Shown: one piece after another, positions 1 to 64,000 of the stretch | Position numbering within the stretch: the stretch's first letter is position 1 | Layout: every line of letters starts with the position of its first letter | DNA from: Siphonodentalium dalli | Taxonomy: Eukaryota; Mollusca; Scaphopoda; Gadilida; Siphonodentaliidae | DNA: 64,000 nucleotides | NCBI GenBank assembly: GCA_032622095.1 | Contig: CP136066.1 | Coordinates: 150,612,224 to 150,676,223 of the forward strand | Direction of reading: 5' to 3' | Notes under the pieces: generated by a model | What the model saw: only the letters and a program-made list of their open reading frames with translations | The model's database searches: none | Told to the model about the DNA's origin: nothing | Made by a program: the position numbers and the translations under genes

Positions 1-1930
1 GCAAGTATATTTAAAGCAATGAATACTAATACTGAGTCCGCGCCTCCATAAATGATACATCATCCACGTCAGGGCTACATGGACTTATAAGAAATTTAGC
101 CAAGCATGACTCTGCAGATACTGAAAGCCATGAGCCAATACCAGTTTCATCATAATTTAAAAATTGTGTCATCTGCAGTAAGATAAATAGAAAATGGCCC
201 TTTGCTTTTATCTATCAATCAAAGGATCAACTTGATGCATAAATATACGTTTTAAGCCAGACCGCAGACAAATACTCACATTATCATCCCAGACACATCA
301 ATAAAACACAATTATAAAACTGACTATAATGAATTTACACTGCAGAACATTCGATTCTCAGTATACATGTGAAGATAAAAACATCAATAAATCAGTTGAT
401 AAGCAATGACAGTAGGTACCACCAGGGTAGTATGGTAGACTGACATGTATACTACAATATAGCACCATAAATAGCTTACATTGACACTTAGAAGTATGTT
501 TTAATCCTGAATTTGTGGGGCTGTTATGTTAGCCAATCCTCTAGCTGCCTGCCCAAACAGGAAATAGTACGAGGTTGTTTGTGTGAAAGCCACATCATAC
601 AAAGATATGGGTCAAACATGTGATTTCTTAGAAAGGCAAGGTGAATTTTATCTCAAGGTTTTTTGATCTAAGGGAAGCAACTGTACTTGTTTAATTCTGT
701 GATACTGCTGTGGCCAAATTGAGATATACCAAATTGATATCATGGTATCTGCCCATTTCTGGTGAATGAATTCAAGGAGTTTCAAGGAGGTTCCAGTAGT
801 CAATTCAAGGATTTTCAAGGACTGCCCCGACAATTTTCAAGGAGTTTCCAGGAACCAACTGTTGAACATTACATGTGATACCACGTTTTCCACCATAATT
901 TTAGCATTTTGGGCTTTTTAGGCCTTTATGGGTAAATGCATTACCATAATTTAATGGGAACATTTAAATAATACATGTAATGTGATGACAGTAGACACCA
1001 GTTGAAATATCACTGCTCCTATGTCATTGCTTAAATTATTTATTTTATTTTAAAATATACGTAAACAGGAAATGAAGGTCATCAGAAGCGGATGTGATTT
1101 TTTCGTTTCGTTTTTGTTAAGTTGTACGTTTTGATGTAAAACACGGGTTTCTAATGTCGAATGTCTATATAATATACAAAATACCTCGATCCGATACAAT
1201 AAAAATACACTAATTACGGTACCTGAGTTTGAAAAGCTCGGAACTTTTTTTGTCGTGTTCAATATTATGATGCTTGATAGGGGGATCACATAATTGAAAT
1301 AGACTCGAAAGAATTGGTGTTGGCGGGAAATGGAGTTACTTCCCATATACCAACAACGCGTTCGGAACTATACTATCTATATTTATTGACTCCCGATGAA
1401 TCGGTATACCTGGGTTTTAGGGTTACACGGAATTCCAGGGTTTTCAAGGGGTGGGCATTCAATTCAAGGGTTTTAAGGGCCCTGGAAAATTGATTTTCCA
1501 AATCAAGGAGTTTCAAGGAATTCATGGAGCCGCGGATACCCTGGATATTTATAGACATGTAGAATGTAAGCTATTTCAAATGGAGTGAACAATTAACCAT
1601 ATGTTCATGGATCCAGAATTCCAAATAGAACAATAACAAATTAAAGGCCCTCAAGACATTCGCCAGGTAAATAGAAAGTTATTGAAATTCTGCTGATCAA
1701 ATAATAAAGTTCAACATGTGAAAATGACACCATATTAGCATTTTTCGACTAAAACATTTTATCACATAATTAGCTCCAAAACCCGGCCTGATATATTTTA
1801 GCAATACACATGTGTAGTATCAGCATGCACAGACATAAGAACTTAGCGCAATGATGTCGATGTCAATGCCGGAACTTTATTATTATAATAATTAGAATAT
1901 AATTATGATATCTGATTGTGTTGGGTTATT
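1..1930. other. No gene recognised; TTCAAGGA-rich repeat patches
   Basis: AT-rich sequence with only short open frames that show no protein-like composition. Two patches, about 770-860 and 1430-1530, are rich in the motif TTTCAAGGA and its variants. They look like two decayed copies of one dispersed repeat. Nothing else stands out. Confidence 0.4.
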
Positions 1931-3471
1931 TAGTGTTGACTGTGAGATAAACATGGGTGATAAATGTGGTTGAACAATTTTGTCAACATGAAAAGACACA
2001 TTTAAAATGGAACTATATTTTTTCTTGAAGGTATCTTTACTTCCTCTTTGGTTGTGATAAGGAAATCAATATTAATTTGTTTAACCCCAGCTGTTTCGAG
2101 ATCGTTTTTCATTGCTAAAATGTGATTATGTAATAAAAGGCATCTCAAATTCGTCCCAATAGTATACAAAATTTATTAACCTCATCCAGTAAATTTGAAT
2201 CAAATTAAATTTAGTGGACGAGGTTATTTTAATATCGTATAGATTTGCAACTCATTAGAGATCCTCTATATCTGCTTCTCAAAGTGCCAAAATTGTTCTC
2301 ATTATGATACAGTAATGTCCTAAATAATCGAACCTTAAACCACAGTGTCCCCCGAAAAAGTGGCTTCATTGGGGGCATTAGCTTTTCTGAAAAAAATAAC
2401 AAGGACCCTAAATCCGATACTAAATTTCAGAACAAAATGGGTGGATCGTACCCATATTCGAACTTGATCTGTATTTCGAGCTGATAAACTCATATACCAA
2501 ATTTTATTCAGATATGATCACGAAAACTAAAGTTATCATCCGGAAACCAGAAATTGACAGGATTCTAAGTCGTAAAAGGGCCATAACTCTCAAAAAAATG
2601 GGCTCAACAAACCCATATTTGAAACTGACCTGTAGTTTGGGCTGATAAACTATCATACTAAATTTGATTCAGATATGATGACACAAACTTAAAGTTATCA
2701 TCCGGAAACCAGAAATTGACAGGATTCCAAGTCGAAAAAAGGGCCATAACTCTCGCAAAAATGGGCGGAGCAAATCCATATTCGAACTTGACCTGTATTT
2801 TGGTCTGATAAACTCACATATGACATTTGCTTTTGATCTAATAACAGAAACTAAAGTTATCATCAGGAAACCATTTACGGACGCACAGACGGACGGACGG
2901 ACACCGGCTATTTTAATAGTCCCCCGAAAAAAAAATTTCGGGGGACAAATATGGTTTGCTGCCATTCATCGGAAAGCTCTCAGTCAGAGGCTTGAATCAA
3001 ATTTAAGGGACGAGGTTAATAAATTTTATATAGAATTGCGACAAATATGAGATCTGCTGTGGTTTAGGGTTCGATTATTTAGGACATTACTGTATCATAA
3101 TGAGAACAATTTTGGCACTTTGAGAAGCAGATATAGAGGATCTCTAATGAGTTGCAAATCTATACGATATTAAAATAACCTCGTCCACTAAATTTGATTT
3201 GAATCGAATTTACTGGACGAGGTTAATAAATTTTGTATACTATTGGGACGAATTTGAGATGCCTTTTATTACATAATCACATTTTAGCAATGAAAAACGA
3301 TCTTGAAATGGCCGGAATTAAAACAAATTAGTATTGATTTCCTTATCACAACCAAAGAGGAAGTAGAGACACATTCAAGAAAAATATAGTTCCATTTTAA
3401 ATGTGTCTTTTCATGTTAACAACATTGTTCAACCACCCTTATCACCCATGTTTGTCTCACAGTCAACACTA
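1931..3471. mobile_element. Foldback-type element with 415-bp inverted arms and a nested insertion
   Basis: The left arm (1931-2345) and right arm (3057-3471) are near-perfect reverse complements. Both start outward at TAGTGTTGACTGTGAG and end inward at ACCACAG. The inner edge carries ACAGTAATGTCCTAAATAAT, a motif also found at the ends of the palindrome at 4635-4827. The space between the arms holds a second element (about 2341-2950) plus about 110 bp related to the core of the 4635 palindrome. There is no transposase frame, so this is a non-autonomous element. Confidence 0.8.
2341..2950. mobile_element. Nested element with GTCCCCCGAA ends and three ~162-bp internal repeats
   Basis: One end reads CACAGTGTCCCCCGAA. 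The other carries GACGGACGGACGGACACCGG followed by a hairpin, CCCCCGAAAA facing TTTTCGGGGG, at 2922-2945. Inside are three tandem units. The box AAAGTTATCATC recurs at about 2529, 2691 and 2853, spacing about 162 bp, and GGGCCATAACTCTC lies in the same register. A related element lies in reverse orientation at 11981-12875. Confidence 0.7.
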
Positions 3472-3639
3472 AATGCCCCTGAGACCTACTGGTTTGGCTG
3501 CCCCTGATGCAGAAGCACAATAATCTGCTTACATGTACTTCTAGCTGCAGCCTTTGTCACATGAATAGAGAACTCCCAATCTCCCAATTCACCGATAATC
3601 GACTGATTGTAAAATCTGTGAGAATTATCATTAGTTTGA
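3472..3639. other. Short spacer, nothing recognised
   Basis: Unique-looking sequence between the foldback element and a dispersed repeat. No frame, hairpin or repeat was recognised in it. Confidence 0.3.
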
Positions 3640-4400
3640 AATAACCACATCCCATTTCACCCTTTCTCTATACATTCAGTTATGAAAGTATACATTGGAA
3701 TGGTCTATTATTCATCTGGAGGGGTGTTCAAGAAAATTAAGTAGATGACAGACAGATAAAAAGATAATACAAGGGCAAAAGGAGTCTTATTCATTACAGG
3801 GAAATGTTCAGAAAATAAGTTCAATAACTATTTGTTTAACTTATTGTCTGAACATTTCCTAAAGGGAACTACTAGTACTCGCCAATGAGTATTAAAGCAA
3901 GGGCGATGCAAGCAAAGGCCTAAAAAAAAGACCTTGATTTCCACTAACCACCATTTTTCAGTGTAAGTCTTTTGAGGAATTAAAGGTACTCATTACGATT
4001 CGATGGTCCCCATATCATCAGATTCCAACAACAACATTTTTTTAAATGCCATTTCAGTTATCAGAATCGATTAATTGCCCAAAACTAATGCTAACCAAAG
4101 TCAACTATAGTATAAAATTGCCCAAAACATGTCATTTATAAAAAAAATTCAAATATCTAACACCCAAAGCCACTTGATTTTAGAGTTATCCATCTTCATC
4201 CGCAATTTGGTCCAAGACCGTCGGCTTGGCAAATATTTGCCAGGCTGCCAAAAATTTCATATTTCGGGAATTAACAAATTAAAAAATTTATATCTTGATG
4301 GATGGGTGGGTTCCTCAACTCGAATCAATTATTTTTTTACCCACGAAGCCAAAGAAATAGTAATTTGGGAGCGTTAATTCTGATTATGCATCTTTAAAGA
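3640..4400. repeat. Dispersed repeat family, longest copy
   Basis: Shares collinear blocks with 15440-15840 and, for its last part, with 40075-40195. Matching blocks include TATACATTGGAATGGTCTAT, a stretch ending GACAGACAGATAAAAAGATA, GGAAATGTTCAGAAAATAAG, and the run from GGTGGGTTCCTCAACTCGAA through CACGAAGCCAAAGAAATAGT. A hairpin formed by GGGAAATGTTCAG and CTGAACATTTCC lies at about 3798-3862. The class is unknown; there is no coding sequence. Confidence 0.65.
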
Positions 4401-4634
4401 CTGTTATGCATCATATATAAATCATGCAGTTCAACTAATATAGTTCAACTTGGAACATGGAACTTGAATTGTTTTGTCTATACATGTGCATGAAGCATTA
4501 TTTAACTTTTTAGAGAATTCAATGACGATTATCACGTTTAAATATTTAATCTGATTCAATGTGGGAAAGGGAGTGATAATTCCAATAAAACAACATAAAT
4601 GTGTATGATATGACTTCAATTTTCCCATGTGACT
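4401..4634. other. Spacer, nothing recognised
   Basis: AT-rich unique-looking sequence between the dispersed repeat and a palindromic element. Confidence 0.3.
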
Positions 4635-4827
4635 ATAGTAATGCCCTAAGTAATCAACTCCTTAACCACAGCAGAATTATGGGTAATTTTTCAGGATTTA
4701 GTCGGAAATATGGCTTGTTGCCATTCGTCGGAAAGAATGGCAACAAGCCATATTTCCGACTAAATCCTGAAAAAATACCCATAATTCTGCTGTGGTTAAG
4801 GAGTCGATTCTTTAGGGCATTACTGTA
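4635..4827. mobile_element. 193-bp near-perfect palindromic MITE
   Basis: The whole segment folds on itself. The left half starts AGTAATGCCCTAAG and the right half ends TTTAGGGCATTACTGT, with only a few mismatches and a short centre near 4733. The ends match the inner edges of the foldback element at 1931-3471, and the centre (GGCTTGTTGCCATTCGTCGG) resembles 2950-2975. Both therefore belong to one non-autonomous family. Confidence 0.8.
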
Positions 4828-5859
4828 TCTCCCTACTTCATCTTACAACTAGATTATTCCAAATGAAGACAAAATGATTTGTGAAAGAGTTGATTGCTTC
4901 TTTACCAGCTTGTTGGTGCTTGGGTGTGGGCCAGGGCATATATTGTTGAAATAATTGGAATAATTGGAAGATATTGGGAAAAAAACAAGGATTACCTACC
5001 TACCTACCCTATATTTTTTCAGCACATTTAATAGCGGCAACAAAGGTATTTATTGTTTGGCATAAGCAACAGCAGTGCATGCACACAACTGAACACATTT
5101 ATCAAGTTGTATGTGATATATGTCAATATATTATATATAAGGTACTTGGTAAGACACAGCTGAACAATACAAGGGTATATTGATTCAAACTTAATTCACA
5201 CCAACTCATCAATATCATACATAGAGGCGTCACTGGAAATGCACACAATGTAAATCTCATCTACATATTTACAAATGTTTGTTTGTCTGTCGCATGGGTG
5301 CAGGTACAAAAGTGGTGCCGTCAGGAGTCAGTGCTGGGAAAGGGTAGGGGTACAAAATTTGGTGAATTGTTTCGTCCAACCAGGGGTGGACCATGGGGGG
5401 GGGGGGTTGCAAATAAATAAATGGGTGTGGAATAAAGAGCTTTCCTTGTTGGTCTATTCGTGATATGGTTTAAATGACAAAATTTGAAAACAGCTGGAAA
5501 AATGCTATGACTTTTGCACAGTATATGAAGCCTGCATGAGGATCAGTATTTCGTGTATTTATTGGCCTATCTTAACCCTCCTTCCAAAATTACGTATACA
5601 TAATTTGTACATATATGTTCCAATGAGTCATGTCCATTTAATCACATTGCACATCATTCGTCATGCATCCCTCAGACCTGTGCCACAAACAAGTGTCCCC
5701 TTACATGTTGTTCTTACCCAAATCCACACAATATAGTTCCAGAAGAAATAAGCAATAAGATATCCAACACGGTCATGATGGTCAGATTGATCGTTGAAAT
5801 TTTGAGTCTTCATAATGCATTTCTCCAACAATCCTATAATATTGCCACCATGATGAGCG
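4828..5859. other. No gene recognised; short simple repeats
   Basis: Contains a CCTACCTACCTACC run near 4990 and a G tract of about 13 at 5396-5408. The open frames are short and unconvincing. No transposon ends were recognised. Confidence 0.35.
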
Positions 5860-6325
5860 CATTAGCAATTAAACAACTCCCTATGGTAGATATCATAAAT
5901 CCAGTGACTCCAACTGATTCCAGGGGTTTCATTCCAAACAGACCACTCTGTGCCATTTGCTCATAAATTGACACACAGATCAACATGTTAACTTGGACAC
6001 ATGATGATCCCAAAAAAACTGGCATGAGTCTATTCCAAATCAGACAAACGCCTAGAATTCATTAACTTCCATAGATTGGGTTCCTTGTTCCGAAACGGAA
6101 TTCTAGATAAAAGTCAACATGTCAGCTAGGGCACACAATCCCATAAACTGGCATGAGTCTATTCCCGAATGAAACAGGTGCAAAAAATCCAATGACTCCT
6201 GATGGGTCCTGTGGTTCCTAAATGGAGCAGTCAACACATTCAGGAAAAATCGACACAGAAATCAACATGTCAGTTGGGACAGACAGGCGATCCATATTCT
6301 GGCATCAATCTATTCCCAGGTTATT
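5860..6325. repeat. Three degenerate tandem copies of a ~145-bp unit
   Basis: The block 'CAACATGT...(AG)..TGGGACAC...ACTGGCATGAGTCTATTCC' recurs near 5983-6040, 6115-6165 and 6260-6320, with interrupted homology between the copies. Divergence is high, so the array looks old. There is no coding potential. Confidence 0.5.
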
Positions 6326-8794
6326 GATTTGACTCCTAAGTGAACATCGATGGTCAATATACAGTGTAACAAGTGCACAGAGTAATCTCTCAACGACATT
6401 GGAAAACTCCAAGAGCTAAGTGAATGCATAATATATAGACACCCACGTACTTCCATGCATATTCATTCAATGACAGTAGTCATTACCATAGTCATTAACA
6501 GCTTGGTAGACATTGTCATCTCATCCATTAGAAAAGCCTCATTCAACACTAATGTCCAAGGAGAAATAATATTGAGTATCTAGAAGCATTAGCACTGGCC
6601 AGAGAAATAGGAATACATCATGCCATTTCTAGATCAATTCCAATATAATCCAGCAACCATCTTAATAAAAACGCAAATGAGCCCAAACCGGAGAGTATAA
6701 TTGACACAAAATCATAGTAGATTATCAACTGGGCACTAGTTTTATTTTGTTCCGGTATATTCACCCATGACAAATGACAATGTAATGCCAAATTATTATG
6801 CACATTTAATATAACCATAACCAACCATGCACTCCAAAATAAATGTCCATAAAATTTTAAAGAACCAGTTGTTAATGTTTAGAATGAATTGACTCCCATA
6901 AGACCTAAACCAGCCCAATATTGAAAAAGCCAGTGAGGAGCTATTTAGAAGAATAATCAGGTGTGTTAAGTAATTTGATTTTTTTCCCCTACCAAATGCC
7001 ATCAATAAGTTCTCATAGAAAGATATTTATCTTTGTCAGCTGGCAAAAATAAAAAAACAGAGATGGGGCCCAGTTGATGTAACAAAGGTAATAAAGTGCT
7101 TGGTGGTCTACCAATGACCATAGAAGGGATATTGTGGCAGAGTTGAGCCCTGCTTGGGGGATACAGGGGGCCATAGGGCTTGGATTCTAAACTAAAATCC
7201 TCATCTCTCATCTCTAAGCACTGCATTAGTGATTTTGGAATATTGGTGCTGGGATGTAGTTGGTTGGGTGGGTGGGATATAAAGAATTGTATCAAGCAAA
7301 ATTGAAGAAACAAATATCAGTTCCCTTCTCAATCCCACATCATTAAAATGTGTCAAGGCAAACAGGAATATTTATATGAGGCCCTAAAGGTTCGAAAAGA
7401 AAAACTAAATGACAACACACAAAATGATGGAACTTTTGACAGAAAATTCATTTATCTTTTGCATAATTATTCTTCATTGCAATGCTTGATTGATGTTACA
7501 TGCTCTTTATTTTTTGATTTGTAGGAGGACACAAACATGTTATGTTATGCATACATGTATACCAACGAGAGGCCGATCACAATCGGCAGATGTTTAACCC
7601 ATACATTGGCAACAGCGATGAGCTATTTTCATAAATCCTTACCCCATCCTTTTCATGAGTGCAAAACTTTAAACAATTCACACCTTACTATTAAGTTCAC
7701 AAGTGGAATCACACTTATTGGGCACCTTGCTCACATTAACACAATGTTAACACAGACGTGGCTTTGATTTCAACCTATTAGTGACTCCAACACAGATATG
7801 TCTCATAGAGTGATAAAGCTAATTAAGCTCAATCCATAGTGGGAGAGAAGCACCATAGCTGTTAAATATAAAATAGTTAAGAAATTAAGTAGATGAACAT
7901 CATAGCAACTCAATTTATCTATTTATTACATTGGAACATGAGACATAACATATTGTGTGTTTTTCTTTTATTATCATTTCTATTTTTTGGTTTATTATAT
8001 TTTGTGTCAGCTGCATATTAAAAATTCATAGCAACTTATTAATATTTCACCACGAAAAAAAAAAAATCAACACCTGATCAACTATACAAGTGAGGGATGT
8101 ATAGACCTGGATATAAAATATGATTGCTAATGATTGGATATAAATGTTAATTTTCTTTTAAGTTGATCATTCTTCTGTTTGTGAACATTTTAAATATAAT
8201 TAATGTTAAGGTTAATATTTTCAAAACCATTCGATCAATACAAACATATATACAGGTGAAGAATATGTCATGATTATCACAGATGTGATTATTTATAGAG
8301 TGTTCATGCAAAAAAATATTTAGCTATCACATTGTGTCAACAGGATTGGTGAAGGATGTTAATATATTTAAGCAAATAAACCAAATGACCCTCACTATGC
8401 AGGTTAGAGGTGTGTTATCATAAACGGTGCCAGAACTATAAACATAATCAATGGAAATATTTGAGTTATCAAATCGGATAGTAAGGGATTAATCTTACCC
8501 AAAACTAATGAACTGATAAACACAGAGAAGTCAACAAAAAGCATGTCATTGGATTTAGAAACCCATACAATAAGTCAGTCTCAAGAATCCCAGCACTGTT
8601 AATATTATCCTGCAGCCCAAATGCAATTGAGGGAATTTCAAAAAAATACATTTCCTCTAATGATGAATATTCACTTGGTCATTTCTTGAAACACTGACTG
8701 AACCTGGCTCAAAGTTAAAGTTAAATATATGTCTATCGGATAATATGTGTCTATCAAATGGGTTAATTTTAATCCCAAATCCATGCAAGTTAAA
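6326..8794. other. No gene or clear repeat recognised
   Basis: About 2.5 kb of AT-rich sequence. The longest open frame (about 7002-7313, minus) has no recognisable domain and a composition typical of chance frames. I cannot exclude short exons, including later DNAAF2 exons, which would be on the minus strand in this direction. Confidence 0.35.
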
Positions 8795-8965
8795 TAGACA
8801 GAACACAACGCGCATCTTAATCGAGACTCTTTTATCGAATGAGTTGTGGATGGCGCAAGGATATATTTCGCGAGAGCGTAGTTCGAGCGAAATATTTAAC
8901 TTTGCGCCGTCCGCAACGAGTTCGATAAAAGATTCGAGATTATGATGCAAGTTGTGTTCTGTATT
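8795..8965. mobile_element. ~170-bp palindromic MITE with a GC-rich core
   Basis: The left half begins ACAGAACACAACGCGCATCT and the right half ends AAGTTGTGTTCTGT. The inner stem includes TTTTATCGAATGAGTTGTGG facing CGCAACGAGTTCGATAAAAG, and GCGAGAGCG lies near the centre. The core is clearly more GC-rich than its surroundings. Confidence 0.75.
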
Positions 8966-9739
8966 TATTCTACACCGTTCAGTCAGATAAGTTCAACTCA
9001 TGAATGTCACCTCCATTGTTACTATAGCTATCTTTATTGTGATTTAACTTCATTTAAGTCTGACAAATAACCAGTAATTATTGGGGATCACCGAAAGCGG
9101 ATGATCGACATAATGTACGTCATCTTTCTTGGCGACAGCTTCAACAAGAATAGTTCCGGCTTGTATTCCACTAGAGGTGTACACTAATATGTATTCAATG
9201 GCTGGGATTCCGTTGAATACATGTGCCTCACGTCAATGGGTGTGGAATAAAAGTGGATCACCATCAACATGGACATAGAATAGGAGAATGATCAAATAAA
9301 AAACATCAGTTCTAAGACCATATGATGTGTGCAGAGGGTTAATCATTTTCAATGACATCATATGATGGAACTAAGGAATGCCTGTATTAATTATTTTCTA
9401 AGATATGACAACAGTGTCTCTGTAAACAATAATGCCATGAACTGCATGGTTTCAACACAGAGAACAGAACTGGAATAAAGAGTCTGACATCAATCAAAGT
9501 TTGACAGATGTTTATAAGTCTGCCGCCACCAGTGGTACTCAGGTGTCCAAAGCAATAAATTATCTCATTCCAATAACACAGGCATGTGTTGTGTCTTGTT
9601 CTATTCAAACTTAATAGTGTATGGAAAAGAGGTATGAACAAGAGGTGGCATCAGAGATGCTGTGTCTAGTTTTCGGTGGCTTACCGCCGGTGGCTACCGC
9701 CAATTGGTGTGCATCAGTATCGGTAGACTAATTAATAGG
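8966..9739. other. No gene recognised; small hairpin
   Basis: A small perfect-looking hairpin, ATGTATTCAATGG facing CCGTTGAATACAT, lies near 9190-9224. Otherwise the sequence is unique-looking with short frames only. Confidence 0.35.
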
Positions 9740-10700
9740 TAAAATCGAAAAATGACTAATTAAGGGCCATAACTCCAACAAATTTTATCGGGCCAGGCTG
9801 GTTTTCGAACTCGTCCGAAATATTCTTGGCAAGTATGTCTATTCCAAATTTTAAACAAATCGGAGGACGTTTGTTGAAGTTATCGCGCTAACGAGCTAAA
9901 AATTCACGAAAAATGACTAATTAAGGGCCATAACTCTATCAAATTTTATTGGGCCAGGCTGGTTTTCGAACTCGTCCAGGATATTATTGGAAGACAATTA
10001 TATACCAAATTTTAGTTGAAACGGATGACGTTTGTTGAAGTTATCGCGCTAACGAGCTCAAAATTCGTACAAAATGACTACTTAAGGACCATAACTCTAT
10101 CAAATTTTATCGGACCGGGCCGGTTTTCTAACTCGTCCGAGGTATTCTTGGGAGACACCTACATATCAAAATTTCAATCAAATAGGATGATGTTTGTTAA
10201 ATTATCGCGCTAACGAGCTGAAAATTTGTGAAAAAATGACTAATTAAGGGCCATAACTCTATCAAATTTTATCGGACCTGGCCGGTTTTCGAACTCGACC
10301 GAGATATTCTTGGGAGACACCTATATACCAAATTTCAATCAAATCGGATAACGTTTGTTGAAGTTATCGCGCTAACAAGCTGAAAATTCGTGAAAAATGA
10401 CTAATTAAGGGCCATAACTCTATCAAATTTTATCGGACCAGGCCGGTTTATGAACTCGTCCGAGATATTCTTGGGAGACACCTATATACCAAATTTCAAT
10501 CAAATCGGATAACGTTTGTTGAAGTTATCGCGCTAACGAGCTGAAAATTCGTGAAAAATGACTAATTAAGGGCCATAACTCTATCAAATTTTATCGGACC
10601 AGGCCGGTTTTCGAACTCATCCGAGATATTCTTGGGGAGACACCTTAATAACAAATTTTAAAAAAATCGAATCAGATAACGTTTGTTGAAGTTGTTGCGT
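9740..10700. repeat. Tandem array of ~161-bp units, about six copies
   Basis: GACTAATTAAGGGCCATAAC or a close variant starts at 9754, 9915, 10076, 10238, 10399 and 10560, a steady 161-162-bp step. Each unit then has TTATCGGACC, a TTCGAACTCGTCC box, ATTCTTGGGAGACACC and TTTGTTGAAGTTATCGCGCT. The order of boxes parallels the 162-bp units inside 2341-2950. The unit length and mollusc-like setting recall the ~160-bp bivalve satellites; I could not confirm identity. Confidence 0.85.
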
Positions 10701-11190
10701 TTATATAGAAGGTGAGAAAAACCTACCTCTTACCATCTATACATCAGTACGTTCCAGACATGTGTATCCATTTCGTCCCAAATAAGATTGTTGATACCCA
10801 CACCAACCTAACAACATGTCTATAAACCCATTCATGTACCTGAACCGAACCCTAAATGTATTTATGTAATAAGTAATACACCCATTCCTTTCCAGATAAA
10901 TTCCAAATATCTAAAATGATCCGAGCTCAAATTCGCTCAATATTCTTTTGATTTTCTAAAAATCGGTTCACACTCTGACGAGACTTTACCGAATTAATAT
11001 AGGTTTATCACTTGATAAAACTATATCAAATTAGTCGAAACGTCGCCATCAACACTTCATCAAATCTGACCCTCACTGATGTATGTGTGAATATCACGAA
11101 TGGTAACTCTGATATGCGATGTCAGGTGCAACGCTGGAACGGACTGGTGTATAGATGGTAAGAGGTAGGTTTTTCTCACCTTCTATATAA
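10701..11190. mobile_element. 490-bp foldback MITE inserted into the 161-bp array
   Basis: The ends are inverted repeats of about 60 bp with two or three mismatches. The left begins TTATATAGAAGGTGAGAAAA; the right is TTTTCTCACCTTCTATATAA. Array sequence stops at GAAGTTGTTGCG on the left and resumes with AACGAGCC and an AGGGCCATAACTCT box on the right. The interior has no open frame of note. Confidence 0.8.
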
Positions 11191-11980
11191 AACGAGCCTA
11201 ATATCAGTGAAAAATGGCAAAGGGCCATAACTCTGTAATAAATGTGCGAACGAACCCGATTTTTTTGTCTGCAGCTTACGTGCATGGATATGTACTCATA
11301 CACCAAATTTTTTTTTTTAATCTGTCAATAAACGGTTGAGTTATAAGCAAAACACATCCCCCCCCCCCCCCCCCCCCGCCGCCCGCCCACCGTCCCTCAT
11401 CAAACTATAAGTCGAGTTTTGGAAAAAAAAATCGACTAATTATAAAGGGCCCATAACTAGAATTTGGTATGTAGTCTAATGTATGGGATACAACTCTATT
11501 CTTTCCGGCATGTTTGACAGTGTACAATGTATTTATCTGTAGTACTATTGCGCGCGAACAATTTAAAGCGACAATGTCCTCAAGGTCATGCTATTTCTGA
11601 CGTTATGGAGGTACAGTCAGAGCCGGAATATTGCGTCATTGTTATTAGCACGTGGTTATCAGTCGAAAATGGCTGCTCGCAAAAGAATCAGGACTGAAGA
11701 AGTTATTGTTATTACCTCTATACTCTAATGATCGAGAGGCGCCTGTGGTGCATAAGTTACTTATACCTATTTGTGTGGGCAGTAGCCTCTATTAACAAGG
11801 TCCAAAAAAATCTGTTAAGCAGAAAAAAAATGTTTGGCCTTAAGATTGTCCCAAATTTCGGAAAACTTATTTTGTTTACAAAAGCAAGTTGTGACCAGTG
11901 AGAGATCACACAAACGTGTATGGAAGACATTGAGATCCATGTTAATCTGATGCACATTTGGGAGATACTGTACAACCTAA
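11191..11980. other. Tail of the 161-bp array, poly-C tract, then unique-looking sequence
   Basis: A diverged 161-bp-type unit runs to about 11345. It is followed by a C tract of about 20 bases at 11357-11377 with GCC-rich continuation to 11395. The rest has no recognised gene or repeat. Confidence 0.45.
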
Positions 11981-12875
11981 TTGTCCCCCGAAAAAAATAA
12001 TTCGGGGTGACTATTAAAATAGCCAGTGTCTGTCCGTCCGTCCGGAAATGGTTTCCGGATGATAACTTTAGTTTCGGTTATTAGATCAAAAGCAAATTTC
12101 ATAGGTGAGTTTATCAGACCAAAATACAGGTCAAGTTCGAATATGGGTTTGCTCCGCACATTTTTTGCGAGAGTTATGGCCCTTTTTTTTTACTTAGAAT
12201 CTAGTAATTTTCTGGTTTCCGGATGACAACTTCAGTTTGTGTGATCATATCTGAACCAAATTTGGTATGTGAGATTATCAGCCCTATGTACAGGTCAAGT
12301 TCGAATATGGGTTTGCTCCGCCCATTTTTGCGAGAGTTGTGGCCCTTTTTCTACTTGTTTTACTTAGAAAATTTCTCACTTTTTCGGATTCCGGATGATA
12401 TCTAAAGTTTGGATCCTTTAATTGCAAATATATAGGTTGAGTTCTAATTTGAGTTTGATCCGATGATTTTTCCTAGAGTTATGGACTTTTTTCGACTCAG
12501 AAAATTCAATTTTGCTTCTTTTTTCTTTGGTTTCCGGATGATAACCCAAGTTTGGACTGTTCAATTGAAAATTCCATATTTTTGTGAGTCATTGATATCA
12601 AAATACAGATCAAGTTCGAATTTGAGTTTGATCTGATGATATTTCTCAGAGTTATGGGCTTTTCGACTTAGAAAATTAAATTTTTCTTTGAATTTTCTTT
12701 ATTTTGTGCCAATTTGAGGTTATATTTTGATTTTAAGAGTTTTTTTAAGATTTGGTTATTTGTATGCATATCAGTAATGAGACAATTGATGCACAAGTGA
12801 AGTATCCATATAGTATACTTCTACAAAGCCTCCACTCCAAATGAATCCACCGGTTCGGGGGACACTGTGGCCGAG
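11981..12875. mobile_element. Second GTCCCCCGAA-ended element with ~160-bp internal repeats, reverse orientation
   Basis: Starts GTCCCCCGAAAAAAATAATT and GTCCGTCCGTCCGG and ends TTCGGGGGACACTGTGG, the mirror of the ends at 2341-2950. Internal units are marked by TTTCCGGATGATAAC-like boxes at about 12053, 12217, 12388 and 12531, each followed by TTCGAAT(A/T)TG and an AGAGTTATGGCCCT box. The later units are more decayed. Confidence 0.7.
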
Positions 12876-13295
12876 CGGCCTTTTATTTATTACATGATCC
12901 TACCCTTATTCCATTCAATAAACCCATTCTATAAATTGTGATATTATACGTTCGTTTAATAACATTATAATAGGATATGGCGCCAGGTGACCATTGACTT
13001 CCGGTTTGTCGTCTGTTTACATTCCATACGCTACATCTCAAAATACTGTGGCTTCCAATATTTTTCCAACAAACTATAATGAATGATCAAGAGTTAAAAA
13101 AGTTATGTCATTAAATATACACCATTAAATATGCCAAATAGTCTTCATTTATCCAGGACTATTTCTTTATGCAGGCAAACAGCGCATAGTTACGTGAAAC
13201 ATCATCACATGCCTTATAGAAGCCGATGTTAGTTTCGCATCCCATTTGTTGATTTAACTTGTATGTTTTGTTGAGGTTTTGGATCATACAATAAA
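12876..13295. other. Nothing recognised
   Basis: Unique-looking AT-rich sequence downstream of the DNAAF2 exon, probably intron. I looked here for a next exon on the minus strand and found no supported candidate. Confidence 0.3.
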
Positions 13296-13454
13296 TAGAA
13301 TCTACAACTTGTCCTGGGGCAGTTTATAGCAGTCTTTACCAAACTCGTCCAGTAAATTAGGTCTGGACCTTGTCAAAGACTCGGTCCAGACCTAATTTAC
13401 TGGACTCGTTTTGTAAATTCCGCTATAAACTGGGGACTCATTGTAGATCCTCTA
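13296..13454. mobile_element. ~159-bp palindromic MITE in DNAAF2 intron 1
   Basis: The left half contains GTCCTGGGGCAGTTTATAGC and GTCCAGTAAATTAGGTCTGG. The right half contains their reverse complements, including CCAGACCTAATTTACTGGAC and GCTATAAACTGGGGAC. The loop is only about 15 bp (near 13370-13385). It lies about 120 bp past the splice donor. Confidence 0.75.
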
Positions 13455-13568
13455 TGTATGTAGCCATGTGACAATGATCAATCGAGCGTTACTAAGATAT
13501 AAATCAAACTGGCCTCAAGCGTGCGTTGGCACCGTTAGGTTTCAGCAAGAGGCAAATTTCTGTATTAT

Positions 13569-13580
13569 AATATTACCTCA
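13569..13580 (-). other. DNAAF2: Splice donor ending DNAAF2 exon 1
   Basis: On the minus strand the sequence reads CTTGAG then GTAATA, with the exon ending at 13577 and the intron starting at 13576. The break is phase 0, directly after the conserved GVNEDHLE. If the intron were not removed, only three residues (VIL) would be added before a TAA at 13565-13567. The later exons must lie at lower coordinates or outside the window. I found no open frame of useful length carrying the expected C-terminal homology. Confidence 0.75.
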
Positions 13581-15226
13581 AGATGATCTTCATTCACACC
13601 AACCCTGAAGAAGTCCCACAAGCAACGACACCATTTCTTCTTCAGCAACAGCAGGACGACGTTGTTATCACCAACATCAACTGTGCAGTGTTCAGATGCT
13701 AAGGAACCTGATTCCGGGAATTTGACAAAGAAACTATAATGAACGGGGAATTGACCAGTTCCAATTGAAACAAATTTCAAGTGACAAATATTCTGCTCAG
13801 GAAAATATTTAGTCACTGATTCAGCATTAACATTTCTGACATTCAGCGTGAAAGAGAGAGTTTCTTCATCCTGGTGAAATTTGAATTCTGGTAGAGAGTA
13901 CGTGATTCCATCCGGTTTTGGTTCTGTGATTTTGTTCTCGGGTTGATATTTGTGTTCTAGAGCTGATTCAACACCATTATCAACAATTGGCTGGATATCA
14001 TTAATATTAGGGTTGATTTCTTCTATTAGAGGATTCTCAGTATCAATAATATTTAAGGGTGCTTCTTCTGTTGTCACAGATTGAACATCTTCGATATCAT
14101 GATTTCCCAGACGGGGCAGCTGGAAATCAACAGGAATCACTGGCAGGGTGATAATGAGACTTCTCTTATTTTTATCAAACTTTGCCGATCCATTCAGATC
14201 ATCAACTTTATAAGGTAAATCAATATCTAACTTGTATGCTGCTGGTTTCTTGGACTCTAATTTCAAATTTTTTTCAAAAACATCTAGACTGACTGACGAT
14301 GCGGAAAACAGCAATGGCAACTCCACTTTGAGAACTAACGCAGCAGGACGAGTACTAGTTTTAGCGTCTGGAGAATCTCTGTACTCTTGCAAATCTAGGT
14401 GTGATCTGTGTGTTATGGTGTATTTTGGAACTGTAAATGTCTCTTTTTTAGGTTTTGTTTTTGTTTCATTCTTAACTTGATCACTATTTGATTCTTTCTG
14501 GGCATTCTTTCGCTCTTCCATTTTCTCCACCGTGCTCTTGTTATCATATGGATAAGGTACATCACTCAATGGACCATCTTCATGAATATTTGAACTTGGT
14601 TCTTCAGTAACTCCATCTTTCTTCGTCCTTACAACTGTTGCCTGTGGTACTCCTTTGTAGTTTGTCTTCATTTTCGGTCGTTTCACATTTGCTCGATCCA
14701 ATTTCACACTGAAATTTCTCTCGACACCATCCAGTGCTATATCCTCGATCATTTTCTTGAATCGTTTGTTAGTTTCTGCCATTCGAAAAGTGTCTGGATG
14801 GTAGACGATGTCGAAAACTTGACATTTTCGCGATTGTTTATCAATATCGGTTTTTGGCGGTGCGAACGAGTGGGGAATGTTCCAATTCATTCCAGGTCGA
14901 CCATCTTTAGAATTTTCTCTCTTCATTGAAGGTTTGTCTATTTTGTCACTCGTGCAAACATTGATGAAAGCTTTTTGATCACCGCCAACGGACGTTTTCA
15001 TAACATACCCCGGGGTAGGCTGAATGAATGTGATATCCATACCCCTCTCCTGTTCCATCTGTGCGATCTCTTCTTCATACCGTCTCCTATTTTCGGGGTC
15101 TGACAGTTCGTGGGCATAATCAACCAATAGTTTCCTAAATTCTTCTTTTTTCAAGGCTTCTCCCAATCTACTCATTTCATCTTTTGATATATCCAAACCC
15201 TCGAAAGCATTCTTTTCCGAAGCCAT
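13577..15226 (-). CDS. DNAAF2: Dynein axonemal assembly factor 2 (protein kintoun), first coding exon, 550 codons
   Basis: Kintoun is a cytoplasmic PIH1-family co-chaperone that works with HSP90/HSP70 to preassemble outer and inner dynein arms for motile cilia. Seen here: an N-terminal helical stretch with the family signature DPENRRRYEEEI (about residues 43-54); a PIH1 domain (about 40-205) with GYVMKTS, FINVC, VFDIVYHPD and VKLDRANVKRPKMKTNYKG; an acidic and lysine-rich linker (about 205-262); a CS-like domain (about 268-365) with HLDLQEYRD, LVLKVELPLL and FDKNKRSLIITLPV; a variable acidic linker; and a second beta-rich domain (about 440-550) with HYSFFVKFPE, ending in GVNEDHLE. That end matches the vertebrate protein just before its next exon. 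The ATG at 15226 is chosen because homology begins there and its context is strong (A at -3, G at +4). The open frame runs upstream to a TTG at 15358, with an extra ATG at 15313, but those residues look unlike the family. The human protein is about 840 residues, so a C-terminal part is missing. Confidence 0.93.
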
Positions 15227-15440
15227 CGTCGTTACAAATCCTTCACAACTGCGGCATGAAATGTCATGCGCGAGCTTGCCAAACGCACCACGGGAAACAA
15301 CTCTCGTAAACATAACAACGGAAGCTTCTAGAATCTTAAAGGGACACTCTCCAGACAAATCATCATAAAACTTTTACGAAGTTCAGTTAAAAAGTGTATT
15401 ATTGATTTGGAGGGATGTTAACCCTTTATATGCTAAATGG
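15227..15440 (-). promoter_or_regulatory. Presumed 5' UTR and promoter region of DNAAF2
   Basis: This is the stretch between the chosen start codon and a dispersed repeat beginning near 15440. I see no convincing TATA box or initiator. An in-frame ATG at 15313 would add 29 residues rich in hydrophobic and basic positions, but they do not resemble kintoun proteins. The regulatory role is inferred from position only. Confidence 0.35.
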
Positions 15441-15840
15441 AGTCTCCCATTCAGTTATAAAACTATACATTGGAATAGTTTAAAATACATTTAGATGGGT
15501 GTTCAGGTAATAAAAGCAGACAACAGACAGAAAAATAGATAATACAAGAGCAAAATCATTGATATAATTATATTCTTTGGTGGGAAATGTTCAGATCATA
15601 AGTTCAACAAATGGCCTATTAAATACTTCTAACAATTGGAAGTACCCCCTGCCCCAATGGTCAAAGTTTCTTATGCATCTCGAGATATAACAAACTTTAA
15701 ACAAAATCTATATCTAATAACTCTGAGCTTTGGTAGGTGGGTTCCTCGACTCAAATAAAATATTTTTTACCACCAAAGCCACAGAAATAGTAATTTAGGA
15801 GCGTTAAATTGGATAATGCATCTTCAAGTTAAGTGTCACA
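15441..15840. repeat. Second copy of the 3640-4400 dispersed repeat
   Basis: Shares the same ordered blocks as the longer copy: AACTATACATTGGAATAGTT, ACAGACAGAAAAATAGATAA, GGGAAATGTTCAGATCATAA, GGTGGGTTCCTCGACTCAAA and CCACAGAAATAGTAATTTAG. It lies about 215 bp upstream of the DNAAF2 start codon, so it could contribute to or interrupt the promoter. Confidence 0.6.
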
Positions 15841-15904
15841 CATGTCTCTGATCCAAAATTATTCATAACACTAAAAGTATGGCAAGCCGTTTTCACATTT
15901 TCGA

Positions 15905-16480
15905 TTTATTTGGACTTAAGTCCAAATATTTGGACTTAAGTCCAAATAGCGAATTGGACTTAAGTCCAAATACCACATAATTGTGAATTCGACGAGGAAT
16001 TGGACTTAAGTCCAAATGAATTACACTTAAGTGTAAATACTGATATTTTCATCTATTTGGACTTAAGTCCAATTCCTCGCCGAATTCACAATTATGTGGT
16101 ATTTGGACTTAAGTACAATTCATTTGGACTTTTAAGTCCAATTCAACTGTATAAGAAACACCCCCATCAGATATTAAGCAGGTCTGGTTTTGCTCATAGG
16201 GCGGAGTTGTGGGATAATGGCCATGTAATTCAGTCATGTCAGAAATGAATGAATAATGGGACTTAAGCGAATTGGACTTAAGTCCAAATACCACATAATT
16301 GTGAATTCGGCGAGGAATTGGACTTAAGTCAAAATAATTGGACTTAAGTCCAAATAATTGGACTTAAGTCAAAATAATTGGACTTAAGTCAAAATAGCGA
16401 TTGGACTTAAGTCCAAATACCACATAATTGTGAATTCGGCGAGGAATTGGACTTAAGTCCAATTAATTTGACTTAAAGGC
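15905..16480. repeat. Cluster of CTTAAG-centred palindromes (GGACTTAAGTCC type)
   Basis: At least nine exact or near-exact copies of TTGGACTTAAGTCCAA occur here, plus variants such as ACACTTAAGTGT and GGACTTAAGTCAAAA. They are linked by a spacer, CCACATAATTGTGAATTC followed by GGCGAGGAA, present in both orientations. The part at 15950-16140 is itself a larger inverted repeat. Confidence 0.85.
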
Positions 16481-16995
16481 ACGTGCGGCCTTAATTGTCG
16501 AAAATATTCATATTTGTTCCAAACACCGTAAACAGAAAAACATTAAAACGCATACAGTTCCGTTCATATATACCATGACCATCGCGTAAACAGTATGTTA
16601 TCATAAAGACCTACTATATTTTACCTAAGCAAGAGCCTGATTGTGTTACAGAAGACAGCACAATACTACTGGCTAATCATACACAAATGGCATCAACGCT
16701 CTTTATTAGTTCCATATCAGGTATTCACCAACAAAGAACGCTCTTTATGTTTACCATCATAATATAAACAAACACAAGAAAAGTTACTTTTTATGCTTTT
16801 GTTTACATAACAATGGTCAAACATATGACCATAACATACTGTTTATGCGATATTTCTTATTTGTATACGGACAAAGTCTATCTACATTTTTATGTTCTTT
16901 CTGTTTGTGGCGGTTTTTGACGGGTGGAGATATTTTCACAGGATACCCACCGCCAAGGCCAACCGTGTCTTTAAGTCCAAATAGCAAATTGGACT
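16464..16995. mobile_element. Decayed inverted-repeat element bounded by CTTAAG palindromes
   Basis: The ends read GACTTAAAGGCACGTGCGGC and, inverted, GGACTTAAAGACACGGTTGG. Further inward, arms match weakly but clearly, for example CGCGTAAACAGTATGTTAT against ATAACATACTGTTTATGCG, and AAACAGAAAAACAT against its inverse near 16895. The centre near 16700 carries a GCTCTTTAT repeat. There is no coding sequence. Confidence 0.55.
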
Positions 16996-17034
16996 TAAGT
17001 CCAAATACCACATAATTGTGAATTCGGCAAGGAC

Positions 17035-19552
17035 AATTTTGGGGTTCGATCAGACCTTTTTTCTCAAAGTTGAGCCCCCAATTAGACCTATTTGCATTAA
17101 TGCCACATAGAGGTCAAACTCCATACAAGCGCCCTCTACGTTACACTACATATCAGCGTAGAGATGAGAGATAACTCTGCCTGGAGTTTGCATAGAGGTA
17201 TCATTTCTGATATTTTCTATAGCATTATAAGATGGGATTGACCTTCAAGGAGCTTTTGACCCTGAAAATCCAAAATGGTCAAGAATAATTAAAATAGTGC
17301 AACATATAGAATTTTTTTTCATCTTTAAAGTATCAGTACATTGTGCTTCCACTCATGATTGCTCAACAAGGTTTTGGATGGAATGTATTGGCCATAGAAT
17401 GAAAAACTGACATTTTCTCAATAACCAAGATTTTGACAAAACCATAAATTTTATGGTAATTGATTAGTAGTGCAAACACTGCTGCAAACAAGGGTAGCTA
17501 AATAATATGATATGAATAAATACTTGTATTTATGAGTAGTTCATCCGTTTTATATTGATTTCACGGCCTTTGATATGAGATGGCTGCCAAAATGGCTATA
17601 GATGGGATGACTTATCACATTTTTATCATTGTAAATGAGTGCAATGTGGCATTTCATTTAAACTATAGCTAACAGGAGAACAGTATGTCTTTTATGGTTC
17701 TAATGTTGAATTGCAATTTAGTTTGAAATTTATTTTAATAAGTAAGGGTTATAGAACATAGTTCTTTACCAGAATCAATTGAGTCGAAGACGAGATCTAT
17801 TCTAGTAAAGAACTATCCACGTGCTCTGACCAGCTTGGAGCACAATTGACCATGCACAATGGGATTAGCTGGAAATCGCTGCTGAGCATGTGTTGACCTC
17901 GACACACAACATATGCCCTTCCAGACTTTGAACATTCCTTGGAAATTGGTGTATGTGCTTTATCAAAAATCGGGTAATCAACTGAAATGTACAGATTGAA
18001 CATTGGTTTTCAATATTTGTTGACAACATTTAGCAGCTGATCTGATTTAAGTGACCAAGCTATGGAACATGCTAAACACTTTTGCTAAATGGAATGACCA
18101 GCTGTTTGCTTCGTGCAGCAACCACAAGTTGCGATCTTAAAATGGGTATTTTATCTGTGCATAGTAAAAACATGTTGTAATCAGACGAGAGATGACCATA
18201 TATCCCAGTATATATTTCAGAAGTAATCAATTCTTCCAAAATGGCTATGACAACTCATCTCACAAAATTTTTTAGGAAATGATGGAATCATCACTATTCA
18301 ATCAATAGTAGAATGAGCCTTTGTCAGTCCCACATTAATTTTGATTGGCCATGATAGTTGCAGCACTTGCAGGTTGAAGAAAACGAGGGTCTATAATTTC
18401 ACTAACATAATTCTCCATAATAGCTAAAAGCCCTCATAACTTACCATTTTAAAGATATTTTCATTTTCAATACCACCCCAGGTTAAGTGGTCCTGCTAAT
18501 TTTAAATCATGCTGATGGGTACTGCTGGATTGCTATGATGTTTGTAGGTCAAAGCGATTGTGTTATTTTACCTAAAGTTGGTAATTTTTTCATTGTTTGG
18601 CTAATCCGAGCGATTTGTGCAAAAGCCAGTCTGTATGAAACATTCAAGAACATGTGTATTTCAAAATATTTAGTAATGTGTACGTTGATGTTTGGTAAAC
18701 AACAGGAATAGTCATCTCAATTATGGCCAGTTTGTGACAACCAGCGGCCATTATTAAAATATACATGTTTTTTAATGTTTTCTACATTTTCTATCCTCGA
18801 TTTGTTCAGATCACTTTGCTCTACCAGAGTATCATAGCAAATTTATTAGCATCATCACTCAACTTCGGATGAATACTGCCATATGAATATATTGTGACAT
18901 ATAGGGCAGTGGAAAATAATGGCTGAGTCTTTTTTAACTATAATTCTAGTACGGTTGTTGAAAACCTACACAATACTGTCTTGGTCATAGAGTCATGTTT
19001 ATTTAGGAGTATGGACATGCAGTCCACCATCTCATGAAAAGTAAATGGGCTCTGCACTAGTAACATCTGGGCTCCTGGGACCCATTAATATTGACAAATG
19101 CAACACAAATGAAAAATACATAGTAACTTTACTCAATCATAGATTATAACCTGACAATCATAGACATCATAGTGTTAGAATCAGTCTACATGTATATGTA
19201 GGCATGGCCATAGCATGTTTTTTGAAAGACTACAGAGTGTAGACCATAAATTTCACTAGAATATAGTTACTGCATGTACATCACACAACTAAAGCAACTG
19301 ACACATGTACTTGCATGGTACTTTTTTTTGGTGGTATCTCCCACACAGAGCAGCTCTATTACAATTACCAACAGGACATTCATTGCCATTTTATTTAGGT
19401 CTATATATTTATAAAATAGAAACTCATAAAAACTATGCAATCTTCATCATAAAAATTATTTTTGGAACATGAACATCTTTGGGCATATCTCCCGCAAAAA
19501 TCTCACGGATTGACATTTTCAAAACTTAACCAGTCTGATGGTACACAATATT
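17035..19552. repeat. Outer left flank of the giant inverted repeat
   Basis: Reverse-complement homology to 50590-51440 is seen in blocks: TTTTGGGGTTCGATCAG, GGGATTGACCTTCAAGGAGC, CCCTGAAAATCCAAAATGG, GAGATGGCTGCCAAAATGG, a block with TCTAATGTTGAATTG, and ATTTTGATTGGCCA near 18340. Homology is clear to about 18450. 17760-18300 is an extra segment absent from the right arm, with a small hairpin at 17760-17812. From 18450 to 19552 I see no gene and no sure mirror match. Confidence 0.75.
17115..17190. mobile_element. 76-bp MITE with 9-bp target-site duplication
   Basis: The insert begins CAAACTCCA and ends TGGAGTTTG, with an inner pair CTCTACG/CGTAGAG. It is flanked by CATAGAGGT at 17106-17114 and 17191-17199. 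The mirrored sequence in the right arm (about 51350-51370) has a single related copy of the target and no insert, giving an empty site. A 9-bp duplication fits Mutator-like elements best; hAT (8 bp) is possible. Confidence 0.75.

Positions 19553-19640
<88 letters not shown>
19553..19640. repeat. (TA)n microsatellite bounding the left satellite arm
   Basis: About 43 uninterrupted TA units. An equivalent TA tract lies at the mirrored position at 50216-50290. Confidence 0.95.
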
Positions 19641-19643
<3 letters not shown>

Positions 19644-19654
19644 TGTACGATTCT

Positions 19655-20077
19655 GTTAGCCAACCGCGTACCGCGATCGCGCCCCGCGATCGCGATCGTA
19701 AATCGCGATCAGATCGTATATACCCACCGACATCATAAATATGTCATTGTGGTCAGCGCACCAGTGGTAATTAAAATAACACCCTACAGAGCCCAGACTT
19801 ATCAGAACGAGCTCAGCACTAGTCCCGACATTAGCCTTGACCTTGACCTCGCTCATATATGCTCATATAGGCATGTTTCTGGACCTCGACCGATCCGACT
19901 ACAATTTAATATGTAGGCATACTTTGATCCCGGGAACAATACGGGTGGGTCAAATTTCACATGCAATCGCGTAATTGACCTTGACCTCTCTCATATATGC
20001 TCATCTAGGCATGTTTCTGGACCTTGACCGATCCCACTCAAATTTGGTATATATGCCTACTTTGATCCCGGGAACAA
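19655..20077. repeat. Left terminal cap of the satellite array
   Basis: From the outside inward: a CGCGATCG-rich segment (19665-19715); a diverged 361-bp-type monomer fragment (about 19727-19832) with CATTGTGGTCAGC and AGTCCCGACATTA; then two 138-bp direct repeats marked by TTGATCCCGGGAACAAT at about 19924 and 20062. TGACCTTGA occurs at 19838-19846 and 19976-19984. The same cap in reverse complement lies at 49826-50215. Confidence 0.85.
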
Positions 20078-23000
20078 TTAGTTGATGCATATGTGTAGAC
20101 AGTGTGACCTCTGGTAGTGGAAAACCGCTCCACGCAGTTGAAATTTGGTAAATACAGGTCATCACGGACTTCAATACGTCTATGTACAAACCCGAACATT
20201 ATCGCTATTATGGCCCGTTTATAGGGCTCCAGGACACCACACACGCATAACCCACGAACATAACAGGCATGTCATTGTGGTCAACACATCATCCCTATTT
20301 ACAATTTAACCCCACGCAGCTGGATTTCTAGAGCACGAGGTCAGCACGGGTCCCGACATATTCGTCGTGATTTCATATAAATTGGCATTTCTACCTAATT
20401 TCGAGGTACCAGGACACTCTACAGAGATAACCCTCCACATTAGTTGATTCATATGTGTAGACAGTGTGACCGCTGGTAGTGTAAAGCCGCCCCACGCAGT
20501 TGAAATTTGGTAAAAACAGGTCATCACGGACTTCAATACGTCTATGTACAAACCGAACATTATCGCTATTATGGCCCGTTTTTAGGGCTCCAGGACACCA
20601 CACACGCATAACCCACGAACATATCAGGCATGTCATTGTGGTCAACACATCATCCCTATTTACAATTTAACCCCACGCAGCTGGATTTCTATAGCACGAG
20701 GTCAGCACGGGTCCCGACATATTCGTCGTGATTTCATATAAATTGGCATTTCTACCTAATTTCGAGGTACCAGGACACTCTACAGAGATAACCCTATATG
20801 ATTAGTTGATTCATATGTGTAGACAGTGTGACCGCTGGTAGTGTAAAGCCGCCCCACGCAGTTGAAATTTGGTAAAAACAGGTCATCACGGACTTCAATA
20901 CGTCTATGTACAAACCGAACATTATCGCTATTATGGCCCGTTTTTAGGGCTCCAGGACACCACACACGCATAACCCACGAACATATCAGGCATGTCATTG
21001 TGGTCAACACATCATCCCTATTTACAATTTAACCCCACGCAGCTGGATTTCTAGAGCACGAGGTCAGCACGGGTCCCGACATATTCGTCGTGATTTCATA
21101 TAAATTGGCATTTCTACCTAATTTCGAGGTACCAGGACACTCTACAGAGATATCCCTCCGCATTAGTTGATGCATATGTGTAGAGAGTGTGACCGCTGGT
21201 AGTGGAAAACCACCCCACGCAGTTGAAATTTGGTAAAAACAGGTCATCACGGACTTCAATACGTCTATGTACAAACCGAACATTATCGCTAGTATGGCCC
21301 GTTTTTAGGGCTCCAGGACACCACACACGCATAACCCACGAACATAACAGGCATGTCATTGTGGTCAACACATCATCCCTATTTACAATTTAACCCCACG
21401 CAGCTGGATTTCTAGAGCACGAGGTCAGCACGGGTCCCGACATATTCGTCGTGATTTCATATAAATTGGCATTTCTACCTAATTTCGAGGTACCAGGACA
21501 CTCTACAGAGATAACCCTCCACATTAGTTGATTCATATGTGTAGACAGTGTGACCGCTGGTAGTGTAAAGCCGCCCCACGCAGTTGAAATTTTGTAAAAA
21601 CAGGTCATCACGGACTTCAATACGTTTATGTACAAACCGAACATTATCGCTATTATGGCCCGTTTTTAGGGCTCCAGGACACCACACACGCATAACCCAC
21701 GAACATACCAGGTATGTCATTGTGGTCAACACATCATCCTTATTTACAATTTAACCCCAAGCAGCTGGATTTCTAGAGCACGAGGTCAGCACGGGTCCCG
21801 ACATATTGGTCGTGATTTCATATAAATTGGCATTTCTACCTAATTTCGAGGTACCAGGACACTCTACAGAGATAACCCTCCACATTAGTTGATTCATATG
21901 TGTAGACAGTGTGACCGCTGGTAGTGTAAAGCCGCCCCACGCAGTTGAAATTTGGTAAAAACAGGTCATCACGGACTTCAATACGTCTATGTACAAACCG
22001 AACATTATCGCTATTATGGCCCGTTTTTAGGGCTCCAGGACACCACACACGCATAACCCACGAACATACCAGGTATGTCATTGTGGTCAACACATCATCC
22101 CTATTTACAATTTAACCCCACGCAGCTGGATTTCTAGAGCACGAGGTCAGCACGGGTCCCGACATATTCGTCGTGATTTCATATAAATTGGCATTTCTAC
22201 CTAATTTCGAGGTACCAGGACACTCTACAGAGATATCCCTCCGCATTAGTTGATGCATATGTGTAGAGAGTGTGACCGCTGGTAGTGGAAAACCACCCCA
22301 CGCAGTTGAAATTTGGTAAAAACAGGTCATCACGGACTTCAATACGTCTATGTACAAACCGAACATTATCGCTAGTATGGCCCGTTTTTAGGGCTCCAGG
22401 ACACCACACACGCATAACCCACGAACATAACAGGCATGTCATTGTGGTCAACACATCATCCCTATTTACAATTTAACCCCACGCAGCTGGATTTCTAGAG
22501 CACGAGGTCAGCACGGGTCCCGACATATTCGTCGTGATTTCATATAAATTGGCATTTCTACCTAATTTCGAGGTACCAGGACACTCTACAGAGATAACCC
22601 TTCACATTAGTTGATTCATATGTGTAGACAGTGTGACCGCTGGTAGTGTAAAGCCGCCCCACGCAGTTGAAATTTTGTAAAAACAGGTCATCACGGACTT
22701 CAATACGTCTATGTACAAACCGAACATTATCGCTATTATGGCCCGTTTTTAGGGCTCCAGGACACCACACACGCATAACCCACGAACATACCAGGTATGT
22801 CATTGTGGTCAACACATCATCCCTATTTACAATTTAACCCCACGCAGCTGGATTTCTAGAGCACGAGGTCAGCACGGGTCCCGACATATTGGTCGTGATT
22901 TCATATAAATTGGCATTTCTACCTAATTTCGAGGTACCAGGACACTCTACAGAGAAAACCCTCCACATTAGTTGATTCATATTTGTAGACAGTGTGACGG

Positions 23001-26000
23001 CTGGTAGTGTAAAGCCGCCCCACGCAGTTGAAATTTGGTAAAAACAGGTCATCACGGACTTCAATACGTCTATGTACAAACCGAACATTATCGCTATTAT
23101 GGCCCGTTTTTAGGGCTCCAGGACACCACACACGCATAACCCACGAACATATCAGGCATGTCATTGTGGTCAACACATCATCCCTATTTACAATTTAACC
23201 CCACGCAGCTGGATTTCTAGAGCACGAGGTCAGCACGGGTCCCGACATATTCGTCGTGATTTCATATAAATTGGCATTTCTACCTAATTTCGAGGTACCA
23301 GGACACTCTACAGAGATAACCCTCCACATTAGTTGATTCATATGTGTAGACAGTGTGACCGCTGGTAGTGTAAAGCCGCCCCACGCAGTTGAAATTTGGT
23401 AAAAACAGGTCATCACGGACTTCAATACGTCTATGTACAAACCGAACATTATCGCTAGTATGGCCCGTTTTTAGGGCTCCAGGACACCACACACGCATAA
23501 CCCACGAACATAACAGGCATGTCATTGTGGTCAACACATCATCCCTATTTACAATTTAACCCCACGCAGCTGGATTTCTAGAGCACGAGGTCAGCACGGG
23601 TCCCGACATATTCGTCGTGATTTCATATAAATTGGCATTTCTACCTAATTTCGAGGTACCAGGACACTCTACAGAGATAACCCTTCACATTAGTTGATTC
23701 ATATGTGTAGACAGTGTGACCGCTGGTAGTGTAAAGCCGCCCCACGCAGTTGAAATTTGGTAAAAACAGGTCATCACGGACTTCAATACGTCTATGTACA
23801 AACCGAACATTATCGCTATTATGGCCCGTTTTTAGGGCTCCAGGACACCACACACGCATAACCCACGAACATACCAGGTATGTCATTGTGGTCAACACAT
23901 CATCCCTATTTACAATTTAACCCCACGCAGCTGGATTTCTAGAGCACGAGGTCAGCACGGGTCCCGACATATTCGTCGTGATTTCATATAAATTGGCATT
24001 TCTACCTAATTTCGAGGTACCAGGACACTCTACAGAGATATCCCTCCGCATTAGTTGATGCATATGTGTAGAGAGTGTGACCGCTGGTAGTGGAAAACCA
24101 CCCCACGCAGTTGAAATTTGGTAAAAACAGGTCATCACGGACTTCAATACGTCTATGTACAAACCGAACATTATCGCTATAGTATGGCCCGTTTTTAGGG
24201 CTCCAGGACACCACACACACATAACCCACGAACATAACAGGCATGTCATTGTGGTCAACACATCATCCCTATTTACAATTTAACCCCACGCAGCTGGATT
24301 TCTAGAGCACGAGGTCAGCACGGGTCCCGACATATTCGTCGTGATTTCATATAAATTGGCATTTCTACCTAATTTCGAGGTACCAGGACACTCTACAGAG
24401 ATAACCCTTCACATTAGTTGATTCATATGTGTAGACAGTGTGACCGCTGGTAGTGTAAAGCCGCCCCACGCAGTTGAAATTTTGTAAAAACAGGTCATCA
24501 CGGACTTCAATACGTCTATGTACAAACCGAACATTATCGCTATTATGGCCCGTTTTTAGGGCTCCAGGACACCACACACGCATAACCCACGAACATACCA
24601 GGTATGTCATTGTGGTCAACACATCATCCCTATTTACAATTTAACCCCACGCAGCTGGATTTCTAGAGCACGAGGTCAGCACGGGTCCCGACATATTGGT
24701 CGTGATTTCATATAAATTGGCATTTCTACCTAATTTCGAGGTACCAGGACACTCTACAGAGATAACCCTCCACATTAGTTGATTCATATTTGTAGACAGT
24801 GTGACGGCTGGTAGTGTAAAGCCGCCCCACGCAGTTGAAATTTGGTAAAAACAGGTCATCACGGACTTCAATACGTCTATGTACAAACCGAACATTATCG
24901 CTATTATGGCCCGTTTTTAGGGCTCCAGGACACCACACACGCATAACCCACGAACATATCAGGCATGTCATTGTGGTCAACACATCATCCCTATTTACAA
25001 TTTAACCCCACGCAGCTGGATTTCTAGAGCACGAGGTCAGCACGGGTCCCGACATATTCGTCGTGATTTCATATAAATTGGCATTTCTACCTAATTTCGA
25101 GGTACCAGGACACTCTACAGAGATAACCCTCCACATAAGTTGATTCATATGTGTAGACAGTGTGACCGCTGGTAGTGTAAAGCCGCCCCACGCAGTTGAA
25201 ATTTGGTAAAAACAGGTCATCACGGACTTCAATACGTCTATGTACAAACCGAACATTATCGCTATTATGGCCCGTTTTTAGGGCTCCAGGACACCACACA
25301 CGCATAACCCACGAACATACCAGGTATGTCATTGTGGTCAACACATCATCCCTATTTACAATTTAACCCCAAGCAGCTGGATTTCTAGAGCACGAGGTCA
25401 GCACGGGTCCCGACATATTGGTCGTGATTTCATATAAATTGGCATTTCTACCTAATTTCGAGGTACCAGGACACTCTACAGAGATAACCCTCCACATTAG
25501 TTGATTCATATGTGTAGACAGTGTGACCGCTGGTAGTGTAAAGCCGCCCCACGCAGTTGAAATTTGGTAAAAACAGGTCATCACGGACTTCAATACGTCT
25601 ATGTACAAACCGAACATTATCGCTATTATGGCCCGTTTTTAGGGCTCCAGGACACCACACACGCATAACCCACGAACATACCAGGTATGTCATTGTGGTC
25701 AACACATCATCCCTATTTACAATTTAACCCCACGCAGCTGGATTTCTAGAGCACGAGGTCAGCACGGGTCCCGACATATTCGTCGTGATTTCATATAAAT
25801 TGGCATTTCTACCTAATTTCGAGGTACCAGGACACTCTACAGAGATATCCCTCCGCATTAGTTGATGCATATGTGTAGAGAGTGTGACCGCTGGTAGTGG
25901 AAAACCACCCCACGCAGTTGAAATTTGGTAAAAACAGGTCATCACGGACTTCAATACGTCTATGTACAAACCGAACATTATCGCTAGTATGGCCCGTTTT

Positions 26001-29000
26001 TAGGGCTCCAGGACACCACACACGCATAACCCACGAACATAACAGGCATGTCATTGTGGTCAACACATCATCCCTATTTACAATTTAACCCCACGCAGCT
26101 GGATTTCTAGAGCACGAGGTCAGCACGGGTCCCGACATATTCGTCGTGATTTCATATAAATTGGCATTTCTACCTAATTTCGAGGTACCAGGACACTCTA
26201 CAGAGATAACCCTTCACATTAGTTGATTCATATGTGTAGACAGTGTGACCGCTGGTAGAGTAAAGCCGCCCCACGCAGTTGAAATTTTGTAAAAACAGGT
26301 CATCACGGACTTCAATACGTCTATGTACAAACCGAACATTATCGCTATTATGGCCCGTTTTTAGGGCTCCAGGACACCACACACGCATAACCCACGAACA
26401 TACCAGGTATGTCATTGTGGTCAACACATCATCCCTATTTACAATTTAACCCCACGCAGCTGGATTTCTAGAGCACGAGGTCAGCACGGGTCCCGACATA
26501 TTGGTCGTGATTTCATATAAATTGGCATTTCTACCTAATTTCGAGGTACCAGGACACTCTACAGAGATAACCCTCCACATTAGTTGATTCATATTTGTAG
26601 ACAGTGTGACCGCTGGTAGTGTAAAGCCGCCCCACGCAGTTGAAATTTGGTAAAAACAGGTCATCACGGACTTCAATACGTCTATGTACAAACCGAACAT
26701 TATCGCTATTATGGCCCGTTTTTAGGGCTCCAGGACACCACACACGCATAACCCACGAACATATCAGGCATGTCATTGTGGTCAACACATCATCCCTATT
26801 TACAATTTAACCCCACGCAGCTGGATTTCTAGAGCACGAGGTCAGCACGGGTCCCGACATATTCGTCGTGATTTCATATAAATTGGCATTTCTACCTAAT
26901 TTCGAGGTACCAGGACACTCTACAGAGATATCCCTCCACATTAGTTGATGCATATGTGTAGAGAGTGTGACCGCTGGTAGTGGAAAACCACCCCACGCAG
27001 TTGAAATTTGGTAAAAACAGGTCATCACGGATTTCAATACGTCTATGTACAAACCGAACATTATCGCTAGTATGGCCCGTTTTTAGGGCTCCAGGACACC
27101 ACACACGCATAACCAACGATCATAACAGGCATGTCATTGTGGTCAACACATCATCCCTATTTACAATTTAACCCCACGCAGCTGGATTTCTAGAGCACGA
27201 GGTCAGCACGGGTCCCGACATATTCGTCGTGATTTCATATAAATTGGCATTTCTACCTAATTTCGAGGTACCAGCACACTCTACAGAGATAACCCTCCAC
27301 ATTAGTTGATTCATATGTGTAGACAGTGTGACCGCTGGTAGTGTAAAGCCGCCCCACGCAGTTGAAATTTTGTAAAAACAGGTCATCACGGACTTCAATA
27401 CGTCTATGTACAAACCGAACATTATCGCTATTATGGCCCGTTTTTAGGGCTCCAGGACACCACACACGCATAACCCACGAACATACCAGGTATGTCATTG
27501 TGGTCAACACATCATCCCTATTTACAATTTAACCCCACGCAGCTGGATTTCTAGAGCACGAGGTCAGCACGGGTCCCGACATATTGGTCGTGATTTCATA
27601 TAAATTGGCATTTCTACCTAATTTCGAGGTACCAGGACACTCTACAGAGATAACCCTCCACATTAGTTGATTCATATTTGTAGACAGTGTGACCGCTGGT
27701 AGTGTAAAGCCGCCCCACGCAGTTGAAATTTGGTAAAAACAGGTCATCACGGACTTCAATACGTCTATGTACAAACCGAACATTATCGCTATTATGGCCC
27801 GTTTTTAGGGCTCCAGGACACCACACACGCATAACCCACGAACATATCAGGCATGTCATTGTGGTCAACACATCATCCCTATTTACAATTTAACCCCACG
27901 CAGCTGGATTTCTAGAGCACGAGGTCAGCACGGGTCCCGACATATTCGTCGTGATTTCATATAAATTGGCATTTCTACCTAATTTCGAGGTACCAGGACA
28001 CTCTACAGAGATATCCCTCCACATTAGTTGATGCATATGTGTAGAGAGTGTGACCGCTGGTAGTGGAAAACCACCCCACGCAGTTGAAATTTGGTAAAAA
28101 CAGGTCATCACGGATTTCAATACGTCTATGTACAAACCGAACATTATCGCTAGTATGGCCCGTTTTTAGGGCTCCAGGACACCACACACGCATAACCCAC
28201 GAACATAACAGGCATGTCATTGTGGTCAACACATCATCCCTATTTACAATTTAACCCCACGCAGCTGGATTTCTAGAGCACGAGGTCAGCACGGGTCCCG
28301 ACATATTCGTCGTGATTTCATATAAATTGGCATTTCTACCTAATTTCGAGGTACCAGGACACTCTACAGAGATAACCCTCCACATTAGTTGATTCATATG
28401 TGTAGACAGTGTGACCGCTGGTAGTGTAAAGCCGCCCCACGCAGTTGAAATTTGGTAAAAACAGGTCATCACGGACTTCAATACGTCTATGTACAAACCG
28501 AACATTATCGCTATTATGGCCCGTTTTTAGGGCTCCAGGACACCACCCGACATATTCGTCGTGATTTCATATAAATTGGCATTTCTACCTAATTTCGAGG
28601 TACCAGGACACTCTACAGAGATATCCCTCCACATTAGTTGATGCATATGTGTAGAGAGTGTGACCGCTGGTAGTGGAAAACCACCCCACGCAGTTGAAAT
28701 TTGGTAAAAACAGGTCATCACGGACTTCAATACGTCTATGTACAAACCGAACATTATCGCTAGAATGGCCCGTTTTTAGGGCTCCAGGACACCACACACG
28801 CATAACCCACGAACATAACAGGCATGTCATTGTGGTCAACACATCATCCCTATTTACTATTTAAACCCACGCAGCTGGATTTCTAGAGCACGAGGTCAGC
28901 ACGGGTCCCGACATATTCGTCGTGATTTCATATAAATTGGCATTTCTACCTAATTTCGAGGTACCAGGACACTCTACAGAGATAACCCTCCACATTAGTT

Positions 29001-32000
29001 GATTCATATGTGTAGACAGTGTGACCGCTGGTAGTGTAAAGCCGCTCCACGCAGTTGAAATTTGGTAAAAACAGGTCATCACGGACTTCAATACGTCTAT
29101 GTACAAACCGAACATTATCGCTATATTATGGCCCGTTTTTAGGGCTCCAGGACACCACACACGCATAACCCACGAACATATCAGGCATGTCATTGTGGTC
29201 AACACATCATCCCTATTTACAATTTAACCCCACGCAGTTGGATTTCTAGAGCACGAGGTCAGCACGGGTCCCGACATATTCGTCGTGATTTCATATAAAT
29301 TGGCATTTCTACCTAATTTCGAGGTACCAGGACACTCTACAGAGATATCCCTCCACATTAGTTGATGCATATTTGTAGAGAGTGTGACCGCTGGTAGTGG
29401 AAAACTACCCCACGCAGTTGAAATTTGGTAAAAACAGGTCATCACGGACTTCAATACGTCTATGTACAAACCGAACATTATCGCTATTATGGCCCGTTTT
29501 TAGGGCTCCAGGACACCACACACGCATAACCCACGAACATAACAGGCATGTCATTGGGGTCAACACATCATCCCTATTTACAATTTAACCCCACGCAGCT
29601 GGATTTCTAGAGCACGAGGTCAGCACGGGTCCCGACATATTCGTCGTGATTTCATATAAATTGGCATTTCTACCTAATTTCGAGGTACAAGGACACTCTA
29701 CAGAGATAACCCTCCACATTAGTTGATGCATATTTGTAGACAGTGTGACCGCTGGTAGTGTAAAGCCGCCCCACGCAGTTGAAATTTTTTAAAAACAGGT
29801 CATCACGGACTTCAATACGTCTATGTACAAACCGAACATTATCGCTATTATGGCCCGTTTTTAGGGCTCCAGGACACCACACACGCATAACCCACGAACA
29901 TATCAGGTATGTCATTGTGGTCAACACATCAGCCCTAATTACAATTTAACCCCACGCAGCTGGATTTCTAGAGCAGGAGGTCAGCACGGGTCCGGACATA
30001 TTCGTCGTGATTTCATATAAATTGGCATTTCTACCTAATTTCGAGGTACCAGGACACTCTACAGAGATATCCCTCCACATTAGTTGATGCATATGTGTAG
30101 AGAGTGTGACCGCTGGTAGTGGAAAACCACCCCACGCAGTTGAAATTTGGTAAAAACAGGTCATCACGGACTTCAATACGTCTATGTACAAACCGAACAT
30201 TATCGCTATTATGGCCCGTTTTTAGGGCTCCAGGACACCACACACGCATAACCCACGAACATAACAGGCATGTCATTGTGGTCAACACATCATCCCTATT
30301 TACAATTTAACCCCACGCAGCTGGATTTCTAGAGCACGAGGTCAGCACGGGTCCCGACATATTCGTCGTGATTTCATATAAATTGGCATTTCTACCTAAT
30401 TTCGAGGTACCAGGACACTCTACAGAGATAACCCTCCACATTAGTTGATTCATATTTGTAGACAGTGTGACCGCTGGTAGTGTAAAGCCGCCCCACGCAG
30501 TTGAATTTTTTTTAAAACAGGTCATCACGGACTTCAATACGTCTATGTACAAACCGAACATTATCGCTATTGGGGCCCGTTTTTAGGGCTCCAGGACACC
30601 ACACCCGCATAACCCACGAACATATCAGGTATGTCATTGTGGTCAACACATCAGCCCTAATTACAATTTAACCCCACGCAGCTGGATTTCTAGAGCAGGA
30701 GGTCAGCACGGGTCCGGACATATTCGTCGTGATTTCATATAGATTGGCATTTCTACCTAATTTCGAGGTACCAGGACACTCTACAGAGATATCCCTCCAC
30801 ATTAGTTGATGCATATTTGTAGAGAGTGTGGCCGCTGGTAGTGGAAAACTACCCCACGCAGTTGAAATTTGGTAAAAACAGGTCATCACGGACTTCAATA
30901 CGTCTATGTACAAACCGAACATTATCGCTATTATGGCCCGTTTTTAGGGCTCCAGGACACCACACACGCATAACCCACGAACATAACAGGCATGTCATTG
31001 TGGTCAACACATCATCCCTATTTACAATTTAACCCCACGCAGCTGGATTTCTAGAGCACGAGGTCAGCACGGGTCCCGACATATTCGTCGTGATTTCATA
31101 TAAATTGGCATTTCTACCTAATTTCGAGGTACCAGGACACTCTACAGAGATAACCCTCCACATTAGTTGATGCATATTTGTAGACAGTGTGACCGCTGGT
31201 AGTGTAAAGCCGCCCCACGCAGTTGAAATTTTTTTAAAACAGGTCATCACGGACTTCAATACGTCTATGTACAAACCGAACATTATCGCTATTATGGCCC
31301 GTTTTTAGGGCTCCAGGACACCACACACGCATAACCCACGAACATATCAGGTATGTCATTGTGGTCAACACATCAGCCCTAATTACAATTTAACCCCACG
31401 CAGCTGGATTTCTAGAGCGGTCAGCACGGGTCCGGACATATTCGTCGTGATTTCATATAAATTGGCATTTCTACCTAATTTCGAGGTACCAGGACACTCT
31501 ACAGAGATATCCCTCCACATTAGTTGATGCATATGTGTAGAGAGTGTGACCGCTGGTAGTGGAAAACCACCCCACGCAGTTGAAATTTGGTAAAAACAGG
31601 TCATCACGGACTTCAATACGTCTATGTACAAACCGAACATTATCGCTATTATGGCCCGTTTTTAGGGCTCCAGGACACCACACACGCATAACCCACGAAC
31701 ATAACAGGCATGTCATTGTGGTCAACACATCATCCCTATTTACAATTTAACCCCACGCAGCTGGATTTCTCGAGCACGAGGTCAGCACGGGTCCCGACAT
31801 ATTCGTCGTGATTTCATATAAATTGGCATTTCTACCTAATTTCGAGGTACCAGGACACTCTACAGAGATAACCCTCCACATTAGTTGATTCATATTTGTA
31901 GACAGTGTGACCGCTGGTAGTGTAAAGCCGCCCCACGCAGTTGAAATTTTTTTAAAACAGGTCATCACGGACTTCAATACGTCTATGTACAAACCGAACA

Positions 32001-35000
32001 TTATCGCTATTATGGCCCGTTTTTAGGGCTCCAGGACACCACACCCGCATAACACACGAACATATCAGGTATGTCATTGTGGTCAACACATCAGCCCTAA
32101 TTACAATTTAACCCCACGCAGCTGGATTTCTAGAGCAGGAGGTCAGCACGGGTCCGGACATATTCGTCGTGATTTCATATAGATTGGCATTTCTACCTAA
32201 TTTCGAGGTACCAGGACACTCTACAGACATATCACTCCACATTAGTTGATGCATATTTGTAGAGAGTGTGACCGCTGGTAGTGGAAAACCACCCACGCAG
32301 TTGAAATTTGGCAAAAGCAGGTCATCACGGACTTCAATACGTCTATGTACAAACCGAACATGATCGCTATTATGGCCCGTTTTTAGGGCTCCAGGACACC
32401 ACACACGCATAACCCGCGAACATAACAGGCATGTCATTGTGGTCAACACATCAGCCCTATTTACAATTTAACCCCACGCAGCTGGATTTCTAGAGCACGA
32501 GGTCAGCACGGGTCTGGACATATTCGTCGTGATTTCATATAAATTGGCATTTATACCTAATTTCGAGGTACCAGGACACTCTACAGAGATATCCCTCCAT
32601 ATTAGTTGATGCTTATGTGTAGAGAGTGTGACCGCTGGTAGTAGAAAACCACCCCACGCAGTTGAAATTTGGTAAAAACAGGTCATCACGGACTTCAATA
32701 CGTCTATGTACAAACCAAACATTATCGCTATTATGGCCCGTTTTTAGGGCTCCAGGACACTCCACACGCATAACCCACGAACATAACAGGTATATAATTG
32801 TGGTCAACACATCAGCCATATTTACAATTTAACCCCACGCAGCTGGATTTCTAGAGCACGAGGTCAGCACGGGTCCCGACATATTCTTCGTGATTTCATA
32901 TAAATTGGCATTTCTACCTAATTTCGAGGTACCAGGACACTCTACAGACATATCCCTCCACATTAGTTGATGCATATGTGTAGAGAGTGTGACCACTGGT
33001 AGTGGAAAACCACCCCCACGCAGTTGAAATTTGGTAAAAACAGGTCATCACGGACTTCAATACGTCTATGAACAAACCGAACATTATCGCTAGTATGGCC
33101 CGTTTTTAGGGCTCCAGGACACCACACACGCATAACCCACGAACATATCAGGCATGTCATTGTGTTCAACACATCATCCCTATTTACAATTTAACCCCAC
33201 GCAGCTGGATTTCTAGAGCACGAGGTCAGCACGGGTCCCGACATATTCGTCGTGATTTCATATAAATTGGCATTTCTACCTAATTTCGAGGGTACCAGGA
33301 CACTCTACAGAGATAACCCTCCACATTAGTTGATTCATATGTGTAGACAGTGTGACCGCTGGTAGTGTAAAGCCACCCCACGCAGTTGAAATTTGGTAAA
33401 AACAGGTCATCACGGACTTCAATACGTCTATGTACAAACCGAACATGATCGCTATTATGGCCCGTTTTAGGGCTCCAGGACACCACACACGCATAACCCA
33501 CGAACATATCAGGCATGTCATTGTGGTCAACACATCATCCCTATTTACAATTTAACCCCACGCAGCTGGATTTCTAGAGCACGAGGTCAGCACGGGTCCC
33601 GACATATTCGTCGTGATTTCATATAAATTGGCATTTCTACCTAATTTCGAGGTACAAGGACACTCTACAGAGATAACCCTCCACATTAGTTGATTCATAT
33701 GTGTAGACAGTGTGACCGCTGGTAGTGTAAAGCCGCCCCACGCAGTTGAATTTGTTTTTAAACAGGTCATCACGGACTTCAATACGTCTATGTACAAACC
33801 GAACATTATCGCTATTATGGCCCGTTTTTAGGGCTCCATGACACCACACACGCATAACCCACGAACATATCAGGTATGTCATTGTGGTCAACACATCAGC
33901 CATAATTACAATTTAACCCCAAGCAGATGGATTTCTAGAGCAGGAGGTCAGCACGGGTCCGGACATATTCGTCGTGATTTCATATAGATTGGCATTTCTA
34001 CCTAATTTCGAGGTACCAGGACACTCTACAGACATATCCCTCCACATTAGTTGATGCATATTTGTAGAGAGTGTGACCGCTGGTAGTGCAAAACCACCCA
34101 CGCAGTTGAAATTTGGCAAAAGCAGGTCATCACGGACTTCAATACGTCTATGTACAAACCGAACATGATCGCTATTATGGCCCGTTTTTAGGGCTCCAGG
34201 ACACCACACACGCATAACCCGCGAACATAACAGGCATGTCATTGTGGTCAACACATCAGCCATATTTACAATTTAACCCCACGCAGCTGGATTTCTAGAG
34301 CACGAGGTCAGCACGGGTCCCGACATATTCTTCGTGATTTCATATAAATTGGCATTTCTACCTAATTTCGAGGGTACCAGGACACTCTACAGAGATATCC
34401 CTCCACATTAGTTGATGCACATGTGTAGAGAGTGTGACCGCTGGTAGTGGAAAACCACCCCACGCAGTTGAAATTTGTTAAAAACAGGTCATCACGGACT
34501 TCAATACGTCTATGTACAAACCGAACATGATCGCTATTATGGCCGTTTTTAGGGCTCCAGGACACCACACACGCATAACCCACGAACATATCAGGCATGT
34601 CATTGTGGTCAACACATCATCCCTATTTACAATTTAACCCCACGCAGCTGGATTTCTAGAGCACGAGGTCAGCACGGGTCCCGACATATTCGTCGTGATT
34701 TCATATAAATTGGCATTTCTACCTAATTTCGAGGTACAAGGACACTCTACAGAGATAACCCTCCACATTAGTTGATTCATATGTGTAGACAGTGTGACCT
34801 CTGGTAGTGTAAAGCCGCCCCACGCAGTTGAATTTTTTTTTAAACAGGTCATCACGGACTTCAATACGTCTATGTACAAACCGAACATTATCGCTATTAT
34901 GGCCCGTTTTTAGGGCTCCATGACACCACACACGCATAACCCACGAACATATCAGGTATGTCATTGTGGTCAACACATCAGCCATAATTACAATTTAACC

Positions 35001-38000
35001 CCAAGCAGCTGGATTTCTAGAGCAGGAGGTCAGCACGGGTCCGGACATATTCGTCGTGATTTCATATAGATTGGCATTTCTACCTAATTTCGAGGTACCA
35101 GGACACTCTACAGACATATCCCTCCACATTAGTTGATGCATATTTGTAGAGAGTGTGACCGCTGGTAGTGGAAAACCACCCACGCAGTTGAAATTTGGCA
35201 AAAGCAGGTCATCACGGACTTCAATACTTCTATGTACAAACCGAACATGATCGCTATTATGGCCCGTATTTAGGGCTCCAGGACACCACACAAGAATAAC
35301 CCGCGAACATAACAGGCATGTCATTGTGGTCAACACATCAGCCCTATTTACAATTTAACCCCACGCAGCTGGATTTCTAGAGCACGAGGTCAGCACGGGT
35401 CCCGACATATTCTTCGTGATTTCATATCAATTGGCATTTCTACCTAATTTCGAGGTACCAGGACACTCTACAGAGATAACCCTCCACATTAGTTGATTCA
35501 TATGTGTAGACAGTGTGACCGATGGTAGTGTAAAGCCGCCCCACGCAGTTGAAATTTGGTAAAAACAGGTCATCACGGACTTCAATACGTCTATGTACAA
35601 ACCGAACATTATCGCTATTATGGCCCGTTTTTAGGGCTCCAGGACACCACACACGCATAACCCACGAACATATCAGGCATGTCATTGTGGTCAACACATC
35701 ATCCCTATTTACAATTTAACCCCACGCAGCTGGATTTCTAGAGCACGATGTCAGCACGGGTCCCGACATATTCGTCGTCGTTTCATATAAATTGGCATTT
35801 CTACCTAATTTCGAGGTACAAGGACACTCTACAGAGATAACCCTCCACATTAGTTGATTCATATGTGTAGACAGTGCGACCGCTGGTAGTGTAAAGCCGC
35901 CCCACGCAGTTGAAATTTTTTAAAAACAGGTCATCACGGACTTCAATACGTCTATGGACAAACCGAACATTATCGCTATTATGGCCCGTTTTTAGGGCTC
36001 CAAGACACCACACATGCACGCATAACCCACGAACATATCAGGTATGTCATTGTGGTCAACACATCAGCCCTAATTACAATTTAACCCCACGCAGCTGGAT
36101 TTCTAGAGCAGGAGGTCAGCACGGGTCCGGACATATTCGTCGTGATTTCATATAGATTGGCATTTCTACCTAATTTCGAGGTACCAGGACACTCTACAGA
36201 CATATCCCTCCACATTAGTTGATGCATATTTGTAGAGAGTGTGACCGCTGGTAGTGGAAAACCACCCACGCAGTTGAAATTTGGCAAAAGCAGGTCATCA
36301 CGGACTTCAAAACGTCTATGTACAAACCGAACATGATCGCTATTATGGCCCGTTTTTAGGGCTCCAGGACACCACACACGCATAACCCGCGAACATAACA
36401 GGCATATCATTGTGGTCAACACATCAGCCATATTTACAATTTAACCCCACGCAGCTGGATTTCTAGAGCACGAGGTCAGCACGGGTCCCGACATATTCTT
36501 CGTGATTTCATATAAATTGGCATTTCTACCTAATTTCGAGGTACCAGGACACTCTACAGAGATATCCCTCCACATTAGTTGATGCACATGTGTAGAGAGT
36601 GTGACCGCTGGTAGTGGAAAACCACCCCACGCAGTTGAAATTTGTTAAAAACAGGTCATCACGGACTTCAATACGTCTATGTACAAACCGAACATGATCG
36701 CTATTATGGCCCGTTTTTAGGGCTCCAGGACACCACACACGCATAACCCACGAACATATCAGGCATGTCATTGTGGTCAACACATCATCCCTATTTACAA
36801 TTTAACCCCACGCAGCTGGATTTCTAGAGCACGAGGTCAGCACGGGTCCCGACATATTCGTCGTGATTTCATATAAATTGGCATTTCTACCTAATTTCGA
36901 GGTACAAGGACACTCTACAGAGATAACCCTCCACATTAGTTGATTCATATGTGTAGAGAGTGTGACCGCTGGTAGTGTAAAGCCGCCCCACGCAGTTGAA
37001 ATTTAAAACAGGTCATCACGGACTTCAATACGTCTATGTACAAACCGAACATTATCGCTATTATGGCCCGTTTTTAGGGCTCCATGACACCACACACGCA
37101 TAACCCACGAACATATCAGGTATGTCATTGTGGTCAACACATCAGCCATAATTACAATTTAACCCCAAGCAGCTGGATTTCTAGAGCAGGAGGTCAGCAC
37201 GGGTCCGGACATATTCGTCGTGATTTCATATAGATTGGCATTTCTACCTAATTTCGAGGTACCAGGACACTCTACAGACATATCCCTCCACATTAGTTGA
37301 TGCATATTTGTAGAGAGTGTGACCGCTGGTAGTGGAAAACCACCCACGCAGTTGAAATTTGGCAAAAGCAGGTCATCACGGACTTCAATACTTCTATGTA
37401 CAAACCGAACATGATCGCTATTATGGCCCGTATTTAGGGCTCCAGGACACCACACAAGAATAACCCGCGAACATAACAGGCATGCATGTCATTGTGGTCA
37501 ACACATCAGCCATATTTACAATTTAACCCCACGCAGCTGGATTTCTAGAGCACGAGGTCAGCACGGGTCCCGACATATTCTTCGTGATTTCATATAAATT
37601 GGCATTTCTACCTAATTTCGAGGTACCAGGACACTCTACAGAGATAACCCTCCACATTAGTTGATTCATATGTGTAGACAGTGTGACCGATGGTAGTGTA
37701 AAGCCGCCCCACGCAGTTGAAATTTGGTAAAAACAGGTCATCACGGACTTCAATACGTCTATGTACAAACCGAACATTATCGCTATTATGGCCCGTTTTT
37801 AGGGCTCCAGGACACCACACACGCATAACCCACGAACATATCAGGCATGTCATTGTGGTCAACACATCATCCCTATTTACAATTTAACCCCACGCAGCTG
37901 GATTTCTAGAGCACGATGTCAGCACGGGTCCCGACATATTCGTCGTCGTTTCATATAAATTGGCATTTCTACCTAATTTCGAGGTACAAGGACACTCTAC

Positions 38001-39890
38001 AGAGATAACCCTCCACATTAGTTGATTCATATGTGTAGACAGTGCGACCGCTGGTATTGTAAAGCCGCCCCACGCAGTTGAAATTTTTTAAAAACAGGTC
38101 ATCACGGACTTCAATACGTCTATGGACAAACCGAACATTATCGCTATTATGGCCCGTTTTTAGGGCTCCAGGACACCACACACGCATAACCCACGAACAT
38201 ATCAGGTATGTCATTGTGGTCAACACATCAGCCCTAATTACAATTTAACCCCACGCAGCTGGATTTCTAGAGCAGGAGGTCAGCACGGGTCCGGACATAT
38301 TCGTCGTGATTTCATATAGATTGGCATTTCTACCTAATTTCGAGGTACCAGGACACTCTACAGACATATCCCTCCACATTAGTTGATGCATATTTGTAGA
38401 GAGTGTGACCGCTGGTAGTGGAAAACCACCCACGCAGTTGAAATTTGGCAAAAGCAGGTCATCACGGACTTCAATACGTCTATGTACAAACCGAACATGA
38501 TCGCTATTATGGCCCGTTTTTAGGGCTCCAGGACACCACACACGCATAACCCGCGAACATAACAGGCATGTCATTGTGGTCAACACATCAGCCATATTTA
38601 CAATTTAACCCCACGCAGCTGGATTTCTAGAGCACGAGGTCAGCACGGGTCCCGACATATTCATCGTGATTTCATATAAATTGGCATTTCTACCTAATTT
38701 CGAGGTACCAGGACACTCTACAGAGATATCCCTCCACATTAGTTGATGCATATGTGTAGAGAGTGTGACCGCTGGTAGTGGAAAACCACCCCACGCAGTT
38801 GAAATTTGTTAAAAACAGGTCATCACGGACTTCAATACGTCTATGTACAAACCGAACATGATCGCTATTATGGCCCGTTTTTAGGGCTCCAGGACACCAC
38901 ACACGCATAACCCACGAACATATCAGGCATGTCATTGTGGTCAGCACATCATCCCAATTTACAATTTAACCCCACGCAGCTGGATTTCTAGAGCTCGAGG
39001 TCAGCACGGGTCCCGACATATTCGTCGTGATTTCATATAAATTGGCATTTCTACCTAATTTCGAGGTACAAGGACACTCTACAGAGATAACCCTCCACAT
39101 TAGTTGATTCATATGTGTAGACAGTGTGACCGCTGGTAGTGTAAAGCCGCCCCACGCAGTTGAAATTTTTTTAAAACAGGTCATCACGGACTTCAATACG
39201 TCTATGTACAAACCGAACATTATCACTATTATGGCCCGTTTTTAGGGCTCCAGGACACCACACACGCATAACCCACGAACATATCAGGCATGTCATTGTG
39301 GTCAACACATCATCCCTATTTACAATTTAACCCCACGCAGCTGGATTTCTAGAGCACGAGGTCAGCACGGGTCCCGACATATTCGTCGTGATTTCATATA
39401 AATTGGCATTTCTACCTAATTTCGAGGTACCAGGGCACTCTACAGAGATATCCCTCCACATTAGTTGATTCATATGTGTAGACAGTGTGACCGCTGGTAG
39501 TGTAAAGCCGCCCCACGCAGTTGAAATTTGGTAAAAACAGGTCATCACGGACTTCAATACGTCTATGTACAAACCGAACATTATCGCTATTATGGCCCGT
39601 TTTTAGGGCTCCAGGACACTCCACACGCATAACCCATGAACACAACAGGTATGTCATTGTGGTCAACACATCAGCCCTATTTACAATTTAACCCCACGCA
39701 GCTGGATTTCTAGAGCACGAGGTCAGCACGGGTCTGGACATATTCGTCGTGATTTCATATAAATTGGCATTTCTACCTAATTTCGAGGTACCAGGACACT
39801 CTACAGAGATAACCCTCCACATTAGTTGATTCATATGTGTAGACAGTGTGACCGCTGGTAGTGTAAAGCCGCCCCACGCAGTTGAAATTT
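20078..39890. repeat. 361-bp satellite array, left arm, about 55 monomers
   Basis: Monomers repeat every 361 bp with high identity. Two main types alternate: A, with GTGTAAAGCCGCCCC and TGATTCATATGTGTAGACAG, and B, with GTGGAAAACCACCCC and TGATGCATATGTGTAGAGAG. A later B' variant has GGCAAAAGCAGG and CCGCGAACAT. Small open frames recur on both strands in every monomer, but 361 is not a multiple of three and no frame crosses the array, so they are not genes. Local departures are a 249-bp monomer at about 28500-28750 and 1-6-bp indels. The array stops abruptly at 39890 within a normal monomer, after GCAGTTGAAATTT. Confidence 0.97.
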
Positions 39891-40964
39891 CTTATTAACT
39901 CGAGATGAGTACTAATAACTGCCGTAATATGCTCTGGATGTGTACTCCAAATCTATTCAAACAGACAAGGATGGATAACTCTAAAATCAAGTGGTAATTT
40001 TAACGCAATTTTGACTGAGTTCTGGGCCAGATAGTATTCCCGATAATGAAAAATAATATATTTCTAAAATCGATATCTAACAAATCTGAGCTTTGATGGG
40101 TGACTTCCTCAACTCGAATAAAATATTTTTGACCCGCGAAGACATTGAAATAGTAGTTGAGAGGAGTTTTATCGGATTGAGTACCTTTAATGTACCGGTA
40201 TAATTATGATTCTAAGTGAATGTGAGAATCCAATCACTAAAGAAAGGATCTGAAATGTTGCATTTTTTTTTTTTTTTTGCAGCATTTTGTTATATCTGCC
40301 CCTTATTATTTATACTGATTATATCATTGATATAAAAGTATCAAGAGAACCCACAGAGATGCCATTGCTAATGGTATATATATAGGTGGTGATCCCCATT
40401 TAAAAATTGGTCGACCGGTGTCCCTCAATAAAAAATATAAAGTATGGCTAATAATTCAATTACCATAGTTATTTCAAATTGACAACATCGCTGATTTCCA
40501 AGCACTATTTGTTATTAAAATTTCGCGCTTATTCTACTGTATTTAATAAGTAAACTGTAGAATTCTGGTCTGTCAGGACAGCAACCAAACAAGAACGTTG
40601 TGAAAATGTTTTCATTATATGTTTCATTGAATGTTAAAATTATGACTTGGACATAATACCAAGTTTCAATCTGAATATTTCCACCAGATCATTCGATATG
40701 GTGTCCGTTACTTTTGCACTGTGTTAACAAATTATCTACGAATACTCTGTATATGTTAATATGGCATCACAACAGAACTTCACGGCCTATAATATAATTA
40801 TCGGCTTAAAATGTAAATTTGTAAAGAATCCGGACGGAACACATTCCATTTATAGTGGTCTAATTTATTTATTGCTGAGTATCATTCAGCTCAATAATTG
40901 GGACAGATTAGTGGCGACAGACATCTTATGCGTATAAAATATAAAAATTACAGTCCTATTTGAG

Positions 40965-41105
40965 GGGGGGGGGTCCAATCCCAGATTCCCAGGAAATAAA
41001 TCAGCAAATCCCAGTTCCCAGGAAAAAAATATGCCATTTCCCAGCTCCCAGGAATTAAAAGCAAATCCCAGTTCCCAGTAAAAAAAAAGCCAGTTCCCAG
41101 GAATT
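40965..41105. repeat. Short tandem repeats of a TCCCAGTTCCCAGGAA unit
   Basis: About five imperfect copies of a 25-30-bp unit made of AATCCCAGTTCCCAGGAA followed by an A/T-rich spacer. A separate block at 41390-41540 has a comparable unit, TTCCCGGGTCCCGGAAAATA, in about six variants. The two may be ends of one decayed element, but I see no clear boundary. Confidence 0.6.
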
Positions 41106-42012
41106 AAAATATTACATAGAGTATCGACAAAACATACAATATTCACAAGTAATGTAGATCAATGTAGCCTACATATATTGTATTTTTATGCTATATTTTG
41201 ATTTGTTGGCTACTGTCTGGTCAATTACATCATTTTACATGACATAAAATGCGAACCTATATGCAAATCCATTGAACAGAATCAACAGATCACTCTTTAC
41301 ACTGATCTACACCACTGCAAACCAGGTATTCCCTAAATGTCCACGTGATGTATGCAAATTCATGTGGTGAATAAAAATGGAAATCCCGATTAATTGGGGA
41401 TAATTTCCCGGGTCCCGGAAAATAATTTCAACCTTTCCCGGGTCCCGGTGGAATTCTGTTCCCGATTCCCGGAAAATTAAATCTGACGATCCCAATTCCC
41501 GAAAAATAAAAAGGGTCGATCCCGGTGTCCCGAAAATACCCGCCCCTCCTATCGTTGGGTCGATTTCTTCTAATAAGATACTACAATGCACATGGAAAAC
41601 CATCTAAACAGATTGTGCAACACAATGAATTTATGTCAAAGCGTCAATGTAGGCTATATGGAATATCGACGTTTATAAATATCGATCTTCTTGTGGACTT
41701 CGTTCGAATGAATTCCGGCAGCTTGGGATAAATTTATAATGGACATCAGTGTGATGGCCACTGTGTCATACATATTATATTGTAATTTACGACCCTGCCT
41801 AACTATGCTTAAAAGCCATGTCCTGATTGGCCAGTGGCCCGAGTTACCATTGGCTATATCGTTCCAGTTTTGTGGTACAATTCTACTTTTTCCAATTGTA
41901 CCACGAAAACAATAGGTTTATTCAGATCGCCGCACGCGACTTTTCCCGTCTTTTCTAACTCCGCACAAACGGGGCATCGATGGAGTACACCCGCACCCGT
42001 AACATAAGATAG

Positions 42013-42201
42013 GGGGCTCGTTAGGTTCAATCGTTAGTCAAAAATATACACAAACATGACGCTCAAATATGACGCCCTGCTCTGTCGAAAATATACTTAC
42101 GCCCATTTTTATCAACGATTCTCAAAGATATAGTACTATATAGTACTAACATACTCAAAATACACTTATGCCCACTTTTACGATTGAACCTAACGAGCCC
42201 C
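42013..42201. mobile_element. ~190-bp MITE with 22-bp terminal inverted repeats
   Basis: Begins GGGGCTCGTTAGGTTCAATC and ends with the exact inverse, GATTGAACCTAACGAGCCCC. Inside, AAAATATACTTACGCCCATT and AAATACACTTATGCCCACTT form a degenerate direct repeat. TA lies close to both ends, consistent with but not proving a Tc1/mariner-type TA target. Confidence 0.75.
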
Positions 42202-42433
42202 ACTATATTCTCGTAACCATTTGAATTTTTCTACATCTTGACAATCTTGCGAATTTTCTAGCGATTTATACATCTTTAGTGGTCATCAACTCTAAAAGCG
42301 GGACATATGCGCTCTGATATAAATGTCTGATATACATACCGGTATCAGATTCTGTGATGACACAATAAGCGAGATCACTGAGTCGCTGCCGTTTTGGATT
42401 AATCCAGCTCCGATCCGTGATTTCCGAGATTTA

Positions 42434-42592
42434 TCCAGCTCAGGTTTCGTGGTTTTAGTGATAAAGGTCAATGTTTTGGAGTAGCTTTCCAGATCAGATA
42501 ACGAAGTTATGGATTATTCCGGTTTCCATATACGGAAATGCTACTCCAGAACTTTGACATGTATAGCACTATAACCGCTGAACCGAGCCTGT
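42434..42592. repeat. Inverted repeat with ~55-bp arms
   Basis: The left arm contains GTGGTTTTAGTGATAAAGGT and TTTTGGAGTAGC. The right arm has GCTACTCCAGAACTTTGACA and GCACTATAACCGC, the inverse with about 15-20% mismatch. The ~40-bp loop contains GATAACGAAGTTATGG. Confidence 0.6.
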
Positions 42593-42729
42593 GGTTCCAA
42601 TATGGCCGCGAGTTAGTGACATGGCGTATTCTTCACATCCTCAGCTGTATAGAGTCGATAACTTCTTCGATCTCTAAAAATATACTTCACTCCATTACCA
42701 AATAACGCTGAGCATCCTGAAATTGGACT

Positions 42730-45700
42730 CAAATGACGATTTATTTGAAATCACGACATTTATGCCCTGGCTCGTGTTGACATCGTCCTTGAGCTGCGTG
42801 TGTTCATTTGTAACGGTCACTATAGTATAGAGATTACTACTGGAATAACTTATTTATCGGCTGGTTATCAGATGAGTTTGTTGTGTAAATATCAAGGGTC
42901 CATGATGACATACTTTTGCCAAACTTCATGTAACTGTGTGAGGTGGTTTCCCATTATCAGAGGTAATGTGAAACGCACTACTAATAACCAAAATTTGAGG
43001 GCGCTTGTACATCTCCACAGCGAGTCCCGGTACCTCGCAATTAGGTAAACACGGCAATTGATGCGAAATCACTAATGTGGACGGACATCTCCAAAGAGTC
43101 ATGGCACCTCGAAATTAGGTAAAAATGACAATTTATATTAAACCACGACGAATATGTCGGGACCCGTGCTGACATCGGCTCTAGATATCAGGCTGCGCGG
43201 GGTTAAACTGTAATTAGGACTGATGTGGTGACCACCACTAAAGACTAACCATGTTCGTGGGATATGCGTGTGGGGTGACCTGGAGCTCTAAAATCGGGCC
43301 ATAATAGCGATAATGTTCGGTCTGTACACTGAAGTATTGAAGTCCGTGATTACCTATTATACTTTTCCCAAATTTCAACTGCGTGCGGTGGTTTTCCACT
43401 ACCAGCGGTCACACTGTCTACACATTTGCATCAACTAATGTTGAGGGATATCTCTGTAGATTGTCCTGGTACCTCGAAATTAGGTAGAAATGCAAATTTA
43501 TATGAAATCACGACGAATATGTCGGGACCCGTGCTGACCTCATGCTCTAGAAATCCGACTACGTGGGTTTAAATTGTAATTAGGGTTGATGTGTTGACCA
43601 CAATGATATACCTGTTATGTTCGTGGATTATGCGTGTGGAGTGTCCTTGAGCCCTAAAAACGGGCCATAAAAGCGATAATTTTTGGTTTGTACATAGACG
43701 TATTGAAGTCCGTGATGACATTTTTTACCAAATTTCAACTGCGTGGGGTGGTTTTCCACTATACCAGCGGTCACACTCTCTACACATATGCATCAACTAA
43801 TGTGGATGGATATCTCTGTAGAGTGTCCTGGTACCTCGAAATTAGGTAGAAATGCCAATCTATATGAAATCACGACGAATATGTCGGGACCCGTGCTGAC
43901 CTCGTGCACTAGAAATCCAGCTGCGTGGGGTTAAATTGTAAATAGGGATGATGTGTTGACCACAATGACATGCCTGTTATGTTCGTGGGTTATGCGTGTG
44001 TGGTGTCCTGGAGCCCTAAAAACGGGCCATACTAGCGATAATGTTCGGTTTGTACATAGACGTATTGAAGTCCGTGATGACCTGTTTTTACCAAATTTCA
44101 ACTGCGTGGGGTGGTTTTCCACTACCAGCGGTCACACTCTCTACACATATGCATCAACTAATGTGGAGGGATATCTCTGTAGAGTGTCCTGGTACCTCGA
44201 AATTAGGTAGAAATGCCAATTTATATGAAATCACGACGAATATGTCGGGTGGTGTCCTGGAGCCCTAAAAACGGGCCATAATAGCGATAATGTTCGGTTT
44301 GTACATAGACGTATTGAAGTCCGTGATGACCTGTTTTTACCAAATTTCAACTGCGTGGGGCGGCTTTACACTACCAGCGGTCACACTGTCTACACATATG
44401 AATCAACTAATGTGGAGGGTTATCTCTGTAGAGTGTCCTGGTACCTCGAAATTAGGTAGAAATGCCAATTTATATGAAATCACGACGAATATGTCGGGAC
44501 CCGTGCTGACCTCGTGCTCTAGAAATCCAGCTGCGTGGGGTTAAATTGTAAATAGGGATGATGTGTTGACCACAATGACATGCCTGTTATGTTCGTGGGT
44601 TATGCGTGTGTGGTGTCCTGGAGCCCTAAAAACGGGCCATACTAGCGATAATGTTCGGTTTGTACATAGACGTATTGAAGTCCGTGATGACCTGTTTTTA
44701 CCAAATTTCAACTCCGTGGGGTGGTTTTCCACTACCAGCGGTCACACTCTCTACACTTATGCATCAACTAATGTGGAGGGATATCTCTGTAGAGTGTCCT
44801 GGTACCTCGAAATTAGGTAGAAATGCCAATTTATATGAAATCACGACGAATATGTCGGGACCCGTGCTGACCTCGTGCTCTAGAAATCCAGCTGCGTGGG
44901 GTTAAATTGTAAATAGGGATGATGTGTTGACCACAATGACATGCCTGTTATGTTCGTGGGTTATGCGTGTGTGGTGTCCTGGAGCCCTAAAAACGGGCCA
45001 TACTAGCGATAATGTTCGGTTTGTACATAGACGTATTGAAGTCCGTGATGACCTGTTTTTACCAAATTTTAACTCCTTGGGGTGGTTTTCCACTACCAGC
45101 GGTCACACTCTCTACACTTATGAATCAACTAATGTGGAGGGATATCTCTGTAGAGTGTCCTGGTACCTCGAAATTAGGTAGAAATGCCAATTTATATGAA
45201 ATCACGACGAATATGTCGGGACCCGTGCTGACCTCGTGCTCTAGAAATCCAGCTGCGTGGGGTTAAATTGTAAATAGGGATGATGTGTTGACCACAATGA
45301 CATGCCTGTTATGTTCGTGGGTCATGCGTGTGTGGTGTCCTGGAGCCCTAAAAACGGGCCATACTAGCGATAATGTTCGGTTTGTACATAGACGTATTGA
45401 AGTCCGTGATGACCTGTTTTTACCAATTTTCAACTGCGTGGGGTGGTTTTCCACTACCAGCGGTCACACTCTCTACACTTATGCATCAACTAATGTGGAG
45501 GGATATCTCTGTAGAGTGTCCTGGTACCTCGAAATTAGGTAGAAATGCCAATTTATATGAAATCACGACGAATATGTCGGGACCCGTGCTGACCTCGTGC
45601 TCTAGAAATCCAGCTGCGTGGGGTTAAATTGTAAATAGGGATGATGTGTTGACCACAATGACATGCCTGATATGTTCGTGGGTTATGCGTGTGTGGTGTC

Positions 45701-48700
45701 CTGGAGCCCTAAAAACGGGCCATAATAGCGATAATGTTCGGTTTGTACATAGACGTATTGAAGTCCGTGATGACCTGTTTTTACCAAATTTCAACTGCGT
45801 GGGGCGCCTTTACACTACCAGCGGTCACACTGTCTACACATATGAATCAACTTATGTGGAGGGTTATCTCTGTAGAGTGTCCTGGTACCTCGAAATTAGG
45901 TAGAAATGCCAATTTATATGAAATTACGACCAATATGTCGGGACCCGTGCTGACCTCGTGCTCTAGAAATCCAGCTGCTTGGGGATAAATTGTAAATAGG
46001 GATGATGTGTTGACCACAATGACATACCTGATATGTTCGTGGGTTATGCGTGTGTGGTGTCCTGGAGCCCTAAAAACGGGCCATAATAGCGATAATGTTC
46101 GGTTTGTACATAGACGTATTGAAGTCCGTGATGACCTGTTTTTACCAAATTTCAACTGCATGGGGCGGCTTTACACTACCAGCGGTCACACTGTCTACAC
46201 ATATGAATCAACTAATGTGGAGGGTTATCTCTGTAGAGTGTCCTGGTACCTCGAAATTAGGTAGAAATGCCAATTTATATGAAATCACGACGAATATGTC
46301 GGGACCCGTGCTGACCTCGTGCTCTAGAAATCCAGCTGCGTGGGGTTAAATTGTAAATAGGGATGATGTGTTGACCACAATGACATGCCTGTTATGTTCG
46401 TGGGTTATGCGTGTGTGGTGTCCTGGAGCCCTAAAAACGGGCCATACTAGCGATAATGTTCGGTTTGTACATAGACGTATTGAAGTCCGTGATGACCTGT
46501 TTTTACCAAATTTCAACTGCGTGGGGTGGTTTTCCACTACCAGCGGTCACACTCTCTACACATATGCATCAACTAATGTGGAGGGATATCTCTGTAGAGT
46601 GCCCTGGTACCTCGAAATTAGGTAGAAATGCCAATTTATATGAAATCACGACGAATATGTCGGGACCCGTGCTGACCTCGTGCTCTAGAAATCCAGCTGC
46701 GTGGGGTTAAATTGTAAATAGGGATGATGTGTTGACCACAATGACATGCCTGATATGTTCGTGGGTTTTGCGTGTGTGGTGTCCTGGAGCCCTAAAAACG
46801 GGCCATAATAGCGATAATGTTCGGTTTGTACATAGACGTATTGAAGTCCGTGATGACCTGTTTTTACCAAATTTCAACTGCGTGGGGCGGCTTTACACTA
46901 CCAGCGGTCACACTGTCTACACATATGAATCAACTAATGTGGAGGGTTATCTCTGTAGAGTGTCCTGGTACCTCGAAATTAGGTAGAAATGCCAATTTAT
47001 ATGAAATCACGACGAATATGTCGGGACCCGTGCTGACCTCGTGCTCTAGAAATCCAGCTGCGTGGGGTTAAATTGTAAATAGGGATGATGTGTTGACCAC
47101 AATGACATGCCTGTTATGTTCGTGGGTTATGCGTGTGTGGTGTCCTGGAGCCCTAAAAACGGGCCATACTAGCGATAATGTTCGGTTTGTACATAGACGT
47201 ATTGAAGTCCGTGATGACCTGTTTTTACCAAATTTCAACTGCGTGGGGCGGCTTTACACTACCAGCGGTCACACTGTCTACACATATGAATCAACTAATG
47301 TGGAGGGTTATCTCTGTAGAGTGTCCTGGTACCTCGAAATTAGGTAGAAATGCCAATTTATATGAAATCACGACGAATATGTCGGGACCCGTGCTGACCT
47401 CGTGCTCTAGAAATCCAGCTGCGTGGGGTTAAATTGTAAATAGGGATGATGTGTTGACCACAATGACATGCCTGTTATGTTCGTGTGTTATGCGTGTGTG
47501 GTGTCCTGGAGCCCTAAAAACGGGCCATACTAGCGATAATGTTCGGTTTGTACATAGACGTATTGAAGTCCGTGATGACCTGTTTTTACCAAATTTCAAC
47601 TGCGTGGGGCGGCTTTACACTACCAGCGGTCACACTGTCTACACATATGAATCAACTAATGTGGAGGGTTATCTCTGTAGAGTGTCCTGGTACCTCGAAA
47701 TTAGGTAGAAATGCCAATTTATATGAAATCACGACCAATATGTCGGGACCCGTGCTGACCTCGTGCTCTAGAAATCCAGCTGCGTGGGGTTAAATTGTAA
47801 ATAGGGATGATGTGTTGACCACAATGACATGCCTGATATGTTCGTGGGTTATGCGTGTGTGGTGTCCTGGAGCCCTAAAAACGGGCCATAATAGCGATAA
47901 TGTTCGGTTTGTACATAGACGTATTGAAGTCCGTGATGACCTGTTTTTACCAAATTTCAACTGCGTGGGGTGGTTTTCCACTACCAGCGGTCACACTCTC
48001 TACACATATGCATCAACTAATGCGGAGGGATATCTCTGTAGAGTGTCCTGGTACCTCGAAATTAGGTAGAAATGCCAATTTATATGAAATCACGACGAAT
48101 ATGTCGGGACCCGTGCTGACCTCGTGCTCTAGAAATCCAGCTGCGTGGGGTTAAATTGTAAATAGGGATGATGTGTTGACCACAATGACATGCCTGATAT
48201 GTTCGTGGGTTATGCGTGTGTGGTGTCCTGGAGCCCTAAAAACGGGCCATAATAGCGATAATGTTCGGTTTGTACATAGACGTATTGAAGTCCGTGATGA
48301 CCTGTTTTTACCAAATTTCAACTGCGTGGGGCGGCTTTACACTACCAGCGGTCACACTCTCTACACATATGAATCAACTAATGTGGAGGGTTATCTCTGT
48401 AGAGTGTCCTGGTACCTCGAAATTAGGTAGAAATGCCAATTTATATGAAATCACGACGAATATGTCGGGACCCGTGCTGACCTCGTGCTCTAGAAATCCA
48501 GCTGCGTGGGGTTAAATTGTAAATAGGGATGATGTGTTGACCACAATGACATGCCTGATATGTTCGTTGGTTATGCGTGTGTGGTGTCCTGGAGCCCTAA
48601 AAACGGGCCATAATAGCGATAATGTTCGGTTTGTACATAGACGTATTGAAGTCCGTGATGACCTGTTTTTACCAAATTTCAACTGCGCGGGGCGGCTTTA

Positions 48701-49825
48701 CACTACCAGCGGTCACACTGTCTACACATATGAATCAACTAATGTGGAGGGTTATCTCTGTAGAGTGTCCTGGTACCTCGAAATTAGGTAGAAATGCCAA
48801 TTTATATGAAATCACGACGAATATGTCGGGACCCGTGCTGACCTCGTGCTCTAGAAATCCAGCTGCGTGGGGTTAAATTGTAAATAGGGATGATGTGTTG
48901 ACCACAATGACATGCCTGTTATGTTCGTGGGTTATGCGTGTGTGGTGTCCTGGAGCCCTAAAACGGGCCATACTAGCGATAATGTTCGGTTTGTACATAG
49001 ACGTATTGAAGTCCGTGATGACCTGTTTTTACCAAATTTCAACTGCGTGGGGTGGTTTTCCACTACCAGCGGTCACACTCTCTACATATATATGCATCAA
49101 CTAATGTGGAGGGATATCTCTGTAGAGTGTACTGGTACCTCGAAATTAGGTAGAAATGCCAATTTATATGAAATCACGACGAATATGTCGGGACCCGTGC
49201 TGACCTCGTGCTCTAGAAATTCAGCTGCGTGGGGTTAAATTGTAATTAGGGCTGATGTGTTGACCACAATGACATACCTGCTATATTCGTGGGTTATGCC
49301 TGTGTGGTGTCCTGGAGCCCTAAAACGGGCCATAATAGCGATCATGTTCGGTTTGTACATAGAAGTATTGAATTCCGTGATGACCTGCTTTTGCCAAATT
49401 TCAACTGCGTGGGTGGTTTTCCACTACCAGCGGTCACACTCTATACAAATATGCATCAACTAATGTGGAGGGATATCTCTGTAGAGTGTCCTGGTACCTC
49501 GAAATTAGGTAGAAATGCCAATTTATATGAAATCACGAAGAATATGTCGGGACCCGTGCTGACCTCGTGCTCTAGAAATCCAGCTGCGTGGGGATAAATT
49601 GTAATTAGGGCTGATGTGTCGACCACAATGACATACCTGTTATGTTCGTGGGTTATGCGTGTGGGGTGTCTAGGAGCCCTAAAAACGGGCCATAATAGCG
49701 ATAATGTTCGGGTTTGTACATAGACGTATTGAAGTCCGTGATGACCTGTTTTTACCAAATTTCAACTGCGTGGAGCGGTTTTCCACTACCAGAGGTCACA
49801 CTGTCTACACATATGCATCAACTAA
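42730..49825. repeat. 361-bp satellite array, right arm, inverted, about 19-20 monomers
   Basis: The same A and B monomers as the left arm, in reverse complement. The inner edge (42730-43740) is a graded run of increasingly diverged monomers: the first is barely recognisable (TTTGAAATCACGAC, GTTTCCCATTATCAGAGGT), the next two are clear, and the rest are homogeneous from about 43750. A 249-bp monomer lies at about 44040-44290. The outer monomers near 49290-49600 are of the B' kind. The order near the outer end is B-A-A(-A). Confidence 0.97.
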
Positions 49826-50215
49826 TTGTTCCCGGGATCAAAGTAGGCATATATACCAAATTTGAGTGGGATCGGTCAAGGTCCAGAAACATGCCTAGAT
49901 GAGCATATATGAGAGAGGTCAAGGTCAAGGACGCGATCGCATGTGAAATTTGACCCACCCGTATTGTTCCCGGGATCAAAGTATGCCTACATATTAAATT
50001 TTAGTCGGATCGGTCGAGGTCCAGAAACATGCCTATATGAGCATATATGAGCGAGGTCAAGGTCAAGGCTAATGTCGGGACTAGTGCTGAGCTCGTTCTG
50101 ATAAGTCTGGGCTCTGTAAGGTGTTATTTTAATTACCACTGGTGCGCTGACCACAATGACATATTTATGATGTCGGTGGGTATATATACGATCTGATCGC
50201 GATTTACGATCGCGG
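49826..50215. repeat. Right terminal cap of the satellite array
   Basis: The mirror of 19655-20077: two 138-bp direct repeats starting TTGTTCCCGGGATCAAAGTA at 49826 and 49964, then a diverged monomer (about 50070-50165), then CGATCTGATCGCGATT leading into TA repeats. TCAAGGTCA occurs at 49919-49927 and 50057-50065. Confidence 0.85.
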
Positions 50216-50262
<47 letters not shown>

Positions 50263-50263
50263 C

Positions 50264-50290
<27 letters not shown>
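50216..50290. repeat. (TA)n microsatellite bounding the right satellite arm
   Basis: TA repeats interrupted once by AGC near 50261. They mirror the tract at 19553-19640. Confidence 0.95.
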
Positions 50291-50295
<5 letters not shown>

Positions 50296-51440
50296 GAAGC
50301 CCTATATTTTTAATGTGTAGATTTGACTGGACTAAAGCCCTTATACAATAATCTGAAGGATTATTTTCAATCTTTATTACTGGACATCACACCAATAACC
50401 AATATACATACATTTATTAGTTTTGAACAGGACAATATCTTTTAATATTACTGCAACTGCATTCTTTCTTATGACTTGTTTTCTTACAAACTCCCAAATT
50501 TGAACCAGAAACAATTTAGGGCAAATATACATCTACGTGTACATATACATATATGTTCAAATTCATAAAAAAAACACTCAATCAGAATATAAGTATAGGC
50601 GATCATGCCGGGCTAGCCATTATTTGTCCTAAAATAATGTACATGTTAGGAAAATAGTAGAACCTTTATACAAAATGGCGTTGATGACATGTGGCCAATC
50701 AAAATTGCTGTGGGACTGTTAAAGACACAATCTGCTCGACTACCAAATCACACGGTTTTATCAAATTGTAGTAAATCAACATTTACTAAACCTACTTGTG
50801 GGATGAATATAATTCAATTCAACATTAGAGTACCATAAATACATTCTTTTCTCCCATAAATTTAAAGAAAAAAAACCACATTGAACTCATTTATAATGAT
50901 AATGTGATAAATGTCATCCCATTTATAACCATTTTGGCAGCCATCTCACATCAAAGGCCATGAAATCTAGATAGCAAAGGATGAACTATTCACAATTACA
51001 TGTATTCATTCAAATTATATCACTAGGTAACCTTATTGCAGGAGTTTTAGGTTACTGATTAAATGCCCTATAATTGATGATTTCCTCAACATCTTTGTAA
51101 TACGGCAAATGTCTGTTTTTCATTCTACGACCAATATATTCCATCTAAAAACCTTGCTAAGCACTCATGAGTGAAAGCACAAAGGTGCTGATCCTTTAAA
51201 GATGAAAAAATTCTATAGGTAGCACAATTTTTAATTATTCTTGACTTTGCTAAATTTTTGCAAATTTGAAGTCGGCCATTTTGGATTTTCAGGGTCAAGA
51301 GCTCCTTGAAGGTCAATCCCGTCTGATAATGGTACAGAAAATATCATAAATGATACCTGTATGTGGCACGGATGCATATAGGTCAATAAAATTCTAATTG
51401 GGGGCTCAACTTTGAGAAAAAAGGGCTGATCGAACCCCAA
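50291..51440. repeat. Outer right flank of the giant inverted repeat
   Basis: From about 50590 to 51440 the sequence matches the left flank (17035-18450) in inverted order, including GCCAATCAAAATTG, CCATTTTGGCAGCCATCTCA, CCATTTTGGATTTTCAGGGT, AGCTCCTTGAAGGTCAATCC and CTGATCGAACCCCAAAA. 50291-50590 shows no certain mirror match. There is no gene. Confidence 0.75.
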
Positions 51441-52480
51441 AATTGGGGTTCAGGCCCTTTAAAGTCATTAGCTTCACTCCCGGTGGGTATATATTTCATG
51501 TCAGACAGAACTGTATCCGATATACCATAAGAAAGGTCATAAAAAACTAGAAATAAAACCCCAAGGTTGCATATTATTGATGCGGTATTCGCCCCGTATT
51601 AAATTGTTGAAAACTGCGGTCAGAGTAAGAAATCTTCTCAGATACAACCACATTTTCGGCGCGAATCATCGCGTGGAGGTCATGGAATTATATTCGGAAG
51701 AAATCGGAACCGCCCGAAAAACGACGATCGGCTGGCACGCACGGTTAAGAGAACAGCCAAAACAATAGCCGACATGTCGATAACCGAAAGTAGATTCAAC
51801 AAAACACAAACTAGATAATGTGATTATGTCTTGATTTTTGCATCGATATCTCATGTTTTCTAATTGAAATGTCGAGAATTAATTGGCAACTAACAAAGTG
51901 TACACACTGTGTATATGTTATATATGGATTGTTTGCAAATTTAGCCGTGAATGGGTATTCACAGCATGCAAAATACGATTGGCACACCTCCGAACCGATC
52001 AGCTGATCCAGGTCGTCATGCTTCTCATCGATTGAAAATAAACAAATCGGGGAATTCCTGCCCTTCTTATCAAACGTCAACACATTTGGTCGAATTTAAG
52101 ATGAAGTTATCTGCAATGGCATTATTGACTTATGTAAATGGAAATTATTAGCAATATTTCAAACGCAGAGAGTGCATGAACCACCGATCGATCTATAAAT
52201 TATAATAGCCCAATCGGGCTGAACTAGATCGATTGGTCTTCCTGGCATAGTGGTTGCTGCTGTAAGAGAGGGAACTCTAAATTTCTTAAATATTAAAATT
52301 TTGTTTGTTTTCAGATTTGTACAAGTTTATAATGAATATTACTAGTAAAAAAATATACCATTGTCTTTCATTAGTTTCAAAATAAATGAGAATTTTTTTT
52401 AATTGGTAGAAACAGCTGGTCGAAAGAACAATTTAGAGTACTCCCCTTATCCCAGATTCACTTTATAGTAGCTAAGCATA
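51441..52480. other. No gene recognised; somewhat higher GC, one hairpin
   Basis: A 63-codon frame at 51577-51768 (plus) lies in a locally GC-richer stretch and could be part of an exon. It has no family I know, no homology visible by eye and no clear splice context. A nested hairpin lies at about 52183-52237, with CCGATCGATCTA facing TAGATCGATTGG and an inner AGCCC/GGGCT pair. Confidence 0.3.
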
Positions 52481-53545
52481 ATTAACTTACGATCAGCGTA
52501 ATACATTTGAATTACGCTTGAGTGTAATTGGGTTCATCAGCTATCTCACCTCTATGGGAGGAAGCCAAATTAACATTTAATAAATAATTGAGCTAAAGCC
52601 CCCCCCCCAAATCAAGGAATCTCTAATTACACTTAAGTGCAATAAGAATATTTCTTATCGCGCTTAAGTGCAATAAGAAGATTCCTTATTGCGCTTAGAG
52701 ATTCCTTATTGCGCTTAAGTGCAATACGATATTCCTTTTTGTGCTTAAGTGCAATAAGATATTCCTTATTGTGCTAAGCGCAATTAGATATTTCCTTATT
52801 GAACTTAATCGCAATTATATCTTCCCTTATTATATCGCTTAAGCTCAATTATATCGCTTAAGCTCTATTATTTATTAAATGTTAATTTGGCTCCCCATAT
52901 ACCTCATGTATATTGGTATAACCTGATGTAGGTTACTGGCATTAGTAATGCGGTTGCATCCATTTCAGCTTGAGGGGAGTTCAATGAGAGTGTATATGAA
53001 TTACGTTTAAGCGTACTTCATTTACGCTTAAGCGCGGAACTCATTTACACATAAGCATAATTAATATGAATAATGCTTAAGCAAATACCTAACTCCAACT
53101 GATTTCCTCTGTCTGAATAATTGAGTCCATCTCATAGTATATGGGGGAGTCTAAACCGATGTTTGATTGATGTCTTATTGCCAGAGTAAATTTGAGTTTA
53201 GAGGAAATCGCATGGGAGACAGCCTTTTCAAATATATTATTTATTAGTGTAAATCATTTGCGCTCAAGCGCAAAAAATATGTGTCTAATAATATATTTGC
53301 GCTTTAGCATAAAATTGCCATAAATGTGATCTATTATATGGGAGGCCCTTTTCACATTTATTATTTATTTACGCTTAAGCGCAAATAACCTCTATCATTT
53401 GCAATTAAGCAAATAGATCATATTTGCGCTTAAGCGCAAATCATTTGCACTTAAGCGCAAATAAAAATCAATATGCAATGATCCCCCCTGAATTAATTTT
53501 ACATGGCACAGGCCTAAACACATCACTAAAATTGATATAGCCCCA
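52481..53545. repeat. CTTAAG-centred palindrome cluster, part 1
   Basis: Many short palindromes with different arms: CACTTAAGTG, GCGCTTAAGCGC, ACGCTTAAGCG, TGCGCTTAAGCGCAAA. They are separated by spacers such as AATAAGATATTCCTTATT. A C tract of about 9 lies at 52600. The motifs lie in both coarse tandem and inverted order. Confidence 0.85.
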
Positions 53546-53940
53546 CCATATGAGGGAAACAATCCCCCAGAAACCCCAAGATCTGTTTTATGACCATGGA
53601 AATGATATAGATCTGTGTAGGATATGTCTCTTTTATAAAATATACTATATCTCTGGGATGGCGACACAAATTCTTGGGGACAGGGATGCTGATATTATGA
53701 AAATAGGGGTTTTTCCCCAACTTCAAGTCAATGAGTACACCATATGAGGGAAGCAAACCCCAGTAACCCCTAATTCCCTATTTATGGCCATGGAAATGGT
53801 ATATATCTGTGCAGGAGATAATAAAATATACATGAGCTCTGGGAGTGAGGCACCAAATCTTGGGACACCAGGGACAGAGATGCTGATATGCATATGGAAA
53901 TATGTTTTTTCTTCAACTTCGAGTCTGTATGGGGCTATTA
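53546..53940. repeat. Two tandem copies of a ~195-bp unit inside the palindrome cluster
   Basis: ACCATATGAGGGAA starts copies at about 53546 and 53741. Both continue with CCATGGAAATG.TATA, an ATCT.TG.GGGAC stretch, GATGCTGATAT and TTCTTCAACTTC-like text. Identity is moderate. No coding potential is supported. Confidence 0.7.
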
Positions 53941-54580
53941 CTATGGGCCCATGCTAATATAATATGAGATGGACTCAATCATTCACATCAGAGGGATGTA
54001 ATGGAGTGTTAGGTATTTGCGCTTAAGCGCAAATAAATTGATAGACACATATTTGTGCTTAAGCGCAAATGATTTACGCTTAAGCACAAATATTTGTGCT
54101 TAATGATTTATGCTTAAGCACAAATATTTGCGCTTAAGCGCAAATAAATAATAAATGTGAAAAGGGCCTCCCATACTATTTCCGCTAAAGCGCATATGAT
54201 TTGTATTTAAGTATAAATGATTTGCTCTTAAGTGCAAATGATTTACACTTAAGCGTAAATGATTAGCGATTAAGCAGAATCAGAATAAATGTGAAAACGG
54301 CTTCTCGTATAATCGCTTAAGCATAATTCATTTATGATTAAGTGTAATTAATCTATCAATGAAAATAAATGACCAGTGAGCTTAAGTGTAAATCAATTAC
54401 GCTTAAGCACACTTTAATCAATTACGCTTAAGCACACTAGTCATAATTCTATTACTCATAGGAGTAATGCTTTATCTACATCATATGGTTAAGCGTAAGT
54501 GAAGTACGCTTTATATGTGTGCATTACACCTGAGTGTAATACATTACGCTTAATTGTAATTCACTTACGCTAATGTGCAA
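53941..54580. repeat. CTTAAG-centred palindrome cluster, part 2
   Basis: More palindromes of the type TTTGCGCTTAAGCGCAAAT, ACACTTAAGCGT, TTACGCTTAAGCAC and GGTTAAGCGTAAGTG. Context phrases such as AATAAATGTGAAAAGGGCCT and AGATGGACTCAATC also occur in part 1 in inverted order (53100-53360), so the cluster around the 195-bp pair is itself arranged as a loose inverted repeat. Confidence 0.8.
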
Positions 54581-55887
54581 TTAGCTAATACATGTGAAAG
54601 GCTTTCCATTATAGTTATCATCCATCAGAATGAATAGTGCTTACTGAAGCTTGACAACAGAATTTGCCATTAAAAACATTTCATGGCCAATGAGCTAACA
54701 AATGTTCTGTACTGGCATATTGAATACCAATTATTTGTACTATTGTACAGGTATAATGTAATTAAACAGTTTTGAGTTACAAAAGTAAGACAACTCTTTC
54801 TGAACGGTACTGTGCTTGCGGCCAGATTGATGTAAAAATTCGGTCAATGCGCTTACAATTTTCTATAAATAGTAACATTTTGGAATTATTACCTCTCGAT
54901 CACTGTTCGATTATAATCTTTGCCACTAACTCGGCCAATGTTCTTCCGTTTGTGATTTCACGCAACAATTCCCTTTCTATTCCTTCCCTGTCGAATTGAC
55001 TACCGATTGCGATGTCAATTTGTTTTTCGCTTTAATATTCTGATGTGCATGACGCTATTCCAGCGAACGGTCATCCTCCCTAGAAGCCATTTCTGAGAAC
55101 GAAACCCGATTCAATCCCAATCGAGTCGGAAGTGCTCGGGCATTTCCGTGACTGCACAAGACAACGCATCGGTTTGTATTTTCGTGTTATTATGGTGAGA
55201 TTAATCGGGACGATTGATGAATATAAATAGTTAGCCGAATGGCCGTATAATGTGTACAAACTGACTTCAGGATGGGGGATTTCGTGTATCGGAGTTATTT
55301 TATTCACTCTTCCCACAGAATGTGGCAGGGAACTCAATTGTGAGGTTCAATTTACGTTTCACATCACTTTAAAATGGAATTTGGGCCCCTTTTATCAAAA
55401 ATCGGTTCGCACCACTGAATTCCTCATCGAAAAGTACTCTAGAATCAGTATCAAACAGAAAGTGGTTGGATATTCCCTAAAGAGCCCAGTTGTGAGACCG
55501 ACTATGACTGCAGGGCCGTTCTGTTGGGTAAAGGGTTAAATACAAGTAAGAAGATCTCCACAAAGATTTGTGATACGTGAATGTTACACAACTATTATGA
55601 CCTATGGGGCAAGAATATAGATACATGTATACTTGAAAAGCATTTTATTTTCTTATAAAACAATATCTGCTACTGTATTCATACAGCTATTATGCCACAT
55701 GAGTGAAGATTAGGCACATGTATATCAATGAGACATCAGATTCAACACTGTGCAGGGAATTTACACTGCAGGCAGCTGCATGAGAGTATTTGAGATGAGG
55801 ATAATGAACTCACAATGACATCAGACATCTGACAACAAATATAATGAATGGAACACATTTTGAGTTTTTAACAAAGTGGGATAACAA
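54581..55887. other. No gene recognised
   Basis: Unique-looking sequence. The frames at 54772-54999 and 55252-55539 (plus) and 55080-55337 (minus) overlap one another and carry no motif I know. An exon cannot be excluded but is not supported. Confidence 0.3.
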
Positions 55888-55889
55888 TA

Positions 55890-56745
55890 CAGTCTAACTC
55901 CATTGGTATGCGGCTGATACGGACCCTGGCTCTTACGGACCCTGGCTTATACGGACCCCGGCTCATACGGACCTCAATTAGATTATGCAATTTTCAAACA
56001 TATTTATGAATTCTAATTTAACATATAATTATGATTGTCTTATCACATATATATATATATTGATTGAGAATTTCAGTGATGTTCTGGCTTGAGAAAAAAT
56101 TTATTGAATGGTGTTCATGCCTGATCGGTAATTCCTTTACCGTTGTTTAAACACGCGTGTGTGATACCTTTATATCGTTGTATAAACAGACACACGGTGA
56201 TGAATGGTCAGTGAATGGTGATCAGGATGAATCCACTGAGTTTGATTTGTTGTGAAAACATGTTAAAAACACAACTGGTACATTCTAGCCTCCTCTGCTC
56301 AACGAAGAGGCAGCTGCTACGCCAGCCAACGTTAGGATGGTATCTGAAGGGAAGGTGCACAGACGACAGGAGAGGAAAATGAGGGAGACGACCGGAAAGT
56401 TGATGTTCTTGTGGACAGACTACTCGTCGATGAGGATTACTGCCAGCAGACTGTTGAATGAAGCCGCCAAGCTATACGCTCCAGTGTAAATAATGTCTGT
56501 CTAGTGGAACGTTGTTACATTTTTGTTGTGTCTCATTATATCATCATATTTTTGTTATTTCAGCATGTATGTTAAATTCTAATTTATTTAAATAAATAAA
56601 TATAAAAAATAAAATTGTATATTTTAATTGAGATCCGTATGAGCCAGGGTCCGTATAAGCCGGGGGTCCGTATAAGCCGGTGGTCCATATGAGCCAGGGT
56701 CCGTAAGAGCCAGGGTCCGTATCAGCCGGCATTCACTCCATTAAC
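55890..56745. mobile_element. Decayed pogo/Tigger-like DNA transposon
   Basis: Starts CAGTCTAACTCCATTGG after TA. Both ends carry four inverted-facing copies of a TACGGACCCTGGCTCA unit: left 55915-55975, right 56630-56728. The far end mirrors the start as GGCATTCACTCCATTAA. CAGT-type termini next to TA and TACGGAC-rich subterminal repeats are features of pogo/Tigger elements. Most of the transposase is missing. Confidence 0.6.
56289..56489 (+). pseudogene. Possible transposase fragment inside the pogo-like element
   Basis: An open frame of 66 codons ending in TAA, lacking its own start in good context and opened by a TAG just upstream. The translation is rich in R, K and E and ends with LFLWTDYSSMRITASRLL-like text followed by NEAAKLYAPV (the first residue of that stretch is M in the actual frame). 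The spacing of W, RIT, L and EA-KLY loosely recalls the CENP-B-type helix-turn-helix of pogo transposases. This is an impression by eye, not an alignment. The catalytic DDE domain is absent. Confidence 0.3.
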
Positions 56746-57186
56746 CCTTTCAGTGCCAAGTCCTATTTTTGTATCAACCCATATTTCCTTGATGATTAAG
56801 AGCTCTTTCGAGAGACATAAAGCTCGAGCTCGGAGACCAACCACCCACCCATAACAAACCGATTGTATACAAACACCGCTAATAATGTAAACATCCGGGC
56901 GGGCATGCGCAACGGCGCAAGATCGTAATTTCAGAATAACAGTATACAGTAATGACCAGAATAGCTAACAAAGACATCTATCTCTCAGATAACATGACTA
57001 AAGTTTTATAAATCTGTGTTTCCTTACAGTTATATACCTATAATGGGTCACAATAATATATCATTATTTTCCAGACATCTCATAAGGTGTTTAGTTATTT
57101 ATATAAAAAAATAAGCTGTAAATAGTTGACAAATGACAGAATAAATTCCATAATGGCAATGCTCCTCAAATACTATACTATAGACA
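56746..57186. other. Nothing recognised
   Basis: Unique-looking sequence between the transposon relic and the 539-bp array. Frames are short. Confidence 0.3.
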
Positions 57187-60100
57187 CGGTTGTTGTTGTT
57201 TGTGGATAGGTATGCATCTATATACAAATAGTTTGTACAAAGTTTGGGCTCCTTAGTGGGTTTTAAGGGTATGGAGACAGCCCAACACCCACAGCACCCA
57301 TGACAATTCAAGTTAAATTGGTATATTTAACTTGAATTGGGCCATATGACCCATTATATGTATCTACTTCCAACACTTTTGTTGTTTGTGGATAGGTATG
57401 CATCTATGCAAATAGTTTGCATAAAGTTTGGGCTCCGCAGTGGGTTTTAAGGGTATGGAGACTGCCCAACACCCACAGCACCCATGATAAAACCATACAG
57501 CACCCGTGCCTATGAAAACATATTTCTGAGTCAGCCATCTCTCAGACTATACCCATTCTGTAAATGATTCCACATTTCACTCTAGAATATATAGAGGCAA
57601 TGGGAACAAAAATATTTGGGCACCTGAATGGGATTTTGGGCTCTATTCAGGGGGGATATTTGGGTTTTTTTAATGGTTAAATTGGTATATTTAACTGGAA
57701 TTGGGTCCTGTAAAGGTATATACTTCTAGGTCTCCTAGTGTTTTTGGAAATATCTGCATCAGTATAAGAAGATTTGCAAAAGTTTGGGCTCCTTAGTGGG
57801 TTTTAAGGGTATGGAGACAGCCCAACACCCACAGCACCCATGACAATTCAAGTTAAATTGGTATATTTAACTTGAATTGGGCCATATGACCCATTATATG
57901 TATCTACTTCCAACACTTTTGTTGTTTGTGGATAGGTATGCATCTATGCAAATAGTTTGCATAAAGTTTGGGCTCCGCAGTGGGTTTTAAGGGTATTGAG
58001 ACAGCCCAACACCCACAGCACCCATGATAAATCCATACAGCACCCGTGCCTATGAAAACATATTTCTGAGTCAGCCATCTCTCAGACTATACCCATTCTG
58101 TAAATGATTCCACATTTCACTCTCGAATATATAGAGGCAATGGGAAAACAATATTTGGGCACCTGAATGGGATTTTGGGCTCTATTCAGGGGGGATATTT
58201 GTTTTTTTTAATGGTTAAATTGGTATATTTAACTGGAATTGGGTCCTGTAAAGGTATATACTTCTAGGTCTCCTAGTGTTTTTGGAACTATCTTCATCAG
58301 TATAAGAAGATTTGCAAAAGTTTGGGCTCCTTAGTGGGTTTTAAGGGTATGGAGACAGCCCAACACCCACAGCACCCATGACAATTCAAGTTAAATTGGT
58401 ATATTTAACTTGAATTGGGCCATATGACCCATTATATGTATCTACTTCCAACACTTTTGTTGTTTGTGGATAGGTATGCATCTATTCAAATGGTTTGCAC
58501 AAAGTTTGGGCTCCTCAGTGGGTTTTAAGGGTATTGAGACAGCCCAACACCCACAGCACCCATGATAAAACCATACAGCACCCGTGCCTATGAAAACATA
58601 TTTCTGAGTCAGCCATCTCTCAGAACCTACCCATTCTGTAAATGATTCCACATTTCACTCTAGAATATATAGAGGCAATGGGAACAAAAATATTTGGGCA
58701 CCTGAATGGGATTTTGGGCTCTATTCAGGGGGGATATTTGGTTTTTTAAATGGTTAAATTGGTATATTTAACTGGAATTGGGTCCTGTAAAGGTATATAC
58801 TTCTAGGTCTCCTAGTATTTTTGGAAATATCTGCATCAGTATAAGAAGATTTGCAAAAGTTTGGGCTCCTTAGTGGGTTTTAAGGGTATGGAGACAGCCC
58901 AACACCCACAGCACCCATGACAATTCAAGTTAAATTGGTATATTTAACTTGAATTGGGCCATATGACCCATTATATGTATCTACTTCCAACACTTTTGTT
59001 GTTTGTGGATAGGTATGCATCTATGCAAATGGTTTGCACAAAGTTTGGGCTCCTCACTGGGTTTTAAGGGTATTGAGACAGCCCAACACCCACAGCACCC
59101 ATGATAAAACCATACAGCACCCGTGCCTATGAAAACATATTTCTGAGTCAGCCATCTCTCAGACTATACCCATTCTGTAAATGATTCCACATTTCACTCT
59201 AGAATATATAGAGGCAATGGGAAAAAAATATTTGGGCACCTGAATGGCATTTTGGGCTCTATTCAGGGGGGATATTTGTTTTTTTTAATGGTTAAATTGG
59301 TATATTTAACTGGAATTGGGTCCTGTAAAGGTAAATACTTCTAGGTCTCCTAGTGTTTTTGGAAATATCTGCATCACTATAAGAAGATTTGCAAAAGTTT
59401 GGGCTCCTTAGTGGGTTTTAAGGGTATGGAGACAGCCCAACACCCACAGCACCCATGACAATTCAAGTTAAATTGGTATATTTAAATTCAATTGGGCCAT
59501 ATGACCCATTATATGTATCTACTTCCAACACTTTTGTTGTTTGTGGATAGGTATGCATCTATGCAAATGGTTTGCACAAAGTTTGGGCTCCTCAGTGGGT
59601 TTTAAGGGTATTGAGACAGCCCAACACCCACAGCACCCATGATAAAACCATACAGCACCCGTGCCTATGAAAACATATTTCTGAGTCAGCCATCTCTCAG
59701 ACTATACCCATTCTGTAAATGATTCCACATTTCACTCTAGAATATATAGAGGCAATGGGGAAAAATATTTGGGCACCTGAATGGGATTTTGGGCTCTATT
59801 CAGGGGGGATATTTGGTTTTTTTAATGGTTAAATTGGTATATTTAACTGGAATTGGGTCCTGTAAAGGTATATACTTCTAGGTCTCCTAGTGTTTTTGGA
59901 AATATCTGCATCAGTATAAGAAGATTTGCAAAAGTTTGGGCTCCTTAGTGGGTTTTAAGGGTATGGAGACAGCCCAACACCCACAGCACCCATGACAATT
60001 CAAGTTAAATTGGTATATTTATGGAATTGGGCCATATGACCCATTATATGTATCTACTTCCAACACTTTTGTTGTTTGTGGATAGGTATGCATCTATGCA

Positions 60101-62460
60101 AATGGTTTGCACAAAGTTTGGGCTCCTCAGAGGGTTTTAAGGGTATTGAGACAGCCCAACACCCACAGCTCCCATGACAATTCAAGTTAAATTGGTATAT
60201 TTAACTTGAATTGGGCCATATGACCCATTATATGTATCTACTTCCAACAATTTTGTTGTTTGTGGATAGGTATGCATCTATGCAAATGGTTTGCACAAAG
60301 TTTGGGCTCCTCAGTGGGTTTTAAGGGTATTGAGACAGCCCAACACCCACAGCACCCATGATAAAACCATACAGCACCCGTGCCTATGAAAACATATTTC
60401 TGAGTCAGCCATCTCTCAGACTATACCCATTCTGTAAATGATTCCACATTTCACTCTAGAATATATAGAGGCAATGGGAAAAAAATATTTGGGCACCTGA
60501 ATGGGATTTTGGGCTCTATTCAGGGGGGATATTTGGTTTTTTTAATGGTTAAATTGGTATATTTAACTGGAATTGGGTCCTGTAAAGGTATATACTTCTA
60601 GGTCTCCTAGTGTTTTTGGAACTATCTTCATCAGTATAAGAAGATTTGCAAAAGTTTGGGCTCCTTAGTGGGTTTTAAGGGTATGGAGACAGCCCAACAC
60701 CCACAGCACCCATGACAATTCAAGTTAAATTGGTATATTTAACTTGAATTGGGCCATATGACCCATTATATGTATCTACTTCCAACACTTTTGTTGTTTG
60801 TGGATAGGTATGCATCTATTCAAATGGTTTGCACAAAGTTTGGGCTCCTCAGTGGTTTTTAAGGGTATTGAGACAGCCCAACACCCACAGCACCCATGAT
60901 AAAACCATACAGCACCCGTGCCTATGAAAACATATTTCTGAGTCAGCCATCTCTCAGACTATACCCATTCTGTAAATGATTCCACATTTCACTCTAGAAT
61001 ATATAGAGGCAATGGGGAAAAATATTTGGGCACCTGAATGGGATTTTGGGCTCTATTCAGGGGGGATATTTGGTTTTTTTAATGGTTAAATTGGTATATT
61101 TAACTGGAATTGGGTCCTGTAAAGGTATATACTTCTAGGTCTCCTAGTGTTTTTGGAAATATCTGCATCAGTATAAGAAGATTTGCAAAAGTTTGGGCTC
61201 CTTAGTGGGTTTTAAGGGTATGGAGACAGCCCAACACCCACAGCACCCATGACAATTCAAGTTAAATTGGTATATTTAACTTGAATTGGGCCATATGACC
61301 CATTATATGTATCTACTTCCAACACTTTTGTTGTTTGTGGATAGGTATGCATCTATGCAAATGGTTTGCACAAAGTTTGGGCTCCTCAGTGGGTTTTAAG
61401 GGTATTGAGACAGCCCAACACCCACAGCACCCATGATAAAACCATACAGCATCCGTGCCTATGAAAACATATTTCTGAGTCAGCCATCTCTCAGACTATA
61501 CCCATTCTGTAAATGATTCCACATTTCACACTAGAATATATAGAGGCAATGGGAAAAAAATATTTGGGCACCTGAATGGCATTTTGGGCTCTATTCAGGG
61601 GGGATATTTGTTTTTTTTAATGGTTAAATTGGTATATTTAACTGGAATTGGGTCCTGTAAAGGTATATACTTCTAGGTCTCCTAGTGTTTTTGGAAATAT
61701 CTGCATCAGTATAAGAAGATTTGCAAAAGTTTGGGCTCCTTAGTGGGTTTTAAGGGTATGGAGACAGCCCAACACCCACAGCACCCATGACAATTCAAGT
61801 TAAATTGGTATATTTAAATTCAATTGGGCCATATGACCCATTATATGTATCTACTTCCAACACTTTTGTTGTTTGTGGATAGGTATGCATCTATGCAAAT
61901 GGTTTGCACAAAGTTTGGGCTCCTCAGTGGGTTTTAAGGGTATGGAGACTGCCCAACACCCACATCACCCATGATAAAACCATACAGCACCCGTGCCTAT
62001 GAAAACATTTCTGAGTCAGCCATCTCTCAGACTATACCCATTCTGAAAAGGATTCCACAGTTCACTTTAGAATATATAGAGGCAATGGGAAAAAATTATT
62101 TGGGCATCTGAATGGGATTTTGGGCTTTGGTCAGGGGGAGGGGAATATTTGGGTTTTTTAATGGTCAAGTTGAATTGAGCCCTGTGACCCATTATAGGTA
62201 TCTACTTCTATGTCTCTTACAAGTAGTGTTTTTGGTAAGATGTGCATCAGTATAAGAAGGTTTGCAAAAGTTTGGGCACCTGGGAGTGATTTAATGGTGA
62301 GCAGGTGGCACAACACCAGTCGTAATGAATTTCGAAGTACAATTGCTAGTCGCGCTCGTACCGTGCGCAACTCTGGGAGCAAATGTACGCTAAGTTTACT
62401 GAGACTGGCACAACACCAACAGCACCCATGATAAATCATACAGCACCCTTGTCTTTAAAA
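57187..62460. repeat. Tandem array of a ~539-bp higher-order unit (three ~180-bp subunits)
   Basis: TTTGGGCTCCTTAGTGGGTT recurs at about 57243, 57783, 58320, 58860, 59398, 59936, 60656, 61192 and 61730, a step of 536-540 bp except one of 720. Each unit has three related subunits: a (GACAATTCAAGTTAAATTGG), b (GATAAAACCATACAGCACCC, then ACATTTCTGAGTCAGCC-like text) and c (ATTTGGGCACCTGAATGGGA). All share GGGCTC(C) followed by TTTTAAGGG- or ATTTTGGGC-type text. The edges, especially beyond 61960, are more diverged. There is no coding potential. Confidence 0.93.
62319..62408. mobile_element. 90-bp insertion flanked by a 10-12-bp direct repeat
   Basis: GGCACAACACCA stands at 62307-62318 and 62407-62418. 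The 90 bp between them is absent from every other unit of the 539-bp array, where the target runs straight on into CAGCACCCATGATAAA. The insert is locally GC-richer (GTCGCGCTCGTACCGTGCGC) and has at most 4-bp terminal inverted repeats (AGTC/GACT). Confidence 0.5.
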
Positions 62461-63329
62461 TCATATTTGGGCTCAGGTGAAGGACAAAATATGTTTTTTA
62501 ATATTAATGTCGTTATATTTAACTTGAATTGGGCCATGTAAACCGGGGTATTCTATACACTCAGGGGGGATACCCTGGGTAATCTATACAATCAGGGTGT
62601 TACCTTCCTGTACGCTATTCGTTTAGGCCCATATAGAGCTTATTTAAGTTTTAAAATATTGCCAACATGAGCTTATTTCGCGCAATTTTAAAATAAGCTC
62701 AGTTTCACATAAACAGACTGTTACTTGGTGTTCATATTCAGATAGTTCTCAGGTGTCCAATCTCAAATACCGACCTCGTCGCCATCCGTATACTACCGAT
62801 TACGTCGACAAAACGATGGCAAATAATTTAAGATAATAATATATTGGGATATCAAATCGTGTAATATAGTAGTGTCTTAAAATATGAAAATTACATTTCC
62901 AAGAATAAATAAACAAAAAAAGATGACAACAAATATTTAACAAGACAGTCAATGACTGTGGGTCGCTCAACAGACTGTAAAGACTGAGAAGAATGGGACT
63001 CTGAAGACTACAAGAGTCAGTACGTGACAATATCACTTAAGACAAGTAGTTCTAAATATGGACATAGATGGAGGTTCTCCGATGAGCAGGGCTCTTCAAC
63101 TTGAAATTTCTAATTGCACACCACTAACAAATCTCCAACCTCTTACATTTTACAGAAGACAACCATACCACAGTACTAAGTTCACAGAAATCATTTTGCA
63201 CACCCCTCTTAGGTTGAATTTTACAACTAGTACAAGGATATAGGAGAGTTAAATCTCTTATCTCTGCCCCTATTAGAACAAATGTGAATCCCCATCTATG
63301 AGATCCATTCATCTAGTAATATCAATATA
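62461..63329. other. No gene recognised; one hairpin
   Basis: A hairpin, TGAGCTTATTT facing AAATAAGCTCA, lies near 62668-62702. The GGGGTA and TCAGGG phrases at 62545-62605 form a weak direct repeat. Frames are short and unconvincing. Confidence 0.35.
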
Positions 63330-64000
63330 CCCCCCCCCCCCCCCCAATATCCAATAGGGTATGATTTCACCTGGATAAGTGGTACGTGGTTAAGAAAATA
63401 ATATTGGAACAGCCAAGTCTGTATTTAGTATGTGTGATCTTTGCAGAATGAGGTCCACAAAAGGTGAATTTAATGACACTATTCCACAAGGTGGAAAAGC
63501 ATCAACGAATTCACCCTATGGGGACCTCATTTCCTAAAATGACCCAATTTGAACAAATCTGAACCCGGTCACCCAAGGCCCATCCATACCAAATATAAGC
63601 TAATATAGGCTCAATGGTTCTTGAGAAGATATTTTAAGATTTACTATGGAGGGAAAGAGTTATGGCCCTAGCTTCGCACCTATTTGATATGATGAACTTA
63701 TTTGAACAAATCTGATTGTGAGTCACCTAGGGAACATGCACACTGAAATATATAAACATATTTGGTCTTTAATATGGAGAAGAAAACAATTGTTGATAGG
63801 CGGATGGATAGACATCCCAACAGACAGACGAGTGGAAGGATGCCTGACAGACATAAGACAAATTCAATCCAATATACCCCCCCCTCAATGTTTCTTTGAA
63901 AAATCAGGGTATGATTTCATCTGGATAAGCGGTGGTTAAGAAAATAATATGCCAGCCATGTCCGCATATAGTGTGTCAGACATTTGCAGAATGAGGTCCC
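63330..64000. repeat. Start of a ~550-bp tandem repeat, second copy cut by the window edge
   Basis: A C tract (63331-63346) then GGGTATGATTTCACCTGGAT, GTGGTTAAGAAAATAATAT and TTTGCAGAATGAGGTCC recur at 63879-64000 as CCCCCCCTC, GGGTATGATTTCATCTGGAT, GGTGGTTAAGAAAATAATAT and TTTGCAGAATGAGGTCC. Between them lies AGAGTTATGGCCCT, the inverse of the box found in the 161-bp repeats. Confidence 0.7.

What the first reader, a model, noticed from the sequence alone, without database searches (positions are those of the whole stretch)
17035..51440. A 34-kb giant inverted repeat whose arms are made of 361-bp satellite
The order is flank, (TA)n, cap, satellite array, spacer, inverted array, inverted cap, (TA)n, inverted flank. 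Caps and TA tracts match at both ends, so this is more than two arrays that happen to face each other. It resembles a very large foldback element (tandem repeats inside long inverted termini, as in Drosophila FB or Galileo), or a palindromic duplication of one end of a larger satellite domain. Mirror homology outside the TA tracts favours an inverted duplication, or an element ending at about 17035 and 51440, over an element ending at the TA tracts.
Basis: partly seen in the sequence, partly recalled or inferred. Interest (0 to 1): 0.85.

Follow-up and report, generated by a model that had tools for sequence, protein, structure and literature searches.

The report
Giant satellite-armed foldback transposon
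The window holds one copy of a recently active family of jumping DNA elements, typically 15-45 kb long, whose two mirror-image arms are made almost wholly of a 361-bp repeat; this is a much larger version of a rare known kind of mobile element and a direct link between jumping genes and satellite DNA.

Summary
The inverted structure is real, but it is not a local duplication. The same 2.85-kb spacer occurs at least 24 times at full length (98-100% identity), on all 9 contigs. Copies read outward show one plan: TIR/cap, 361-bp array, spacer, inverted array, inverted cap, with different flanks beyond a (TA)n tract. It is a non-autonomous foldback DNA transposon. Its ends are (TA)n|GAGATGTACGATTCTG..., not 17035/51440; the mirrored outer flanks belong to another dispersed repeat into which this copy inserted. 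End pairs support an 8-bp target-site duplication (permutation P about 0.002; no other length from 2 to 12 shows a significant excess), and the target repeat without the element carries (CA/TA)n. Arms run from 2 to 36 kb, change mostly by whole 361-bp units and carry private block duplications. This copy has a 112-bp deletion found in the 2.2-Gb genome only here, once in each arm, mirrored: sequence was probably copied from arm to arm. Some copies are spacerless satellite palindromes. No transposase was found; a MULE is my best guess. Closest known: Tetris (D. virilis) and the TA-targeting MuTAnT MULEs.

The parts
19642..50214 (.). whole non-autonomous foldback element (this copy; right end truncated by ~49 bp)
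   Evidence: Same plan in five copies elsewhere; boundary at the cap edge
19555..19641 (.). left (TA)n tract = insertion target
   Evidence: TRF; (TA)n abuts the TIR in other copies; a target repeat without the element carries (CA/TA)n
50218..50294 (.). right (TA)n tract = insertion target
   Evidence: TRF
19642..20076 (+). left cap with the TIR end GATGTACGATTCTGTTAGCCAACCGCG...
   Evidence: 41 matches at 98-100% genome-wide (best 40 of 2306 candidates scored); TIR pattern 55 forward/58 reverse, control 0/0
49827..50214 (-). right cap, inverted, lacking its outermost ~49 bp
   Evidence: 98.2% to the left cap; alignment; no TIR hit at this end among the 100 places listed
19835..19940 (+). first ~138-bp cap sub-unit (second at 19975-20078); a sister subfamily has further copies of it in the cap
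   Evidence: 89-90% between the two sub-units; extended caps in 13 of 20 end loci
20077..39890 (+). left arm: tandem 361-bp units, ends abruptly at the spacer
   Evidence: TRF 23.5 + 31.4 copies, units cut
39891..42739 (+). spacer, no open frame of 100 aa or more
   Evidence: 24 full-length matches genome-wide, this one included; longest stop-to-stop frame 98 aa
42740..49826 (-). right arm: inverted 361-bp units, degenerate next to the spacer (42740-44249)
28384..28630 (+). unit with a 112-bp deletion (junction at 28546), left-arm copy
   Evidence: junction 31-mer occurs twice in the genome, both in this element
44165..44411 (-). the same deleted unit, mirrored, in the right arm (junction at 44249)
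17034..19541 (+). host repeat, left part (not part of the element)
   Evidence: 17034-17720 searched: dispersed family; that the mirror homology stops at 17034 comes; extent to 19541 inferred
50295..51445 (-). host repeat, right part, inverted relative to the left part (not part of the element)
   Evidence: 77-98% to the left part; not searched on its own

Best explanation
This is one copy of a young, dispersed, non-autonomous foldback DNA transposon. A transposase supplied from elsewhere recognises the inverted ends (GAGATGTACGATTCTGTTAGCC...) and inserts the element into (TA)n microsatellites with an 8-bp target-site duplication. Each long inverted arm is a ~435-bp cap plus an array of 361-bp units. 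Arms grow and shrink mainly by whole units through block tandem duplication (unequal exchange, or repair/replication using the arm as template), and sequence is now and then copied from one arm to the other. Loss of the centre gives pure satellite palindromes. Shown: dispersal, ends, TA-tract target, 8-bp duplication (statistical), unit-step arm lengths, block duplications confined to single arms, mirrored private deletion. Inferred: cut-and-paste by a MULE-type (Mutator-like) transposase; arm-to-arm copying as the cause of the mirrored deletion; whether copies move at full length or move shorter and expand afterwards.
For: Spacer: at least 24 full-length matches at 98-100% on 9 contigs (40 of 4466 candidates scored). 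Of five other copies read outward, three are complete (c2, c5, c7) and two run off one end of the stretch (c3, c4); the same plan in each, different flanks. TIR 31-mer: 113 places, 55 forward and 58 reverse, reversed-pattern control 0; the 100 listed form 36 convergent pairs, 24 with spacer sequence (15.0-44.2 kb, median 26.5 kb) and 12 without. TSD: of 27 end pairs 18 match at 8 bp (permutation P 0.0017); of 12 pairs interrupted within 8 bp, 3 match exactly (P 0.002); lengths 2, 4, 6, 10, 12 show no significant excess, odd lengths 3-11 never match. Target repeat without element: 446+485 places, those listed with a (CA/TA)-rich tract; L074/75 and L096/97 sit in that repeat. Arms: 17 of 22 and 16 of 22 within 20 bp of a common phase modulo 361. 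Block duplications, e.g. 14 units at lag 11 in c3R. Deletion junction: two places in the genome, one per arm of this copy. Satellite 26-mer: 2291 exact places; the 100 listed lie in 3 elements on C1, + in left arms and - in right arms.
Against: No transposase found in the members read, and none of the 150 scored PF10551 hits lies in a listed TIR pair (compared mainly by eye). Nine of the 12 informative end pairs do not match exactly at 8 bp (6 with one mismatch, 3 with more), which I attribute to microsatellite mutation. Arm-to-arm copying is not general: units of the two arms of one element are on average no closer than units of different elements (7.49 against 7.03 and 7.51 differences). Some flanks are shared on one side (c4 and c5 right; c2 right and L083), as copies of dispersed repeats. 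Insertion polymorphism could not be tested. Only 4 spacer-bearing elements were read end to end, this one included; the others rest on TIR and spacer positions.
Confidence: 0.9

Rival explanations
1. Palindromic (inverted) duplication of the end of a satellite domain at this locus, with ends at 17035/51440.
For: Mirror homology outside the TA tracts at 77-98%.
Against: The spacer recurs at full length at 23 other places; copies read have the same junctions and other flanks; the outer flank is a dispersed repeat; the satellite places listed elsewhere lie in TIR-bounded elements.
Confidence: 0.02
2. Assembly artefact: false joins of a satellite array to its own reverse complement.
For: Long palindromes and satellites are hard to assemble (general knowledge).
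Against: Copies on 9 contigs with different flanks and arm lengths share the same two spacer junctions; forward and reverse TIR counts balance; an artefact would not give matching 8-bp duplications. Arm lengths and the turn-round of spacerless copies could still contain errors.
Confidence: 0.04
3. The same transposon, but moved by another superfamily that makes 8-bp duplications (hAT, P or Merlin) rather than by a MULE.
For: TSD is 8 bp, while the TA-targeting MULE MuTAnT makes 9 (PMC4486113). No transposase found. Foldback form also exists outside MULEs (exceptions named in PMC4079207).
Against: TA-microsatellite targeting with foldback structure is described in MULEs (PMC4486113; PMC5907723 passages); the GAGAT start recalls maize MuDR ends (recalled, no call); MULE domains are abundant here (150 scored of 813 candidates). 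Other superfamilies were not searched for.
Confidence: 0.4
4. Satellite spread by ectopic recombination or reinsertion of extrachromosomal circles, not by transposase.
For: Satellite arrays can disperse in such ways (general knowledge).
Against: Fixed ends at both sides, TIR symmetry, 8-bp duplication, tiny derivatives with the same ends (L052 143 bp, L066 about 60 bp).
Confidence: 0.03
5. Copies transpose at their present full length (15-45 kb) and arms change little afterwards.
For: Cap, spacer and inner junctions intact in the large copies read.
Against: Arm lengths vary 2-36 kb while the 8 spacers compared differ at only 5-14 of about 2849 sites; recent block duplications are confined to single arms; the arms of one element do not match in length (r = -0.42 on logs, 22 elements).
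Confidence: 0.3

Closest known systems
Tetris (Drosophila virilis foldback transposon; PMC4079207, passages read)
   Same: TIRs made of an outer flanking domain plus tandem repeats (TIR-220); no ORF; middle domain; satellite amplified inside the TIR; transposase not found; TSD 8-10 bp; short relative DAIBAM; repeat shares a stretch with the flanking domain (here cap 74-190 is 73-77% similar to part of the 361-bp unit)
   Different: Tetris TIRs reach 1,735 bp and 3 structurally complete copies were reported; here 24 spacer-bearing TIR pairs of 15-44 kb with arms of 2-36 kb. Tetris repeats also form arrays without the flanking domain; here the listed satellite places lie inside elements. Target here is (TA)n. 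The Tetris authors suggested that larger arrays may have disrupted transposition.
MuTAnT (Medicago MULE targeting TA microsatellites; PMC4486113, parts 1-2 of 4 read)
   Same: Insertion into (TA)n, foldback TIRs, non-autonomous copies, variable terminal bases, related empty sites with TA tracts
   Different: Mostly 200-300 bp (up to 1.6 kb; autonomous copy 4.9 kb) against 15-45 kb; 9-nt TSD against 8; TIR GGGGTTTGC...; no satellite arms; an autonomous MULE is known
SaTar/TAFT(A) elements (guayule, rice, maize; PMC5907723, passages read)
   Same: TA-microsatellite targeting; four rice families were classed as MULEs
   Different: 0.4-1.9 kb, 10-bp TSD in guayule, no satellite arms mentioned in the passages read
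Galileo and Drosophila FB (named in PMC4079207 passages; details recalled)
   Same: Long inverted termini with internal tandem repeats
   Different: Termini far shorter; no TA-tract target known to me (recalled)

Membership tests
Foldback-type TIR DNA transposon | Long inverted termini with internal tandem repeats around a middle segment | tested here: met
Foldback-type TIR DNA transposon | Dispersed copies with common ends and different flanks | tested here: met
Foldback-type TIR DNA transposon | Target-site duplication | tested here: met
   8 bp; 18 of 27 end pairs exact, P 0.0017; 3 of 12 informative pairs exact, P 0.002
Mutator-like element (MULE) | MULE transposase (PF10551) in an autonomous relative with the same ends | tested here: inconclusive
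   None found: no PF10551 hit in a listed TIR pair (150 of 813 candidates scored, 100 of 113 TIR places listed); no coding member among those read. Described as 'works like a TA-targeting MULE', not filed as a member
Mutator-like element (MULE) | TSD of 8-11 bp, mostly 9 (range recalled; 9 in PMC4486113) | tested here: inconclusive
   8 bp: in range but not the usual 9
Mutator-like element (MULE) | Long TIRs with a characteristic terminal motif | tested here: inconclusive
   Long TIRs yes; likeness of GAGAT to MuDR ends is recalled only
Tetris | Sequence homology to Tetris | not tested
   Only the architecture was compared, from the paper
TA-microsatellite-targeting elements (functional class) | Insertion within pre-existing (TA)n tracts | tested here: met
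   TA tracts flank the 27 end pairs; target repeat without element at 931 places, those listed with (CA/TA)n

The most novel reading that the evidence does not exclude
A satellite DNA that exists essentially only as the arms of a transposon: mobile palindromes of 15-45 kb that spread in a recent burst, re-expand or rewrite their arrays in place within a short time, and exchange sequence between arms as chromosomal palindromes do. Satellite turnover and transposition would then be one process.
Probability: 0.4. Interest if true: 0.78.

Novelty: new variant of a known kind. Interest (0 to 1): 0.64.

Why it matters
It shows a satellite carried around a genome inside a transposon at a scale (arms up to 36 kb) about twenty times the longest Tetris TIR (1.7 kb). 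A review states that DNA transposition drops markedly above about 6 kb of cargo, although 100-200 kb was moved in artificial systems (PMC6431247 passage), and long arrays were suggested to stop Tetris. Some 24 spacer-bearing copies with few differences in the spacer give independent, datable replicates of the same array, so the rate and mode of satellite expansion, block duplication and palindrome arm-to-arm exchange become directly measurable.

Tried and rejected
Ends at 17035/51440: rejected. Local inverted duplication: rejected. Coding spacer: longest frame 98 aa; no Pfam search was run on spacer frames, so this rests on frame length only. ISL2EU/Tc1-type 2-bp duplication (a lead from memory; PMC12730594 passages): not favoured, because 2 bp shows no excess among end pairs while 8 bp does. 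KolobokP (PMC9587614, abstract and section list only): not favoured, direct rather than inverted long repeats. Autonomous partner: the PF10551 search gave no hit in a listed TIR pair; pattern ATAGAGATGTACGATTD gave 3 places, of which two sit in sequence without match to the element (L112, L113) and one is an old satellite relative (L114); pattern ATAGAGATGTACGATTCTGTTAD was badly designed (D admits the normal base) and returned 84 places, all continuing with G. Of those 84, 80 lie at ends listed; of the other four, two were read and are short truncated ends (L117, L118), two (on C3 and C8) were not read. General homogenisation of arms within an element: not seen. Rfam and tRNA scans of the window: nothing. 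An early note said that the sister subfamily's arms are cap sub-units instead of the satellite; later reads (L115, L116) show longer caps followed by 361-bp units. The species was not identified.

In the listings of ten paper searches I saw no paper that from title or abstract start describes this family; the library lacks most subscription journals and most listed papers were not opened.
Full report
Observation. Self-comparison confirms a large inverted structure: the right array 43068-49826 aligns inverted to 29727-22967 at 96.1%, the caps 49827-50214 and 20076-19691 at 98.2%, each outer end followed by a (TA)n tract. The left array has about 55 units, the right about 20. The left array stops abruptly at 39890; the right array decays towards the spacer (42740-44249). 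Mirror homology beyond the TA tracts is present but weaker and patchy (53 bp at 98%, 568 aligned columns at 77%).

It is a dispersed element. The spacer matched 48 places in the window's genome (2.23 Gb, 9 contigs; 40 of 4466 first candidates scored, so counts are lower bounds): 24, this one included, span the full 2801-base query at 98-100%, the rest are partial. I fetched 20 kb on either side of five other copies. Three are complete in the stretch (c2, c5, c7), two run off one end (c3, c4); each shows cap, array, spacer, inverted array, inverted cap as far as read. Outside the caps their sequences differ, except that c4 and c5 share one dispersed repeat on the right, and c2 shares its right flank with L083. 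Each end reached sits in (TA)n followed by GAGATGTACGATTCTG. In this window the left end reads TATAGATG (one GA fewer) and the right end lacks the outermost ~49 bp, so this copy is probably immobile (inference).

Outer flanks. 17034-17720 matches 39 other scored places (of 2061 candidates), at 87-92% over positions 158-687 (one from 202); 38 further rows match positions up to 81 at 79-82%. It is therefore a common dispersed repeat. That the mirror homology stops at 17034/51445 comes; the search query began at 17034, so the family's true edge was not tested.

Census. The TIR 31-mer with up to 3 mismatches occurs 55 times forward and 58 reverse, against 0 and 0 for the reversed pattern. Of these 113 places 100 were listed; they form 36 convergent pairs and 28 singles. 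Twenty-four pairs hold spacer sequence (14,966-44,172 bp, median 26.5 kb), 12 do not (143 bp to 45 kb). Of the latter, L030 (7.6 kb) was read whole: two satellite arrays meeting head to head with no spacer; a 6-kb central stretch of the 14.5-kb pair (L031) shows the same with a 46-bp gap. In the 45-kb pair all 11 samples, in the 30.5-kb pair all 7 and in the 29-kb pair both of 2 are satellite, switching strand part way; one sample contains the turn-round (L046). L029 is a 2.6-kb deleted copy with foreign sequence. The other listed pairs without spacer were not read, apart from their ends. Of 20 end loci fetched, one is a 143-bp derivative (L052), one a derivative of about 60 bp (L066), four have the ordinary cap and satellite (L056, L061, L062, L065), one a rearranged cap and satellite (L053), and thirteen (L054, L055, L057-L060, L063, L064, L067-L071) show extra ~138-bp cap sub-units: a sister subfamily with longer caps. 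Where that subfamily was read further in (L115, L116) it also has 361-bp arms.

Target and duplication. For 27 end pairs I compared the bases next to GAGATG and CATCTC. In pure TA tracts the left side stops with A and the right side starts with T, so an odd duplication is excluded there; no odd length from 3 to 11 matches in any pair. At 8 bp 18 of 27 match exactly (mean 13.0 when partners are shuffled, P 0.0017); 2, 4, 6, 10 and 12 bp show no significant excess (P 0.10 to 0.49). Twelve pairs have an interruption within 8 bp: 3 match exactly (L109/110 and L066 TATATAGC, L096/97 TTTATATA; P 0.002), 6 differ at one base, 3 at two or more. Two elements (L074/75, L096/97) lie in a repeat with the words ATGAAGTACCCACA...CGGAAGTCTCAAA (slightly diverged on the right of L075); with 6-36 bases between the words, hence without an element, it occurs 931 times, and the places listed, all on C1, have a (CA/TA)-rich tract there. 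So the microsatellite was there first. Expansion after insertion, as reported for maize TAFTA elements (PMC5907723 passage), is compatible with the long tracts.

Age. Eight spacers, the tool's best-scoring 8 and so biased towards close ones, differ at 5-14 of about 2849 sites; 31 variable columns are singletons and 3 are shared (two of them adjacent). This looks like a recent burst.

How the arms change. In the 22 pairs with a single spacer match, arm lengths are 2.0-31.6 and 3.3-36.2 kb; 17 of 22 and 16 of 22 lie within 20 bp of a common phase modulo 361, so change is mostly by whole units (the exceptions were not examined). Several arms contain recent tandem duplications of blocks (units at most one difference apart): 14 consecutive units repeated at lag 11 in c3R, 7 at lag 5 in c2R, 6 at lag 7 in c5L and c7R; seven of the thirteen arms tested, including both of this window, show no such run of 3 or more units. 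Arms of one element are on average not more alike than arms of different elements, so there is no general homogenisation. One clear exception is this window: a unit with a 112-bp deletion lies in both arms, mirrored, and in none of the other loci then held. Its 31-base junction, with up to 3 mismatches allowed, occurs in the whole genome exactly twice, both here. The 361 bp on its outer side are identical between arms and the two neighbouring bins differ at 4 positions each; such likeness alone is not unusual for these units, the shared deletion is. Copying from arm to arm after the deletion arose is the simplest reading; a lost parent element carrying it in both arms is possible.

The satellite and the element. 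A 26-mer present in 358 of 408 units occurs 2291 times in the genome; the 100 places listed lie in only three elements on contig C1, forward in left arms and reverse in right arms. The other 2191 were not listed, so 'only in elements' is an extrapolation. Part of the cap (74-190) is 73-77% similar to part of the satellite unit, as in Tetris, where the repeat shares a stretch with the flanking domain.

Transposase. None found. Frames in the spacer reach at most 98 aa. PF10551 has 150 scored hits of 813 candidates, none inside a listed TIR pair (compared mainly by eye; the nearest is 28 kb away). A 22-base exact end with the TA prefix occurs 84 times; 80 are at ends already listed, two of the other four are truncated ends and two were not read. 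The partner therefore probably has a less similar end, or is missing from this assembly. I rate MULE at about 0.55, because TA-tract targeting and foldback form go together in MuTAnT (PMC4486113) and 8 bp lies within the MULE range (recalled).

Verdict. A foldback transposon of a known general kind, but far larger and with more structurally complete copies than reported for Tetris, with a TA-tract target and arms that are a satellite in their own right.

Noticed in passing
13565-15358 (-): 597-aa frame with PIH1 N-terminal and PIH1 CS-like domains, so a kintoun/DNAAF2-like gene (name recalled) lies 4.3 kb from the element.
   Followed up: partly
1928-3474: A second small foldback-like unit: 419-column inverted repeats (1928-2345/3474-3057, 94.7%) around a 163-bp tandem repeat (2434-2873); 2567-2956 recurs inverted at 11974-12356 at 85%.
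   Followed up: no
57193-62281: Tandem array with a unit of about 538 bp, longest self-matches 95-98% identical (TRF reports period 184 with 56% matches).
   Followed up: no
15907-16476 and 52632-54438: Clusters of short palindromic repeats around CTTAAG (for example TTTGGACTTAAGTCCAAA).
   Followed up: no
9747-10693: 161-bp tandem repeat, 5.7 copies.
   Followed up: no
L029, L030, L052, L058, L080, L100: The words CCCGGACGAAGTCGG or CCCGGACAACGTCGGG (either strand) recur a few bases from the TA tracts beside several insertions: another repeat family associated with TA microsatellites.
   Followed up: no
window 40960-41550: Part of the spacer (TCCCAG/TCCCGG-rich repeats) has 92-98% relatives at six scored loci without the rest of the spacer.
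   Followed up: no
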